A stretch of 64,000 nt of DNA from Shewanella psychropiezotolerans (GTDB taxonomy: Bacteria > Pseudomonadota > Gammaproteobacteria > Enterobacterales > Shewanellaceae), in contig NZ_CP041614.1 of the NCBI RefSeq assembly GCF_007197555.1, positions 4,890,001 to 4,954,000 of the forward strand, in the 5' to 3' direction. Both the position numbers and the translations under genes were made by a program. Under the pieces are notes generated by a model that saw nothing but the letters and a program-made list of their open reading frames with translations, was not told the DNA's origin and ran no database searches. Of the stretch, positions 1-64,000 are shown one piece after another (position 1 is the stretch's first letter; every line of letters starts with the position of its first letter).

Positions 1-595
1 TACGCGGCCCTTCGATAGATGGGAATCGCTTCTGCAACGCAGCTATGACACCAGCAGTGTCATCCATAGACAGGGTAGTTTGAGTGACGAAACACAAATT
101 ATCTGGGTTTTTAACCACAAGAGACTCGACATCTGCTGGTGATTCGACCAGCAATACGCCCCCTTTAGGGTTATCGTACTGACCCATGGTGCCTTCAACC
201 TCCGGGTGTCCGGCATGCCCAATAAGGATACATTCGACTCCTTTACGACTGGCCCGAGTGACCTGAAGATGAACCTTAGTTACCAGAGGGCAAGTCGCAT
301 CGAACACCTTAAGGCCGCGACGCTTAGCTTCGGCTCTCACAGCCTGTGATACACCATGTGCACTAAAGATAACAATACTGTCATCGGGGACCTGATCCAG
401 TTCCTCGACAAATACGGCGCCGCGCTCTTTAAGATTCTCGACCACATAACGGTTATGCACCACTTCATGACGAACATAGATAGGTGGAGAAAACAGCTCG
501 AGTGCACGCTCGACTATGCTGATGGCTCTATCGACACCGGCACAGAAGCCTCTGGGATTGGCAAGTTTTATCTGTAGACTATTTGCTTTATTCAT
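1..595 (-). CDS. ispH: IspH (LytB), HMBPP reductase, C-terminus off the left edge
   Basis: 4-hydroxy-3-methylbut-2-enyl diphosphate reductase, the last enzyme of the MEP isoprenoid pathway, a cytoplasmic [4Fe-4S] protein making IPP and DMAPP. The first 198 codons are present and the frame is open to the window edge. Seen: [13 protein letters not shown] with the first cluster cysteine (Cys18), AHGVS at residues 79-83, and the second cluster cysteine in FDATCPLV (Cys102). The start ATG lies 3 bases after the fkpB stop, so it is very probably co-transcribed with fkpB and lspA, the usual gammaproteobacterial order. Function follows from the family; nothing unusual is seen in the visible part. Confidence 0.95.
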
Positions 596-598
596 ACA

Positions 599-1021
599 CT
601 AAAGTACCTGTATCACTTCTAGCTCAAACGTAAGTACCTGACCCGCTAAAGGATGATTAAGATCGACCGTCACCGAATCACCAGCCACTTCACGAACTAT
701 GCCAGGGATCTCACTGCCACCCGGCCCACCGAAACTCACAATAACACCAGGTTCGAGTTCCATATCCCCGGGAAACTTACTTCTATCCATATAATGAATT
801 GCATCTGGATTAGACTCACCAAAGGCATCGACAGCTTCTAGGGTGAAGCTATGGCTATCACCCTCTTCCAAGGAGTTTATCTGTGCCTCAAAAGCCGGGC
901 TTAAACTTTCATCACCGATATTAAGCCTCGCAGGTTTACCAGAAGCCTTGGTGCTATCGGCGGTAGAGCCATCTTCAAGCACGATATTCATATGACATAA
1001 AATAGAACGTACATCAGTCAA
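599..1021 (-). CDS. fkpB: FkpB (SlpA), FKBP-type peptidyl-prolyl isomerase
   Basis: 140-residue FKBP-family peptidyl-prolyl cis/trans isomerase and chaperone of the SlyD-like class. Family features seen: LEDGSTADST near the N-terminus, an AFGESNPDAI segment, and the C-terminal VDLNHPLAGQVLTFELEV signature of the FKBP core. No signal peptide, so cytoplasmic. The start is TTG, supported by AAAGGAG eight bases upstream and by good alignment of the N-terminus with the family; the SD overlaps the end of lspA. It sits between lspA and ispH in the conserved cluster. A second, longer SlyD-type enzyme is encoded at 32.6 kb. Confidence 0.92.
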   Translation of the reverse strand: MTDVRSILCHMNIVLEDGSTADSTKASGKPARLNIGDESLSPAFEAQINSLEEGDSHSFTLEAVDAFGESNPDAIHYMDRSKFPGDMELEPGVIVSFGGPGGSEIPGIVREVAGDSVTVDLNHPLAGQVLTFELEVIQVL

Positions 1022-1026
1022 TTCAA

Positions 1027-1557
1027 TTACTCCTTTGCAGCACTTTTTTCATCTTGCGCTTTTTTCTGTTTCTCGAGGCGATCTGAGATAAATGAGTCCA
1101 CAATAATAAGTGCAGCTCCGACACAAATTGCAGAATCTGCAATATTAAACGCTGGAAAGTGACTCTTATTCCAATAAAAATCCAAGAAATCGACCACGTA
1201 TCCATGTTGCAGGCGATCGATAAGATTACCTAAGGCACCACCGATAACTAAAGTATAGGCAAGATTGAGTCGCCACATCTGCGCTGGCTGTTTTCTCAAC
1301 CAGAACGTCAGCAAGGCGCTAAAGCCCACTGCGATAAAGGTAAATAACCATTTCTGCCAACCACCGGCATCACTCAAGAAACTGAATGCTGCCCCATAGT
1401 TACGCACATAGGTAAAATTAAACACAGATAATAGCTGTACAGACTCATAAAGATCAAAGTTAGCTAAGACCCATTGCTTAGAGACTTGATCGGCAATAAA
1501 TACCAGTACAACCACCCAGTACCAGCGTATACCGCTCTCTTTCCAATTAGTTGGCAT
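1027..1557 (-). CDS. lspA: LspA, prolipoprotein signal peptidase II
   Basis: Inner-membrane aspartic protease that cleaves the signal peptide of diacylglyceryl-modified prolipoproteins. The 176 residues contain four hydrophobic spans and the two catalytic aspartates in VVDFLDFYW (Asp123) and FNIADSAICVG (Asp141), with the conserved NLIDR segment at 111-115. Family length is usually 160-175, so it is complete. A good SD (AGAGGAAGG) precedes the ATG. A terminator-like hairpin lies immediately upstream, between ileS and lspA, so lspA-fkpB-ispH may be partly uncoupled from ileS. At least two lipoproteins in this window (8.3 and 26.5 kb) are predicted substrates of this enzyme. Confidence 0.96.
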   Translation of the reverse strand: MPTNWKESGIRWYWVVVLVFIADQVSKQWVLANFDLYESVQLLSVFNFTYVRNYGAAFSFLSDAGGWQKWLFTFIAVGFSALLTFWLRKQPAQMWRLNLAYTLVIGGALGNLIDRLQHGYVVDFLDFYWNKSHFPAFNIADSAICVGAALIIVDSFISDRLEKQKKAQDEKSAAKE

Positions 1558-1571
1558 AGGGCCTTCCTCTT

Positions 1572-1598
1572 AAAAAAAATGACGCATAGCAGCGTCAC
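1572..1598 (-). terminator. Terminator-like hairpin between ileS and lspA
   Basis: Read on the minus strand, TGACGC-TGCTAT-GCGTCA is followed directly by eight T residues. It stands about 10 bases before the SD of lspA, so it may end ileS transcripts or attenuate read-through into lspA. Confidence 0.6.
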
Positions 1599-1660
1599 TT
1601 TCCATAGTTCAAATATATAATGCAGCTGAAATACTCAAGCCACTGTCCATCAAAGTATTA

Positions 1661-1682
1661 AGCCTGACACATTTATCAGGCT
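1661..1682 (-). terminator. Weak hairpin just after ileS
   Basis: AGCCTGA and TCAGGCT form a 7-bp stem with an 8-base loop, 15 bases past the ileS stop, followed on the minus strand only by TAAT. It may be a weak terminator or an mRNA 3' stabiliser. Confidence 0.35.
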
Positions 1683-1696
1683 CTTAGCATAGCAAG

Positions 1697-4519
1697 TTAG
1701 GCAAACTGACGAACTTCACCCTCGCCTTCGATGTTAGTAACACAACGAGTACAAAGAGTTGGATGTGCTTCAACCTGAGCAACGTCTTCCCTGTGATGCC
1801 AGCAGCGCTCACATTTTGCAGCTTCAGACTTCGACCAGCCAAGTTTAAGCGATGCAAGCTCAGTTTCAATCGCATCATTTGGCGCTGCTGATAAAGCAAG
1901 TACTTGTGTCTTAGACGTCAGCAGAACGAATCTTAACTCATCACCCAGACTGTTTAGCGCTATAGATAACGCTTCATCGGCATATAGGGTGATCTCAGCT
2001 TCCAATGAACCACCGATCAGCTTTTCACGTCTGGCTTGCTCAATAACCTTGTTGACTTCACCACGGACGCTAAGCAACTGCTCCCACAACTCATCACTAA
2101 GATCTGACTCTAGAGTTACCGACTTAAGTCCATCGAACCACTCTTGAGTAAATACATAAGCATCTCGCTCACCAGGAAGTAGCTTCCAGATCTCATCGGC
2201 TGTGAAAGATAGAATAGGTGCGATCCAACGTACCATAGCCTCAGAAATCAAATAAAGTGCAGTCTGGCAACTACGACGTGCATGACTATCGCCTTTAGCC
2301 GTGTACTGTCTATCCTTGATGATATCGAGATAGAAACTACCTAACTCAACCGAACAGAACTGCATTAGCTTCTGGGTCACGGTGTGGAAGTTATACTGCT
2401 CGTAGGCTTCCAGCAACTCCTCCTGCAAAGCTGCAGCGCGACGTACCACCCAACGATCCAGGGCAACCATATCTTCAATGGCTACCGCGTCTTTTACCGG
2501 ATCGAAACCATTGATGTTAGCTAACAAGAAACGCGTAGTATTACGAATTCGACGATAGGAATCGGCGCTACGCTTGAGGATCTCATCAGAAACCGTCATC
2601 TCACCGCTATAATCAGTGCCAGCAACCCAGAGGCGTAAAATATCTGCACCTAGCTTATTGGTGATAGTTTGCGGAGCAATCACATTGCCCACAGATTTTG
2701 ACATCTTACGGCCTTTGCCGTCGACGGTGAATCCATGAGTAAGCACTTGCTTATATGGCGCTTTACCATTCATCGCAGTCGATATCATCAAAGATGACAT
2801 AAACCAGCCACGATGCTGATCGCTGCCTTCCAGATAAAGATCTATACCGTGCCCCTGATATTCAGGGCGAGCAGCAACGACCGATGAGAATGAAGAACCA
2901 GAGTCAAACCAGACATCTAAGGTGTCAGTCACCTTACGGTATTGGTCTGCTTCGTCACCCAGAAGCTCTGCCGCATCAAGATCCCACCAGGCTTGAATGC
3001 CCTTCTGTTCGATCTTGTTAGCAACGCGCTCCATCAAGGAGATGCTATCAGGATGCAAGTCTTCGGTTTCACGGTGAACGAACAAAGTAATAGGAACGCC
3101 CCAGGTACGCTGACGCGAGATACACCAATCCGGACGGTTCTCTACCATTTTCTCGATTCGGCTCTGACCCCAATCAGGGATCCATTTAGTCTTCTCGATT
3201 TCGCCCAAAGCTTGCTTTCTCAGGCCTTTGTTGTCCATAGAGATAAACCACTGAGGTGTCGCTCTAAAGATAATAGGAGTCTTGTGTCTCCAACAATGAG
3301 GATAACTGTGAAGAATACTCTCGTGCTTGATTAAGGCGCCCTTCTCTTCAAGAAGAGTCACCACATTCGCATTGGCTTTAAATACGTGCTGTCCAGCAAA
3401 AATTTCAGTGTCTGACTTATAAACGCCATTATCGCCGACTGGATTAGCAACTTCTAAACCATATTTCAGACCAATAATGAAATCGTCTTGACCGTGACCC
3501 GGTGCAGTATGAACAATACCCGTACCCGAATCGACAGTGACATGGTCGCCTAAGATAACTGGCACATCGAAGCCATAGAAAGGATGGTTAAAGCGTAAAA
3601 GCTCTAATTCTTGGCCTTTAACTTGAGCTAATACCTTATGAGAATCGACCCCATAACGCTCCATACAAGACTCTACAAGTGCCTCAGCTAAGATAATGAC
3701 TCTGGTAGCATCGTCTTTAACAAACTCAACCAGTGAATAGTCAATATCCGCTGCGATTGAAAGTGCGCGGTTTGCAGGTAAGGTCCAAGGGGTCGTAGTC
3801 CAGATAACCATAGAGACATCAGTTTCAATCTCGACGTCACCAAACTTCGCCAGCAGTGCTGCTTTATCTGTTGCAACAAAAGCAACATCGATAGCCGGAG
3901 ACTTCTTATCTTCATATTCAACTTCAGCTTCTGCTAGTGCCGAACCACAATCGGTACACCAATGCACGGGCTTGACACCTTTATGCAAGTGACCACTTTC
4001 GATCACCTTAGACAGTGAGCGCACTATGTTGGCTTCGGTACCGAAATCCATAGTCAGATAAGGTTTATACCAATCGGCAAACACCCCGAGACGGATAAAA
4101 CCATCACGTTGACCATCGACTTGCTTAGCCGCATATTCACGACACTTCTCGCGGAATTCGCTAGCGGTAACCTTATGACCAGGCTTACCCACTTTCTGCT
4201 CAACTTTTAGCTCGATAGGTAGACCATGACAATCCCAGCCCGGAATATAAGGCGCATCGAAACCGGATAGCGTCTTAGATTTTACAATAATATCTTTGAG
4301 GATCTTATTAACTGAGTGACCGATATGAATATCGCCGTTGGCATAAGGAGGACCATCATGCAAAATAAATGGTGTACGGCCAATACGGCTATCACGGATC
4401 TTTTGATACAGCCCGTCTGCTGCCCAGGATTTCAACATCTCTGGCTCACGATTAGCCAGATTACCACGCATCGGAAACTCAGTTTCCGGCAAATTCAAAG
4501 TAGATTTATAGTCGCTCAT
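1697..4519 (-). CDS. ileS: IleS, isoleucyl-tRNA synthetase
   Basis: Class I aminoacyl-tRNA synthetase charging tRNA-Ile, with an editing domain against valine. The 940-residue product from ATG 4519 begins [19 protein letters not shown], matching family N-termini; an upstream in-frame start would add 26 unrelated residues. Seen: the HIGH motif in [13 protein letters not shown] (about residue 65), the editing-domain segments [15 protein letters not shown] and [15 protein letters not shown], the KMSKS loop in [10 protein letters not shown], and a C-terminal zinc site with CERCW and CTRC pairs. RibF lies 31 bases upstream and the lspA group downstream. Confidence 0.97.
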
Positions 4520-4550
4520 TGATCCTATACCATTAATTTTAGCCAAGCAG

Positions 4551-5486
4551 TTAGCCTGCATCATTGCCAAGCAGAGCCTTGGCTTTGTCAGCGTCATTGT
4601 TAATTTGTTTTTTCAGCGCATCCAATGATTTGAATGGCTGTTCATCTCTAATCTTAGCAACCAACTCAACTTCGACGGTACGACCATAAAGATCATCATC
4701 AAAATCAAACAGGTGTACTTCTAACTGACAGACCTGACCATTTACTGTCGGTCTAAAACCCACATTGGCCACGCCATCATAAATATCACTGTCATCCCAA
4801 TACATCTTAACGGCAAATACCCCCCTAACTGGAGACACTTGACGTTTAAGCGCTATATTGGCAGTAGGAAAGCCTAAAGTCCTGCCGAGTTTTTCCCCAT
4901 GGGCAACTTTACCACACAAGGTAAAAGGATGGCCGAGTAGACGCCTTGCTTGTTCCAAGTTGCCTTTCGCCAACTGATTTCTAATCTCGGTGGAGCTGAC
5001 TCGTTTGTCGCCTAAAACGAAACTTTGGGTACTCACCACGGCAAACTGGTGTTTTTCTCCTGCCGATTGAAGCATCTTAAAGTTACCTTTGCGCTGCTTA
5101 CCGAAGCAAAAGTCATCCCCTATGACCAGGTACTTAACCCCAAGGGACTCAACCAATAATTTGTCGATAAAGTCCTGCGCCGATAGATCAGCAAAATTAG
5201 CATTGAAGTTAATGCATACTAACCTGTCGATCCCCAACTCTTCGAGTAAAATAATTTTATCTCTGAGAGTACTGAGCCTAGCTGGCGCATTATCACCTCT
5301 GAACATCTCTTGCGGCTGAGGCTCAAACGTCATCAAGGTTGCGGGGACATTTAACTGTCTCGCCTTCTTGACTAACTTAGCGATGACTTCAGCATGGCCT
5401 CGATGCACGCCATCAAAATTGCCGATAGTGAGAACACAACCGTGATGTGCAGGTAAAATATTGTGTATACCGCGGATTAGTTCCAT
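4551..5486 (-). CDS. ribF: RibF, bifunctional riboflavin kinase / FAD synthetase
   Basis: Phosphorylates riboflavin to FMN and adenylylates FMN to FAD. The 311 residues match the family length. The N-terminal nucleotidyltransferase half shows [12 protein letters not shown] (the HxGH-type ATP site, about residues 21-32) and [10 protein letters not shown]; the C-terminal kinase half shows [11 protein letters not shown] and a [11 protein letters not shown] segment. It is co-oriented with ileS, as in most gammaproteobacteria. The upstream 186-base gap to murJ holds a hairpin, so ribF probably has its own promoter. Confidence 0.96.
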
Positions 5487-5603
5487 TACATTACATAACT
5501 AGCAGGCCTGAGTGGGCGGATTATATACCAGCTGAAGAGGATAATCAGCAAGGATCTTTCCCTGAGATAATTGATGTCGATTTTAATAAACAATCAAAGA
5601 GTA

Positions 5604-5631
5604 AAATGCCTCCAAAATTAAGGAGGCATTT
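5604..5631 (-). terminator. Hairpin after murJ, probable terminator
   Basis: AAATGCCTCC and GGAGGCATTT form a perfect 10-bp stem around an 8-base A/T loop, 41 bases past the murJ stop. On the minus strand the downstream T-tract is weak (TACTCTTTG), so efficiency is uncertain. Confidence 0.5.
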
Positions 5632-5672
5632 AACGGCTCGCTGGACTCAATGTCTGACATGAATTCACAGAA

Positions 5673-7231
5673 TTACAAGCCAGTTTTTATTTTCCAGGGC
5701 CTGACTCCAAAAATCACCAGAGTGATAAGGTAGCTAGCTCCACCTCCCCCTATGAGTAATAGCAAGGTCGAGGCTCGTTCATGAAACACCTGTCCTACCC
5801 ACACTTCTTGGGACGGAAGAAAGGACAGCAGTAAACCGACCATGACACCACAAGACAACAGCGCCTTGATAAAGAAAAAACCAGTTTGCCTACTCACTCT
5901 ATAGACACCAGCCTTATGCAGGCCACGATAAAGTAAACCCGCATTGAGTAGTGCAGACATCGAAGTTGCCATGGCTAAACCGACATAACCAAAGGGAAAA
6001 GCAAGGATCAGGTTAAACACCATATTGCTGACCATAGCTATGATGCCATAGCGTACCGGTGTCCTAGTGTCTTGCCTCGAATAGTAACCAGGCGCCAACA
6101 CCTTAATCAACATGAAGCTCAGTAAGCCACAGCCGTAAGCCACTAAGCTATATGACGCCATTTCAACATGATGCAGAGTAAACTCACCACGCATAAACAA
6201 CACCATCAACATAGGTTTAGCCAGCACAATCAAACCACACATGGCAGGCATCCCCAGAAATAAGATGGCTTTCACCCCCCAATCCATGGTGGACTCAAAC
6301 CCCTTGCCTTCGGCATTGATATGCTTCTTAGACAGAGCCGGCAAAATAACCGTTGCGATTGCGATACCAAACAAACCTAGGGGAACTCGAGCAAGCGATC
6401 GGCATAATAGAGATAACTGATAGAGCCCGTCATCAGAAAGCTGGCAATGAAAGTATCTAATAACAGGTTTATCTGAGAGACAGACACACCAAAGAGTGCA
6501 GGTATCATCAAGGTACGAATTTTAGTCACACCAGGGTGTTTCCAACCCCAGCTGGGTTTGACTAAGGCTTTTTCTTTTAAGAGAAAAGGGATTTGAAACA
6601 AAAACTGAATTAAACCACCAACAAATACACCAATAGCCAGTCCAATCTCGGCCTGTTCCATACGAGGTGCGAGAAAGATAGCGGCACCGATAATGGCGAT
6701 ATTTAAAAATACCGGCGTAAATGCCGACACGGCGAATCGCCCTCGGCTGTTTAAAATAGAGCCAGCAAGGGCGGTAAAGGTAATAAACCAGAGATAGGGA
6801 AAAGTTATCTTCAACATCAAGGATGCTAACTCAAATTTAGCCCCATCAGGCTCTCCATTCATCCAGGCAAGAAACCAGCCGCCACCGAAAAGCGCCGTTA
6901 ATACCGGAGAAGCGATAACACCAACTAGCGTAACCACAGTAATGATAACGCCTAATGTCCCCGCGACCTTAGACAGTAGGTCTCTAATCTCTTCGGAAGT
7001 CTGTTTCTGTTGATATTCAGTTAAAACCGGAACGAATGCCTGAGCAAAAGCACCTTCAGCGAAAAGACGTCTTAGAAAATTTGGAATTTTATTAGCGAAG
7101 AAAAAAACATCAGCGCTGGTTCCAGCACCCATAAGATTGGCGATAACCACATCTCTGACTAAACCCAACACACGAGAAATCAACGTCATAGCACTCACTA
7201 TCATGCCTGACTTAAATAAAGCTTTACTCAA
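5673..7231 (-). CDS. murJ: MurJ (MviN), lipid II flippase, frame interrupted once
   Basis: Polytopic inner-membrane flippase (MOP superfamily) that moves lipid II across the membrane for peptidoglycan synthesis; essential in most Gram-negatives. The first frame (284 codons from 7231) holds the N-terminal half, including ARVLGLVRD-like and FRRLFAEGAFAQAFVP segments, and ends ...YADRLLEFP followed by a stop. The second frame (233 codons, to 5673) resumes as FGIAIATVILPALS. The join needs one extra C in the CCCC run at 6380-6383 (minus strand); this restores PLGLFGIAIATV and one 519-residue protein, the normal length. An essential gene would not be expected to be dead, so a base-call error is the likeliest explanation. 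Confidence 0.9.
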
Positions 7232-7478
7232 AACACCCCCTGATCTGAGCGGTACATTTCAGGCGAGTAGTCTCAAGAATTGATTTTCCCCCTGTCACTG
7301 GCTAACAATTACTGCTAGAATTGCGCACCATATTACACGAGTTAGGTTGAAGATAGCCAAGTCTGGTTGGATTAATTTATCTTTAAGATAAAGATTCAAT
7401 CATTGTCATTGACAAAATGACAAAAAAGAGGCATATTCCCGACCTTTAAAATATCTAACCCTATTTAGGAGTTGCACC

Positions 7479-7745
7479 TTGGCTAATAGCAAGTCTGCAA
7501 AGAAGCGCGCGCTTCAATCTGAAAAACGTCGTCAGCATAACGCTAGTCGTCGTTCAATGTTACGTTCATACGTAAAGAAAGTTATCGCAGCAATTAAAGC
7601 TGGCGATCACAAAGCGGCTACTGAAGCATTTAATGCTGCACAACCAATTGTTGACCGTATGGCGACTAAAGGCATTATTCACAAGAATAAAGCTGCTCGT
7701 CAGAAGTCTCGCCTAAACACTAAGATCAAAGCACTTGCTGCTTAG
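7479..7745 (+). CDS. rpsT: RpsT, 30S ribosomal protein S20
   Basis: Small basic 16S rRNA-binding protein of the 30S body. 88 residues, beginning [10 protein letters not shown] after the initiator and rich in Lys/Arg, as in the family. The start codon is TTG at 7479, preceded by TTAGGAG; E. coli rpsT also starts at UUG, which is part of its translational autoregulation, so the same control may apply here. It is divergent from murJ across about 250 bases and followed by a strong terminator. Confidence 0.97.
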
Positions 7746-7762
7746 TCTTTAAGTTTATGCTT

Positions 7763-7790
7763 AAAAAAACCGGCCTTGGTCGGTTTTTTT
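7763..7790 (+). terminator. rpsT terminator
   Basis: AAAAAAACCG paired with CGGTTTTTTT around GCCTTGGT, 18 bases after the rpsT stop: a classic Rho-independent terminator with a run of seven T. Confidence 0.9.
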
Positions 7791-7834
7791 ATGTCTAAAA
7801 TTTGGTGGAATTGATATTAACAAATTTCAGGCAT

Positions 7835-7860
7835 AAAAAAGCAGAGCCTTCAGGCTCTGC
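7835..7860 (-). terminator. Terminator of the ArsR-family gene
   Basis: On the minus strand GCAGAGCC-TGAA-GGCTCTGC followed by TTTTTT. Perfect 8-bp stem with a tetraloop, 23 bases after the stop of the regulator gene. Confidence 0.9.
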
Positions 7861-7883
7861 CAATTTGATTCCCTTCACTGTTT

Positions 7884-8180
7884 TTAATGACAGTATATGT
7901 TATTAAGCAACTTGATAATCTCCGATACCTCTTTACTCTTCAAAGAGTAAAACACCGTCTGAGCTTCCTTACGGGTCTCAACTAAATTATCTTTTCGTAG
8001 CCAGGCTAGATGCTGAGACAGAGCCGATTGACTCAAACCCAGTTTCTTATTCATCTCACCTACACACATCTCTCCTTCACTAAGAAGATAGCATAGGATA
8101 AAGAGACGGCGTTCGTTTGCCAAAGCCTTCAACATCACAACGGCTTGATCTGCCCGCTGCTGCATTAATTCAATATTCAT
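7884..8180 (-). CDS. ArsR-family repressor resembling HlyU/YgaV/BigR
   Basis: 98-residue winged-helix repressor. The recognition region LGLSQSALSQHLAWLRKDNLV, the wing ETRKEAQTVFYSL and the C-terminal helix ending NNIYCH follow the layout of Vibrio HlyU and E. coli YgaV. In those proteins two cysteines, one in the first helices and one near the C-terminus, act as a persulfide/redox switch; here Cys30 (RRLFILC) and Cys97 occupy these places, with an extra Cys39. I infer thiol or sulfide sensing; the target is unknown. Start: ATG 8180 fits the family N-terminus, but a TTG three codons upstream (8189) is closer to the SD AGGAG, so the start is uncertain. The divergent M28 peptidase gene is one possible target. 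Confidence 0.85.
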   Translation of the reverse strand: MNIELMQQRADQAVVMLKALANERRLFILCYLLSEGEMCVGEMNKKLGLSQSALSQHLAWLRKDNLVETRKEAQTVFYSLKSKEVSEIIKLLNNIYCH

Positions 8181-8315
8181 TACGAGCAATTTCTCCTAAA
8201 ACAATCCCCGGGACTAATATAGCGTTGCCTTACAGATATAGTCGGGACATAAAGCACACTTTTTGCTAGATTGTTTTCAAAAATGGGACATGAGTAATAA
8301 AAACAAAGGAAACTT

Positions 8316-9719
8316 ATGAAAAACACACTCCGTACCTTGGTCATTGGACTCCTCTTTGGAAGCCTTATTGGTTGTCAGCACACGCCAGCAGAAAAATCCG
8401 CAATTCAAATACCTCAGCAATTACAGCAAAAAGCCTTGAACTCAAATTTGGCATATGAGTTAGTCGAATCCCTCACGGTAGAAGTTGGCCCAAGATTGGC
8501 TGGCAGTGAGAAAGACCTGATTGCCGTTCAATGGGCGCAGGACAAGCTCAATAGCCTTGGATTCGACAGAGTCTATAAGGAAGCAGTTCAAGTTCCGGTC
8601 TGGAGTCGAGGGGAAGCGAAAGCGAAAATCCTATCTCCTTACGGTCAGCCTATCGTGATAACCGCTCTTGGCGGCAGTATTGCGACGCCAAAAGCTGGAA
8701 TACAAGCCTCCATCGCCCGATTCGATAGTTTAGCGGCATTGAAACTGGCCTCTAAAGCAGAAGTCGAAGGCAAGATAGTCTTTATCGACCACATCACCGA
8801 ACGCCATATCACAGGCAAAGGTTATGGGAAAACCGTAGGCGGCCGTTCTCGCGGTGCTATCACGGCGGCGGAGAAAGGTGCACTGGCTATCGTGATCCGC
8901 TCCATAGGGACAGATCATGACCGCATGGCACACACTGGCATGATGCGCTACAAAGAGGGTGTGACTAAGATCCCTGCCGCGGCTATGTCTAACCCGGATG
9001 CAGATCTGATCAAGTTAATGCTCAAACGCGACCCCAATGTGGTGCTGGACCTGTTCATGTCTCCTAAGCGTTTAGGGTACGCGACCTCCTACAATGTCAT
9101 CGCTGAAGTCACCGGCAGCAGCAAACCTGATGAGATCGTACTCATAGGGGCTCATTTAGACTCATGGGATGAAGGTACGGGCGCCATCGATGATGGCGCA
9201 GGCGTGGCCATTGTCACATCGGCAGGTAAGCTCATTCAAGATTTACCAGTCAAGCCAGCACGTACGGTTAGAGTCGTACTCTATGCCGCCGAAGAAGTAG
9301 GCCTGGTCGGTGGTAAAGCTTACGCTAAGGCACACCAAGACGAGCTAGCCAAACATTACATCGCTGCCGAATCTGATTTCGGTGCAGGTCGCATCTATCA
9401 GATCGATTATAGGGTCAATGAAAAGGCCTTCACTGCATTACAATCCCTCAGCGCCCCCATGACTCAGAATGGTGTAGTCCTGGGCAGCAATACGGCCTCA
9501 GGCGGCCCTGATGTCTCTATGTTGCCAAAGCAAGGCGTTCCTGTGGCATCCCTAAGACAAGATGGCCGTGATTACTTCGATTATCACCACACACCCAACG
9601 ACACCTTAGATAAGATAGATCCAGCCGCACTACAGCAAAACGTAGCAGCCTACGCTCAGTTTGCGTATCTGATGGCCCAATCAGAAGTTGAGTTAAGACC
9701 AATTGAGGTCGCTAAATAG
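8316..9719 (+). CDS. M28-family zinc aminopeptidase/carboxypeptidase, predicted lipoprotein
   Basis: 467-residue secreted metallopeptidase. Residues 1-20 form a lipoprotein signal with lipobox LIGC (Cys20), so it should be anchored in the periplasm or outer membrane after LspA cleavage. An insert/PA-like region covers about 100-245; the catalytic domain follows, with GAHLDSWDEGTGAIDDGAG (zinc ligands His and Asp), YAAEEVGLVGG (general base Glu and a Glu ligand), AESDFGAG and YHHTPNDTLDKID (last His ligand). This is the layout of the PGCP/carboxypeptidase Q-like branch of family M28. The SD is AAAGGAAACTT before ATG. It is a single gene with its own terminator; substrate specificity cannot be read from sequence. 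Confidence 0.88.
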   Translation: MKNTLRTLVIGLLFGSLIGCQHTPAEKSAIQIPQQLQQKALNSNLAYELVESLTVEVGPRLAGSEKDLIAVQWAQDKLNSLGFDRVYKEAVQVPVWSRGEAKAKILSPYGQPIVITALGGSIATPKAGIQASIARFDSLAALKLASKAEVEGKIVFIDHITERHITGKGYGKTVGGRSRGAITAAEKGALAIVIRSIGTDHDRMAHTGMMRYKEGVTKIPAAAMSNPDADLIKLMLKRDPNVVLDLFMSPKRLGYATSYNVIAEVTGSSKPDEIVLIGAHLDSWDEGTGAIDDGAGVAIVTSAGKLIQDLPVKPARTVRVVLYAAEEVGLVGGKAYAKAHQDELAKHYIAAESDFGAGRIYQIDYRVNEKAFTALQSLSAPMTQNGVVLGSNTASGGPDVSMLPKQGVPVASLRQDGRDYFDYHHTPNDTLDKIDPAALQQNVAAYAQFAYLMAQSEVELRPIEVAK

Positions 9720-9780
9720 CTGTTAGCAGTTCAGCTGGTTTGGGCCTTGGCTCGATTCAGCCTTCTATTGGTAATCTACT

Positions 9781-9812
9781 AGGCCACTGTTTATCGTAAC
9801 AGTGGCCTTTTT
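9781..9812 (+). terminator. Terminator of the M28 peptidase gene
   Basis: AGGCCACTGTT and AACAGTGGCCT form an 11-bp stem around TATCGT, followed by TTTT. Sixty bases after the stop. Confidence 0.88.
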
Positions 9813-9892
9813 GCTTCGAATGAAGCTTGAGTACATTTTAATTTGCTTCATTTGGCTGTTTTGGTGTTGGCTGGTGTATTGAAAGTTTAATC

Positions 9893-10015
9893 TTCATGGT
9901 TATCTATCGCCTGCAGCGTGCTTAAGTGCAGATACTTCTACGGCAAGCTGTGAATATATCCCTATACGCTCTGCGGTTTCATCCCTGAAACCGAAGTCCG
10001 CAGCCGCATATATGG
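9893..10015 (-). repeat. Dispersed GCGGCTG repeat, copy 1
   Basis: Read on the minus strand it has the blocks GCGGCTGCGGACTT, hairpin CGGTTTC-AGGGAT-GAAACCG (9974-9993), CAGAGC, a second small hairpin TATA-GGGA-TATA (9955-9966), AGAAGTATCTGCAC and GCAGGCGATAGATAA. The same blocks occur in order at 10.8, 53.3 and 60.8 kb. Open frames across it (with a shared GFRDETAERI peptide) are by-products of the repeat and are not counted as genes. Confidence 0.8.
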
Positions 10016-10067
10016 ACCCATCCCGTTTGCATCTATTTAAACTTCGGCTCACCTTAAAGTGGGGTGA

Positions 10068-10688
10068 AAGAAAGCGGAACAAAGCACTGATTGGGGCTTT
10101 GATACCACAGTAAACGAGTACCGAAAGCTTCAAGGCTCAGAGTTTGGTGCGTCAAAAAAGATATTCAATATATCGTTATTTTTCCTGTTGGCTGAACGTG
10201 ACTTAAAGGCTATAAAAATCGATGCTTTCTCTCACCCTGATCCTTGGAAAAGAAACCTATCAGTAAGAATTATGCTCCTTATCATTCATGAACGAGATAT
10301 GAGCAAGGTTGCATCAGGTAAAATCATGAAGGAAATATATGAAGAAGCGAAAATTAGTGGCGAGCTAAGGAGTTCCATGGTTCAAGCCGTTCGGGGAATA
10401 TCCAAGGCGCAAAAGAGAACTCAAAAAATACTCTCTAAAATAAGAAATAACACTATTGCGCATCAAGATTCAGATGCAATGCTACAGTATGAGCTGATAG
10501 ATAAAGTAGATATAAATTCAGCCAAGGAAACTATCGAAGAGTATTTTGAAGCATCGCATATTTTTTTCGATATATTGCCTGCCTTACTACTTGAGGCAAG
10601 TACATTTCCGTCACTATTATCACAATATTCAAGCTCAGAGCCTAACAAATCAAGCAAGCAGGATACCGTAACTGGCGCCCCTTCTTGA
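10068..10688 (+). pseudogene. RNNTIAH (HEPN-like) ORF lacking a clear start, probably 5'-truncated
   Basis: I do not recognise a named family. The reading frame is open from the stop at 10065 to 10688, and protein-like sequence (EYRKLQGSEFGASKKIF...) already appears before the only plausible initiator, a TTG at 10188 with no SD. From that TTG it is 166 residues, helical and charged, with IRNNTIAHQD near residue 87. This fits the R-x4-6-H signature of HEPN RNases and toxins, which is suggestive only. Copy 1 of the dispersed repeat abuts the 5' side, so the natural N-terminus was probably lost by repeat insertion or rearrangement. No antitoxin-like partner is visible. It may be a remnant of a defence or toxin gene. 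Confidence 0.5.
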
Positions 10689-10797
10689 GGCGTTACGGCA
10701 TATTCGATTGCCATATATTCCCTAATGCCAATGGCTATATTTAGAACATCGACTCTAAACCGTTTCTGTCCAGAAACGAGTTATTAGCCAATAAAGC

Positions 10798-10941
10798 TCA
10801 AATCGAAGAGATGGATAATCTGGTGTGAACGCGGCTGTGACCTTCGACATCAGGGATGATGTCGCAGAGCCCACAGGGATTGTGCTCGCGGCGAGTCACA
10901 GAAGTGTTTGCACATTCGCCCACGGCAGGTGATAGATAAAA
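10798..10941 (+). repeat. Dispersed GCGGCTG repeat, copy 2
   Basis: Plus orientation: AATCGAAGAGATGGATAA, GGTGTGAACGCGGCTGTGAC, hairpin CGACATC-AGGGAT-GATGTCG (10845-10864), CAGAGC, hairpin CACA-GGGAT-TGTG (10872-10884), CTCG-CGG-CGAG, CAGAAGTGTTTGCAC, GCAGGTGATAGATAA. Compared with copy 1, both stems differ in sequence but remain fully paired, and the loops are the same. Confidence 0.8.
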
Positions 10942-10967
10942 CTGAAGTAAAATGATTCAGTAAACTA

Positions 10968-11159
10968 ACCAAATACCAAATCAGCCTAATGAACCCTATC
11001 TTAAAAGCTATTTGAAACTTGCTAGCTGGCAAGTACTCAATGCCTGTTGCAGGCAATAAACACCATTGAAGCCATGGTACTTAGCAAACCACCAAATACC
11101 AAACAAGCCCAATGAACCCAATCTACAAAGCTATTTGAAACTTGCTAGCTGGCAAGCAC
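10968..11159. repeat. Two direct repeats of about 69 bp, 123-bp period
   Basis: ACCAAATACCAAA...GCTAGCTGGCAAG occurs at 10968-11036 and again at 11091-11159 with a few substitutions. Between them, 11041-11090 (TTGCAGGCAATAAACACC, then GAAGCCATGGTACTTAGCAAAC) matches the tail of the repeat copy at 53.2 kb. The whole 10689-11217 interval is repeat-derived; I see no gene in it. Confidence 0.75.
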
Positions 11160-11217
11160 CACATTAGCCAAATAAAACCAATCAAAAAATGTAATCAAGC
11201 TTCATTCGAAGTCTTGC

Positions 11218-11994
11218 CTAAAGCTGTTCTTCGCGGAGGAATACCGGTGCCATAGCTGACGATTCAGCTTCACAGTAATGATATCCAGCGCTGTCAAACT
11301 TGATCAGTTCAGCAAGGGTACTCACCTTGTTATCGAGGATATAGCGAACCATCATGCCGCGGGCTTTCTTGGCGAAGAAACTGATCACCTTGTACTGACC
11401 GTTTTTACGATCTTTAAACACTGGCGTTATGATACTGCCCTTCACCAGCTTAGGCTTAACCGCCTTGAAGTATTCGTTTGAGGCCAGGTTGACAAGGATG
11501 TCGTCTCCCTGCTCATCCAGGGCTAGATTAACCTCATCGGTAATGGTATTGCCCCAGAACTGATACAGGTTAGTGCCTTGCTTATTCGCTAAGCGAGTTC
11601 CCATCTCTAAACGATATGCCTGCATGAGATCCAGAGGACGCAAGAGACCGTATAAGCCTGAGAGTATTCTAAGATGCTTCTGAGCACGTGCGATGCCTTC
11701 AGCGGGCAAAGAGTCTGCATCTAAGCCAGTATAGACATCACCGCGAAATGCATACAAGGCTTGTTTGGCATTTTCGGTAGTGAAGATCGGGCTCCAGGTC
11801 TCGAAACGAGCCGCATTCAAACCAGAAATTTTATCGCTCACCTTCATTAATGAAGCGATTTCTGCTGGCGTCAATTTACGGCACTCTTCGATTAACTGAG
11901 CGCTGAAGTCGACAAGCTTAGGCAAGGTATATTCAGCCGTCCCTGCGGGGTTGTCATAGTCTAATGTTTTTGCTGGTGAAACTAAAACTAACAT
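11218..11994 (-). CDS. yaaA: YaaA, peroxide-stress protein (DUF328)
   Basis: 258-residue cytoplasmic protein of the YaaA/DUF328 family. In E. coli YaaA is induced by OxyR and lowers free intracellular iron during peroxide stress, limiting Fenton damage. Seen: the hallmark start [14 protein letters not shown], the central RLEMGTRL, and a conserved C-terminal [13 protein letters not shown] region; length is normal. It is a single-gene unit; the upstream alsT gene on the same strand ends in a terminator, so yaaA must have its own promoter in the 122-base gap. No OxyR site could be assigned by eye. Confidence 0.93.
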
Positions 11995-12044
11995 AGCTAA
12001 TCCTTATTGAACTTTATTGCTTGCTATCATACTGATGCAAACAT

Positions 12045-12076
12045 AAAAAAACCACGCTAATTCGCGTGGTTTTTTA
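12045..12076 (-). terminator. alsT terminator
   Basis: AAAAAACCACGC paired with GCGTGGTTTTTT around a 6-base loop, 41 bases past the alsT stop; T-tract on the minus strand. Confidence 0.9.
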
Positions 12077-12116
12077 GATAGAGCCGATTCAGTTTACCGA
12101 ATCAGTTCAACGAAAA

Positions 12117-13556
12117 TTATGCCTTTTCAGCCATTTTCGCCGTTGACCACTCACCTTCCTCAATACCCTCAATCTCAGGGAATTGTTTAGGATCGAACGT
12201 TGGGCTAAGCCCTTTTTTCATCTGTTTTTCATAATCTTTAATCACTGCGAATGCCACCTTAGATAACATGGTAATTGCCGCGATATTCACTAGTGCCATC
12301 AATCCCATAGAGACATCGGCAAAGTTCCATACTAGCTGTAGTGATGCTACAGAGCCTGCCATAACCATAGCCAAAACCAGGCCACGGAAGATGTAAAGCA
12401 CCTTCTTGCTCTTAGTTAAGAACATGATGTTGCTTTCTGCATAACTGTAGTTCGCAATGATTGATGTGAAACAGAACAGCAAAATGGCAAAAGAGATGAA
12501 ATACGCTGACCAGCCACCTAACTCATTCGTCAGAGCCAATTGTAGTAGCCCAATCCCTTTCTGCTCCCCAGGGTTATCTAACACGCCAGATAGCAAGATA
12601 ATCGCGGCCGATGCAGTACAGATAACTATCGTATCGACAAACACGCCTATCATCTGCACAAAGCCTTGAGATGCCGGATGATTAGGGTTCGGTGTAGCTG
12701 AAGCCGCAATATTAGCCGCACTACCCATGCCCGCTTCATTAGAGAACAGACCACGAGCAATACCCGCCATCATAGCGCCCATTGCGCCACCAGCAGCCTC
12801 TTCCCAACCAAATGCGCTCTTAACGATTAAGCTCAGTGCTGCAGGCACTTGTTCAATATTCAATACCAGAACAACCATAGCTATCGCTAAATAAGCCACA
12901 GCCATCACAGGCACTATCAGCTCGGAAGCACGAGCGACCTTCTTCAATCCGCCACAGATGATATAGCCTGAAGCGAGTACTATCACGATTCCAACAATCG
13001 TCTTATCGAAACCGAAGGCATTATTGAGGGCATCAGTCATGGTATTGGCTTGAGCCGCATTGAAAGCGAAGCCAAACGCTATGATAAGTAAAATGGAGAA
13101 CAGGGTTCCCATCCAACGCTTACCTAAGCCTTGTTCCATGTAATAGGCTGGGCCCCCACGAAACTGGCCTTCGCTGTCTTTAACTTTATAGACTTGAGCT
13201 AAGGTTGACTCAATGAATGCCGTCGCCATACCTAATAATGCGATTAACCACATCCAAAAAATAGCACCCGCACCACCTACAGTAATAGCGACGGCAACAC
13301 CGGCCATATTTCCTGTACCGACACGAGCAGCCATCGACGTACAGAAGACCTGGAATGACGAAATCCCATCGACCTTTTCACGGCCTTGAATGACCAGCTT
13401 GGCACCATGACCAAATAAACGGAACTGAATAAAACTCAGACGAAGTGTAAAAAAGACACCCGCTGCGACCAGTACATATATAAGCACGCTACCCCATAAC
13501 ATGCCATTAATGGCATTCACTACAGATTCAATAGCGCTAATTAATGATTCAAACAT
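12117..13556 (-). CDS. Sodium:alanine/glycine symporter (AGCS family)
   Basis: 479-residue polytopic inner-membrane transporter of the alanine-or-glycine:cation symporter family (AlsT/DagA type), driving amino-acid uptake with Na+. Seen: about eleven hydrophobic spans; family segments GTGNMAGVAVAITVGGAGAIFWMW and the GGPAYYMEQGLG loop (about 138-149), plus ARGLFSNEAGMGSAANIAA (about 270-288), the AGCS signature. The start ATG gives MFESLISAIESVV. It is transcribed divergently from the phosphoketolase gene across a 426-base AT-rich region holding a CRP-type box. Alanine versus glycine preference cannot be told. Confidence 0.9.
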   Translation of the reverse strand: MFESLISAIESVVNAINGMLWGSVLIYVLVAAGVFFTLRLSFIQFRLFGHGAKLVIQGREKVDGISSFQVFCTSMAARVGTGNMAGVAVAITVGGAGAIFWMWLIALLGMATAFIESTLAQVYKVKDSEGQFRGGPAYYMEQGLGKRWMGTLFSILLIIAFGFAFNAAQANTMTDALNNAFGFDKTIVGIVIVLASGYIICGGLKKVARASELIVPVMAVAYLAIAMVVLVLNIEQVPAALSLIVKSAFGWEEAAGGAMGAMMAGIARGLFSNEAGMGSAANIAASATPNPNHPASQGFVQMIGVFVDTIVICTASAAIILLSGVLDNPGEQKGIGLLQLALTNELGGWSAYFISFAILLFCFTSIIANYSYAESNIMFLTKSKKVLYIFRGLVLAMVMAGSVASLQLVWNFADVSMGLMALVNIAAITMLSKVAFAVIKDYEKQMKKGLSPTFDPKQFPEIEGIEEGEWSTAKMAEKA

Positions 13557-13748
13557 AGTTCTTACTCTATCCCCATGATAATCACGGCAGCTTATACAAT
13601 CAGCTACGAGACTAACGTGTTTTAGTTTTCTTCTATCGATTCAATAAAAATTGGTAATTTTCTTTTAGAATTTTACTTTCGTGAATTTATTACATCACGC
13701 CCACCAATTCTCGCTGCGGCAAAATAGCATACCATCAAAAGCATCTCG

Positions 13749-13764
13749 CGTGATCAAGATCACA
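13749..13764. promoter_or_regulatory. CRP-type box between the AGCS transporter and xfp
   Basis: CGTGA-TCAAGA-TCACA, 9 of 10 matches to TGTGA-N6-TCACA. It lies 193 bases upstream of alsT and 219 bases upstream of xfp, so it could serve either. The rest of the 426-base gap is AT-rich with no other feature I can name. Confidence 0.6.
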
Positions 13765-13982
13765 GTTAATCATTTACATAACACCATCATCACAGGTTAA
13801 AACAAAATTAAGTTAGGCTAGCAACTGATTACACAAGTTTTTCACCTAAACATCGCAACAAAATTGAAATGTTATGACTTTACAAAAACAAGATGCAGGA
13901 CACATTCTTGTAATAAAATTACAAATATAGTGTCTAGCATGAGCTTTGATTAACTTTTTGCTTACTATAAATGGGGTTATTT

Positions 13983-16349
13983 ATGTCACAACCGCAAGAG
14001 ATCAGCGCATTAAAGAAATTTGTAAGAGCCACAAACTTTCTAGCGACATCACAAATTTATCTAAAGAAGAACGTACTGCATAAGCGTGCACTTGCACACA
14101 CAGACATCAAGCCTAGACTGTTAGGTCACTGGGGTACTTGCCCTGGTATCAACTTTGTCTACGCTAACATCAACCGTCTCATCGTTAAAAACAACCGCTC
14201 ATTCGTCTACCTTGTAGGCCCAGGTCACGGCTTCCCAGCAGTTCAGGCTAACCTTTTCATGGAAGGTTCTCTAAGTCATTATTACCCTGAAAACATTCCA
14301 TACAATGAAGAAGGTATCACAGATATCTGTCAGAAGTTCTCAGCAGCTTATGGCTACCCTTCACACGCAAACCCGGAAGCACCTGGACAAATCTTAGAGG
14401 GTGGTGAACTAGGTTACTCACTTTCAGTTGCTTGGGGTGCAGTATTAGATAATCCAGATCTTATTGCGGCATGTCTAATTGGTGATGGCGAATCAGAAAC
14501 AGGGCCTCTTGCCGCTTCTTGGTATGCCAACCGTTTAGTAGACCCTGCCACTAACGGTGCGGTACTACCCATAGTTCATATCAACGGCTACAAGATCTCT
14601 GGTCCGACTCGTATGGGCCGTATGAGCCACGAAGAGTTAGATCTTGAATTCCGTGGCCTAGGTTACCACCCAATCATAGTTGACGATGAGCTCGAAGAAG
14701 ACGTCTATGTGCAGATGGTAAATGCTATGGATAAGTCATATGAGATGATCACAGACATTCAGAAACGCGCGCGCAGCGGTGAAGATGTTGTTAAGCCACG
14801 CTGGCCTGTCATCTTGATGCGTACCGCTAAAGGTTGGACAGGTACTGCGCAGTACAACGGCAAGAAGCTTGAAGGTAACTGCGAATCTCATCAGGTAATC
14901 GTCAATAAGTGTGCTACCGATAAGGGTCACCTAGACGCACTAAACACTTGGTTAGCCAGTTATAATTTCAATGAACTTTATTCGATTAACGATAAAGGCG
15001 AGCTCATCTTCGATGAAGAAATCCAATCTCTACTTCCACCTAAGCAGTTAACTTGTGGTCAGCAACACTTAAGCTACGGTGGTGAGGTGGTTCGCGCACT
15101 GACTAACCCTGATCTATCTAAACTAGCCTACGGTCCAGAAACACCTCGTGGTACGCGTGGTCACTCAATGTACAAGATGGGTGAGTGGATGCGTGATGCG
15201 ATGAAACTCAACCGAGATCAACGTAACCTGCGTATCTTTAGTCCTGATGAAACTTACTCGAACCAGCTTCAAGCCGTATTCGAAGAGACTAACAGAGCAT
15301 GGCAGTGGCCCATTGAAGAGTGGGATACCGACATGGCCCGTGACGGTCGCGTCATCGAGCTATTATCCGAGAACTTGCTCTTCGGTATGATGCATGGTTA
15401 CACAGTGACGGGTCGTCACGCCATGTTCCCTACTTATGAAGCATTCTCACAAGTTGTCTCCTCGATGGCTGACCAATACTGTAAGTATGTCTATGCCAGC
15501 CAGGGCGTTCACTTCCGTAAGCCAGTACCAGCCTGTAACGTGGTACTCTCTTCGCTTCTAGAACGCCAAGATCACAACGGTTACTCGCATCAGAACCCAT
15601 CATTCTTAGGCGCCATGCTTGAGAAGCACCCAAAGATTATCTCAGCATATCTGCCTGCAGATGGTAATACCACTCTGGTTTACACAGAACGCGCCTACGC
15701 GGATCGTGATAAGTTAAACATCATAGTTGCCGGCAAGAAAGACTTGCCACAATGGTTATCACTCGATGAAGCACGTGAACAGGCTAAAAACGGAGTCATG
15801 GTTTGGGACTTCGCTTCCGATGAAAACCCAGATGTGGTTCTGGTTGGTTGTGGTGATTACGTTACCCAAGAAGCCATGGCCTCTTTGGTCTTAATCAGAG
15901 AGATCTTACCACGCGTTCGTATCCGTTTCGTCAGCGTTACTGAACTCACCAGCAGCGGTCTTGGTAGCTTAGACTTCCAGAGCAAGCCTTGGTTGATGGA
16001 TGAAGTTTTCACCTCAGACAAGGGCGTTATCTTTAACTACCATGGCTACCCGAACACCATCAAGAAACTGGTATTCGATTATAAAGGCAGTGACAGATTC
16101 AGAATCAAGGGCTATGAAGAGGAAGGATCTACCACAACGCCATTCGATATGGGTGTCAGAAACGGAACCTCGCGTTACCATCTCGTTATCGACATGGCCT
16201 ACAAGCTGTTCCAGCAAGGTGTTATCGATGAGACACAACATGTCACCATCACCACAGACATGCTTCAGCGTCTGGTGGAACACAGAAATTATATCAAGGC
16301 AAACGGTGTCGACCCCATCAGCCTGGACAACTGGATCTGGACTCGCTAG
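13983..16349 (+). CDS. xfp: Xfp, xylulose-5-phosphate/fructose-6-phosphate phosphoketolase
   Basis: Thiamine-diphosphate enzyme that splits xylulose-5-P (and often fructose-6-P) with phosphate to acetyl phosphate plus a C3 or C4 sugar phosphate. 788 residues, the normal size. Seen: LGHWGTCPGINF, the GPGHGFPAVQANL motif, the ThDP-binding GDGESETGPLAASW (about residues 165-178), and a conserved FSPDETYSNQL. ATG 13983 was chosen over the in-frame ATG at 13971 because GGGG then lies at SD distance and the family starts near SQPQEI. It is a single-gene unit with its own terminator. Together with tal and pgi nearby it would connect pentose phosphates to acetyl-P; whether acetate kinase completes the route is outside the window. 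Confidence 0.94.
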   Translation: MSQPQEISALKKFVRATNFLATSQIYLKKNVLHKRALAHTDIKPRLLGHWGTCPGINFVYANINRLIVKNNRSFVYLVGPGHGFPAVQANLFMEGSLSHYYPENIPYNEEGITDICQKFSAAYGYPSHANPEAPGQILEGGELGYSLSVAWGAVLDNPDLIAACLIGDGESETGPLAASWYANRLVDPATNGAVLPIVHINGYKISGPTRMGRMSHEELDLEFRGLGYHPIIVDDELEEDVYVQMVNAMDKSYEMITDIQKRARSGEDVVKPRWPVILMRTAKGWTGTAQYNGKKLEGNCESHQVIVNKCATDKGHLDALNTWLASYNFNELYSINDKGELIFDEEIQSLLPPKQLTCGQQHLSYGGEVVRALTNPDLSKLAYGPETPRGTRGHSMYKMGEWMRDAMKLNRDQRNLRIFSPDETYSNQLQAVFEETNRAWQWPIEEWDTDMARDGRVIELLSENLLFGMMHGYTVTGRHAMFPTYEAFSQVVSSMADQYCKYVYASQGVHFRKPVPACNVVLSSLLERQDHNGYSHQNPSFLGAMLEKHPKIISAYLPADGNTTLVYTERAYADRDKLNIIVAGKKDLPQWLSLDEAREQAKNGVMVWDFASDENPDVVLVGCGDYVTQEAMASLVLIREILPRVRIRFVSVTELTSSGLGSLDFQSKPWLMDEVFTSDKGVIFNYHGYPNTIKKLVFDYKGSDRFRIKGYEEEGSTTTPFDMGVRNGTSRYHLVIDMAYKLFQQGVIDETQHVTITTDMLQRLVEHRNYIKANGVDPISLDNWIWTR

Positions 16350-16397
16350 TAAGGATCATTAAAGCAACAAGATAGAAACACGTTAACAACATAACTA

Positions 16398-16426
16398 AGT
16401 GCATTCTTTTAGAATGCACTTTTTTT
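16398..16426 (+). terminator. xfp terminator
   Basis: AAGTGCATTC and GAATGCACTT form a 10-bp stem with a short loop, followed by seven T. Confidence 0.92.
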
Positions 16427-16448
16427 ATGCCTTAAAACTATAAACGTA

Positions 16449-16462
16449 ATGATTTAAATCAT
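16449..16462. promoter_or_regulatory. FNR/EtrA-like palindrome upstream of ompA
   Basis: ATGATTTAAATCAT is a perfect 14-base palindrome with 8 of 10 matches to TTGAT-N4-ATCAA, about 145 bases before the ompA start. A role in anaerobic control is inferred. Confidence 0.4.
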
Positions 16463-16606
16463 ATTTACATTGAAAATAGATCGCAATCCCGTAGATAATA
16501 GCGACAGCTAGCGATAAAACTAAAGGAATCCCCTCTCAAAGTGCTGGCAGTGTTTCACCTCCAGGTGGAACAGCATTGGGGAAAGATAAATAACAAAGGA
16601 TTTGAA

Positions 16607-17707
16607 ATGATGAACAATACATTGAAAGCTATTCTGCTGACTTCAATGCTCCCTTTCGCTGCTAACGCGGCACAAGAACTCACTCCTTGGTATGTCGGTG
16701 GCGGTCTTGGCGTAAACAATTACGAGCCAAACTGCGACATGAAGACCATGAAGAGCTGTGGCAAAGATGATCCTTACGCATGGGATGTGTTTGGTGGTTA
16801 CCTTTTCAACGACTATTTCGGCGTTGAATTAGGCTACCGTGATCTTGGACGTGCCGAGTGGGTCGATTACGCCAACAAGATGAATGATGTTGGCGCTAAA
16901 GGATTAACCTTAGGTGTTGTCGGCTTCTGGCCAATCGCTGACCGCTGGAGCCTATCGGCTGAAGCCGGTGCGATGAATTACATACTGTCGAACAATAAAG
17001 AATATGGCAGTGAGTATTACAGTGACAGCGGTATTGCACCATACATTGGCGCAGGTATCGGATATAACATCACCGAAAACTTGAAACTTCAGGCTAAGTA
17101 TCGTCGTTATGAGAACTTAGATGAAGACAAGTGGAACACACTGGCCATGGAAAGCAACTACTGGGGCCTTGAGCTTAGCTACCGTTTCGGTACTCCAGCA
17201 CCCGCCGTTGTTGCTCCATTGGTTCTAGCTCCTATTGACTCAGATAATGATGGCGTCACCGATGATATGGATCAGTGTCCAGACACTCCAGTCAATCACA
17301 AGGTTGATGCGAAAGGCTGTACTGTTTACATTGAGACTACCGAGCAGCGTGATGTAGGTTCTATTCAGTTCGCGAATAACTCATCTGTGGTAAAGACTGA
17401 GTCTTTTGAGCGCATTGAAAAGCTGGCAACATACATGAACAAGAATCCTAAATCGACAGTGTTGATTTCGGGTCACGCTTCTGATGTAGGTAGAGCCGAC
17501 TACAACATGACCATATCGGACAAGCGTGCGAACGCCGTTGCTAAGATTCTTGTCGAGAAGTATGGCATTAGCCAAGATCGCGTAGAAGCTAAAGGTTTCG
17601 GTATCACACAACCTGTTATCCAAGGTAATAGCGTCGAAGCAAACAAGGCTAACCGTCGTATCGAAGCTCACGTCACTGGCGTAAAAAGAGAAGCACTGAT
17701 CAAGTAA
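16607..17707 (+). CDS. OmpA-family outer-membrane porin
   Basis: 366-residue outer-membrane protein. An N-terminal signal (about 20 residues, cleavage near AANA-AQE) is followed by an eight-strand OmpA beta-barrel domain (about 25-195; WYVGGGLGV, GYRDLGRAEW, final YWGLELSYRFG), a linker with a thrombospondin-type-3-like Asp repeat (DSDNDGVTDDMDQCPDT), and a C-terminal OmpA peptidoglycan-binding domain (about 240-360; ISGHASDVGRADYNMTISDKRA, KANRRIEA). ATG 16607 is preceded by AAAGGA at six bases; the next codon is also ATG. It tethers outer membrane to peptidoglycan and may be a slow porin. It is a single gene with a strong terminator. Confidence 0.9.
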   Translation: MMNNTLKAILLTSMLPFAANAAQELTPWYVGGGLGVNNYEPNCDMKTMKSCGKDDPYAWDVFGGYLFNDYFGVELGYRDLGRAEWVDYANKMNDVGAKGLTLGVVGFWPIADRWSLSAEAGAMNYILSNNKEYGSEYYSDSGIAPYIGAGIGYNITENLKLQAKYRRYENLDEDKWNTLAMESNYWGLELSYRFGTPAPAVVAPLVLAPIDSDNDGVTDDMDQCPDTPVNHKVDAKGCTVYIETTEQRDVGSIQFANNSSVVKTESFERIEKLATYMNKNPKSTVLISGHASDVGRADYNMTISDKRANAVAKILVEKYGISQDRVEAKGFGITQPVIQGNSVEANKANRRIEAHVTGVKREALIK

Positions 17708-17728
17708 TCACTCTCTCTTGTCGATACA

Positions 17729-17760
17729 TAAAAATCGCTGCCTGGTGCAGCGATTTTTTT
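17729..17760 (+). terminator. ompA terminator
   Basis: AAAATCGCTGC and GCAGCGATTTT with a CTGGT loop, then a T-tract; 22 bases after the stop. Confidence 0.92.
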
Positions 17761-17860
17761 ATGATGCAAGAACAATCTAAATAATGCCACTCATGATACT
17801 AAGGCCAATTGGTATCAGTACGAATTTTTCACTCATTCTGTCCAGAGTGTAATCATGCTG

Positions 17861-18178
17861 TAATACCATTCCGAGTAAGTATCTGATCATTCAGCGGGAG
17901 TTCAAAGCACTGTAGGCAAGGCGGATGTTTGAAGCTAATAGTTATTCTCGGCAACAAGCTCCTGCGTTGCTCTACCTCCTGCATCCATGCAGTCGTATAT
18001 CGAGAACATTCAACGTAGCATAAAGGGCTTTGAAACCCGCACTGCGTGAGGCCCTCAGAGTTTCCACTTCGCTGTTGCATTGACTTAAAAGGGAATAACC
18101 ATTTCCTCATCAATGCGCCTTGAATTGAAAAAACTGAGAGTCTCTGAACTGACCAGATACTTATATGGAATGGTATAA
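17861..18178 (+). mobile_element. MITE-like element, copy A (318 bp)
   Basis: Bounded by terminal inverted repeats TAATACCATTCCGAGTAAGT at the left and, inverted, TTATACCATTCCATATAAGT at the right. It is the inverted counterpart of 62426-62695, and carries about 48 extra bases (CAACAAGCTCCTGCGTTGC...) absent from that copy. It encodes no transposase; a long minus-strand frame (17853-18113) is shared between copies as a by-product. It occupies most of the gap between ompA and tal. The sequence from 18180 to 18411 holds the tal promoter region and nothing else recognised. Confidence 0.82.
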
Positions 18179-18411
18179 TGGTAAAGCGGGATTTTACCTA
18201 TACTCAAAATCACCTGACACGCTATACTCTCCCCTACCTATTTTTGACTAAAATTTAGGGTAAATGGGTTAGTAAAAAGCGCTTTTACTGATATTTTACA
18301 ACTTTCCTGTAATTTTTTTTCATTTACGGTTGGAAATATCATCAAAATCGCTTCTAATACTCTCAAGCAATCACAAACCTTAAGCTGCTTCTTAAGAAGG
18401 ATGTTATTTTT

Positions 18412-19368
18412 ATGGCTAATACACTCGAGCAATTGAAATCTTTTACCACCATAGTCGCCGATACTGGTGACATTGAGGCCATCAAGCGTTACCAACCACA
18501 AGACGCGACGACCAACCCGTCTCTCATTTTAAAAGCAGCCCAGATCCCAGATTATGGCCATCTAATCGACAACGCTATCACTTGGGCTAAATCACAAAGT
18601 GATGTCATTGAGCAACAGATCGAAGATGCAGGTGACAAGCTTGCGGTCAATATTGGCGTAGAGATCTTAAAGATCGTTCCTGGTCGTATCTCCACTGAAG
18701 TTGACGCAAGGCTCTCTTTCGACCAAGCCGGTTCGATCGAAAAAGCCCATAAGCTGATTAAACTGTATCAAGAAGCTGGCATAGATAAGTCACGTATTCT
18801 GATCAAGCTAGCTTCCACTTGGGAAGGCATATGCGCCGCTAAGCAGCTAGAGCAAGAAGGTATTAACTGTAACCTAACTCTACTATTTTGCTTTGCTCAG
18901 GCCCGTGCTTGTGCTGAAGCCGGTGTTTACCTTATCTCACCGTTTGTCGGCAGAATCTTAGACTGGTATAAGAAAGACACAGGTCAGGATTACAGTGCTA
19001 GTGAAGACCCAGGTGTAGTTTCGGTTACCGAAATCTACAACTATTACAAAAGCCATGGCTTCAACACTGTCGTCATGGGCGCCAGCTTCCGCAACACAGG
19101 CGAAATCCTTGAGCTTGCGGGCTGTGACCGTCTAACAATAGGTCCAGCACTGCTCGAAGATATGGCAAATTCACAGGCTCAAGTTGTGCGTAAACTTGTT
19201 CCTGTAGAGTCATCAGTTGCACCAGGTGAGCCACTCACAGAAGCACAATTCCGCTGGGCATTTAACGAAGATCCTATGGCAGTTCAGAAACTTGCCGAAG
19301 GCATCAGAAACTTCGCTATCGACCAAGGTAAGCTCGAAGTGATGCTGAAAGAGAAACTGGCCTCTTAA
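18412..19368 (+). CDS. tal: Tal, transaldolase
   Basis: Class I aldolase of the non-oxidative pentose phosphate pathway, exchanging a dihydroxyacetone unit between sedoheptulose-7-P and glyceraldehyde-3-P. 318 residues, TalB size. Seen: [13 protein letters not shown] (about 31-43), the Schiff-base lysine in [16 protein letters not shown] (Lys about 132), [18 protein letters not shown] and [13 protein letters not shown]. The ATG has AAGAAGGA ten bases upstream. pgi begins 13 bases after the stop, with its SD overlapping the tal stop, so the two form an operon. Confidence 0.97.
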
Positions 19369-19381
19369 GGAGTAAGACTGG

Positions 19382-21019
19382 ATGACAGAGCTAACCCAGA
19401 GTCAGACTTGGTATGAGCTAAAGGCTCATACCAAGACCTTGCCTCATATGAGAGTGCTTTTTGAAGAAGATAGACTCAGATTCGACACTATGTCGACATC
19501 AGCTTGTGGCCTGTTTTTGGATTACTCCAAAAACAGGGCGAATAGTGAGACCTTATCTCTACTATTCAAGCTTGCAGACGAGACTAAGCTAGTGTCAAAA
19601 ATCAAGGCTATGTTTGACGGTGATTTGATCAACACCACCGAAAAACGTGCAGTGCTACATACCGCACTGCGCGCTAAGCCTGAACAAAAGATAATTCTAG
19701 ACGGTATAAATATCGTCGAAGAAGTTCAGCAGACTCAAGCTCAAATGGCGACATTTGTCACTGCAATCACTTCCGGAAGCTGGAAAGGTTACACTGGCAA
19801 GTCGATCACAGATATCGTCAGTATCGGTATCGGCGGTTCCTTCTTAGGTCCTAAGATAGTGTCTCAAGCGCTCAGACCTTACTGGAATAAAGCGCTCAAT
19901 TGCCACTTCGTGGGTAATGTGGATGGCACATCCATCACCGAGAAACTTAAAATTCTCGATGCTGAAACCACATTGTTTATCATGTCATCTAAGTCTTTCA
20001 GTACTCAAGAAACCTTAACTAACACCTTAAGTGCTAAAGATTGGTTTATGAGCAATGGGGCGAGTCAAGAGGATATCGCTCAACATTTTGTTGCCGTCAC
20101 CTCCAATGTAGCAAAGGCGACAGAGTTCGGTATCGATGCCGATAATATCTTCCCTATGTGGGATTGGGTTGGTGGTCGTTATTCACTCTGGTCAGCCATA
20201 GGTTTGCCCATAGCATTGATGATAGGCATGGATAACTTCCGTGAACTGCTTGACGGTGCTCATGAGATGGATAAGCATTTTGCCAACGCGCCGCTATCGG
20301 AAAATATGCCTGTGATTATGGGACTATTTTCACTACTGTACGGCAACTTCCATGATGCTCAGTCCCATGTGGTATTGACCTATGATCATTATCTGAGAGG
20401 ACTTCCCGCATATTTCCAGCAGCTGGACATGGAGAGTAACGGTAAGTCAGTCACCTTAGATGGCACTCGTGCCGATTTCAGCACAGGGCCAGTTATCTGG
20501 GGCGGTGAGGGCACTAACGGTCAACACGCCTATCACCAGTTATTGCATCAAGGTACTGCGCTCATTCCTGCCGACTTTATTATGCCTCTCAAGAGTCATA
20601 ATCCGTTAGGAGAGCACCACATCCAACTCGCATCAAACTGTTTTGGTCAAACCCAAGCACTGATGCAAGGGCGTTCTTATGAAGAAGCCTTAGCAGAACT
20701 TGAAGCCAGTGCGCTTTCGAATGATGAAAAGAGTACCATAGCCAAGCATAAAGAGATGCAAGGTAACAAGCCAAGCAATACCCTATTAATGGACAAGCTG
20801 ACGCCTGGAACTCTAGGCTCCCTAATCGCACTCTATGAACACAGAACCTTCGTTCAGGGCGCAATTTGGAACATCAACTCATTCGATCAATGGGGTGTCG
20901 AGCTAGGTAAAACATTAGGCAATGATGTTTTAGCCAGACTCGGAGCAGAGAAAGATGCAAGTGAACTGGACAGTTCAAGTAATGGCCTTATCAATATGTT
21001 CAGGCAACAATCTCTCTAG
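19382..21019 (+). CDS. pgi: Pgi, glucose-6-phosphate isomerase
   Basis: Interconverts glucose-6-P and fructose-6-P. 545 residues, the usual bacterial length. Seen: [14 protein letters not shown] (about 148-161), the signature [34 protein letters not shown], and the catalytic Glu/His region GESNGK-like MESNGKSV and [10 protein letters not shown]; the C-terminal [20 protein letters not shown] is diagnostic. It follows tal with AAGGAG at the tal stop, and a strong terminator closes the operon. Confidence 0.97.
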
Positions 21020-21043
21020 ATCACGCTAAAAAGCTCTCACAAT

Positions 21044-21075
21044 AAAAAAAGCCAGTTTACACTGGCTTTTTTTTA
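21044..21075 (+). terminator. tal-pgi terminator
   Basis: AAAAAAAGCCAGT and ACTGGCTTTTTTT around TTAC; strong Rho-independent terminator. Confidence 0.93.
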
Positions 21076-21254
21076 TTCCGTAGTTCATATCTCTAAATAC
21101 TGCAAATATTCTTTGTACTTAGCGCAAGATCATCACCTTTCACGCCATAAAAACTTCACCGAACGTTAACAGAAGTGAAACATTTATCTTGCACACTATT
21201 TTAAAAGTGTGGTATTTATTTGATTGAACAGAAATACAACAACAGGAGGTCACC

Positions 21255-21440
21255 ATGAATCGACTCGATTATGGTAGTGCGCTAGATACAGTGATAGAAA
21301 GACCAAGCCGCTCGAGAAGCTCCAACAAGAAACGCAAATGGCGTGAAATTGAGGCACTGCAAGAGAAGCACCGTTTACTCAAAGAACTGCAAGACATAGA
21401 TAGCAACTTCGATGGTGAGTTAGACAACCTCCTGATGTAA
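21255..21440 (+). CDS. DUF3545-family small protein
   Basis: 61-residue basic protein of the DUF3545 family, common in Shewanella and relatives, with no known role. The N-terminal half is rich in Arg/Lys/Ser (RPSRSRSSNKKRKWREIEAL), the C-terminal half is predicted helical and acidic (DIDSNFDGELDNLLM). The SD is near perfect (AGGAGGT, seven bases before ATG) and the gene has its own terminator, so it is very likely expressed. Nucleic-acid binding by the basic part is a guess. Confidence 0.82.
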   Translation: MNRLDYGSALDTVIERPSRSRSSNKKRKWREIEALQEKHRLLKELQDIDSNFDGELDNLLM

Positions 21441-21450
21441 AATCATCAAA

Positions 21451-21478
21451 TAAAAAGAGCGCATTAGCGCTCTTTTTA
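21451..21478 (+). terminator. Terminator of the DUF3545 gene
   Basis: TAAAAAGAGCGC-ATTA-GCGCTCTTTTTA, symmetric and so usable in both directions; it may also stop the hemerythrin gene from the other side. Confidence 0.9.
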
Positions 21479-21510
21479 TCCTAGAACCCTAGGAACAAAA
21501 AACTAAGCTT

Positions 21511-22059
21511 CTACTCATCTCTAGTGATGTATTCTCTTAACTCCTCGAATAACGCATTATCATTATCACTAAATAGCGGGTCATCGATGAGTTTCAGTGA
21601 GCATAGGGCTTGTATCTCCTGCCAATCAGTTTGATCTATCACCTCCGCCCATCGAGGAAAAATATCTCTTTCTTCAAACAGCATATGATCTTCTTGCAAG
21701 ATAACGTATGCCTTAAGATCCAGTACAAGCTGCTCTCTAGACACCACAACATCACTCAAGATGAGATTTAATGATGCCATTAGAGATGCCGAGGCATCAA
21801 CTAATCCTTGATGTTGTTCAGCAAGCTTTTTAGTCCCCGTCTGAGCTGTTTTCTTTAAATAGTAGCTATAGATGATATCTTCTAAGGGGTGATGGCTATG
21901 CTCGGCATAACTCTGCATATACTCAACAACATCCCTGATAAGATTAAAGTTAACCGCTTCCCCCTGAGCTAACCTGTTGTGCTTCACCTTCAGAATATTG
22001 AGTAATATCGTGATATGCTTATGATCATGATTAAGCCTTGCAAGCATAGTTGTCTCCAT
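21511..22059 (-). CDS. Hemerythrin HHE-domain protein
   Basis: 182-residue all-helical protein with a hemerythrin-like diiron domain. Candidate ligands: LNHDHKHI (residues 9-16), SHHPLEDIIY (about 55-64), LAEQHQGL (about 83) and LQEDHMLFEERDIFPRW (about 123-139), the usual H...HxxxE...H...HxxxxD spacing. Such proteins bind O2, NO or protect Fe-S centres. It lies downstream of the response-regulator and kinase genes on the same strand, with a 145-base gap, and an FNR-like box lies 81 bases upstream of its start, so oxygen-dependent control is plausible. The exact ligand or function is unknown. Confidence 0.87.
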   Translation of the reverse strand: METTMLARLNHDHKHITILLNILKVKHNRLAQGEAVNFNLIRDVVEYMQSYAEHSHHPLEDIIYSYYLKKTAQTGTKKLAEQHQGLVDASASLMASLNLILSDVVVSREQLVLDLKAYVILQEDHMLFEERDIFPRWAEVIDQTDWQEIQALCSLKLIDDPLFSDNDNALFEELREYITRDE

Positions 22060-22139
22060 AATCCGAATACCTTATATATACAATAATAGTAAATAGATGA
22101 AATTACGCCCAATATATCAAAGGTGATTGTTAAGGAGTT

Positions 22140-22153
22140 CTGATTAAGATCAA
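22140..22153. promoter_or_regulatory. FNR/EtrA-like site upstream of the hemerythrin gene
   Basis: CTGAT-TAAG-ATCAA matches TTGAT-N4-ATCAA at 9 of 10 positions, 81 bases upstream of the hemerythrin start. Confidence 0.5.
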
Positions 22154-22204
22154 CGAAACAAGAACTATTTAAATTAATTAAATCAAAGAGTCATTATTAT
22201 TTCT

Positions 22205-23302
22205 CTATGGGGCAACACTGGATTCAACATAATTCTTCACCGTCTTTAACGAGCCTTGTAAACGATAGAAGGCATCTCCAGCCGAATTGGCTTCCTTTAA
22301 ATTTCGCTCCAGCAAGGTGGCAAAGTAATGCTCCTGCTCCTCTGTCATATCAAGTACATGGAAGCTACTGCGGATCTCGGTTGTCATACCTGTTAATGCT
22401 GCACTGAACTTCTCATCATGTTCTAAGATTGCGCCATTGATCTTGCCTAGCAAGCTTTGGATCTCCACAAATACATGCTGCAATGTCTGTTGGCGACCTA
22501 TATCCATCACTCTCGCCTCTAAGCCCTCGACAATAACCGCAATGATGTCCCTGAGCCGTCCATAGAGAACTTCATCATCCACCGGCATATTCTTTATCAA
22601 GAAGGAGACATGTTTATCATTACAGATAGTGCGATTTCCAAAATCATATAAACGACCATGCTTATCGAGTAACTCTAGTATATTTGCCTCAATCGGACTG
22701 ATTTCGGCATGCTGAGGGGCAAAGTAATGCACCTCATCATCTCTTATTTCCAGACAAGTATTTAGATTGAGTTGTTGCATCAAGTCAAAGAAGGCATCGG
22801 CCAGACTCTGATAATCCTGGCATAAGAAACATTGCCTAAAAAACTGTAAAACAGCGCCATATTGAGACGACTCAGTCATAGACTGAAACGCCATATTCCT
22901 CGACATAGATTCAGCCTGAACAAGTGAACGCCTCTTTGACTGATAGGAAGCTACAGCCTGCACTTTAGCCAGTAATTCTTTTATCTCAAAAGGCTTGGCA
23001 ATAAAGTCCACAGCGCTAACGTCGTAGGCTCTCAGCCTCTCCTCTAAGGTATTCATCCCAGAGACAAAGATCACCGCACTGTCTTTGCCTGACTCTGTGA
23101 GTTGCTGACAAAGTTCGATACCACTCACATCGGGAAGATTAATATCCATCAACACTAGATCTGGTGTGATATCAATTAAAGATTCGCGATATGTACTCGC
23201 CTCATGGAATACTGCAACCTGATAATGATCATTAAGTACTTCCTGAATCAGCTCACAATAATCTTCATCATCATCCACGACCCATACTAATATCTCTTCC
23301 AT
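22205..23302 (-). CDS. Response regulator with N-terminal REC and unassigned output region
   Basis: 365 residues. Residues 1-120 are a receiver domain: acidic pocket VDDDEDY, phosphoacceptor Asp in LVLMDINLPDVSG, and the conserved Lys in VDFIAKPFEIKEL. The remaining ~240 residues have no DNA-binding helix-turn-helix, GGDEF, EAL or HD motif that I can see; they are mainly helical. ATG 23302 is preferred to a GTG one codon upstream, with GAGGG at eight bases. It lies 163 bases downstream of the hybrid kinase gene on the same strand, so a cognate pair is likely. The output may act by protein-protein contact. Confidence 0.85.
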   Translation of the reverse strand: MEEILVWVVDDDEDYCELIQEVLNDHYQVAVFHEASTYRESLIDITPDLVLMDINLPDVSGIELCQQLTESGKDSAVIFVSGMNTLEERLRAYDVSAVDFIAKPFEIKELLAKVQAVASYQSKRRSLVQAESMSRNMAFQSMTESSQYGAVLQFFRQCFLCQDYQSLADAFFDLMQQLNLNTCLEIRDDEVHYFAPQHAEISPIEANILELLDKHGRLYDFGNRTICNDKHVSFLIKNMPVDDEVLYGRLRDIIAVIVEGLEARVMDIGRQQTLQHVFVEIQSLLGKINGAILEHDEKFSAALTGMTTEIRSSFHVLDMTEEQEHYFATLLERNLKEANSAGDAFYRLQGSLKTVKNYVESSVAP

Positions 23303-23467
23303 CACAAAATCCCTCTCAAATAGCAGCCAATGTAGGTTGAAATGACGTCAAAGCCATTAACACTAACTTGATCCACTTGATTCATACCTATGCATCCTTG
23401 TGTTAGCTCTAAATAGACTCTGATGACCCTGAGTCATTTATCGCTATGTATTGAACTCAATCTATCT

Positions 23468-25498
23468 CTACTGAGAAAAGTTGATACCAACCTGTTGCAG
23501 AGCCTGCACTAAACCATCGATAGCGAAAGGTTTATGCAACACCAGATAGGGCATATCCTCGTTACTGCTAATGCCGATATCACCAATAAACCCAGAGATC
23601 AGCAGCACAGGAATATCCTCCTTAGCGCAGAGTTCTTTAGCCAACTCATAACCATTAATCCCCCCTGGCATGAGTACATCGGTGATCAATAATTCAATTC
23701 CATTAAGCCCTTCTTTATATTTTTCCCTTACGACTAAAGGATCGGAATACGCTTCAACTTCCATGCCCAAGATCTCGCAATAATCTTGTAGGACACTCAG
23801 TAGATCGACTTCATCATCGACAATCAAAACTTTAAGCCTCTGAGCGACCTTAGGCGCCTCGGGTCTCACTACCACGCCTAGCGCCTGCCGCCTCTTCTGT
23901 TTAGCAACAGGGAACCAGAGTCTGAATTCAGTGCCATAACAGTCTGATTCTATGACGCTCATATAGCCATTAGAGCGCTTCACAAAACCATAAACCATAG
24001 AGAGCCCAAGCCCAGTGCCATTGCTCTTGTCTTTCGTTGTGAAGAAAGGCTCGAAGATTTTATCTAATAGATGGGGAGCAATACCAGTTCCTGTATCTAA
24101 TACAGACACAGTGATGTATTGGCCCGCTTCCACCATTGGACGACCAGTTAAACCTGGCAGAAACCCAGCCAGTGACTCTCTACCACAACGTATGGTTATC
24201 TCCCCCTCTCCTCCCATCGCATCTCTGGCATTTAAAACAAGGTTCAATAGCGCATCTTCCAGATCGCCACGATCGACAAGAATTTCATCCAGCTCTTGCC
24301 CAGGCTCTAAGATCAGAGAGATCTGCGTGGTTAAGGATTTACCTATCAGTTCCTCGATACCTTGAATCACATCATTGACCTGATACAAGTTGGCACTGAA
24401 TTGTTCCTGCCTGGAAAACTGCAGTAAACGTCTGGTCAGGTCTGTCCCTCTTTGGCATGCTTTGAAGGCAGTGGCAAGATAACGGGAAATTTTCTCTTCA
24501 CTGGTTTTAAGCTCCATTAACTCCAGATTACCCTTCAATACTCCGAGAATATTATTAAAATCATGAGCAATACCACCGACTAACTGTCCCATGGCCTGCA
24601 TTTTTTGGGTGCGTGCCATGATCTGCTGAAGTTGCTTATGCTCGGTAATATCTCTGCCTACTAGCGCAAACAGGCTACCATGCTCACTGTGCTCCTCCAA
24701 CGCGACCAGGTGCATATGTAGCACCGCAGTTTCGTTATCGGCCTTACTACAGATGAGCTCTCCATCAAACTCTCGACGCGTATTAATCGCTTGTAGCAGC
24801 TCACTATCTTGACCACCAGCAGCGGATTGATTCAGCTCTTCTTGAAATAACAGTGTGATGGGTTTGCCTATAAGCTGGCTGCGTGGGTAGTGGCTGATGC
24901 TGGTCGCTGCAGCGTTGGCGTACATGATACTTGGCACTCCAAATGGCGAACGACTAGCGACTAAAATCAGGTCTTCACTGTTACTGACTATTGATTGGAA
25001 CATCTCACTATCTACAGAGTGAACGCCTCTGTCTCTCGCTCTCTGTTGCCACTCAAGAGTCTGCTGTACCAACATTCCCATAATAATATCGGACAAGAGC
25101 TCACTTGAACTTAATAGAAATGACAGCCATTGATCGCTGGATGAATGAAAAAAGATCTGTATATTGACTCGCTTTGCAGGCCAGATAACGAAAGACTGCC
25201 AACGATGAACCATAGGTTCCTGATTGAAAAACGGCCAAGCTTTTGCCTCTTTCCATAGGGTTAGATATCGAACGGGATCTCGACACCAGCATGTAGCAGA
25301 AGCAGGCATATCGTCACATTGCAGTGAGTCTTTAGGAATAATCAGTACCGCTTGAGATTGGCTGACTTCTGCCAAAATACGGCACAGAGGCAGGAGTATG
25401 TCTTCACCATTAATGAAATTTGCTTGTAATTTTCCGAGCTCGGCCAAGAGTCTTGGCCAAAAGGGATTAATATCAGTTTGAGAGAATTCTTTAAACAC
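23468..25498 (-). CDS. Hybrid sensor histidine kinase (PAS, HisKA, HATPase, REC)
   Basis: 676 residues, no clear membrane span, so a cytoplasmic sensor. Order: an N-terminal region of about 165 residues of unknown type; a PAS domain (about 170-290; SVVSNSEDLILVASRSP, VGRDITEHKQLQ); HisKA with the phospho-His in GGIAHDFNNILGVLKGNLEL; HATPase_c with N box LVLNARDAMGG, G1 DTGTGIAP, F box FEPFFTTK and G2 GTGLGLSMVYG; and a C-terminal receiver with LLITDVLMPGGING. The HDFNNIL type is shared with many soluble hybrid kinases. The start codon is GTG with a weak SD, so the N-terminus is not certain. The response regulator follows directly. Confidence 0.9.
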   Translation of the reverse strand: MFKEFSQTDINPFWPRLLAELGKLQANFINGEDILLPLCRILAEVSQSQAVLIIPKDSLQCDDMPASATCWCRDPVRYLTLWKEAKAWPFFNQEPMVHRWQSFVIWPAKRVNIQIFFHSSSDQWLSFLLSSSELLSDIIMGMLVQQTLEWQQRARDRGVHSVDSEMFQSIVSNSEDLILVASRSPFGVPSIMYANAAATSISHYPRSQLIGKPITLLFQEELNQSAAGGQDSELLQAINTRREFDGELICSKADNETAVLHMHLVALEEHSEHGSLFALVGRDITEHKQLQQIMARTQKMQAMGQLVGGIAHDFNNILGVLKGNLELMELKTSEEKISRYLATAFKACQRGTDLTRRLLQFSRQEQFSANLYQVNDVIQGIEELIGKSLTTQISLILEPGQELDEILVDRGDLEDALLNLVLNARDAMGGEGEITIRCGRESLAGFLPGLTGRPMVEAGQYITVSVLDTGTGIAPHLLDKIFEPFFTTKDKSNGTGLGLSMVYGFVKRSNGYMSVIESDCYGTEFRLWFPVAKQKRRQALGVVVRPEAPKVAQRLKVLIVDDEVDLLSVLQDYCEILGMEVEAYSDPLVVREKYKEGLNGIELLITDVLMPGGINGYELAKELCAKEDIPVLLISGFIGDIGISSNEDMPYLVLHKPFAIDGLVQALQQVGINFSQ

Positions 25499-25665
25499 TG
25501 TAGAGTCCGTTCCCCATCATCCATGAAGTTAGTGCTGCTTCATTTTATGAAAATAATTCAAGTAGCAGAATTAAATAAAGCATAGTTAAACTTGGATGAT
25601 TCGCGACAATATAAGTGACAAAGCTTGTAACTAATTCTTTCTGCTCAACGAAAAGGCCCAGATTT

Positions 25666-26520
25666 ATGACAGATTCAAGGTGGATTGGTGCTCATGTGAG
25701 TGCCGCTGGGGGCATACAAAATGCACCTATAAATGCAAAAAAAATAGACGCCAACGCCTTTGCACTATTCACTAAGAACCAACGGAGGTGGCAGGCGGCT
25801 CCGCTAACTCAAGATCAGATAGAAACCTTCAAACACAATTGCTTAGAAGCCAATATATCCAGTGACGGTATACTCCCCCACGACAGTTACTTAATCAACC
25901 TCGGGCATCCTGATGCAGAGCAATTGGAGAAGTCCAGGCTGGCATTCTTTGAAGAGATGCAAAGATGTGAACAGATGGGGCTGACGCTACTGAACTTCCA
26001 TCCTGGCAGCCATCTCAGAAAAATCGAGATAGATGAATGTTTATCTCGTATCAGCGACTCTATCAATATGGCACTGGAGAGAAGTAGCAAGGTAACAGCC
26101 GTGATTGAAAATACCGCGGGACAAGGGTCAAATTTAGGCCACAGCTTTGAGCAGTTAGCTCGAATTATAGAAGGTGTCGAAGACAAGACTCGGGTGGGGA
26201 TCTGTCTCGATACCTGTCACATGTTTGCCGCCGGCTATGATCTAACCACAGAAGAGGCCTGCCAACACAGCTTTAAACTGTTCGATGATATTGTGGGCGA
26301 TAAATACTTAAAGGCTATGCACTTAAATGACAGTAAGACGCCGCTGAACAGTAGAGTCGACAGACATGAGTCGCTGGGATTAGGTCATATTGGCCAAGCC
26401 GCCTTTGGCTTTATCATGAACCACCCCGCGACTAAGAGGATCCCTATGGTGTTAGAAACGATTAACGCCGATATTTGGCCTCAGGAGATAAACTGGCTAC
26501 GCAGTTTAAGCCAAGATTAG
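25666..26520 (+). CDS. nfo: Nfo, endonuclease IV
   Basis: Class II AP endonuclease of base-excision repair, using three zinc ions to cleave 5' of abasic sites. 284 residues, like E. coli Nfo (285). Seen: [93 protein letters not shown] and a final [13 protein letters not shown]; the His/Glu/Asp metal ligands of the family are all present. ATG 25666 was chosen over an ORF start 17 codons earlier because it fits family N-termini and has AAAAGG upstream. It is tail-to-tail with the next gene, with no spacer. Confidence 0.96.
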
Positions 26521-26817
26521 CTACTGCAGACATTTATAGATAACAGCCACTACTTTGGTCTCCTCTCCTTCATCGACCTGTAGCCAAACAATATGGGTGC
26601 CGCCAATCTTCTCGCCGTAACTCATCGCCTGCTTTTTTGCATCTCTTAATGCAAACTCGCCTCTTCCCTTGCCTCTGGCCATGGCAAAACTATCGCAGTG
26701 TGTGACTTCAAAATCGTAAGCTTCATTAATTCGGTAGTAAAACTCTTGTTGATCATCTGAAGTGGCGCAACCAATGAGGAGACAGCTGGCAAGCAAAGCA
26801 GTTATAAATTTTAACAC
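26521..26817 (-). CDS. Small DUF4156-type lipoprotein
   Basis: 98 residues from a GTG at 26817 (a TTG/ATG-type start at 26865 would add 16 residues ahead of the signal). With the GTG start the N-terminus is a compact lipoprotein signal, LLASCLLIGC, preceded by AAAGG at eight bases. The mature part (GKGRGEFALRDAKKQA, GGTHIVWLQVDEGEETKVVAVIYKC) resembles the DUF4156 family of small enterobacterial/marine lipoproteins, with conserved cysteines that could form disulfides as in RcsF-like folds. The stop abuts the nfo stop. Function unknown; outer-membrane or periplasmic location is inferred. Confidence 0.72.
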   Translation of the reverse strand: MLKFITALLASCLLIGCATSDDQQEFYYRINEAYDFEVTHCDSFAMARGKGRGEFALRDAKKQAMSYGEKIGGTHIVWLQVDEGEETKVVAVIYKCLQ

Positions 26818-26875
26818 CGTAGAAAACCTTTTGGATAAACTGTGGCGCAAGATATAAAAATTCACCCAGCAAAAT

Positions 26876-26891
26876 CGTGATCCAGATCACA
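26876..26891. promoter_or_regulatory. CRP-type box upstream of the small lipoprotein gene
   Basis: CGTGA-TCCAGA-TCACA, 9 of 10 to the CRP consensus, 58 bases before the GTG start. If the longer start were right the site would sit almost on the start codon, which supports the GTG. Confidence 0.5.
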
Positions 26892-27030
26892 CTAAAAACC
26901 AACGGCTGGTTACAAGGTGATACACGGGTAACTACTAAGGAGTCACGAGTACATAAACGGATCGTTAGCGCATGCTAAAGCACTTAAAAACCACAAGTAA
27001 CACATGATAAAAACAATTGTAATTCACATA

Positions 27031-27056
27031 AAAAAAGGGCTAATGCCCTCTTTTAG
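27031..27056 (-). terminator. thr operon terminator
   Basis: On the minus strand AGGGC-ATTA-GCCCT followed by TTTTTT, 23 bases past the thrC stop. Confidence 0.88.
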
Positions 27057-27078
27057 TTTATGTTTCAGCGAGTCAGGT

Positions 27079-28359
27079 TTATAACACCTTAAATAGATGA
27101 GCCTTCAGATCGGCAAAATTGTCATCTAAGGTGACTGACAAGATCTCTTTATTGGCGACTGCCGCTAACTCGGGGGGCAGAGGTAAATTAATGTCGAGTT
27201 CACTATCGACAACATCTTTAAATTTAGCCGGGTGAGCGGTACCTAAAAAGATCCCTTTCTCACCTTCTACCATTGTCATATTCAATGCCTGAGCGGCAAT
27301 AGCGGCGTGGGGCTCCGACAGGTAACCCGCGTCATTTAACTCTTGTAGTGCTGCCGAAGTATTAGCTTCTGACAATGCCACACCAGAGATATCCGCCAGT
27401 GACCAGTTCATCTTCTCTATGATAGCTTCGACTCTGGGCCAGTTACTCGGCTCGGCAACATCCATGGCATTAGACATAGTCCCGACCGTTGCATTAGGTA
27501 ACCAATCACCCTTATCTAAATAACGCGGCACAGTGTCATTGCTGTTAGTGGCAGCGATGAAACGTTTAACGGGTAAGCCCATGGCTTGGGCAAACAGGCC
27601 TGCTGTTAAGTTACCAAAGTTACCACTGGGCACAGAGATAACGGGATCTTGATCATGTTGGCGCTTAAACTGTGCCACGGCTTCGAAGTAGTAACAAATT
27701 TGGGCCAGGAGACGACTGATATTGATCGAATTAGCCGAATTAAGGTGCAAGCCATCACGGATATCGCTATCTTCGAATGCTTGCTTTACCAGCGCCTGAC
27801 AGGCATCGAAATCAGACTCCACTGATACAGTATGTATGTTGTCACCTAAGGTTGTGAACATCTTCTCCTGCAACAGACTTATTTTGCCCTTGGGATAGAG
27901 CACAACAACCTTTATCTTGTCTAAGCCAAAGAAAGCATCGGCAACTGCCGCACCGGTATCGCCGGAAGTGGCAGTCAGGATATTAATTTTATCGTCTGAA
28001 GCTAGCTCATTTAAGCATTGGGCCATAAACCTGGCGCCAAAGTCTTTGAAGGCTAAGGTAGGTCCATGGAATAACTCTAAACAGTGTCTATTTTCATCAA
28101 CCTTTGCTAACGAAAGGTCGAAATTAAATGCGTTTTCAACCAGACTATCGACGGTATCTTGTCCAAGTTCAGAGGCTAACCAGGCACCCAGTATTTTTTG
28201 ACATCGAGCCACGAACGGCAGTGCCAGTAGCGAGTCGACATCATCCAATACCGGAATTGAGGTTGGAAAAAATAGTCCTCTGTCTCTGCCTAAACCTAGC
28301 TTAAGTGCCTGAGTAAAACTCACCACCTGAGAAGGGTGTTTTAAATTGTACAGTTCCAT
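27079..28359 (-). CDS. thrC: ThrC, threonine synthase
   Basis: PLP enzyme converting O-phosphohomoserine to threonine. 426 residues. Seen: the start MELYNLKHPSQVVSF typical of the gammaproteobacterial type, the PLP lysine in HGPTLAFKDFGARF (about Lys107), LTATSGDTGAAVADAF, and VPSGNFGNLTAG. It is the last gene of thrABC, 11 bases after thrB, and is followed by a terminator. Confidence 0.96.
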   Translation of the reverse strand: MELYNLKHPSQVVSFTQALKLGLGRDRGLFFPTSIPVLDDVDSLLALPFVARCQKILGAWLASELGQDTVDSLVENAFNFDLSLAKVDENRHCLELFHGPTLAFKDFGARFMAQCLNELASDDKINILTATSGDTGAAVADAFFGLDKIKVVVLYPKGKISLLQEKMFTTLGDNIHTVSVESDFDACQALVKQAFEDSDIRDGLHLNSANSINISRLLAQICYYFEAVAQFKRQHDQDPVISVPSGNFGNLTAGLFAQAMGLPVKRFIAATNSNDTVPRYLDKGDWLPNATVGTMSNAMDVAEPSNWPRVEAIIEKMNWSLADISGVALSEANTSAALQELNDAGYLSEPHAAIAAQALNMTMVEGEKGIFLGTAHPAKFKDVVDSELDINLPLPPELAAVANKEILSVTLDDNFADLKAHLFKVL

Positions 28360-28370
28360 AATAGATAACC

Positions 28371-29330
28371 TTAATCCTGAATCTTAAAATTGTTTAACGA
28401 GTCAGTTCTGCGAGTCCCTTGGGCATCGATTTTACAGATATGCGAGAAGCCCCCCTGCTTAACATAGTTTTTATCAAGCCAAGCTTGCGCTTTTTGCGCC
28501 GTCTGTAAGTTATCTGTGACAGAGAAAAGCGTCGGACCACTGCCTGAAATCCCACTAGTCAGCATGCCTATCTCAGCCAAGGCTGCTCTGGACTCTTCAT
28601 AGCCAGGAATCGCCGCGGCGCGGTAGGGCTCGGCCAGCACATCTTTAAGTACCGAGATAGCCAAGTTAGGGTCTTTCTTATAGGAAGCGTGGACAAAAGC
28701 ACTTAGATACCGACCGAAATCGATCGCCACAGCTTTATCGTATTGCTTTGGCAAGAGATCACGCATCTTAGCCGTCGAGAGTGAGATGCCTGGATAGGCA
28801 ACAAGCCAATACCAGTTCTCGAATGTGGGGATGGTGTCGCACACTTTAGACGGCGTATCCAGCATCAACTGCATACCACCTAAATAACAGGGCGCGACAT
28901 TATCATAATGAACTGAGCCGCTGATCTTCCCCTCGAACTCTCCCATCAGACGTAGCAAGGCTTGCTCATCATAGGGCTTATCAAAATATTCATTCAGCGC
29001 ATAAAGCGCCGCAACCACAGAGCTGGCACTGGAACCTAAACCACTACCCACTGGAAGGTTCTTCTCTAACACCAGTGCCAGACCATCCTTTCTATCTAGC
29101 TGCTTTAGAAAGAAGTCGGCACATTGGTAGACGATATTTTCCTGCGGGTCTTGAGGCAGCTTATCGGCCCAGTGACCCGCAAGAGACAGATGTATGCCTG
29201 TATCTGCCGAACAGACAGAGACTCTGTCCCCCAGCAAACTGCCGTCTATTGGCGCTAAAGCTGCGCCGAGTAGGTCAAATCCAACACCCACGTTACCCAT
29301 AGAAGCTGGGGCGTATACAGTTAGAGTCAT
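28371..29330 (-). CDS. thrB: ThrB, homoserine kinase
   Basis: GHMP-family kinase phosphorylating homoserine. 319 residues. Seen: the start MTLTVYAPASMGNVGVGFD, the ATP loop LPVGSGLGSSASSVVAAL (about 92-109), and the C-terminal MLTSGISGSGPTLFSV. It is 85 bases downstream of thrA; this gap contains a small hairpin (CAGCTTC/GAAGCTG) that might tune the thrA:thrB ratio. thrC follows at 11 bases. Confidence 0.96.
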   Translation of the reverse strand: MTLTVYAPASMGNVGVGFDLLGAALAPIDGSLLGDRVSVCSADTGIHLSLAGHWADKLPQDPQENIVYQCADFFLKQLDRKDGLALVLEKNLPVGSGLGSSASSVVAALYALNEYFDKPYDEQALLRLMGEFEGKISGSVHYDNVAPCYLGGMQLMLDTPSKVCDTIPTFENWYWLVAYPGISLSTAKMRDLLPKQYDKAVAIDFGRYLSAFVHASYKKDPNLAISVLKDVLAEPYRAAAIPGYEESRAALAEIGMLTSGISGSGPTLFSVTDNLQTAQKAQAWLDKNYVKQGGFSHICKIDAQGTRRTDSLNNFKIQD

Positions 29331-29415
29331 ATAAAACTTCCCATATCAGTGCTCATAATGCCAAATTTCATATCACAGCTTCTCATTGAAGCTGACGCGC
29401 TACAAATATTCACAC

Positions 29416-31881
29416 TCATGCACTCATCTCCCGCGTCCAGTTCAGCGTCCTGAGAAGGTCGGCAAAGACGCCAGCGGCGGTCACGTCTGTCCCCGCGCCA
29501 TACCCTCTGAGCACAAATGGAATGGGCTGATAATAACGACTGTAGAAAGCCAAGGCATTCTCGCCACCTTTTACGCTATATAAGGGGTCTTGAGCATCCA
29601 CTTCGGCTATTTTAACCCGGCAACCTTCATCATCTATCTGGCCGACATAACGTAGAACCTTGCCTTCATTCTTGGCTTTCTCAACCCATTGGGCGATCTG
29701 CTGATCTAACTTGGGCAGATTAGCCATAAAGGTTTCCACATCGCCGCTGGCATCGAATGACTCAGGTAAAACAGACTCTATCTGAATATCTTCCAGCTCC
29801 AGATCCATGCCGACTTCACGAGCCAGAATCAGTACTTTTCTGGCGACATCCATGCCACTAAGATCGTCACGGGGATCAGGCTCAGTGAAACATTTATCTC
29901 TGGCGATTCCCGTCGCCTCAGACAGAGACATCCCCTCATCTAACATGCCGAAGATGTATGAAAGAGAGCCGGATAATATGCCGTTAAACTTGAGTAACTT
30001 ATCGCCGGCAAACAGGAGTTTCTTCAAGTTATCGATAACAGGCAGCCCGGCACCAACCGTTGTTTCATATAGAAACTGTCTACGTTGTTTCAAAGCAGTT
30101 TCACGCAGTCCACGGTAATAAGCGATCTCTCGGGTATTCGCTTTCTTATTGGGCGTTACCACGTGCAAGCCCGCATTCATAACATCGATATAGCGATCTG
30201 ATACACGCTCACTCGAAGTACAGTCGACCAAAACCGGGTTTAACAGCTGCTCCTCTTTGGCCCAGTCAAGCATCTGCTCAATATCCCATTGAGTCTGACT
30301 ATCAGCGAGCAGTCCCTGCCACTCGTTAAGATTAACGCCTTTGGCATCGAGTAGCATGTGACGCGAGTTGGCAATTCCGCATACTCTGATACTGATATGC
30401 TCCTGCTTTAACATCTCTGTTTGCTGCTTAATTTGTTCCAGCAGCCCGGCACCTACATTGCCACAGCCCACGAGGAATACATCCAGATAATGCTGAACAT
30501 CGAAGAAGCTCTGATGACAGGCACTGATGGCATGCTTAGTCTTACGCTGCTCTATTACGGTTGAGATTGAACGCTCAGAGGAGCCTTGGGCGATAGCTAT
30601 GATGTTCACCGTCGCCTGAGCGAGAGCCTGGAAGAATTTACCGGCTACACCTTTATGGGTGCGCATGCCGTCACCGATAAGCGACACTATGGCTAAATCA
30701 TGGCGCATCTCGATAGGCTCAAGAATGTCACTCTTAAGCTCAAGTTCAAACTCAAGCTCTAATGAATCCTTGGCTTTTTCTGCATCCTGGGTATTGATAC
30801 AGAAGCTGATGCTGTATTCAGATGAGCTTTGGGTGATCAATGAAATTGAAATTCCGGAACGAGAGATAGCTCCTAAGGTACGACTCGCCATACCCACCAT
30901 GCCTTTCATCCCAGGTCCTGAGATATCAAACATGGTTTGGGCGTCTAAATTAGAGATGGCTTTGACATTTAACCCACTCTTATCGGCTTCATTTGAAACT
31001 AAGGTTCCCGGTGCTTTAGGGTTAAAGCTATTACGGATATAGCAAGGGATATGGTACTGAGCGATAGGAGAAATGGTCTTTGGATGCAGCACTTTAGCCC
31101 CAAAATAGGATAACTCCATCGCCTCTTGATAACTCAACTGAGAAAGTAGTTTAGCATCGCTGACGACACGGGGATCGGTATTGTAGACACCGTCGACATC
31201 TGTCCAGATCTCACAACAGGATGCGTCGATACAAGCGGATAATACCGCTGCGGAGTAGTCAGAGCCGTTACGACCTAAGATCACAGTGCGCCCTAGCTTA
31301 TCGCCGGCAGTAAAGCCCGGCATCACCCAAACTCTATGTTCATCTAAATTAACTTGACTGAAGCGCGCCTTACTCGACTCGATATCGACCAGTGATTCCA
31401 GCGGATCTCCGGTGCCCAAAAGTAAGTCTTGAGGGACGAGTTGCTGTGAGCTAAGACCTTTAGTTTTCATCAGCTGCACCATAAGCGCAGCAGACAGCTT
31501 CTCACCACCCACTAAAATCTCAGCCCTCACAAAGTCAGGACACTCTTTAAGTAAGCTAATACCTAATAGTTTGTTATCCCAAAAACTGAGTTGCTGTACC
31601 AGCTTCTCCATAAGGGACTCGAGTTGCGATGTTTGTAATACCGCAGAGGCTTCTTGATAGAGACAACTAAACACAGACTCCACATTTCCAAGCGCACCTT
31701 TATAGTCTCCACCACTCACGGCAGCTTCGACCATCTCAAGTAAACCGTTAGTCACAGTCGCCGGAGCCGATAACACTACGGCTACCGCTTCTTCCTTTGC
31801 AGTATCCGCGACTATGTCTGCAGCTGTGTTAAATCGTTGCCAATTGGCCAGCGAGGTACCACCAAATTTCATCACTTTCAT
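29416..31881 (-). CDS. thrA: ThrA, aspartokinase I / homoserine dehydrogenase I
   Basis: Bifunctional enzyme for the first and third steps from aspartate to threonine. 821 residues from ATG 31881, which has AAGGAGA at SD distance; upstream in-frame codons lie inside that SD. The N-terminal kinase ([47 protein letters not shown]) is followed by paired ACT regulatory domains (about 310-460) and the C-terminal dehydrogenase ([17 protein letters not shown], about 465; the [20 protein letters not shown] region; [18 protein letters not shown]). Threonine feedback through the ACT domains is expected. Expression is controlled by the thrL attenuator just upstream. Confidence 0.97.
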
Positions 31882-31913
31882 ATCTTCTCCTTGTACCACG
31901 CTACCTTAAGAAA

Positions 31914-31948
31914 CAAAAAAGCCCGCTCCTTGGTATGGGAGCGGGCTG
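31914..31948 (-). promoter_or_regulatory. thr operon attenuator (terminator hairpin)
   Basis: On the minus strand AGCCCGCTCC-CATACCAA-GGAGCGGGCT is followed by TTTTTTG. It lies between the thrL leader stop (31974) and the thrA SD. With the Thr/Ile-rich leader it forms a standard transcription attenuator. Confidence 0.92.
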
Positions 31949-31973
31949 TTGTTTACATTCTGTTAGAGTATGT

Positions 31974-32045
31974 TCAGCCTGCCCCCACGATAATAATCGT
32001 GGTGGTTGTAATAATGGTCGTTACAACTGAATTCAGGCTCGGCAT
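31974..32045 (-). CDS. thrL: ThrL, thr operon leader peptide
   Basis: 23-codon leader ORF read from ATG 32045. It starts MPSLNSVV and continues with T-T-I-I-T-T-T-T-I-I-I before VGAG: six threonines and five isoleucines in eleven consecutive codons, the residues sensed by the E. coli thr leader. When charged tRNA-Thr or tRNA-Ile is scarce the ribosome should stall here and prevent the downstream terminator from forming. The position, 26 bases before the terminator hairpin, is right for this mechanism. Confidence 0.92.
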   Translation of the reverse strand: MPSLNSVVTTIITTTTIIIVGAG

Positions 32046-32241
32046 TATAAAAACGTACTCATCCAAAAAGTTTAAAATCTGTGACTACAGAATTGCTTTT
32101 TTTTAAGGTGTGTGTCAACCCTTGATTAACAAGTTAATCAAAAAAATGCTGTTCGATTCTATTCTCTGCTATTACCCACGAGATAAGCCGCGTCTAAGTA
32201 GAGTTCTTGCATAATTAAGGTAACAAGCTTAATTAGATAAC

Positions 32242-32259
32242 GTTTACGACAACGTAAAC
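32242..32259. promoter_or_regulatory. Operator-like palindrome upstream of thrL and slyD
   Basis: GTTTACG-ACAA-CGTAAAC, a perfect 7-bp inverted repeat with a 4-base centre, in the 548-base gap between thrL and slyD. The type resembles a repressor operator; the regulator is unknown. The rest of the gap (32046-32593) is AT-rich; a TTGACA at the complement of 32113-32118 could be the thr promoter -35 box. Confidence 0.4.
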
Positions 32260-32524
32260 AATTTTGTATTGCTTTGTTAAATAAGGATTTAATTATACAC
32301 TTGAGAATAAATCGTGAGTAAACTAGATAAAACACACCTTAACCAGAACGATTCTGATATAACGAGTGAAATGACCAGTTTTTCCTTATATGCTCACCTG
32401 ACTTCACTATGAATTTTATCGCATAAAATATAACTAATTAGTCAATTTCGGTTTTTGTCCTCAATAAGACTCACTTTACTCAGGGGAGCCCTGCCTTTTT
32501 TAATCGTGAACTTCCTACCATAAG

Positions 32525-32538
32525 CTGATTCAAATCAT
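32525..32538. promoter_or_regulatory. Possible FNR/EtrA-like site upstream of slyD
   Basis: CTGAT-TCAA-ATCAT, 8 of 10 to TTGAT-N4-ATCAA, 55 bases before the slyD start. Similar sequences arise by chance, so this is weak. Confidence 0.3.
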
Positions 32539-32593
32539 CGCTAACTAATAAAAACCACGCTAGAATGCGCGCACATTTTGAATTGGAGGCGAT

Positions 32594-33184
32594 ATGAAAA
32601 TCACCCAACACAGCGCTGTTAGCATCCACTACCGTTTAACCGATGAAAAAGGTGAGTTAATTGAAGATTCCTTCGATGGCGAACCTATGGTCTATCTTCA
32701 TGGTACCGAAAACATGATCCCCGGCCTAGAGTCTGAACTTGAAGGTAAAGTTGCAGGCGACAAACTGGATGTAACGGTTGGTGCAGAAAATGGTTATGGT
32801 CCTTATCATGACGGACTACGCCAGGAAGTGCCCTTAAGTGCATTCGGTGATATAGAAGATATCGTTCCTGGTATGCGTTTCATCGCTGATACAGAAATGG
32901 GACAACGTCCGGTTCAAGTCAAAGAAATTAAAGATGATGTCGTCGTTGTCGACGGTAACCATCCCCTAGCCGGTCAGTCACTGCATTTCAGCGTCGAAGT
33001 CCTGGAAGTTCGTGAAGCCACAGCCGAAGAGATAGCCCACGGTCATATCCATGCTCACGGTAGCTGCGGCGGTTCTGATCACGGTCATGAACATAGCCAC
33101 GAAGGCGGTTGCTGTAGCGAGAAAAAAGATGAGCCAGCAAAAGAGGGTTGTGATGGCAATGGTGGTTGCGGCTGTAAGAGCTAA
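32594..33184 (+). CDS. slyD: SlyD, FKBP-type prolyl isomerase and metallochaperone
   Basis: 196-residue cytoplasmic prolyl isomerase and nickel/zinc metallochaperone. The N-terminal FKBP/IF domain spans about 1-150 (VSIHYRLTDEKGELIEDS, VYLHGTENMIPGLESELEG, DGNHPLAGQSLHFSVEVLEVREAT). The C-terminal 45 residues are His/Cys/Gly rich (HGHIHAHGSCGG, DHGHEHSHEGGCC, GNGGCGCKS), the metal-binding tail that distinguishes SlyD from FkpB. In E. coli SlyD supports [NiFe]-hydrogenase maturation. The SD is TTGGAGG before ATG. It is a single gene ending in a terminator. Confidence 0.95.
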   Translation: MKITQHSAVSIHYRLTDEKGELIEDSFDGEPMVYLHGTENMIPGLESELEGKVAGDKLDVTVGAENGYGPYHDGLRQEVPLSAFGDIEDIVPGMRFIADTEMGQRPVQVKEIKDDVVVVDGNHPLAGQSLHFSVEVLEVREATAEEIAHGHIHAHGSCGGSDHGHEHSHEGGCCSEKKDEPAKEGCDGNGGCGCKS

Positions 33185-33240
33185 CCTCCCTTATCAGTTA
33201 AGCAAATACAAAGTTTCGCCCTCATAAGTAATTGATATGA

Positions 33241-33278
33241 ACCTGTTACACTTTAAAAGTGTGTTGCAGGTTTTTTTT
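33241..33278 (+). terminator. slyD terminator
   Basis: ACCTG...CAGGT and ACACTT/AAGTGT form a long, slightly imperfect stem, followed by eight T. Confidence 0.85.
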
Positions 33279-33343
33279 ACCCTATACTTTCTAATATTCA
33301 ATTAGCGATGGATTCGCAGCCACTCATACAAAGGACTGTTTTA

Positions 33344-33729
33344 ATGTTAACCAAACCCATGTACGAAATTCTCCCCGTTAGCTATATGGCCATAGGCGTT
33401 ACCAGCATGCTCATGCTAGATCAAGACTATGCGATAGCTTCGGCCCTCGTCATGTTTATCTTAGGAGCAAAAACTTACACTATGCGCTCACAGAACAGAC
33501 GCACAGATCCCCTGAGAAAACGTAAATCTGGCACACTTCCTAGCTCAATCTATGATGCCACCCCTTCATCTACCTCTTGCTTGCCACACTGATGTTCAAA
33601 CTGTTCCCATCTGGTATCGGACCCGCTATAGGTATTGTGCTAATGACTTACTCTCTGTATATCTTAGTCAGACGTTCATCAAACAGACGTCACTGCCTGC
33701 CTTCCCGTCAGGAATTTACCAATTTTTAA
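33344..33729 (+). CDS. Small conserved membrane protein, frame interrupted once
   Basis: The first frame runs from ATG 33344 (AAAGGA upstream) with two hydrophobic spans (about residues 6-38) and the segment RSQNRRTDPLRKRKSGTLPSS, then degenerates into a stop at 33592. A second frame continues from about 33566 as FIYLLLATLMFKLFPSGIG, a third and fourth span, then LVRRSSNRR and a stop at 33729. Adding one C to the CCCC run at 33561-33564 joins the frames into a 128-residue four-span protein. I recognise it as a small Shewanella membrane protein next to slyD; its function is unknown. It converges on trpR with 10 bases between stops. Confidence 0.68.
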
Positions 33730-33739
33730 CCGCGACTGA

Positions 33740-34018
33740 CTATTCAAGTATTAATAGCTTAATTTTATCTCTTTGCTCTGCCGTCATGTTCTTCAGATAA
33801 TTTGAGCAACGAGTGATCGTTGCTATGCTAATCTGAAATTCACCAGCGATCTGACGTTGACTCAACTCACCTTTGAGGAGGGCTTGGAACACCTTGAGTC
33901 GACTGGCTATCGCACTACGCTCATCTTCTGTGAGTAACAGCTCAAACAGCTCCAGAAGCGCATTATGATCGTGGTGATTCACCACCTTCTCTAACACCAA
34001 TCCCCATTCTGCTCTCAT
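33740..34018 (-). CDS. trpR: TrpR, trp operon repressor
   Basis: 92-residue tryptophan-dependent repressor. Seen: LLLTEDERSAIASRLKVFQALLKG and the helix-turn-helix ELSQRQIAGEFQISIATITRCSNYLK, the conserved core of TrpR. The ATG at 34018 has AGGAG six bases upstream; an upstream in-frame start would put the SD inside the gene. The distance to the convergent membrane-protein gene is 10 bases. Targets (trp, aroH, trpR) are not in this window, though aroF-tyrA and pheA are. Confidence 0.94.
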   Translation of the reverse strand: MRAEWGLVLEKVVNHHDHNALLELFELLLTEDERSAIASRLKVFQALLKGELSQRQIAGEFQISIATITRCSNYLKNMTAEQRDKIKLLILE

Positions 34019-34248
34019 AAACTCTCCTACGTACTGGCTTACCATTACAATAGTGTATCAACAAATGCGCCGAAGCCAAACCATTCCAAGTAAATGACAC
34101 CGAGATTTACTCACAATAGAAGATGAGTCATAACTTGTTGCATCTTTACATGTAAAGCCTTGAATTTTCCCATGTGTCTGGACATAAAAACAGAATACAA
34201 TACCGAGTGGAACATCACATAATCAGAAAAATTCGTGAGAGCAATACA

Positions 34249-34710
34249 ATGAACAAAAAATTAAAAATGACAGTTTTGGCATTGGTATCTAGTGCCATCT
34301 TGTCTACAGCAGTACAGGCAAGTAACTTTAAAGAAGCTGATGATGCTATACATTACCGTCAATCAGCCTTCAGCCTTATGGCACATAACTTCGGTGATAT
34401 GGGTGCCATGTTAAAAGGCAAGAAGCCGTTTGACTCAGAGGTTTTTGCCATGCGCGCGGAAAATGTTGCCGCCCTGTCTAAGCTTCCTTTGGAAGGTTTT
34501 ATCCCAGGTTCAGATCAGGGAGAGACCGGAGCCTTAGCAAAGATCTGGACTGAAAAGTCAGACTTTGACTCTAAGATGAAAGCCCTACAGGACAATGCTG
34601 CAGCACTACTTCTTGCTTCGGCATCTGACGATAAAAAATTGTTGAAGCAATCTTTTATGCAGGTAGCTAAGAGCTGTAAAGGCTGTCATGACGTCTACAA
34701 GAAAGATTAA
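34249..34710 (+). CDS. Cytochrome c' (class II c-type cytochrome)
   Basis: 153 residues with a Sec signal (about 24 residues, cleavage near VQA-SNF), so periplasmic. It is a four-helix bundle protein with a single heme site CKGCHD near the C-terminus, the class II arrangement. Cytochromes c' bind NO and protect against nitrosative stress; electron transfer is the other possibility. ATG 34249 was chosen for the signal peptide; the upstream extension is unlikely. It converges with a b-type cytochrome gene that could be its membrane partner. Confidence 0.9.
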   Translation: MNKKLKMTVLALVSSAILSTAVQASNFKEADDAIHYRQSAFSLMAHNFGDMGAMLKGKKPFDSEVFAMRAENVAALSKLPLEGFIPGSDQGETGALAKIWTEKSDFDSKMKALQDNAAALLLASASDDKKLLKQSFMQVAKSCKGCHDVYKKD

Positions 34711-34740
34711 TTGCTAATCTTTTCTAATGTTTAGCAATTA

Positions 34741-34775
34741 AAAATGCCAGAGTCTGATGAACTCTGGCATTTTTA
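34741..34775. terminator. Bidirectional terminator between the two cytochrome genes
   Basis: AAATGCCAGAGT and ACTCTGGCATTT around CTGATGA, flanked by A and T tracts, so it can end both convergent genes. Confidence 0.9.
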
Positions 34776-34805
34776 TTGCTGATTTATAAAACTATAATTT
34801 GAGTA

Positions 34806-35474
34806 TCACAGCATCTGGACAATCGGCAAGATGAGGTAATTTCCCACTACCCCAGCCAGAAGTGCAAAAAGTAGCAGTGCTATAAAGAAAGATCTGAACG
34901 CGAGCGTGCTACCAGATTGCTCCGCTACCTTCTTATAGCCAGTGATCATAGGCAAAATAAGCTTATCACCTTTCAACGTATGTACCAGCACAGCCAATAC
35001 ATGTATCGAGGCTAACAATAAAATGAAATTGAATGTTTGCTTATGTAGCCAAGTCAACCACAAGGCTGTTTCATGTGAGACATAATTATAAAATGGGCCT
35101 TCAGTAAAGATATCGTCAGTCGCGAACAGCCCAGTTGATAGCTGAAGCGTCAAAATACCTATTAACGCCAGCACCATATAACCACCTAGCGGGTTATGAC
35201 CTACGCTAGGCGACACACCATGACGTTTGATATTAGTGATATATTGGAACACTGTTTTTGGATGCTTAATAAAATGGCTGAATCTGGCTGTGTCACTGCC
35301 AACGATGCCCCAGATGAGTCGAAATACAATCAGTACCAGCATTGAGTAAGCCATCACCTGATGCCACACCAACTCTCCGGCATCTGCCGACCACCACAAG
35401 CCCGCTAACAGGCCTATCATTGTCCAATGGAATACTCTTGTTGGGATATCCCAAACTCTCACTCTATTATTCAT
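34806..35474 (-). CDS. Cytochrome b561-type / Ni-Fe-hydrogenase-like cytochrome b
   Basis: 222-residue integral membrane diheme cytochrome b. Seen: start MNNRVRVWDIPTRVFHWTM, with the early His of the family, four to five hydrophobic spans, and further His candidates in LVWHQVMAYS, HNPLGG, HKQTFNFILLLASIHVLAVLVH. The family passes electrons between quinones and periplasmic partners. It is transcribed towards the cytochrome c' gene and shares its terminator; pairing of the two proteins is inferred from this arrangement. Confidence 0.87.
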   Translation of the reverse strand: MNNRVRVWDIPTRVFHWTMIGLLAGLWWSADAGELVWHQVMAYSMLVLIVFRLIWGIVGSDTARFSHFIKHPKTVFQYITNIKRHGVSPSVGHNPLGGYMVLALIGILTLQLSTGLFATDDIFTEGPFYNYVSHETALWLTWLHKQTFNFILLLASIHVLAVLVHTLKGDKLILPMITGYKKVAEQSGSTLAFRSFFIALLLFALLAGVVGNYLILPIVQML

Positions 35475-35704
35475 TTTTTACCTAGTAAAAACCTAATGAC
35501 TAAACACCATTGTGGATGTTTAAAAGGATACGCGGAAGATGATATTTGAAGATGGTTTGGGAGGCAAGAATAGATAAGTAACTAAACTTATCCGTTCAAA
35601 TATGAGCCTGTTTAAATCAGTTTTCAAGGCTTTTTTAACAGATATTTTCTAAAAATGACTGAGTGATCAAATTAAAAGCTAACGGCCAGAAATCACCACA
35701 AAAA

Positions 35705-35720
35705 TGTGATCTAGATCACG
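35705..35720. promoter_or_regulatory. CRP-type box upstream of raiA
   Basis: TGTGA-TCTAGA-TCACG, 9 of 10 matches, 57 bases before the raiA start. raiA is under CRP control in E. coli, so this is a good candidate. Confidence 0.65.
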
Positions 35721-35777
35721 ACTTTTACCGCTGAGCTTGGTAATCTGAATTCAAGGAAACAACAAAAGGTTCAATAT

Positions 35778-36140
35778 ATGACAAAGATTACAAGTAAACA
35801 CCTTGAAGTTACTCCACTTATCCGCGAACGTATTCAGGCACGTTTAGAGAAGCTCTCTAGGCATGACATACAGCTGATCAATCCCCATGTGATCATCACC
35901 CAAGAGAAGCAGCAGTTTAAAATCGAAGCATCTGTAGGCATTCCCGGTCATAAGCTTTTCGCCCAAGCCAAACATGAAGATCTTTACTCCGCCATCAATG
36001 CCATGGGACAGAAGCTTGAGAAGCAGCTAAACCGCCAGACCCATAAGCCAGAGGCTCAGCGCTATACCGCGCTTAAAAGAGATGAAGCAGCGCTCGACGA
36101 TGGTCTTGAAGGTGAATTTGAAGAAGAATATGCAGCCTGA
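35778..36140 (+). CDS. raiA: RaiA (YfiA), ribosome-associated inhibitor
   Basis: 120-residue stationary-phase factor of the HPF/RaiA family that binds the 30S decoding region and keeps ribosomes idle. Seen: MTKITSKHLEVTPLIRERI, the basic/alternating beta-alpha-beta fold, KHEDLYSAINAMGQKLEKQL, and an acidic C-terminal extension (DDGLEGEFEEEYAA) as in RaiA rather than the shorter HPF. It is upstream of pheL-pheA, the same order as E. coli raiA-pheL-pheA, but separated here by over 1 kb of non-coding sequence. A 10-bp stem, ACGGTCGATT/AATCGACCGT (about 36187-36234), follows the stop. Confidence 0.93.
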   Translation: MTKITSKHLEVTPLIRERIQARLEKLSRHDIQLINPHVIITQEKQQFKIEASVGIPGHKLFAQAKHEDLYSAINAMGQKLEKQLNRQTHKPEAQRYTALKRDEAALDDGLEGEFEEEYAA

Positions 36141-36558
36141 GTCGTCAATGATTCAGTGCTTTTCAAACATAAACAACTACTCTTAAAAACGGTCGATTCA
36201 CATTTCGAAAAACTGACTATAAATCGACCGTAATACAGAGCGAAACCCTTACACCATGCTACTATTAAGGTATGGTGAAGATGAAAAAATGTTCTACACC
36301 AATTCGGAGGCCAAAACATTTAACTTGCGCAATAGGCGTAAAAATGTCATCAGGGATGCTTAGTAATTAGCAATAAAGGATGACTGACTAAATTAGTCTA
36401 AATTCGCCTAGTCATAAGAGGAGCATCTCCAACAGGGGCTGCACATAAGGCCAAACAGTCTAACTTTCCACAACTTAGGTGGTGAAGTATCACTAAGGTC
36501 TACAATCAGATCAAGATAATTGACGAGCTTGGGAAACTTAGCAAATTAGTTTGTAAAA

Positions 36559-36662
36559 GGGAACGGGCGAACAGATACGCCACAATGCAGCAATAGCTAA
36601 TCACAATAGCGCCAGCAATGCATTAGGCCAATAAGCTAAAAACAGCTAACACGCCCGATTTT
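36559..36662 (+). ncRNA. Candidate structured RNA unit 1 between raiA and pheL
   Basis: About 104 bases bounded by ACGGGCG and CGCCCGATTTT, which pair to close the unit. Inside: AATGC/GCATT segments and GCT-AAAAAC-AGC. A related unit occurs at 36873-36970. The surrounding interval 36141-37118 has no credible ORF. Strand is chosen from the terminal CGCCCGATTTT; expression is not shown. Confidence 0.45.
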
Positions 36663-36872
36663 GTAAAGTACGCATCTCACTTACGCTTTTGACTAGGTTA
36701 ATGGCAACAGTAAATAGAAAGATGTAAACAAAGAGACCATTGACCGGGATGCGGTGAAATCAAGACTCCACTTTCTATCATAAATGGTAAAGTGAAAGAC
36801 GAGATTTCCATTAGAAATACAGAAGGTATATTGACAAATAAAACGGTTATACGCGTGATGCTAAACGTAACA

Positions 36873-36970
36873 TGGGTACGGGCGATTTAAAGTGCCACTA
36901 TGCGGCAAATGCTAATGACAACAGCAACGCATTCGGCCATTGAGCTAAAAACAGCGATAAAGCCTGAATA
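36873..36970 (+). ncRNA. Candidate structured RNA unit 2, paralogue of unit 1
   Basis: Shares TACGGGCGA, TGCGGCAAATGCTAATGACA, CGCATTCGGCCATTGAGC and GCT-AAAAAC-AGC with unit 1. The outer closing helix is kept with changes (GGGC with GCCT through a G-U pair). The similarity ends at both edges of the unit. Between the two units, 36739-36790 has further hairpins (ACCG-GGATG-CGGT; CACTTT/AAAGTG). Confidence 0.42.
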
Positions 36971-37118
36971 GTTAACGATATCGGATCCATATTTTCTTTA
37001 GAGATATCGAGTGAACCTAAGATCTCGCTTCCCTTATTTGAGGTTAAGAAGCGAAAGATTGAAGATTCAATCACCATTAGGAGGCATTCTCAGTTTGATT
37101 TTTTATTCGTTTCATCCC

Positions 37119-37146
37119 AAAGCGCACCTCAGGTGCGCTTTTTTAA
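37119..37146 (+). terminator. Strong terminator upstream of pheL
   Basis: AAAGCGCACCT-C-AGGTGCGCTTTTTT: nearly loop-free long stem followed by six T. No ORF precedes it within 970 bases, so it probably ends a non-coding transcript or a long raiA mRNA. Confidence 0.85.
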
Positions 37147-37248
37147 TTCTAAGTTTAAATAGGCAAAAACGTTGTCTTTAACTATGAATTTATAAAAATT
37201 GCATAGATTTTCATTGACAGTACAGAGCACGGGCTTTAATTTGTACAG

Positions 37249-37302
37249 ATGAAAATATTCAGCGATCACTTTTTTACTTTCTTTTTTATTCCCCCCATCT
37301 AG
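37249..37302 (+). CDS. pheL: PheL, pheA leader peptide
   Basis: 17-codon ORF MKIFSDHFFTFFFIPPI, with six phenylalanines, equivalent to E. coli PheL. Stalling at Phe codons when tRNA-Phe is uncharged should favour the antiterminator described in the next entry. It is 102 bases before pheA. The peptide sequence itself differs from E. coli; only the Phe richness and position are conserved. Confidence 0.9.
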   Translation: MKIFSDHFFTFFFIPPI

Positions 37303-37368
37303 GGAGGCGGAATTTCGGTGTAAAAACGAAAGTGAAAATTCCAAAGCCTCCCTAAGGGAGGCTTTTTT
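37303..37368 (+). promoter_or_regulatory. pheA transcription attenuator
   Basis: Terminator AAAGCCTCCC-TAA-GGGAGGCTTTTTT at 37343-37368. The competing antiterminator is also visible: GGGAGGCGGAATTTC right after the pheL stop (37303-37317) can pair with GAAAATTCCAAAGCCTCCC (37333-37352). The GCCTCCC strand is shared between the two, as in classical attenuation. Confidence 0.88.
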
Positions 37369-37404
37369 GTAACCGTTTTTTGTAGTAGTAAGATTGAGGG
37401 CAAC

Positions 37405-39386
37405 ATGAGCAAACCACAAGCTTTGAACCAGACACGTGAACAGATCACCGCTTTAGACAAAGATCTATTATCACTCTTAGCTAAGCGTCGTAATTTAAGT
37501 CTGGATGTCGCCCGCAGTAAAGAGGTCGATATTCGGCCTATCCGCGATACTCAAAGAGAAAAAGAGCTACTGGCAAGACTGGTGAAAGAGGGCCGTAATC
37601 AAGGACTCGACGCACATTATGTTATCTCTCTCTATCAGAATATCATCGAAGATTCTGTACTGAACCAGCAAGCTTACCTTCAAGGGAGAGCAAACCCAGA
37701 CAGTCAAAAGCAACAGTATTGTGTCGCTTATCTTGGTGCGAGGGGCTCATACTCCTATTTAGCGGCGAGCCGCTACTGCGACAGACGTCAAGTCGATATG
37801 CAAGACCTAGGCTGTAAGAGTTTCGACGAGATCATTCAATCGGTAGAATCCGGCCACGCCGATTATGGCTTCCTTCCTATCGAAAATACCTCATCGGGTT
37901 CAATCAATGAAGTTTATGATGTGCTCCAGCACACCAGCCTTGCCATTGTTGGTGAAACAACCATAGAAGTCGGTCACTGTCTGCTGGCCAAGAACGGCTG
38001 CACGACCAAAGAGATAAGAACCGTCTATGCCCACCCGCAGCCTATCAGCCAATGTAGTCGTTATCTAAGTTTACACCCTGAATTTAAACTCGAATATTGC
38101 TCAAGCAGTGCCGAAGCCATGGACAGAGTGATGGAGAGCGATGATTCGAGTGTTGCCGCAATTGGCAGCGCTGAAGGGGGGCCCTCTATCAGCTCGAATC
38201 CATACAGAATGATTTAGCTAACCAGAAGATTAACCAAAGCCGCTTCATCGTCGTAGCCCGAAAAGCGATTGCCGTGCCAGAGCAACTTCCGGCTAAAACG
38301 ACGCTCATCATGGCTACCGGCCAGAAACCAGGCGCCTTAGTCGAAGCCTTATTAGTACTCAAGGCACATAACCTCAACATGAGTAAGCTAGAATCCCGCC
38401 CCATTCCTGGTACGCCTTGGGAAGAGATGTTTTACTTAGATCTCGATGCCAATTTATCCAGTTCAGAGATGCAATCAGCCCTCAAAGAGCTGGAGCGTAT
38501 TACCCGCTTCATTAAAGTTTTAGGCTGTTACCCCTGTGAAACGGTTAACCCAACTCAACTCTCAAACAGTCAACTTATGATAGAGCCCGATACCAGCAGA
38601 GCACAAAATATAAATAATAATCGGGATATGCAACCCAGCTCACGACACTTACGTTCGGCTAAAGAGGATAAACAAGATGCTTCTCAGATCATTTGTGGCC
38701 AGTTGCAAATTGGTGATGGACAATTCGGTGCACTAGCACTCGTGTCATTACCCCAAGAGAGTGAACGCTTCAGTCAAAAAGCCAAATCTCTGAAAGAAGC
38801 AGGTTTCCAAGCCGTGATCCTGGAAGGTCTATCACGCCAACACAGCGCCAAACTGTGTATTCTCGCCTTTAAGAAGTCTCTCTATCAATTTGGCTTGGAA
38901 TGTATCATCTCTGTTGAGCATGAAGTCGAGCTGAAGCTAGCAGCCGAGCATGGCACCATATTATTGATAGCAGGTAAGCAGATGCATAATCACAGCCTGC
39001 TGAAACAAGTTGGCTGTCTGCATATGCCTGTCATTCTAGAGCGCAATACCATGGCCAGTGTAGAGGAATATATTGATGCTGCAGAAATTATCTTAAGCCA
39101 AGGTAATCAACAGCTAATCTTGTGCGAGTCAGGGATCAGAACCTTCAATGATTCGGTCAAACCCGCACTGGACTTAGCCGCATTGGTGGAGTTAAAGGGA
39201 CTATCTCACCTGCCGATCTTAGTGAATCCAAGCTACGCATCTACACCAACGACACTGGTAGCACACTCTATAGCCGCCAAGCAACTGGCAGCCGATGGCC
39301 TGATACTCAACTTCTCAGCGAATAATGAAGCCTTCGACGCCGAGTTGCAAGTACGCGGTGAGATCCTAAGAAAGCTTTATCAGTAA
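37405..39386 (+). CDS. pheA: PheA, chorismate mutase / prephenate dehydratase fused to a DAHP-synthase-like domain; frame interrupted once
   Basis: Joined, a 660-residue protein; E. coli PheA is 386. Domains: chorismate mutase about 1-90 ([26 protein letters not shown]); prephenate dehydratase about 108-290 ([30 protein letters not shown]); ACT domain about 297-380 with the Phe-binding GALV (310-313) and ESRP (330-333); and about 427-656 a domain homologous to type-I-beta DAHP synthase ([24 protein letters not shown]). In that domain the GPCS cysteine, the RGGAFKPR loop and the PSHA histidine are lost, so it is probably non-catalytic. The frame breaks at the six-G run 38176-38181; one more G restores [14 protein letters not shown]. 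Likely a base-call error. Phe feedback and pheL attenuation are expected. Confidence 0.9.
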
Positions 39387-39420
39387 GCTTCCATAAGAAA
39401 GAAAAAATAAAGCTGAGCAC

Positions 39421-39452
39421 AAAAAAGAGGACATTTCTGTCCTCTTTTTTTA
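39421..39452 (+). terminator. pheA terminator
   Basis: AAAAAAGAGGACA-TTTC-TGTCCTCTTTTTTT, symmetric; can also serve the convergent membrane-protein gene. Confidence 0.92.
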
Positions 39453-39472
39453 GCTAATCTACATATGCCAAG

Positions 39473-39856
39473 CTACACGGCGGCACCATCGGTGAGATTC
39501 AACCAACCTTTGACAATTCTATGGCAAAACCAGAGTATCGCTATCGAGTAGACAATGGAACTCAGCCATATTTGAGTTAACGATAAGCCTATTCCGCCCA
39601 TCAGCATAAAACCAATAATGGAGTGTCTCTGCCAGCGAAGGTGCGACGATATCATGTCACCGGAACATGAAGTCCTCTGACCTAAATTGATAAAGAGCCC
39701 GACTAAGGTTGGCAGAAAGAAGATGGGGAATGCTGACATCAAGGCATAGAGAAGATGCGCCAAGCTTGGATCGTCTATAGATACTCTCTCGGAGGTTGTC
39801 GATATCATAGATTGGCTCCACAAACACAAAATTAAAGATAAAGCAGTGAGTTTCAT
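39473..39856 (-). CDS. Small inner-membrane protein, unrecognised
   Basis: 127 residues from ATG 39856 (a TTG three codons upstream is possible; neither has a strong SD). Three hydrophobic segments (about 1-20, 37-60, 82-115) and an ISSHLRWQRHSI segment that recalls Tic20/DUF4870-like small membrane proteins, where a similar sHxRWQ motif occurs. That relation is only by eye. It converges with pheA across a shared terminator, and lies 98 bases downstream of hcr on the same strand. Function unknown. Confidence 0.55.
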   Translation of the reverse strand: MKLTALSLILCLWSQSMISTTSERVSIDDPSLAHLLYALMSAFPIFFLPTLVGLFINLGQRTSCSGDMISSHLRWQRHSIIGFMLMGGIGLSLTQIWLSSIVYSIAILWFCHRIVKGWLNLTDGAAV

Positions 39857-39953
39857 CTTTAACAATACGTTGTCATAGGCTATAGCGCAAATTCAGCCTC
39901 ATAAAAAATCACAGGTTGTCACTGACTAGCTAGAAAAGACTAGCCTTAAATCT

Positions 39954-41057
39954 CTATAACTGCAGTAAAACATCACTCTTTAACTTAGTAGAGCAAGCCA
40001 GTACATAACCTTGTGCTATCTCGTCCTGGGTCAATGTCATCTCACTGCTCGACTCGGTTTCACCCTCGATAACCTTGCACTTACAAGCACCACAAACACC
40101 CGCGCGGCAAGCAGCTATGATAGGCAAGCCTTCGGCTTCGATACCCTCTAGCAGAGTTTCACCCTGACCCATGGCACGTGAATTATCACCGATACGCAGC
40201 ATAAAGCCAGTTGCAGTATTATCGACGTCAGTGATAACCATTTCATCGTTCCGCGATAGCTCTGTGCCGAAGCTCTCATAATGGTAACGGCTCATATCGA
40301 AATTCAATGATTCGAGTAGAGACTCGACTCCCTTCATAAATGGCTCAGGACCACAGACAAAAATGGTTCTCTGTTTATAATCTTCAACGAGTCTGTTGAG
40401 CTGTTCAGCATCGATGCGTCCCTCTCCCCAGCTAAGCCCTTGGGGAAGTCGCTCTGCACCTGACTCCAGAATATAACTGAGATTAAAGGCCGAATTATTA
40501 AACCTGATTGTGTCCAGCTCAGTCCTAAAAATCATGTCCTCCGGACTCTTAGCGCAATTGAGAAAGGCGATATCGGCACCGACCTGAGTATCGGTTAACC
40601 AACGTGACATCGAAAACATGGGCGTTATGCCACTACCGGCACTGAGAAACAGGTATTTATCGGCCTTGATATCGACCAGATTAAATACTCCATCGGGTCC
40701 GCTGGCGTTGATAGTGTCACCGACATTTAATGATTCGGCTAAGTAATTCGATACTCGTCCTCCCTCGATGCATTTAACCGTCACAACAATCGAGTAGGGA
40801 CGAGAAGGAGAGGAGGAGATAGTATAACTGCGATATGTTTTCTTACCGTCGATGTCCATATTAAACGTAAGGAACTGCCCGGGCTTGAACTGAAATTTTA
40901 CCGGTTCAATCCCCTGAAACCGATAACTGAACACATCATGGGTCTCTTGCCACTTTTCGACACACTGGAGCTCTACTTGCCCATGTTGCCAGTCGTTGGA
41001 TGCCAGTTGACGTTCATGATTGTGTAGCGAGGGCCGGGAAATAGTGTCAATACTCAT
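39954..41057 (-). CDS. hcr: Hcr, NADH oxidoreductase for Hcp
   Basis: 367-residue flavin reductase passing electrons from NADH to Hcp. Order: FAD-binding ferredoxin-reductase fold (about 30-130; YRSYTISSSPSRPYS and GGRVSNYLAESL), NAD-binding (about 135-255; LFLSAGSGITPMFSM, FVCGPEPFM), and a C-terminal [2Fe-2S] ferredoxin domain with CRAGVCGACKC and a distal LACST cysteine. ATG 41057 has AAGG at six bases. It lies 74 bases downstream of hcp and the two are almost certainly co-transcribed. VanB-like oxidoreductases share this architecture, but the hcp linkage settles the name. Confidence 0.92.
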   Translation of the reverse strand: MSIDTISRPSLHNHERQLASNDWQHGQVELQCVEKWQETHDVFSYRFQGIEPVKFQFKPGQFLTFNMDIDGKKTYRSYTISSSPSRPYSIVVTVKCIEGGRVSNYLAESLNVGDTINASGPDGVFNLVDIKADKYLFLSAGSGITPMFSMSRWLTDTQVGADIAFLNCAKSPEDMIFRTELDTIRFNNSAFNLSYILESGAERLPQGLSWGEGRIDAEQLNRLVEDYKQRTIFVCGPEPFMKGVESLLESLNFDMSRYHYESFGTELSRNDEMVITDVDNTATGFMLRIGDNSRAMGQGETLLEGIEAEGLPIIAACRAGVCGACKCKVIEGETESSSEMTLTQDEIAQGYVLACSTKLKSDVLLQL

Positions 41058-41131
41058 GTAAAACCTTAGGGATCGAAAGTAAGGTAACTGACTGGCCAAT
41101 AAACGAGCCAGTCAGTTATTTCAGGGGCTGA

Positions 41132-42790
41132 TTAAGCGGCGTTTAAGATAGTTTTAAGATCTTCTTCGGCAGTTGTAGTGGTACGCAGACCAAATTTATC
41201 CTCTAGAATCTTGACCAGATTATCACTCAAGAAAGCAGGTGGAGTCGGACCGGTACGGATATTCTTAACGCCTAATGACAACAAGGTCAGCAAGACGACA
41301 ATCGCTTTTTGCTCAAACCATGAAAGCACTATGCTCAAAGGCAGCTCATTGAGTTCGCACTCGAATGCCTCAGATAGCGCTAGCGCCAGTTGGATCGCAG
41401 AGTAAGCATCGTTACACTGACCAATATCGAGCAGACGCGGTATGCCATTGATTTCACCGAACTCGAGTTTGTTGAACTTATACTTACCACAACCTAAGGT
41501 CATGATGATCGAATCGTCGGGAGCCTGAGTCGCTAAATCGGTGAAATAACTACGCTCATTCTTATCGCCGTCACAGCCACCGATAAGGAAGAAATGCTTA
41601 ATCGAGCCATTCTTCACATTCTCGACTACCGCAGGAGCCGCCGCCATCAATGCATTACGCGCAAAACCTATGGTGATCATATGAGGAATTTCATCATAGG
41701 CGAATCCTTCCAGCTCCAACGCTTTGTCTATAACTAGACTAAAGTCTTCACCGGTCAGATGGGTAACACCTGGCCAACCCACGATACTGCGGGTGAAGAT
41801 ACGATCGGAATAGTCACCAACATTAGGATCGATAATACAGTTAGAAGTCATCACCACGGCGCCGGGGAAGTTAGCGAATTCTTTCTGTTGATTCTGCCAA
41901 GCGCTGCCGTAGTTCCCCACCAAATGTGGGTATTTCTTAAATTCCGGGTAAGCCAGTGCCGGTAGCATCTCACCATGGGTAAAGACATTGATGCCCTTGC
42001 CTTCTGTCTGCTGCAGAATAAGTTCAAGATCGACCATGTCATGGCCCGAGACTAAGATCGCCTTACCTTTCACTGCAACCGTATTGACTAGAGTCGGCTC
42101 TGGATGACCGAAAGCCATTGTTTCGCCTTTATCCAACATCTCCATGATGCGATAGTTTAACTGACCTATCTCCATCGCAGTGCCGAATAGCTTATCGCCA
42201 TCAACCGAATCTTCACCCAAGAAAGCCATGATCTCATGAAACTCACCGGCGACTTCATCATTGGTCTGGCTAAGCACGCGTGCATGCTCCATATAAGCCG
42301 CCGCACCTTTGAGCCCGTATAAGCATAATAGGCGCAGGCCAAGAATATCTTCGTGAACATCACCACGGTTTGGCAGTGCAACCACGGCCTGAGCCAACAT
42401 TTCTGGCTTAGATGCACCTAGGACCAGCTGCGCTGGCGCACTCAACTCGACAGGAGTCTGACCAGACGCCGAACATGCCGCTTCATAGGCAGTTTTTAAA
42501 CGTGTACGTAATCCATTCGCATGCTCTACATAGCCCACAATCCGATCATCATCGAAGTTGACATTGGTCAGGGTGGCGAAGAAGGCTTTAGGCACGAACG
42601 TATCGACTTCGCTGTCTATGATATCGAATTCGCGAGCTTTAACCGCATAGGCCGAGACACCCTGAAGTAGATAAATAAGTAGATCTTGCAAATCCGAAGT
42701 CTCGGCAAGCTTGCCACACATGCCCTGGGCATAACTACAGCCATTTCCGACCGGCGTTCTCATTGTTTGTTCACACTGAATACAAAACAT
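41132..42790 (-). CDS. hcp: Hcp, hybrid cluster protein (hydroxylamine/NO reductase)
   Basis: 552-residue hybrid-cluster protein. In E. coli Hcp is a high-affinity NO reductase and takes part in S-nitrosylation; hydroxylamine reductase activity is also known. Seen: N-terminal cluster cysteines C3-x2-C6-x11-C18-x6-C25 (the [2Fe-2S] facultative type), and the hybrid-cluster ligands in [56 protein letters not shown] and [15 protein letters not shown] 42790 has AAAGGAG at eight bases; the ORF extends 22 codons upstream without homology. A TTGAT half-site near 42910 (minus) might bind FNR, but the second half is poor. The partner reductase hcr follows. Confidence 0.95.
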
Positions 42791-42963
42791 TACTACTGCT
42801 CCTTTAATCATGCTTTTTATTTGCATGTTTTGAAATAGTCTAAAGCCATAGTCCATATTGAGGTAGGGCTTTCTATTTTAATGAAGATAACTATGCGCTA
42901 GATCAATTTAGCTTTCCCGCTATATAGATAGGAGAGCTTCTAGCAATATAACTGCAGTAGAAA

Positions 42964-42988
42964 ACAAAAAAGGAGCCTAAGCTCCCAT
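42964..42988 (-). terminator. aroF-tyrA terminator
   Basis: On the minus strand GGGAGC-TTAG-GCTCC followed by TTTTTTG; about 150 bases past the tyrA stop. The intervening sequence 42991-43140 holds nothing I recognise. Confidence 0.75.
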
Positions 42989-43140
42989 TTCTGATATAGA
43001 CATAAAATTGTTTAAATTTAAGTGACTTAGGTGAACATGAAGGTAGAAATGCAAATGAAAACTCTTATCATTTATATCTCTATCGCCCAATTGACTAAAT
43101 AGGCTTTATTAAAAAGTGAGCCTATTTAAATAAGCATAAA

Positions 43141-44280
43141 TTAATCAGTCTTCATATCATTAACGCTCTGTAGCATGGCGCGACTCTCGCGTTGGAACTG
43201 AGGCGCGAAATCACCAAACCACTGCGCAACTTCCTTAAACTGAGCAACAAACGCATCCCTATCGCCAGCCTGTAGAAGAGACAAGGCTTGAGAATAGTTA
43301 TCCAGGTAATCCCCTATCGCATGCATGCTCTCTTTCTGAGCGAAGATAATATCGGCGTACAGTTCAGGACTCTGAGCAAATAAACGCCCCACCATGGCCA
43401 GCTCCAATCGGTAAATTGGCGAGCTAAACTGTAATAAGGAGCCAATGTCGGCTTCTTCCTTGTATAGGTTTAATCCATACACGAAGGATGAAAAATGGCG
43501 CATGGCCTGAACCAGCTGCATGGCTTTATCATGCTTTTCAGGCTCGGCTTCGACGAGGCGAGCACCCCAGATCTTGATCTGTTCCAGTAGCCATTGATAT
43601 TTATCACTATCACGCCCATGACAGACTACAACCACCTGTTTAGCTAAACTGCCAACATCTGGGCCAAACATGGGATGGAGTCCCACGACGGGACCGCTAT
43701 GAGCCGCAAGCATCGCCTTAACGGGTTCAGTTTTAACTGAGGTCAAATCGGCTAAGATACAATCGCTTGGCAAGGATGATAGCTTATCTCTAATTAGTTC
43801 GCAGGTAATAGAGATAGGCACAGTGACGATGACCAGACCTGCGCCTTCGAATGTCTGCGCTGCGCTGGCCCAATCATCTTTATCCAATACTTTAACCTGA
43901 TAACCTGACAAAGTGAGCATCTGGGAGAACAAGCCACCTAGCTTCCCCTCACCACCCACGATCACAACATCACCGAGATCTTCATTTATTTGCTTAAAGC
44001 CGACATCTTTCTCATTGAGATAAGATTCACGCATCAGGCGACGTAAAATATCTTCAATCAGCTGGGGAGAGACGTTCATCTTCTGGGCTTCATCTCTTCG
44101 CTTGGCCAACATAGCAGCCTCTCGCTGAGGAGCATAGATAGGAAGTCCTGCGCCATGTTTAACCGCTCCGACCTGAGCTACAAGGTCGAGACGCTTTCTT
44201 AAAAGGTGGATCAATTGCTGATCCACACCATCGATCAGACCTCTGAGGTTCTCAAGATCCGATGTTGTTTTTTCATTCAT
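43141..44280 (-). CDS. tyrA: TyrA, chorismate mutase / prephenate dehydrogenase (T-protein)
   Basis: Bifunctional tyrosine-pathway enzyme of 379 residues. The chorismate mutase part is about 1-90 ([30 protein letters not shown]), followed by the NAD-dependent dehydrogenase (about 105-370; [22 protein letters not shown] nucleotide loop, [31 protein letters not shown]). Layout and length are those of E. coli TyrA. It lies 74 bases downstream of aroF on the same strand, the standard aroF-tyrA operon. Confidence 0.96.
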
Positions 44281-44354
44281 CTATATTCTGTCCATCAAGA
44301 AAACGTAAAATCGATTGCTCACCGATTAGCTGTCAAAGCAGCTAACCAGTATAT

Positions 44355-45446
44355 TCAGGCATTGACGACTTTTAGCATATCAAATCGAGACGGTAATACG
44401 TGAGTTAATAATGCTGAACCTTCACGTAAAATCTGCTCTGTGGTTGCCCAATCCATACAGGCATCGGTAACAGAAACCCCGTAAGCCAGCTCACTCATGG
44501 GCTTATCGCTGTTTTGGCGACCTTCATTGAGATGGCTCTCGAGCATAACACCTATGATAGATTGATTGCCCTGCAGGATCTGAGCAAATACATCTTCACA
44601 GACCCCCTGCTGTTTTCTATGATCTTTTAAGGAGTTGCCGTGGCTACAATCGACAATCAGACGAGCATTAAGCTTAGCTGCATGTAACTGACGCTCACAT
44701 TCGGCAACGCTCTGGGCATCATAATTAGGTGTCTTACCGCCACGCAAGATCACGTGACCATCCGGGTTGCCCGCCGTTTGCAGTAACGCCACCTGCCCCT
44801 TTTGGTTAATTCCCATAAACCTATGCCCACTCGCCGCAGACTCAAGCGCATTGATAGCAACACCAAGCTTGCCATCGGTGCCATTCTTAAAGCCCACTGG
44901 CATAGACAAACCCGAAGCCATCTCTCTATGAGTCTGGGACTCGGTCGTACGTGCGCCGATGGCAGACCAAGTGACTAACTCAGACATGTATTGTGGGCTG
45001 ATAGGGTCTAATGCCTCGGTTGCAACCGGAAGACCTAGTTCCGCAAGCCAGATCATCAACTCTCGAGCCTGCCTAAGGCCTTTCTCCACATCGAATGACT
45101 CATCCATATCAGGATCGTTGATCATGCCTTTCCAGCCCACTGTGGTTCTGGGCTTCTCGAAATAGACTCGCATCAGGATGTAGAACTCATCACTTAATTC
45201 ATCATGTAGCTTCTTGAGCCTGAGGGCATACTCTTTGGCTGACTCGATATCATGGATAGAACAAGGACCGGTCACAATCAAGACTCGGTTATCACGCTTA
45301 TGTACGATATCGGCAACGGTCTTACGGGCATTAAGCACGTAATGATATGCAGCCTGAGACAGAGGAATTTCAAGCTTCAACTCCTCAGGAGTCACTAATA
45401 CTTTCTCAGAGCTGATGTGAACGTTGTTAATCGTATCTTGCTGCAT
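44355..45446 (-). CDS. aroF: AroF, DAHP synthase (class I-alpha)
   Basis: 3-deoxy-D-arabino-heptulosonate-7-phosphate synthase, first step of aromatic biosynthesis. 363 residues from ATG 45446 with AGGTGG upstream. Seen: LIVTGPCSIHD (metal cysteine), VYFEKPRTTVGWKG, GARTTESQTHREMASGLSMPVGFKN, and IVDCSHGNSLKD (metal histidine). Linkage to tyrA points to the Tyr-sensitive isozyme; inhibitor specificity cannot be read directly. Contrast with the degenerate DAHP-synthase-like tail of PheA at 39 kb. Confidence 0.95.
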   Translation of the reverse strand: MQQDTINNVHISSEKVLVTPEELKLEIPLSQAAYHYVLNARKTVADIVHKRDNRVLIVTGPCSIHDIESAKEYALRLKKLHDELSDEFYILMRVYFEKPRTTVGWKGMINDPDMDESFDVEKGLRQARELMIWLAELGLPVATEALDPISPQYMSELVTWSAIGARTTESQTHREMASGLSMPVGFKNGTDGKLGVAINALESAASGHRFMGINQKGQVALLQTAGNPDGHVILRGGKTPNYDAQSVAECERQLHAAKLNARLIVDCSHGNSLKDHRKQQGVCEDVFAQILQGNQSIIGVMLESHLNEGRQNSDKPMSELAYGVSVTDACMDWATTEQILREGSALLTHVLPSRFDMLKVVNA

Positions 45447-45712
45447 ACTACCCACCTAAGGTCTATCCGTTATAAATCGATTCAGTTATTAATCAAGAGT
45501 GTCTTCAATGCTATTTGTAATGCATGCTACCGATACAACTCGTATCACCGTACTGCTACACCATTACACCTGTGAACTAACTATGCCTGCGGATTAAAAT
45601 AAGATCAAGCAAGATCTGTAAACTAAAGAAAAAATCATGGAATTAGAAAATGAAGTTCTAAGCTGTAAGTTTGATATGCGATATCAGCCTGTAATACGTC
45701 TTTGTTTTTGGC

Positions 45713-46008
45713 TTATCCCGAGCCCCGAGCCCCGAACTTCGACACTTTCTCAGCCTTGCCTCGAAACTTACAGCTAAAAACTGGATTCCGGCCACAAGCA
45801 TGCCGGAATGACCTGTGGTTTTTATGTGCTTTGGCCTTACAGCTTTCTCAGCCTAATCTCGAGCCTTACAGCTTAAAACTCGTAATTCGACACTTTCTCA
45901 GTTCTATCTCGAGACTTATAACTTTCTCAGCTCTATCTTTAACTCGCAACTCAGAACTCAGAACTTTCTTAGCCTTGTCTTGAGCTCGAAACTTTTCTTT
46001 CCCCCAAG
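45713..46008. repeat. Imperfect short tandem repeats and a REP-like palindrome
   Basis: The block TTTCTCAG recurs at about 45746, 45844, 45894, 45923 and, as TTTCTTAG, 45965, each with TATCTCGAG/CCTCGA and ACTTACAGC-like words around it. Within it, ATTCCGGC (45785) and GCCGGAAT (45802) form a REP-type palindrome of the form common in marine gammaproteobacteria. This fills most of the 632-base gap between rplS and aroF. The open frame at 45702-45983 is low-complexity and not counted as a gene. Confidence 0.6.
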
Positions 46009-46013
46009 ATCAC

Positions 46014-46038
46014 AAAAACCCGCCATAAGGCGGGTTAT
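46014..46038 (-). terminator. rpsP operon terminator
   Basis: On the minus strand AACCCGCC-TTAT-GGCGGGTT followed by TTTG, 41 bases past the rplS stop. Confidence 0.88.
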
Positions 46039-46078
46039 TGTGCGAACACTGCATCTTTTCTTACTGCGTACTACTAAA

Positions 46079-46432
46079 TTACTTAGTAGTTAGCTTCTCA
46101 CGGATACGTGCAGACTTACCTGAACGCTCACGTAAGTAGTAAAGCTTAGCACGACGAACACGGCCGCGACGCTTAACTTCGATGCTAGAGATGATTGGGC
46201 TGTGAATCTGGAACGCACGCTCAACACCTTCACCATTAGAGATCTTACGTACTGTGAATGCAGAGTGAACGCCACGGTTACGCTTAGCGATTACAACGCC
46301 TTCGAACGCCTGTAGACGCTCTTTACCGCCTTCTACAACACGTACTTTAACAACTACTGTGTCACCTGCACCAAACTCTGGTACATCTTGCTTCATTTGC
46401 TCTTCGTTGAGCATTTTAATGATGTTATTCAT
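46079..46432 (-). CDS. rplS: RplS, 50S ribosomal protein L19
   Basis: 117-residue ribosomal protein at the 30S-50S interface. Seen: [30 protein letters not shown], the L19 signature [27 protein letters not shown]. Last gene of rpsP-rimM-trmD-rplS, 53 bases after trmD, with GGAG before the ATG and the operon terminator after the stop. Confidence 0.97.
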
Positions 46433-46485
46433 GAAATAAACTCCATACTAGAAATAACCGATCGTAACTATCCACTTGGGTTCGT

Positions 46486-47214
46486 TTATTCAACAAACTC
46501 ATTTAGTAGCTTCGTTTGTTCGTCAGTCAGAGCTAGATTTTCTAATAAATCTGGTCGTCGTAACAAAGTTCTACCGAGACTTTGTTGCAGACGCCAGCGT
46601 CTAATATGTTCGTGGTTGCCACTTAACAAGACTGCCGGTACATCTAAACCATCCAAGCTTTCAGGGCGAGTATAGTGGGGACAATCCAATAATCCGTCAG
46701 AGAAGGAATCCTGCTCCGCCGAGGCCTTTTTTCCCAGAACACCGGGAACCAGCCGTGATACTGAATCAATCAAAGCCATCGCAGGAAGTTCACCGCCCGA
46801 AAGCACGTAATCTCCGATTGACCACTCTTCATCCACTTCAGTCTGAATAATGCGTTCATCAATACCTTCGTATCGACCACACACTAAAACCAAACTGTCC
46901 GATTTAGCTAACTCTTCGACGCCTTGCTGTGTCAGCTTGCGTCCCTGAGGAGAGAGATAAATCACCTTCGCACTGTCAGCAATAGCAGCTTTCGCTGCAT
47001 GGATAGCGTCGCGCAATGGTTGCACCATCATCAACATACCAGGGCCACCACCGTAAGGGCGATCATCCACTGTATTATGTCTATCATGGGTGAAATCACG
47101 AGGATTCCACGTTTGCAACTCCAGCAGGCCATTCTTAACGGCCCGACCCGTTACTCCAAAGTCTGTTACGGCGCGAAACATCTCAGGAAACAGGGTTACT
47201 ACCCCTAACCGCAT
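46486..47214 (-). CDS. trmD: TrmD, tRNA (guanine-N1-)-methyltransferase
   Basis: SPOUT-family enzyme making m1G37 in tRNAs with G36-G37, preventing frameshifting. 242 residues. Seen: [72 protein letters not shown] (trefoil-knot SAM site) and the [15 protein letters not shown] active-site region. It is 15 bases downstream of rimM. Confidence 0.97.
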
Positions 47215-47229
47215 ATGTTCTACCTCGAC

Positions 47230-47760
47230 TTAAAAGTCCGGATCCCAATCCACTGTGATCTGTTTTTCCGGCAAGTTCACCTCTATGATGAACTGTTCGG
47301 TGACAAAGGGGATCATACGTTCCGCTTTGCCGAAGCCATCTTTCGCGTTGGCTTTAACTAAGAGCACGTCATTCGATCCTGTTTCCACGATCTCCTGCAC
47401 CTTGCCCATGTTGTAACCTTTGGTATTAACCACTTCACAACCGATAAGATCTCGCCAGTAGAATTCATCTTCCGGCAAGGTCTCCATCTGCTGCTGAGTA
47501 ACCGCAATCTCACAATTTGTGAGCATTTGCGCCTGGTCCCGAGTTTCTACACCTTCAAGAGAAGCGACAACTGCCTTACCCTGAAAGCGCCACTGCAGCA
47601 CCTTAACCTCACGCCATTCACCTTGCTCTTTTATCAACCAAGGAGAATAGTCAAAAATACCTTCAACAGAATCGGTATAGGTAGTGATCTTCAACCAACC
47701 CTTAATGCCATGACTGGATCCTAATTTCCCCAGTACGACAGGTTCTTGTTTACTACTCAT
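47230..47760 (-). CDS. rimM: RimM, 16S rRNA processing protein
   Basis: 176-residue 30S maturation factor that binds S19 and helps 3'-domain assembly. Seen: [18 protein letters not shown] at the N-terminus, [14 protein letters not shown] joining the two beta-barrel domains, and the C-terminal PRC-barrel segment [11 protein letters not shown] and [12 protein letters not shown] 47760 is preferred to a TTG one codon upstream. Located 20 bases after rpsP. Confidence 0.95.
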
Positions 47761-47780
47761 CAATCTATACCTTAACGCTA

Positions 47781-48032
47781 TTAAGCAGCAGCTTTACGTG
47801 CGTCTTTGATCAACTTAGCTACACGTTCAGATGTAGTAGCACCAGTTGCAACCCAGTGCTCAACGCGAGCTAGGTCTAAACGTAGAGTTTCTTCCTGGCC
47901 ACGAGCCATTGGGTTGAAGAAACCAACACGTTCGATGAAACGACCGTCACGAGCCTTACGGCTATCAGCAACTACGATATTGTAAAATGGACGCTTTTTT
48001 GCGCCGCCACGAGCTAAACGAATGGTAACCAT
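47781..48032 (-). CDS. rpsP: RpsP, 30S ribosomal protein S16
   Basis: 83-residue S16, first gene of the operon. Seen: [25 protein letters not shown] at the start and [11 protein letters not shown] 48032 fits the family; the frame extends 11 codons upstream with no homology. AGAGGA lies ten bases upstream. Confidence 0.97.
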
Positions 48033-48248
48033 GCGTCTTTTATCCTCTAATGATTTGCTTCTCATGAAGCAAAAATAAAAACTGGAACTCCGTGTTCGCG
48101 AAGAGTCCCAGATAGAAAGCCGGACGATTTTACCTTACCTGCCGACGAATGCAACCAAATATAGCAATTCTGATTAAATTCCACTCTCTTTAATCAAAAT
48201 GCCTATTAATAATTTTTACATCACCACTTACTGAAAGCTGATGTAAAT

Positions 48249-48284
48249 AAAAAACCCACAGACACAATATTAGCATCTGTGGGC
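48249..48284 (-). terminator. ffh terminator
   Basis: On the minus strand CCCACAGA and TCTGTGGG form an 8-bp stem with a 13-base A/T-rich loop, then TTTTTT. It separates ffh from the rpsP operon. Confidence 0.85.
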
Positions 48285-48309
48285 TATTAAACTGATTAAA
48301 CAGCGGGTC

Positions 48310-49683
48310 TTAACGACCCGGCATCTTCATTCCAGGTGGTAGCATACCACTCATACCACGCATCATCTTCTTCATGCCGCCTTTAGCTGACATCTTCTTC
48401 ATCATCTTCTGCATCTGAGTAAACTGCTTAAGCAAACGGTTCACATCTTGGATCTGCGTACCTGAGCCCAAGGCGATTCTGCGCTTACGTGAACCTTTAA
48501 TGATATCGGGACGCTTACGCTCACCCGGTGTCATAGAGCTGATGATGGCTTCCATCTGGTTAGTCATCTTACCGCTCTGCACCTGAGCTAGCGCCTCAGG
48601 GGGCAGCTGGCCGACGCCAGGCAGTTTTTCAATCATGCCCATCATGCCGCCCATGTTCTTCATCTGCTGCAGCTGCTCACGGAAATCTTCTAGATCGAAG
48701 CTACCGCCCTTCTTCACTTTAGCGGCGAGCTTCATCGCCTTGTCTTTATCGACGCCGCGCTCAACTTCTTCGATGAGTGACAGCACATCACCCATACCTA
48801 AGATACGTGAAGCGACACGATCTGGATGGAATGCCTCTAGGGCGTCTGTTTTCTCGCCGACACCTAAGAATTTAATTGGCTTGCCGGTAATATGACGAAT
48901 AGACAGAGCCGCACCACCGCGGGCATCACCGTCGACTTTAGTCAGTACTACACCGGTTAAGGGTAGCGCTTCATTGAAGGCCTTAGCCGTGTTAGCCGCA
49001 TCCTGACCCGTCATGGCATCGACAACAAACAGAGTCTCGACAGGATTGACCGCTGCATGCAGCGCCTTAATCTCATCCATCATGCTCTCATCGACATGCA
49101 GACGACCCGCTGTATCGACAATCACTACATCGATGAACTTAAGCTTGGCATGAGCCAGCGCCGCGTTAACGATATCGATAGGCTTCTGGCTGACGTCAGA
49201 TGGGAAGAATTGCACATCGACCTCGGTAGCCAAGGTCTCCAGCTGTTTAATCGCTGCCGGACGGTATACGTCGGCGCTCACCACTAATACAGATTTCTTC
49301 TCTCGCTCGCGGAGGAACTTACCCAGTTTTGCAACACTGGTGGTTTTACCCGCACCTTGAAGACCCGCCATCATGATCACTGCTGGCGGCTGCGCCGAGA
49401 GGTCCAGGCCTTCGTTGGCCTCGCCCATGGCGTTTTCAAGTTCGCTCTGGACAATCTTAATGAATGCTTGCCCCGGACTCAGACTCTTAGAGACCTCTTG
49501 ACCAACGGCGCGCTCTTTAACGCTGTTGACGAAGGCACGTACAACAGGCAAGGCTACATCGGCCTCAAGCAGTGCCATACGCACTTCTCGTAGAGTGTCC
49601 TTAACATTATCTTCTGTTAAGCGACCACGACCACTGATATTTTTCAGCGTGCGTGACAATCTGTCCGTTAGGTTCTCAAACAT
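48310..49683 (-). CDS. ffh: Ffh, signal recognition particle GTPase
   Basis: SRP54 homologue that, with 4.5S RNA, targets inner-membrane proteins co-translationally. 457 residues: N domain (about 1-90), G domain with MAGLQGAGKTTSVAKLG (P-loop, about 104-120), VSADVYRPAAIKQL, VDTAGRLHVDE and LTKVDGDARGGAALS, then the Met-rich M domain (about 300-457; MKNMGGMMGMIEKLPG, KMMKKMSAKGGMKKMMRGMSG). It lies upstream of rpsP and divergent from the ypjD gene. Confidence 0.97.
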   Translation of the reverse strand: MFENLTDRLSRTLKNISGRGRLTEDNVKDTLREVRMALLEADVALPVVRAFVNSVKERAVGQEVSKSLSPGQAFIKIVQSELENAMGEANEGLDLSAQPPAVIMMAGLQGAGKTTSVAKLGKFLREREKKSVLVVSADVYRPAAIKQLETLATEVDVQFFPSDVSQKPIDIVNAALAHAKLKFIDVVIVDTAGRLHVDESMMDEIKALHAAVNPVETLFVVDAMTGQDAANTAKAFNEALPLTGVVLTKVDGDARGGAALSIRHITGKPIKFLGVGEKTDALEAFHPDRVASRILGMGDVLSLIEEVERGVDKDKAMKLAAKVKKGGSFDLEDFREQLQQMKNMGGMMGMIEKLPGVGQLPPEALAQVQSGKMTNQMEAIISSMTPGERKRPDIIKGSRKRRIALGSGTQIQDVNRLLKQFTQMQKMMKKMSAKGGMKKMMRGMSGMLPPGMKMPGR

Positions 49684-49988
49684 TATCGCGTTCTTACCAT
49701 TTAGAATTCATATTAATGGGCAGTATTATAGCGACGCCCAGATAATATGCTACTGCTATGGTGCAAGATAACCAGCTCTTCCCCTATATAAAGCCGGGCT
49801 AAAGTGTAAAACTTAGGTCTAACGCTCAGAAAGCACTAATTTTTGTACCTTTATCTACTGCACAACCCACCTTAGCTCGTGTTACTCTAGGAGTAAGATT
49901 AAAAAGAAGGCTTTACTTGCTTCTCCCCCTTCGCATTGGTGGTGTGTTAAGCAGTCCATAGCAAACAAAACGATAGGTTAATTACTCA

Positions 49989-50777
49989 ATGGTTTTATTT
50001 TCCGCTTCAGCCATGCTCTTTTACTCCATAGCCTTAGTGTTAGTGGCCAGCCGTCTGTTTCATGCCGATGGGCCTAATCGCCGTCTTGTCGCTAGCTTTG
50101 CCGCTATTGGCGTGGTACTTCATGCGGCAGCATTATCTCAGGCGATCCTGACAACTGATGGGCAAAACTTTAGCCTGACCAATGTCATCTCTATGGTGAA
50201 CTGGATCATTGCCTTCAGCTTTACCGTCTTATTATTCAGACTCAAGATGATTGTCGTCGTGCCAGTTGTGTATGCCTGCTCCGTCATCTCAGTCGCACTA
50301 CTCTGGTTGGTGCCACCGCAATACATCACCCATTTTGAGATCCATCCCGACATATTAGTCCATGTAGTGTTGTCATTGATGGCCTATAGCGCCCTGATGA
50401 TCGCCGCCCTCTACGCCATACAATTGGCGATAATTCAACATAGATTAAAGAGTAAGAAACTGATGCTAAGCCCATCAATGCCACCTCTGATGACAGTTGA
50501 AAAACAACTTTATCATCTGGTGATTGTTGGCGTTATCTTATTGAGTCTCTCTCTCGCCACTGGCTTTATCTTCCTCGATGACATGTTCGAAGATGGCAAG
50601 GGCCACAAGGCAGTGCTGTCTATCATGGCCTGGTTTACCTATATCGCCATGCTTGCTCAACAGTATTGGGTAGGCTGTAGAATAAGAACCGCTGTGGTTT
50701 ATACCCTCACGGGAGCCGTCATGTTGTCACTGGCCTACTTTGGCGCCAGAATAGTAAAAGAGATAATATTATCTTAA
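49989..50777 (+). CDS. ypjD: YpjD, CcsA/ResC-type inner-membrane protein
   Basis: 262-residue membrane protein of the cytochrome c assembly (CcsA/CcmF/CcmC-related) superfamily; eight hydrophobic spans. Candidate heme-ligand histidines sit in VVLHAAALS, IHPDILVHVVLSLMAYSAL, and GHKAVLSIMAWFTYIAML; the family WWD motif is not present, as in other YpjD proteins. E. coli YpjD is linked with the CorB-type YfjD, and the same pair is found here. The molecular role is not established. The gene is divergent from ffh. Confidence 0.88.
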   Translation: MVLFSASAMLFYSIALVLVASRLFHADGPNRRLVASFAAIGVVLHAAALSQAILTTDGQNFSLTNVISMVNWIIAFSFTVLLFRLKMIVVVPVVYACSVISVALLWLVPPQYITHFEIHPDILVHVVLSLMAYSALMIAALYAIQLAIIQHRLKSKKLMLSPSMPPLMTVEKQLYHLVIVGVILLSLSLATGFIFLDDMFEDGKGHKAVLSIMAWFTYIAMLAQQYWVGCRIRTAVVYTLTGAVMLSLAYFGARIVKEIILS

Positions 50778-50978
50778 TCATTTCAATGACTAACTCTCTA
50801 TATGCGCTGCGATTCCCCCTGCGCATATAGACGGGCTAACTTGACACAAAACTCAAACCGATGTAATTACTATTCTTTGAATAAATTCTAAATACAGACA
50901 TACCCGAAATTCAGATAAGCTAACAGGTATAGCGATAACTGAATTGCAGATGTCATAGCCAACTAATGGAGCTCCTTT

Positions 50979-52262
50979 TTGGACGCCATATCAACCAGCG
51001 CATTGCTCATCATTCTTGTCGTGTTACTCATCATCTCAGCCTATTTTTCGGGCTCAGAAACCGCCATGATGACCCTTAACCGCTATCGACTTAAGCACTT
51101 AGCCTCCAGCGGTCATAAGGGCGCTCAACGCGCAATGAAATTACTGGACCGGCCCGACAGACTCATTGGCCTTATCCTCATCGGCAATAACTTAGTCAAC
51201 ATCCTCGCCTCAGCTATAGCAACTATCATAGGTATGCGGCTGTTTGGCGATATGGGCGTGGCCATCTCAACTGGTGTACTCACCTTAGTGGTGCTGGTCT
51301 TCGCCGAGGTGACACCGAAAACAGTAGCCGCGTTACACCCGGAGCGCATCGCCTTCCCATCCAGCTTACTGCTCAAATGGTTGCTGGTTATCCTCTTACC
51401 CCTAGTGAAAGCGGTAAACTTATTCACTTCAGGCTTTCTGCACTTACTGGGAATACGTTCAGTTAAAACCTCAGATGCCCTAAGCAAAGAGGAACTAAGA
51501 ACCGTAGTTCACGAGGCGGGCGCACTCATCCCCAGGCGTCACCAGGAGATGTTACTTTCGATAATGGACCTTGAGAAAGTGACCGTAGAAGACATTATGA
51601 TCCCCCGCTCAGAGCTGTTCGCCATCAATATCAATGATGACTTCAAGAGCATCACTAAGCAGATGATCCAGAGCCCCCACACTCGGGTCCTATTGTTTAG
51701 AGACAATATCGACGATGCCGTCGGCTTCGTGCACCTGCGCGATGCGCTACGTCTACAGTCCAAGAATCAGTTCAGCAAATCTTCCTTACTACGAGCAGTG
51801 AAAGAACTTTACTTCATCCCAGAGGGAACCCCTCTCAATGTGCAACTGGGTAACTTCCAGCAGAACAAGGAGCGTATCGGCCTGGTGGTAGATGAATACG
51901 GTGATATTCAGGGGTTAGTCACCCTCGAAGACATACTCGAAGAGATAGTGGGCGATTTTACCACCTCATCGGAACCCACCCCGAGTGAAGAGATTAACCA
52001 GCAACAAGATGGTAGCTTCCTTATCGAAGCCTGCATCAATATTCGGGAACTCAATAAAGAGATGAAATGGGACTTTCCCACCAATGGACCTAAGACCCTC
52101 AACGGTCTTATCATCGAATATCTGGAAGACATTCCCACCCCCAATACCAGCATGCGTATTTCAGGCTACCCCATCGAAGTCATCGACGTGGCCGAAAACA
52201 TGATTAAAACCGTACGTATCATGCCCCAGCACTATGAACTTCCAAAGAAGGCATCAAGTTAG
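50979..52262 (+). CDS. CorB/YfjD-type CNNM-CBS-CorC domain protein
   Basis: 427 residues: an N-terminal CNNM (DUF21) membrane domain (about 1-185; ISAYFSGSETAMMTLNRYRLKHLA, LILIGNNLVNILASA, VFAEVTPKTVAALHPERIA), a CBS pair (about 200-325; TVEDIMIPRSE, GLVVDEYGDIQGLVTLEDILEEIVGDF) and a C-terminal CorC/HlyC domain (about 345-420). Such proteins are implicated in magnesium efflux. The start is TTG at 50979 with GGAG seven bases upstream; homologues begin at the same point. It follows ypjD at about 200 bases. Confidence 0.92.
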   Translation: MDAISTSALLIILVVLLIISAYFSGSETAMMTLNRYRLKHLASSGHKGAQRAMKLLDRPDRLIGLILIGNNLVNILASAIATIIGMRLFGDMGVAISTGVLTLVVLVFAEVTPKTVAALHPERIAFPSSLLLKWLLVILLPLVKAVNLFTSGFLHLLGIRSVKTSDALSKEELRTVVHEAGALIPRRHQEMLLSIMDLEKVTVEDIMIPRSELFAININDDFKSITKQMIQSPHTRVLLFRDNIDDAVGFVHLRDALRLQSKNQFSKSSLLRAVKELYFIPEGTPLNVQLGNFQQNKERIGLVVDEYGDIQGLVTLEDILEEIVGDFTTSSEPTPSEEINQQQDGSFLIEACINIRELNKEMKWDFPTNGPKTLNGLIIEYLEDIPTPNTSMRISGYPIEVIDVAENMIKTVRIMPQHYELPKKASS

Positions 52263-52333
52263 TAATACTGCTGTACTGACTGTGCTGGTTTAAATAGTGT
52301 AGATGTAAAGGCACTGATATAAAAAGTACTCAC

Positions 52334-52357
52334 AAAAAAGGCGCATAATGCGCCTTT
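52334..52357. terminator. Bidirectional terminator between the CorB-type and Mpo1-like genes
   Basis: AAAAAAGGCGCA-TAA-TGCGCCTTT, shared by two convergent genes. Confidence 0.85.
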
Positions 52358-52378
52358 AACAGATTAATCCGAATTCGC

Positions 52379-52924
52379 TTAGGATCTCGCCTCGCGGCGC
52401 AGTGTCTCCAGAGCGCGACGCTTTGCTACCGCCAAGGGGGTTATCTGCTTATCTAACTCTTTCTCCAGTCCTAACATAAAATACAATTCTGCCATCAGGA
52501 AAAATGGCCCAATCAAGAGCTGGTTAAGATCGTCGACAAACGCAGGTTTAGCCTTCTCATATTTATGACCGATAAGCTGGAACACCCAACCCACAACAAA
52601 CACGGCTATAGCTATCCAAACCGCGCCTTGCACTTCGGCAACCAAGTGAGAGGTATAGAGCACAGGCAGAATAAACAGAGCTAAGCCAATCGCCAAACGA
52701 GCGTGCAGTTTGAAATAATAGATAAGCACACCAATAGCGAAAGCCGACGCCACATTGATGCTGATAGCAGGATCATCCCAGGCGAAAAAATTAACCGGGA
52801 TAAGGTTTAGCAGTAAAAATATAGACCAGATGATCAAAGGAACCCCAACGAAGTGAGTCCTGATATTCTTAGGATTCAGGTGAACACTTTTATAAGTCGA
52901 TAACTGCTCTTCGGCGGATTTCAT
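52379..52924 (-). CDS. Mpo1-like (DUF962) membrane protein
   Basis: 181 residues with four to five hydrophobic spans. It belongs to the YGL010w/Mpo1 family (DUF962), whose yeast member is an Fe(II)-dependent dioxygenase of 2-hydroxy fatty acids. Candidate ligand histidines: HLNPKNIRTHFVGVPLI (about 15-31), YTSHLVAEVQGA and LIGHKYEKAKPA; these match the family's conserved places. ATG 52924 has GGAG at eight bases; an in-frame TTG five codons upstream lies inside the SD. The bacterial function is inferred from family only. Confidence 0.85.
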   Translation of the reverse strand: MKSAEEQLSTYKSVHLNPKNIRTHFVGVPLIIWSIFLLLNLIPVNFFAWDDPAISINVASAFAIGVLIYYFKLHARLAIGLALFILPVLYTSHLVAEVQGAVWIAIAVFVVGWVFQLIGHKYEKAKPAFVDDLNQLLIGPFFLMAELYFMLGLEKELDKQITPLAVAKRRALETLRREARS

Positions 52925-53158
52925 CTGCTCTTCTCCCAAGATAATCTTATTTAATTATAGTGATTAAACTTTTCGCTTAGTCTAACGAGGTTCTAGGACC
53001 TAGTACCTCGTCAACCCTATGTGTACGTTCGTCTCATTTAACCAAATCTTAACCTAAAGGATTTTGCCCTGTTTTAATAGAGTAAAAGATCAAAAACTTG
53101 CTGACTTGTCGAATAACAAGTTTCTGAAATATCTTTGAGTAGGGCTCATTGGACCTAA

Positions 53159-53375
53159 TTGTTATTTGATTAGTTTGCTAAATACCATAGCTTCGCTGGT
53201 ATTTATTGCTTGCAGCAGGTGCTGTATAGGATATACGAATGTCGTGATCACATGGATGTGAAAGAACGGCCTCATATGCAGATACTTCAGTGGGACGCTG
53301 GCTCTTAATTTCATAAGAAGTGTCCCTATACGCTCTGCGGTTTCATCCCTGAAACCGAAGCCCACAGCCGCATTA
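53159..53375 (-). repeat. Dispersed GCGGCTG repeat, copy 3 (head and tail)
   Basis: On the minus strand GCGGCTGTGGGCTT, hairpin CGGTTTC-AGGGAT-GAAACCG (53338-53357), CAGAGCGTATAGGGA, GAAGTATCTGCAT, then about 100 bases later a tail TGCAAGCAATAAATACC and GAAGCTATGGTATTTAGCAAAC that matches 11046-11090. The hairpin is identical to that of copy 1. A minus-strand frame over it is not counted as a gene. Confidence 0.75.
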
Positions 53376-53699
53376 TCTACATCGGGTTATTAGTTTCTTC
53401 GATTGAAGGTATAGAGAAAATGTAACTCATTTAGAATCAAAACGGTTTACTTGTCTGAGAGCAGGTTTTAAATATCTTTTTGATTGGTTCATTGGGCAGG
53501 TCTTGTACTTGGCATATTCTGATTACCGATATTGCATTGTTATCTACCGCCTGTCCGGCGATAATTGTGCGCTCTTTTTTTGAGAAGGTTCTGTGACACG
53601 GTGAATATGGCGTAGCCATGTGCCTATGAACGAGAAGCATGGAAGCTGAACTGGCCTTTAGATAGGATATCATTCAAGCACAGTCCATATAGCCTCAGC

Positions 53700-53800
53700 C
53701 AAAACATCTGACCTACGCGGACGTAGAAAATGTATGGAACATTTTTGGCCATGTCACGGAAGGTCACAGCCGCGTTCACACCTGAATATTTATTTCTTCC
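53700..53800 (-). repeat. Dispersed GCGGCTG repeat, copy 4 (head fragment)
   Basis: On the minus strand GGTGTGAACGCGGCTGTGAC plus CTTC is identical to copy 2 over 24 bases, then the sequence diverges. Two perfect hairpins follow, which as read on the plus strand have GGA in the loop: AAAATGT-ATGGA-ACATTTT (53727-53745) and CTACG-CGGA-CGTAG (53713-53726). The interval 52925-54099 is non-coding and repeat-rich overall. Confidence 0.6.
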
Positions 53801-54020
53801 AATTAGAGTTTTCTGGTTGTAACTCATTTTTAGACAGAAGCAAATTAAAGCATTGGGTCTAATTAAGCTGACATTGATTAGAAAAAGTATCTTAGTTTAT
53901 TCGAAGACTCTAATTCGCTGCGACCCCTTTATCTGCCTTTATCTGACATTGGCCGCCATCACTGTCAATATTTATGAACATAAGTTCGGCAACTGTTTTA
54001 GGCCTCAGCTATCAGTTTTC

Positions 54021-54050
54021 GGCCAGGTCTATATTGCATTAGACCTGGCC
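54021..54050 (+). other. Perfect 11-bp inverted repeat upstream of the CoA-transferase gene
   Basis: GGCCAGGTCTA-TATTGCAT-TAGACCTGGCC, 50 bases before the ATG, followed by TTGCTAGTATTTC. It may be an orphan terminator, an operator or an attenuator; no coding sequence precedes it. Confidence 0.55.
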
Positions 54051-54099
54051 TTGCTAGTATTTCGGCAGCTGACAATTAAAAACACCCAGGGAAATATCA

Positions 54100-55384
54100 A
54101 TGGCACCAATTGTTTGTACTAGTGCGCTCGAAGCCGTCTCTCTGATCCAGAGTGGCGAAAACCTCTGGACCCATTCCATGGGAGCCACCCCCAGGCTGCT
54201 ACTGAATGCCCTGGCGGAACATGCCTTGAGTCGACAAGATCTGACTCTGCTGCAACTCCACACCGAGGGCGCCGAGTCACTGAGTAATGACAATCTCAAA
54301 GGGCACCTGCGCCATCGCTGCTTCTTCGGCGGCTTGCCGACACGGCGACTGCTGCAACAGGGAGACGCAGATTATGTGCCTATCTTCCTCTCCGAAGTGC
54401 CAAAATTGTTCCGTTCGGGGAACAGAAGATCGATACCGCAATCATTCAGGTCTCACCGCCGGACAAACATGGCATATGCTCGCTGGGGATCTCGGTGGAA
54501 GCCACACTGGCGGCCTGTCAGGTGGCGGGCAAGATCATCGCCCATATCAACCCGCAGATGCCCCGTACCCACGGAGACGGTTTCATTCACTACAGTAAAT
54601 TTTCCGCCGTCTATGAAGAAAGTTCAGCACTGCCACAACATCCGCTAGCCGCCAGCGATGCAGTCAGCTTGGCGATAGGTAATAACGTAGCCGAGCTGGT
54701 CAGAGACGGTGATTGTCTGCAGATGGGCATAGGCGCCATTCCCGATGCTGTGCTCAGCTGTTTGGGGGCCATAAAGACCTAGGGATCCATACCGAGCTCT
54801 TCTCCGACGGGGTGCTCAATCTGGTTGAGCTTGGTGCCGTTAACAACAGCAAGAAGAAGGTCTATCCAGGCAAGACAGTGACCGGCTTTGCCCTGGGCAG
54901 TCAACGCCTGTATGACTATGTCGATGATAATCCCTCGGTAATATTCATGGATATCGAGCAGGTTAATGACACCGCCATCATTCGCAAGAACCCCAATGTC
55001 ATGGCGATCAACTCGGCGCTGCAGATCGATATCTCGGGCCAGATTTGTGCCGACTCACTGGGCACGAAGATCTACTCCGGCGTCGGTGGTCAGATGGACT
55101 TTATCCGTGGTGCCGGCCTGTCCGAAGGTGGCCGCTCTGTGATTGCCCTGCCGAGCACCGCATCGGGGGGCAAGGTGTCGAGGATTGCCACCGTACTCTC
55201 ACCCGGCGCTGGGGTGGTAACCACCCGGGCCCATGTCCACTATATCGTCACCGAATACGGCTGCGTAAACCTGCGGGGGCGTTCACTCATAGAGCGGGCT
55301 AGGGCCCTTATCGATATTGCCCATCCTGACTTCAGGGAGCAGCTGTGTCGAGAGACCTTCGACATGTGGGGACTCAGTGTCTAG
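54100..55384 (+). pseudogene. Acetyl-CoA hydrolase / CoA-transferase family gene with two frameshifts
   Basis: The three frames together give about 428 residues, a full-length protein of the acetyl-CoA hydrolase / 4-hydroxybutyrate (or butyryl) CoA-transferase family, which moves CoA between acyl groups. Seen: CTSALEAVSLIQSGENLWTHSMG, MGIGAIPDAVLS, GIHTELFSDGVLNLVELGAV (active-site Glu region), YSGVGGQMDFIRGAGLSEGG and IVTEYGCVNLRG. Frame breaks at the GGGG run 54417-54420 (SG-EQKIDTAIIQVS resumes) and the GGGGG run 54764-54768 (GGHKDLGIHTELF resumes); one G at each restores it. The GC content is clearly higher than in its neighbours, which suggests transfer. It is either a decaying gene or an intact one with under-called G runs. 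Confidence 0.82.
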
Positions 55385-55552
55385 TGGCCATCTATACATA
55401 CGAAGTCAAAAACAAAGACAACCTATTATTAATCAACCACTTGCCATGACCCAAGGATGTTATTGGTTAACTATATCTAGGTTTATTTCTCTGCTAGTAA
55501 TATAAAGGAAATCATCTGTAACAATGAGTTGGTGAAATAGGCTAGGCTGCCT

Positions 55553-55681
55553 TTACACTGGTTTTTTCCAGAACTGGGCATCGCCATTTTTTATGTTTAA
55601 TTGATAAGGTTCGAAGCCATACTTTCTGTAGAAAGTAAGTGCAGTTTTATTGCCTTCTTGGACTTTCAAACTAACTTTTCA
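55553..55681 (-). pseudogene. C-terminal remnant of a GNAT acetyltransferase
   Basis: About 42 codons on the minus strand read VSLKVQEGNKTALTFYRKYG and go on FEPYQLNIKNGDAQFWKKPV to a stop at 55553. The EGNxxALxFYRKxGF segment is the motif-B end of GNAT N-acetyltransferases. The upstream part of the gene is missing; an in-frame stop precedes it and dsdC ends 4 bases away. It marks a recombination junction at the edge of the dsd cluster. Confidence 0.7.
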
Positions 55682-55684
55682 AGT

Positions 55685-56641
55685 TTATAAACTGTCACAT
55701 CTATTGGCCACAGCTCCCTCATCGGCCTGCTGTTTTAGCCAGTTAAGAAAGGCTTGGACTCTCGGGTTTGGCTCTATATCGGCACTATAAACAGCATGAT
55801 ACTGGTAGCTGGCGGGAGTACTTAATGAGGCAAAAGGCGCGATAAGTTCACCGCTTCGTAGACGTTTATCCACCAAGCGTTTACGGCCTATAGCGAGTCC
55901 CGCATTATTCATGGCGGCAATAACGGCCAAATCAGAGCGATCGAAGCTTAAGCTGCGACTATTATCTATGCCCATTATTTGATGGTACTTCGCCCACTCT
56001 AACCACTCGGCATTAAAGGCCGCTTGTGGCCAAGCTTTGCAATCATGCAGCAAGGTACATTGACTCAAGTTGTGTGGCTTACCGATAAGATCGAATCGCT
56101 CGGCATAGTCTAGACTGCATACGGGCGTCACTTCTTCAGACATTAACTTTATACTAGCGAGGCCCGGAAAAGGCCCGCTGGCATAATAGAGGGCCACATC
56201 GATAAATTGGGTGCGAAAGTTAACATCTTCGTTACCCGTAAGAATATCGAGCTGAATAGCTGGATAAGCTTGATGAAAATCATGGATCCGCGGCACCAGC
56301 CAACACTGAGTAATTGAGGGACGGGCATAAATAGTGAGCCTGCCCGATAATTCATTGGTTCGAATCTCATTAAGCTCTTCATCTAGCTGAGAAAATAATA
56401 ATGTACAACTGCGAAACAGCCGTGCTCCTTCTTCGGTCAATTTAAGTTGCTTATGTAAACGATGAAACAGCTTAAATCCAAGCTCTTGCTCAAGCTTGCC
56501 AATTCTATGGCTGACCGCACTGGGTGTCAGATACAATACCTGAGCTGTCTGAGTAAAAGACAGGTTCTGCGCCGCATTAACGAAGGTATTAAGATTCGCC
56601 AATTGACTCGCGCCCAGTTGTGCGTGCCTGCCTTGATACAT
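55685..56641 (-). CDS. dsdC: DsdC, LysR-type activator of D-serine deaminase
   Basis: 318-residue LysR-type regulator. The N-terminal HTH is about 18-75 (FVNAAQNLSFTQTAQVLYLTPSAVSHRIGKLEQELG), followed by the co-inducer domain. Segments LSGRLTIYARPSITQCWLVP, LTGNEDVN, CTLLHDCKAWP and FDRSDLAVIAAMNNAGLAIGRKRLV correspond closely to E. coli DsdC, which activates dsdXA in response to D-serine. It is on the same strand as and downstream of dsdA, with 169 bases between, rather than divergent as in E. coli. Confidence 0.88.
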   Translation of the reverse strand: MYQGRHAQLGASQLANLNTFVNAAQNLSFTQTAQVLYLTPSAVSHRIGKLEQELGFKLFHRLHKQLKLTEEGARLFRSCTLLFSQLDEELNEIRTNELSGRLTIYARPSITQCWLVPRIHDFHQAYPAIQLDILTGNEDVNFRTQFIDVALYYASGPFPGLASIKLMSEEVTPVCSLDYAERFDLIGKPHNLSQCTLLHDCKAWPQAAFNAEWLEWAKYHQIMGIDNSRSLSFDRSDLAVIAAMNNAGLAIGRKRLVDKRLRSGELIAPFASLSTPASYQYHAVYSADIEPNPRVQAFLNWLKQQADEGAVANRCDSL

Positions 56642-56721
56642 AAGCTATGTGTCCCACTAAAATTATCTAATGCAGTTTATGATACAAGTCTGACTTTTGC
56701 ATTTGAAAATAAACCAATACC

Positions 56722-56763
56722 ATGCCGTACTTATACCTAATGCAATTGGTATAAGTACGGCAT
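56722..56763. repeat. 16-bp perfect inverted repeat between dsdA and dsdC
   Basis: ATGCCGTACTTATACC and GGTATAAGTACGGCAT with a 10-base loop. There is no T-tract. The arms contain words like the MITE ends (ATACCA, TACTTATA), and a partial relative (AATTGGTATCAGTACG) lies at 17799, so it may be a MITE relic; it may also stop dsdA transcription. Confidence 0.55.
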
Positions 56764-56810
56764 AAACCCGTTTAGATTTATCCTGCGCTGCATACGTAAG
56801 AGCGGTTAAT

Positions 56811-58151
56811 TCAGGAAAGGCCTACAAGCTCAGCACGCTCGAGATACTTATTCATTTCATCCGTTGGCACCATGCCGCCCCCCGTCGCCCACACCAAGTG
56901 AGTCGCGTTGGCCAGCTTACTTTTAAGCTGCATCCTATCGAGGTAAGCATCATTGGCAAGCACATGAACTATGCCAGGTACCCCAGCAAGGGCGGATGGC
57001 TCAAGCTTAAGCTGCTCAGTTTTGTACATCATCCCCAATAACTTATACATCTCATCATCTTTAATGGTGATATAACCATCGAGCAGTCGCTCCATCGCTC
57101 TACCAACAAATCCTGATGCACGTCCAACTGCTAAACCGTCGGCCGCAGTAATATTATCTATGCCTAAGTCTTGAACCGAAATTTTATCATGTAAACCAGT
57201 ATGCACACCTAACAACATACAAGGTGACTGAGTCGGCTCGGCGAAGATACAGTGAACATTATCACCAAAGGTTTGCTTAAGGCCAAATGCCACGCCGCCA
57301 GGGCCGCCACCAACACCACATGGAAGATACACAAATAGCGGATGCTCAGCATCAACCAATATCCCCTGATCGATAAACTGTTGTTTCAGGCGCTCACCGG
57401 CAACGGCGTAACCTAAGAACAAGGACGTAGAGTTTTCATCATCGACAAAGTGGCAGAAGGGATCTTTGAGTGCTTCTTCACGACCACGTTCAACGGCAAT
57501 GCTATAGTCAAATTCATACTCGACCACATTAACCCCATGACTACGCAATTTATCCTTTTTCCACTGTCGAGCGTCAGATGACATATGCACGCTCACCTTA
57601 AAGCCTAGCGTTGCACTCATGATACCGATAGATAAACCTAAGTTACCTGTAGAGCCCACGGCTATTTTATATTTGCCAAAGAAGGCTCTAAATTCATCCG
57701 AGTCTAACTTGCTGTAATCATCATCAAAACTGAGTAGGCCTGCTGCTAGCGCCAACTTCTCGGCGTGCTGTAGCACCTCATGAATACCACCTCTAGCCTT
57801 AATTGAACCAGAAATAGGCAGTAACGCATCAAGCTTGATCATCATTTGACCTGGCAGCTCACACTCATAGCGCTCAGCCAACGCAGCTTGCATGGCAGGA
57901 ATGGCCTGTAGTGGTGACTCTATGATGCCATTCGTCGCACGAGTATCAGGGAAAGTACGACAAAAGAAAGGCGCAAACCTTTGTAAACGCTCGCTTGCAT
58001 CTTGCACATCTTTATCGGTCAAACCAACATAAGGGAGTGCCGTGACGTAATCGGTAATATTAGGGTTAAACCAGCTCAGAGGCTTAAGGCTAATTAAGTT
58101 CTGCAGCAATGGAAACTCGTTTACCAGCTGTTCTACTTGTTGCTTATTCAT
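56811..58151 (-). CDS. dsdA: DsdA, D-serine ammonia-lyase
   Basis: PLP enzyme deaminating D-serine to pyruvate and ammonia. 446 residues, like E. coli DsdA (442). Seen: [10 protein letters not shown], the PLP lysine in [16 protein letters not shown] (about Lys119), [37 protein letters not shown], the [15 protein letters not shown] region. It is 11 bases downstream of dsdX, so the two form an operon, with the regulator gene dsdC after them. Confidence 0.94.
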
Positions 58152-58162
58152 AATCTACTCTT

Positions 58163-59494
58163 CTATACAACTTGAGATAATAATAGGATCCCGCCTAGGG
58201 AGGCAAATGATGCCAATACGGTAGCGGCGGTGAAATACTTGAAGGTGTCTTGAATCGAGGCGCCCAGATACTGCTTAACCAGCCAGAATAAGGAGTCATT
58301 CACATGGGTCCAACCAATAGCACCCGCACCAATGGCCAATACGATAATTTCAGGTTTTACATTTGGATATATGCCCAAAAGTGGCATCACGATACCTGCA
58401 GCGCTCAACATGGCAACCGTGGCTGAGCCTATAGCCAAGTGCATGATGGCAGCGACGAGCCAAGCTAAGATAATGGGATTTATCTGCACGGTTTCCAAGA
58501 TACTACCTAAACCCTCACCCATGCCAGAATCGATCAGCACGCCGTTAAAAGCGCCTCCGGCACCAATGATCAGCAAGATTCCTGCGATAGAGCCGAAGCA
58601 ATCATTGGTTATCTGCTGGATTTTATCCATCGACATGCCGCGACTCAGACCCAGAGTAAAGTAGGCTACGAGTACAGAGATAAACAGGGCCGTAATAGGG
58701 TTACCTAAGAAGGTCACTAACTCATAAAACGAGCTGGTTTCGGGTAGCCATAAACAGATAATGGTCTTGCTAATCATGATCAGCAAGGGCAGTAATATGG
58801 TAAACAAGGTAATACCAAAACCGGGCAAGTCGTTATGGGCAGTGGATGCCTGCAGGTCAACAGGGGCTTGAGTAAAAGGTAACCGCTTACCCCACATACG
58901 TACCCACAGTGGGCCGGAGATAATGGCGGTTGGAAAACCAATGATTATGCCATATAGAATGACCTTACCCACGTCGGCACCCAGCATGCCTGTTACTGCA
59001 AGTGCAGCAGGATGAGGCGGCAGCATACAGTGCACTGTCATCAAAGCTACAGCCAGTGGAATACCGACCTTAAATAGAGGCACATTGGCTTCTTTGGCGA
59101 TAGTGAACACCAGAGGAATAAGCAGTACGAAACCTACCTCCACAAAAACAGGAATACCAGCAATAAAGCCCACTGTCATCATCACGATATCTGCACGCTG
59201 CTGTCCCAAACGGTTCAGCATGGTCTTGCCAATGCGCTCAGCACCACCTGACACTTCGAGCATCTTACCTAGAATAGTACCAAAACCTATGATCAGGGCC
59301 AGAAAACCGAGTGTACCGGCCACGCCCTTTTCGATAGAGTTCATGATATCCCCAAGCGGCATCCCCATAGTCACGCCGACGAAAATACTGGATATGATAA
59401 GAGAAATAAACGGATGTAATTTAAGTTTAACGATACAGAATATAATGATGCCGATCGATAAAGCCAGAACCGACAACAGTGCGACGTTAGTCAT
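58163..59494 (-). CDS. dsdX: GntP-family permease, probable D-serine transporter DsdX
   Basis: 443-residue inner-membrane permease of the gluconate:H+ symporter (GntP) family with about twelve hydrophobic spans. Seen: GFGTILGKMLEVSGGAERIG, GIPVFVEVGFVLLIPL, CMLPPHPAALAV, and SATVAMLSAAGIVMP, conserved in GntP proteins. Its position 11 bases upstream of dsdA, with dsdC nearby, argues for D-serine uptake rather than gluconate. ATG 59494 with GAGG at nine bases starts the first membrane span; the upstream 29 codons are basic and Pro-rich, without support. The gap 59495-59985 is A/T-rich with no feature I can name. Confidence 0.85.
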   Translation of the reverse strand: MTNVALLSVLALSIGIIIFCIVKLKLHPFISLIISSIFVGVTMGMPLGDIMNSIEKGVAGTLGFLALIIGFGTILGKMLEVSGGAERIGKTMLNRLGQQRADIVMMTVGFIAGIPVFVEVGFVLLIPLVFTIAKEANVPLFKVGIPLAVALMTVHCMLPPHPAALAVTGMLGADVGKVILYGIIIGFPTAIISGPLWVRMWGKRLPFTQAPVDLQASTAHNDLPGFGITLFTILLPLLIMISKTIICLWLPETSSFYELVTFLGNPITALFISVLVAYFTLGLSRGMSMDKIQQITNDCFGSIAGILLIIGAGGAFNGVLIDSGMGEGLGSILETVQINPIILAWLVAAIMHLAIGSATVAMLSAAGIVMPLLGIYPNVKPEIIVLAIGAGAIGWTHVNDSLFWLVKQYLGASIQDTFKYFTAATVLASFASLGGILLLSQVV

Positions 59495-59985
59495 TTTCGA
59501 GTACCTCGAATTGTTTAAATTTAAATTGATTAAAGCTAACGGTGATAGCCTAATAGGCCGTGGTCTTTTTATGGGAGGCAAGTATGCGATAGCTTAAAAA
59601 AATAGACAAAGTATGAATATTTTGGCATTGGTTGAACCTAATTCACCCTAAACATCGGCAACAAATAGGCAGAAAAGGACTAGCAAAGCCCTAAAAGTTG
59701 ACTATAAATTGACTAGGAAAGGACTAGAAAAGAACAGAGATTGTTAATGGCTGAATTAGAGGGCCGAACATGGTTAAACATCCCAGAAAATACGCTTGGT
59801 CACGACAAGTTTAGAGCCAATATCCAAGCCCATTTAACTTTAAGATTCGGCCACCTAGCCTAGGACATCCAATCAAACCTGAATAAATAAAAAGCTAATT
59901 GGATCCCCCCCTTATTGCTGGCTATACTTTGTGAGGAGTGAACAAAATCTAGCCATTTCTTGTCCATTTAATGGCCTTATTAGCA

Positions 59986-60552
59986 CTATTTTTGATTAAT
60001 CTGAATACGCTCTATATCTAAAGACATTCTTTCTAATAGCATACAAAGCGTTGCAAATAAAAGGTCAAACGCACATCTAACACCAACTAATGAAATTAAA
60101 TTTTTGCTGTTTCGACTGATTCCATTTTTTTGAAAGACATTACTAAGACTAACTCTAAATGCCTCTTCCAAATCTGGGTCTTTATTCAATATTGATTGCA
60201 TTTTATTTTTGTTATTTTGGCTATCAAGTTGAGCATCTGTTATTCGATGTGCAAAATCATTTCTGATGCTCTTGAATAGCTGTAATTGCTCAACTATTTC
60301 AGCTTTAACTAAGCCTAATCTATAGCACATTTCAATTTTTGCAGAAAAACTACCAAGTGGCGCGTATGCGCCACTCACTAATTTGTCGTCTTTTTTCATA
60401 GGTGGTAGTAAAAACGAAACTATTAAATTCTCAAGAGCAACATCTAAAATGGAACCAGCTAAAATTACAGCTCCTCTGTCACTTTCAGATGAAATTAAAA
60501 TATGATATTTAATAAAAACTTCCGAAGCTTCTTTACCTACAATACTAGACAT
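59986..60552 (-). CDS. MltR-like protein with an RNDFAH motif
   Basis: 188 residues, predicted all-helical. The segment AYAPLGSFSAKIEMCYRLGLV and the following SIRNDFAHRITDA resemble MltR (mannitol operon repressor) family proteins. The R-x4-H motif is also the HEPN hallmark, so an RNase or RNA-binding role is possible. ATG 60552 has AGGGGA at five bases. There is no mannitol gene nearby: dsdX lies downstream, beyond a 490-base gap, and a dispersed repeat upstream. Low GC and isolation suggest an accessory gene. The name is family-level only. Confidence 0.65.
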   Translation of the reverse strand: MSSIVGKEASEVFIKYHILISSESDRGAVILAGSILDVALENLIVSFLLPPMKKDDKLVSGAYAPLGSFSAKIEMCYRLGLVKAEIVEQLQLFKSIRNDFAHRITDAQLDSQNNKNKMQSILNKDPDLEEAFRVSLSNVFQKNGISRNSKNLISLVGVRCAFDLLFATLCMLLERMSLDIERIQINQK

Positions 60553-60759
60553 CAATTCCCCTATAATGCTAACAGCTTATTAAATAGACACAGCGATAAC
60601 ATTGTTATCTGTGCTGCATTTCAAATATTATCTGTGCGCCTTGATAAGACGCCATCACCTACTAAAACCTATTGTTTTAAAAGATAACACAAAAGTAGGT
60701 AGAACATTATCGATACACTGTCATATGGAGGGGAGTATGAACTATGGGGTTTAAGCAAT

Positions 60760-61040
60760 AAAGCTAAAATCGAAGAGAAAAAACCCGAGTGTAGATGCGG
60801 CTGAGAGCTTCCAAAACAGGGACGTTTTGGCAGAGCCCACATGGAAGTGTTCACGGCGTCTCGCAGAAGTATCTGCACATCTCCCGCTGGGAAGCGTTAG
60901 ATGAAATTGAAGCTACAAGCTTCAAACCCACCGCCCAATATCAAAAAATCAAAAACAGGCGACCCGCAGAACCTTCTCAAAGTAAAGAGTGCACATCCCC
61001 CCGCCGGAGGCGATAGGTAACAATGAAGGTACGACCTTCC
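60760..61040 (+). repeat. Dispersed GCGGCTG repeat, copy 5
   Basis: AAAATCGAAGAGAAAAAACC, GTAGATGCGGCTGAGAGCTT, hairpin CCAAAAC-AGGGAC-GTTTTGG (60811-60830), CAGAGCCCACATGGAAGTG, GTTCACGGCG, GCAGA-AGTA-TCTGC (60862-60880 region) and, further on, CGCC-GGA-GGCG (61002-61012) with GATAGGTAACAATGAAGG. Same 7-6-7 hairpin geometry as copies 1-3 with a third, unrelated stem. Located between the MltR-like gene and acpS; no gene in this gap. Confidence 0.75.
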
Positions 61041-61091
61041 AGCAAATACCAAGTCCAAGTACCAACTTAAAGGGATAACCAAGTCTTATCC

Positions 61092-61490
61092 TTAAGACTC
61101 AAGGATAACTGTTGCTGTAGCGTAGTGCTTCTCATCGGCAATAGAGATATGCCCTCTCACACCACCAAGCAACGCGAGTCTTTCAGCCGCGCCGCCGCTG
61201 AAACTCACCAGTGGTGCGCCATTGGCATCATTGCTAATTTCGATATGCTGAAACGAGACGCCGCGACCTATGCCGGTGCCTAAGGCTTTGGCGGCAGCTT
61301 CTTTGGCGGCGAAACGCTTCGCCAGATAACGTCCGGGCATAGATGAGGCGATAAATATCGCCATTTCGGATTCGGTAAGCACGCGTTTGGCTAAACGGCA
61401 CTGAGCCAGGCCATCAAGATCACCAACGGCAGGCACTTTTTTCTCGATACGTTCAATCTCGGCGATATCGGTACCTAGACCAACAATCAT
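61092..61490 (-). CDS. acpS: AcpS, holo-[acyl-carrier-protein] synthase
   Basis: Transfers 4'-phosphopantetheine from CoA to ACP. 132 residues. Seen: MIVGLGTDIAEIERIE (Mg-binding Asp8) and RYLAKRFAAKEAAAKALGTGIG (Glu ligand and catalytic region). It ends the conserved era-recO-pdxJ-acpS series, 89 bases downstream of pdxJ; this gap contains a small palindromic element. Confidence 0.96.
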   Translation of the reverse strand: MIVGLGTDIAEIERIEKKVPAVGDLDGLAQCRLAKRVLTESEMAIFIASSMPGRYLAKRFAAKEAAAKALGTGIGRGVSFQHIEISNDANGAPLVSFSGGAAERLALLGGVRGHISIADEKHYATATVILES

Positions 61491-61504
61491 ATATATCCTT
61501 AAAG

Positions 61505-61575
61505 CTAAGAAGTAGCGAGTTCCTAGTTACCAGGAGTTTGAACCTAGGACCTAGGAACTCGTATCTAGAACCTAA
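61505..61575. repeat. Small intergenic palindrome cluster between pdxJ and acpS
   Basis: GCGAGTTCCTAGTTACCAGG and ACCTAGGACCTAGGAACTCG are inverted relatives, giving a large stem-loop in the pdxJ-acpS mRNA. A similar word set (GAGGTTCTAGGACCTAG) occurs near 52986. Confidence 0.5.
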
Positions 61576-61579
61576 TGAC

Positions 61580-62317
61580 TTATTCGCCTCTGCGGCCTTC
61601 GTTCATCAGCTGCTTCATGTCTCTGACCGCTTTATCTAAACCATCGATGACAGCGCGGGCTATGATGGCGTGGCCTATGTTCAGCTCATACAGCTCTGGG
61701 ATCGCGGCGATTGGCTTAACATTGTGATAGTGAAGTCCATGGCCTGCATTAACGATCAGGCCCTGTGAGTGGGCGTAGGTTGCCATCTCCTTGATTCGTG
61801 CAAGCTCCTTGGCTTCTTCGACTTCGTTTTCGGCATCGGCGTAGCAACCTGTATGGATCTCAATCAGAGGAGCCTTCACGGCAACGGCGGCGTCAATCTG
61901 AGCCTTATCGGCATCGATAAATAGCGAGACCTTTACACCAACATCATCCAGGCGTTGTATTGCAGCAGCAATCTTGCCCATCTGACCCGCAACATCGAGT
62001 CCGCCTTCGGTGGTGAGCTCTTCACGTTTCTCGGGAACGAGACACACGTATGTCGGTTTGACTTCACAGGCGATATCGAGCATTTCATCGGTGACCGCCA
62101 TCTCGAAATTCATCCGAGTATTGAGCGTCTTCGCCAGCAGGTAGATGTCTCTGTCAATGATATGACGTCGGTCTTCTCGCAGGTGCACGGTAATGCCTTC
62201 GGCGCCGGCATGCTCAGCTACTGCTGCGGCATGAACGGGATCGGGATACGAGGTCCCACGGGCCTGACGTAGAGTAGCAATGTGATCGATATTAACGCCA
62301 AGTAAGATGCGGCTCAT
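61580..62317 (-). CDS. pdxJ: PdxJ, pyridoxine 5'-phosphate synthase
   Basis: TIM-barrel enzyme condensing 1-deoxyxylulose-5-P with 3-amino-2-oxopropyl phosphate, last ring-forming step of DXP-dependent vitamin B6 synthesis. 245 residues. Seen: [67 protein letters not shown] and [16 protein letters not shown]. In related genomes it directly follows recO; here a MITE separates the two. Confidence 0.97.
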
Positions 62318-62425
62318 TGAGTATCCTCTGAAAAATAGGGTAAGTTTGCGGCGGCTTACGCGTCGTCAAACGGATTGGAGTATTGTACTCAGGTTATATG
62401 GAAAGGTGAAACGGCAAAATACTTG

Positions 62426-62695
62426 TAATACCATTCCATATAAGTATCTGGTCAGTTCAGAGACTCTCAGTTTTTTCAATTCAAGGCGCATTGATGAGGA
62501 AATGGTTATTCCCTTTTAAGTCAATGCAACACAGAAGTGGAAACACTGAGAGCCTCACGCAGTGCGGGTTTCAAAGCCCTTTATGCTACGTTGAATGTTT
62601 TCGATATAGAATAACTATTAGCTTCAAACACCCGCCTTGCCTACAGTGCTTTGAACTCCCGCTGAATGTTCAGATACTTACTCGGAATGGTATAA
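62426..62695 (-). mobile_element. MITE-like element, copy B (270 bp), between recO and pdxJ
   Basis: Inverted relative to copy A at 17.9 kb. Ends TAATACCATTCCATATAAGT (left) and, inverted, TTATACCATTCCGAGTAAGT (right). The interior matches copy A almost throughout, lacking about 48 bases. It has no transposase. Its presence makes a 498-base gap in what is normally a tight era-recO-pdxJ-acpS operon. The frame 62491-62754 is a by-product shared with copy A in antisense register. Confidence 0.82.
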
Positions 62696-62815
62696 CAACA
62701 AATAGTATTAATAAATACCATCTTAAGATTCAAGATAATAAGGGATTTAACTGATTTTCGTTTTCACAATTTGAAAATTAAGCGGTTTTAGTGGCTTTGA
62801 TTTAAGTCGCTCAAA

Positions 62816-63508
62816 CTACTTAGTCAGCGGGGATGTCATTTTATATCTAAATAGTGCCCTGGACTTAAGTGGCTTATCACCCAAACAAGCTGCCAACATC
62901 AAACGCATCAGGTATTTGGCTTGTCTTAGATGTGAAGCCTCTAATCTATGTTCATCCAATGCCAGTAACATCTCGCCGCTGTAGTGGGATGTCTTGGGAC
63001 CTAAGGCATTGACGAAGCCTTCGTCAGGCAATAAACGATAATAGTAATCAGGCTCTATGGGATCTTGGGAAAGGTCGGTTCTGAGCGTCGGCATAAGCCC
63101 TAACTCTTTGAGCAGACTTAATTCAAAATATCGTAACTGGCTCTCACAGAAACCTGCCGCCATGGACATTAAGGTCTTGTGGTAGGTAAAAAACAGCGAC
63201 TCGGCGCCATGATCGACGGCGATGCAGCGGACCAATAATTCATTGAGATAAAAACCGGCAAAACTGACGTCGCCCGAGAGAGGAATGGCCGGACTCCCCG
63301 CCTCTACACTGTTCATATTTCTCAGCGATGTGCGGCCGGATAGTTGAAAAATCAGAGGTTGAAAAGGTTGCAGTATGCTTTTAATGGAGGTCTTGCCGCT
63401 GCCTAGGCGAGCGACGCAGTCGACTCGTCCATGACCATCGACCAGCATATTGACTAACACACTGGAGTCTTTGAAGGGACGCGTATGGAGCACGTAGCCG
63501 CGCTCCAT
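62816..63508 (-). CDS. recO: RecO, DNA repair protein
   Basis: 230-residue RecFOR-pathway mediator that helps load RecA on SSB-coated DNA. Seen: MERGYVLHTRPFKDSSVLVNML (N-terminal OB fold), the central helical region LNELLVRCIAVDHGAESLFFTYHKTL and FELSLLKELGLMPTL, and a C-terminal SRALFRYKM. Length as in gammaproteobacteria. It follows era by 162 bases on the same strand. Confidence 0.95.
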   Translation of the reverse strand: MERGYVLHTRPFKDSSVLVNMLVDGHGRVDCVARLGSGKTSIKSILQPFQPLIFQLSGRTSLRNMNSVEAGSPAIPLSGDVSFAGFYLNELLVRCIAVDHGAESLFFTYHKTLMSMAAGFCESQLRYFELSLLKELGLMPTLRTDLSQDPIEPDYYYRLLPDEGFVNALGPKTSHYSGEMLLALDEHRLEASHLRQAKYLMRLMLAACLGDKPLKSRALFRYKMTSPLTK

Positions 63509-63670
63509 TAATCTATACCTAAGCTGTTACTCATCACTAGCATTCCAACATAAACGACACTCGTTTAACTGTGATCATGATTCAGAGCTCAACTTATCAT
63601 TTATAGATAAAATACAACGAAGCTGCTGCAATAAAGCTGGCAGCTTCGCCAAGTGAATGGGTCAAATTTA

Positions 63671-64000
63671 TTAATCTTCGCCATAGCCTAAGCTGCGAAG
63701 TGCACGCTCATCATCGGCCCAACCTGACTTAACCTTAACCCACATCTCGAGGAAGACCTTGTTATCGAACATGACTTCCATATCCACACGCGCGGCGGAG
63801 CTGATCTTCTTGATACGATCGCCCTTGTTGCCTATGACCATGCGCTTCTGGGTCTCACGCTCAACCAGCACAAGGGCATTGATCTGATAGACACCGTTTT
63901 CCATCATCTTAAACTGCTCGATCTCAACGGTACAGTCGTATGGCAGCTCATCACCCAAGAAACGCATCAGCTTTTCGCGGACAATTTCTGACGCCATAAA
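63671..64000 (-). CDS. era: Era GTPase, C-terminal KH domain (5' part off the right edge)
   Basis: The last ~109 codons of Era, the GTPase that binds the 3' end of 16S rRNA during 30S maturation. The KH domain is visible: [43 protein letters not shown] (GxxG loop GNKG), [17 protein letters not shown] and the end RSLGYGED. The GTPase domain lies beyond position 64000; the frame is open to the edge, so the ATG at 63997 is internal. Confidence 0.95.

Follow-up and report, generated by a model that had tools for sequence, protein, structure and literature searches.

The closest described counterpart of the repeats reported here is YPAL/RU-2 of Yersinia, an element of about 168 bp. ERIC is reported to act at mRNA 3′ ends, and a similar role has been proposed for YPAL in Yersinia. 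REP/BIME sequences, with their RAYT transposases, are likewise dispersed hairpins close to gene 3′ ends, with copies that are inverted and clustered, and the CsrB/CsrC/RsmXYZ sponges also have hairpins whose GGA loops fit the CsrA consensus. For CsrA itself, excerpts of PMC7652899 give this consensus, the ANGGAN hexaloop and dual sites 10–63 nt apart, and state that most SELEX ligands have a stem of four or fewer pairs. The TwoAYGGAY RNA (RF01731), predicted to bind CsrA according to an excerpt of PMC4333381, resembles the repeats in its two AYGGAY-loop hairpins and outer stem. Target duplications of 3–26 bp are given for YPAL in part of PMC2229807, and in part of PMC10969869 class 1 integrons of Acinetobacter are described as flanked by MITEs, small elements at both cassette ends.

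The repeats in the window (the whole 64,000-nt stretch of Shewanella psychropiezotolerans DNA analysed) have in common with YPAL/RU-2 the core architecture, the linkers GCGTC..GAGCC..TTTACGGCG, both ANGGAN hairpins and insertion near gene ends. RU-2 also folds like the repeats, as a P0/P1 core with two ANGGAN hairpins and common linkers. The Shewanella unit differs from YPAL/RU-2 in its length of about 275–285 nt, in having a 5′ region and a 3′ tail of its own, in carrying nested modules and in forming inverted pairs that enclose cargo. We conclude that the repeats are non-autonomous mobile elements of an already known sort of MITE, YPAL, seen here in a wider and better-defined form. A reading made from the sequence alone had recognised a real dispersed family but missed its relationship to YPAL. 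We found no description of the Shewanella repeats in the open literature; subscription papers lay outside its scope, and Romine 2008 (S. oneidensis mobile elements) could describe them.

Four copies lie where the sequence-only reading placed them, and their P2 stems and loops are exactly as it gave them; hairpins below were read directly from the sequence. Copy a (core and P4 region, 9892–10007, minus strand; covariance-model match 9900–10021, 110.2 bits) carries P2 CGGTTTC-AGGGAT-GAAACCG (9974–9993) and P3 TAT-AGGGAT-ATA (9955–9966); another head replaces the P0 5′ arm, and P0 is unpaired there. Copy b is a full unit of about 273 nt (10762–11034, plus; nhmmer 10763–11036), comprising a 5′ region, a P0-P1-P2-P3 core (10822–10913; model match 10819–10939, 131.6 bits) with P2 CGACATC-AGGGAT-GATGTCG (10845–10864) and P3 CAC-AGGGATT-GTG (10872–10884), P4, and a 3′ tail ending in a terminal hairpin (11018–11034); an extra tail-only copy lies at 11042–11157 (plus; nhmmer). 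Copies a and b form a previously overlooked inverted pair flanking a 166-aa ORF with a TTG start (10188–10688, plus), for which neither Pfam nor PADLOC gave a match at E≤0.001. The core of copy c (53273–53371, minus; model match 53250–53386, 59.6 bits), with P2 at 53338–53357, is adjoined by a tail equivalent to seed profile positions 157–278 (53101–53219, minus; nhmmer). The head at 53.7 kb, first read as a fragment preceding two hairpins, is indeed repeat sequence, but it belongs to one interrupted copy, e (53839–53449, minus; nhmmer 53839–53677 and 53606–53449), with nested hairpin modules at 53708–53748 within P2 and 53599–53675 within the P3 region; by eye, the two arms of its P2 belong to different types and fail to pair. 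Copy d (core 60788–60878, plus; model match 60785–60904, 124.6 bits) has P2 CCAAAAC-AGGGAC-GTTTTGG (60811–60830), P3 CAC-ATGGAA-GTG (60838–60849) and P4 CGCT-GGGA-AGCG (60885–60896), where an automated stem scan chose another stem. An ORF that we take to be acpS points its 3′ end at the 3′ side of copy d, and a second, 5′-incomplete fragment, running from the P0′ side to P4, lies at 60966–61067 (plus; nhmmer 60990–61067). An AGGGAY loop closed by a perfect 7-bp stem occurs four times in the window and in none of 100 first-order Markov windows.

The conserved fold consists of stacked stems P0 and P1 (for example, the 8-bp GTGTGAAC/GTTTGCAC and the 7-bp CTGTGAC/GTCACAG) around two hairpins, P2 and P3. 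The 7-6-7 hairpin first described is P2 and the second GGA-loop hairpin is P3, but the whole fold is larger, and its long-range 8-bp P0 and 7-bp P1 also covary. The earlier proposal of selection on a folded nucleic acid was borne out: double changes were found in 21 of 28 pairs, and 95.3% of cells were paired, as against 79.0% in shuffles and 25.7–47.6% in slid-pairing controls. Covariation and the Markov-window comparison rule out chance repeats. Four alignments were analysed, A1–A3 with 23, 41 and 104 rows (168 in total) and A4 with 107 pan-gammaproteobacterial matches; A2–A4 were fitted to model R1 and are hence biased towards its structure. Across them in order, G.U:A.C counts were 48:9, 36:5, 162:21 and 72:23, compared with shuffled means of 84.5:52.2, 113.9:99.8, 342.3:225.7 and 282.1:264.5. 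Because G.U is far above A.C, one strand, the GGA strand, is under selection to fold; this strand was also the better folder in 22/23, 31/36, 89/92 and 74/97 cores of 70–110 nt. These data support the conclusion that selection keeps the GGA strand able to fold. Folding of single copies showed a modest gain over shuffles. At orthologous loci L084 and L086 the core differs by one wobble change and one variable loop base, too few for a compensatory-change test, and the locus orthologous to copy d is too diverged for such a comparison.

A covariance-model search, proposed together with the first description, returned 64 matches at E≤0.1 in the S. psychropiezotolerans genome and extended the family to 112 of 117 genomes of the genus, with matches in 56 of 247 genomes of the order. 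The exact core pattern was titled to gammaproteobacteria at 78 of 80 loci among the matches listed, and was also present on two viral contigs; the element itself, as a 266-nt query, had no plasmid or phage match. No Rfam family reached its gathering threshold over the repeats in the window, where the only hit, Phe_leader, lay elsewhere. Model R1 matched RF02770 (Ysr224) loci on the opposite strand (L128–L130), as well as a Yersinia proxima locus (L210). RF02770 had matches in 20 of the 247 genomes, 19 of them R1-positive, with R1 also matching L130 of the twentieth; it exceeded the Rfam cut-off in only three, and had no match in the S. psychropiezotolerans genome at E≤0.001. Ysr224 is filed on the opposite strand, which suggests that the Rfam entry represents the complement of the constrained GGA strand. 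YPAL/RU-2, Ysr224 and the Shewanella repeats are thereby joined into one structured gammaproteobacterial family, which gains a testable protein partner. By eye, no clear target-site duplication was seen in own-genome copies, and the single locus compared showed no empty site.

Like YPAL/RU-2 insertions, which lie near gene 3′ ends or terminators, the copies tend to be found where genes end, the element's 3′ side being turned towards the gene. In 43 of 53 own-genome copies the 3′-side gene ends towards the element and transcribes the complement strand. The same orientation was found in 29 of 36 scored copies in other genomes of the genus, with a weaker bias at pan-gammaproteobacterial loci (41 vs 24). 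Inspection by eye of the own-genome match list revealed no clear replication-strand bias.

The P2 loop is ANGGAN in 22/23, 33/41, 94/104 and 85/107 rows of the four alignments, departing from it in 22 of the 107 pan-gammaproteobacterial matches, and the P3 loop is of the same type. Spacing between the two GGA motifs is exactly 23 nt in 22/22, 23/32, 88/88 and 70/84 copies with both loops. The loops therefore fit the CsrA/RsmA consensus CANGGANG, and the mostly fixed spacing falls within the 10–63 nt of dual sites in CsrA/RsmA-binding RNA. Against CsrA docking count the 7-bp P2, longer than the stem of four or fewer pairs in most SELEX ligands, and the P2 loops that depart from ANGGAN. Unlike the CsrB/CsrC/RsmXYZ sponges, the repeats are dispersed and multi-copy, with two sites per core; the Rfam families of those sponges had no match within the window or scanned loci, and RF01731 had none at E≤5 in the 16 loci scanned. 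On the best reading of these sequence features, the GGA strand would act as RNA and a single CsrA/RsmA dimer would dock on both loops, either stabilising the transcript or being titrated by it. Titration by repeat transcripts, suggested in the sequence-only reading, is plausible: loop sequence and spacing agree with it, but the 3′-side gene is mostly on the opposite strand and the Yersinia relative in Rfam is filed on the complement.

Jointly, the observations are best explained by a mobile element of the YPAL/RU-2 kind whose GGA-strand RNA would be docked by CsrA and whose inverted pairs would act as borders for cargo exchange, a combined reading to which we assign a probability of about 0.5. 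A rival that we consider unlikely, though the best of those weighed, places the fold in single-stranded DNA, where a hairpin-recognising HUH transposase (REP/RAYT or IS200/IS605-like) would cut or paste the element using the loops as contacts. In single-stranded DNA, G.T is better tolerated than A.C, and the strand asymmetry would suit this explanation too, as would the inverted pairs, the alternating arrays outside the genus and the presence of Y1_Tnp in 68 of 117 genomes of the genus. However, three copy-rich genomes (G003, G008 and G040, each with 31 of 31 scored) have no Y1_Tnp match, where earlier loss of a transposase is possible, and the loops match an RNA-protein consensus. In nearly all rows, moreover, the GTAG tag of REP/BIME does not precede P2: GTAG lies on the 5′ side of P2 or within its 5′ arm in 0/23, 0/41, 0/104 and 5/107 rows, leaving 168 of 168 rows of A1–A3 and 102 of 107 of A4 without it. 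P2 is mostly preceded by CTT or CGT, and GTAG occurs on its 3′ side in 5, 7, 26 and 1 rows and, in some copies, at other places in the core. The REP-like alternative raised in the sequence-only reading is weakened accordingly.

Somewhat less probable still is a terminator or mRNA 3′-end element, in which the neighbouring gene's transcript, from the complement strand, would fold and set termination or decay. The orientation of the 3′ side towards gene ends favours it, as do intrinsic terminators seen by eye at or near two tails (L188 and L189) and the Ysr224 transcripts reported for Y. ruckeri in part of PMC12112432, but the G.U/A.C asymmetry and folding energy point to the other strand, and loop constancy is left unexplained.

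A SINE-like retroelement, copied by target-primed reverse transcription at terminators, would account for truncated 5′ ends, a 3′ tail that stays constant and heads that vary, and the sharp 3′ terminus, the 5′-truncated tail-only copies L181, L184 and L182 (by eye, among the few truncated copies looked at) and the YPAL target duplications are in keeping with it. We nonetheless hold it improbable: RVT_1 is found in 66 of 117 genomes, we saw no autonomous element sharing the tail, and neither RVT_1 nor Y1_Tnp is listed for G008, G021, G029, G031 and G040 (21–31 element matches of 31 scored). Neither RAYT nor RT co-occurrence explains the distribution of the element. Pure template switching in quasi-palindromes with gene conversion, perfecting the stems with no selection for the fold, is disfavoured and very improbable, since, despite unmatched P2 arms in three insert-bearing copies (copy e, L183 and L195; by eye), it predicts symmetrical G.U and A.C and is at odds with the strand asymmetry, the long-range P0/P1 covariation and the P2 arms of A3, a model-selected set, which in 44 of 47 cells still pair although long insertions separate them.

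For the border component of the preferred reading, a mobile YPAL/RU-2-kind element with a CsrA-docked RNA, the arrangement of copies is informative. In three genomes, 40 of 54 adjacencies are inverted (−+), head-to-head around genes. At 14 sites common to two related species the borders are conserved, and at 12 the cargo has been largely replaced, exchange being inferred from this single species pair; pair counts are not independent, because the G069 and G099 pairs are largely the same sites. Element pairs would thus serve as borders for accessory-gene exchange by recombination within the shared borders and, in pairs that carry an attI-like block, through an integron integrase provided in trans. 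In G069 and G099 no integron integrase exceeded the cut-off, and strict-consensus attC was found in 0 of 35 pair loci, in a weak search run without a positive control. Small elements at both ends recall the MITE-flanked integrons of Acinetobacter, but the Shewanella loci are not class 1. It is a tentative, rather doubtful proposition that an old CsrA-docking RNA family, found throughout Gammaproteobacteria, forms the inverted borders of Shewanella cassette-exchange loci, linking CsrA, integron-type recombination and turnover of anti-phage defence. If true, each chromosome would hold many small cassette-exchange loci, some with an orphan attI-like site. The repeats in any case expose small, predictable places where bacteria appear to swap accessory and defence-like genes. 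Part of the cargo matches defence-gene models, and the rest includes accessory and unknown genes. The integron attI-like block, identified by homology only, occurs in 11 of the 35 pair loci (about 7 distinct sites) and matches a block beside intI in phage M16-3.

The four repeats described in the sequence-only reading are present in the window, where a perfect 7-bp stem with an AGGGAY loop occurs four times, against none in 100 Markov windows. With one copy as the query, 46 matches were found at E≤1 in the 6.45-Mb genome of Shewanella psychropiezotolerans, and R1, a covariance model of the element, marked 64 places there at E≤0.1. Elsewhere in the window, positions 37251–37371 match the Rfam Phe_leader family (RF01859, 80.3 bits).

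We aligned 23 copies with MAFFT, blind to structure, after setting aside those that carried large insertions or lacked an end (alignment A1). The manually drawn structure has 28 pairs, arranged as two stacked outer stems, P0 (8 pairs) and P1 (7), and two ANGGAN hairpins, P2 (7) and P3 (3+3). Pairing was found in 95.3% of 644 cells, compared with 79.0% in shuffles, none of 500 of which scored as high, and 21 of the 28 pairs had changed on both sides. Control structures slid along A1 paired in 25.7–47.6% of cells, and RNAalifold, run on A1, also yielded P0, P1, P2 and the inner part of P3. The core is followed by a further short hairpin, P4; a crude scan for its best 4-bp stem gave full pairing in 18 of 23 copies, and in two of those it chose a different stem. 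Folding energies of four single copies were modestly better than those of shuffles (z from −1.3 to −3.05); the case for the fold therefore rests on covariation rather than on stability.

Mismatch asymmetry was scored in A1 and in three further alignments, fitted to the model and leaning towards its structure: A2, A3 and the pan-gammaproteobacterial A4. G.U outnumbered A.C by 48 to 9 (A1), 36 to 5 (A2), 162 to 21 (A3) and 72 to 23 (A4), with shuffled means of 84.5:52.2, 113.9:99.8, 342.3:225.7 and 282.1:264.5, respectively. The strand carrying the GGA loops was more stable than its complement in 22/23, 31/36, 89/92 and 74/97 cores of 70–110 nt, with 0, 5, 12 and 10 rows falling outside that length. 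Together, the asymmetry and the folding of the GGA strand argue that a single strand is under selection to fold, as RNA or single-stranded DNA, in keeping with the earlier claim of a selected folded nucleic acid. Strand-symmetric template switching as the origin of the stems is disfavored by both measures.

Carried beyond this genome, the covariance-model search proposed in the sequence-only reading gave matches in 112 of 117 Shewanella genomes; the five genomes negative under stricter filters (G001, G004, G025, G039 and G049) may help date loss or gain of the element. Across the order, 56 of 247 genomes and 16 of 87 genera had matches. An exact core pattern of 19 fixed bases occurred in at least 119 stretches of the genome collection. 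Among the 80 core-pattern loci listed, 78 carry titles that we take to be gammaproteobacterial groups, and two (L243, L259) are titled Proteobacteria only; R1 marked 107 places across these 80 loci combined. An S. hanedai locus (L264) is a close match. The RU-2/YPAL sequence, as printed in PMC2759123, adopts the same fold. Rfam RF02770 matches this element on its complementary strand in 20 of 247 genomes, 19 of them also R1-positive; in the twentieth, R1 matches the RF02770 locus on the opposite strand. It is well supported that the element is of the YPAL mobile type, with a selected one-strand fold. RF02770 appears to model the strand complementary to the one constrained to fold.

The P2 loop reads ANGGAN in 22/23 (A1), 33/41 (A2), 94/104 (A3) and 85/107 (A4) rows, and where both loops fit, the GGA–GGA spacing is exactly 23 nt in 22/22, 23/32, 88/88 and 70/84; in A4 the P3 loop belonged to the search pattern and is non-independent, while the P2 loop lay outside it. 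As described in PMC7652899, the CsrA SELEX consensus is RUACARGGAUGU with mostly six-base loops, RsmE binds an ANGGAN hexaloop, and two sites 10–63 nt apart can be bridged. The element loops match this consensus and hexaloop closely, as the sequence-only reading had proposed, and our best guess from sequence is that CsrA would dock on them. However, genes facing the 3′ side of the element transcribe the complement of the GGA strand, which counts against this reading. In the S. psychropiezotolerans genome the 3′ side faces a gene reading into the copy in 43 of 53 cases (from the best 54 of 64 matches, one of which lacked a locus, with ORFs assigned by a simple rule), and in other Shewanella in 29 of 36 (38 loci, one per genome). 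The bias was less clear at pan-gammaproteobacterial loci (41 versus 24 among 100 of 107 matches, 29 overlapping ORF calls and 6 lacking a 3′ ORF). Separately, PMC7937890 describes pull-downs with P. putida Rsm proteins that recovered palindromic RNA from intergenic regions next to ISPpu8 copies.

The unit has a sharp 3′ terminus at a hairpin, ACTTGT-TATCCG-ACAAGT: 22 of 25 tail matches end within 2 bases of one point, two end 4 and 5 bases beyond, and the remaining one is the query itself. Tail-only copies exist, and other hairpin modules are nested in P2 or P3 loops. Direct tandem arrays with ~277–285-nt spacing occur at L018 (500–1800) and L017 (1040–1850); L090 has three copies, its relative L082 one copy plus remnants. 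Outside Shewanella, some copies form BIME-like arrays of alternating orientation (L105, 1326–2243; L261, 798–1530). Locus L003 (1–1450) carries a group II intron domain (RF00029, 1364–1440) 3′ of a putative reverse-transcriptase-like ORF. Since the sequence past the intron begins CCGACAA, as in the terminal hairpin, the intron may have inserted into an element tail lying upstream.

R1 matches were sorted by orientation in S. psychropiezotolerans (62 of 64) and in genomes G069 (55) and G099 (59). Among copies at most 6 kb apart, left-minus/right-plus adjacencies made up 9/14, 15/20 and 16/20, respectively, compared with the one quarter expected if all orientation classes were equally frequent. 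In such pairs, of which the 9.9- and 10.8-kb copies of the window are one, heads point inward and tails outward, mostly 0.8–5.5 kb apart, with two much closer. Fourteen pair sites are common to G069 and G099 (at L328/L355 the G099 copies lie >6 kb apart). Their outer flanks are ~87–99% identical, and the alignable fraction of G069 cargo, counted in pieces ≥180 nt at ≥80% identity, is 2–33% at 12 sites; the other two, L333/L340 and L334/L344, are at 53% and 62%. The proposed role of element pairs as borders of exchanged cargo rests on these conserved borders and changing cargo in one species pair. In one species, an 851-bp segment at L084 (1752–2602), inside an inverted pair and beside a CTAAC motif, is absent from L086.

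Twenty cargo proteins, picked as largest or interesting from 81 ORFs ≥110 aa, gave nine PADLOC matches at E≤0.001, six below 1e-10 (to models for PDC-S56, PDC-S20, DitA, a SIR2-STAND protein, PDC-M45C and PDC-M36A); 20 random window proteins ≥200 aa gave none. This comparison, between samples differing in selection and source, is no more than suggestive. Pfam found GmrSD/HNH, a weak FRG, SUKH, GNAT and several IS transposases, and no match for 16 of 40 cargo proteins scanned.

Homologous recombination in the borders and an integrase acting at an attI-like block are both candidate routes for the proposed exchange. The block sits between the cargo and the head of one element in 11 of 35 pair loci (~7 distinct sites), and matches the Shewanella phage M16-3 region that is flanked by small ORFs on one side and, on the other, by an annotated LexA site and integron integrase gene. 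A 221-nt part has matches in 64 of 114 Shewanella genomes and none in the S. psychropiezotolerans genome; an integron integrase scored above the curated cut-off in G000, G012 and G113, and none did in G069 or G099. The block therefore explains only part of the pairs. Conjugative plasmids from Enterobacter and Moellerella also carry it (L371, 4001–4189; L372, 4001–4150), adjoining annotated fosG and dfrA1 genes.
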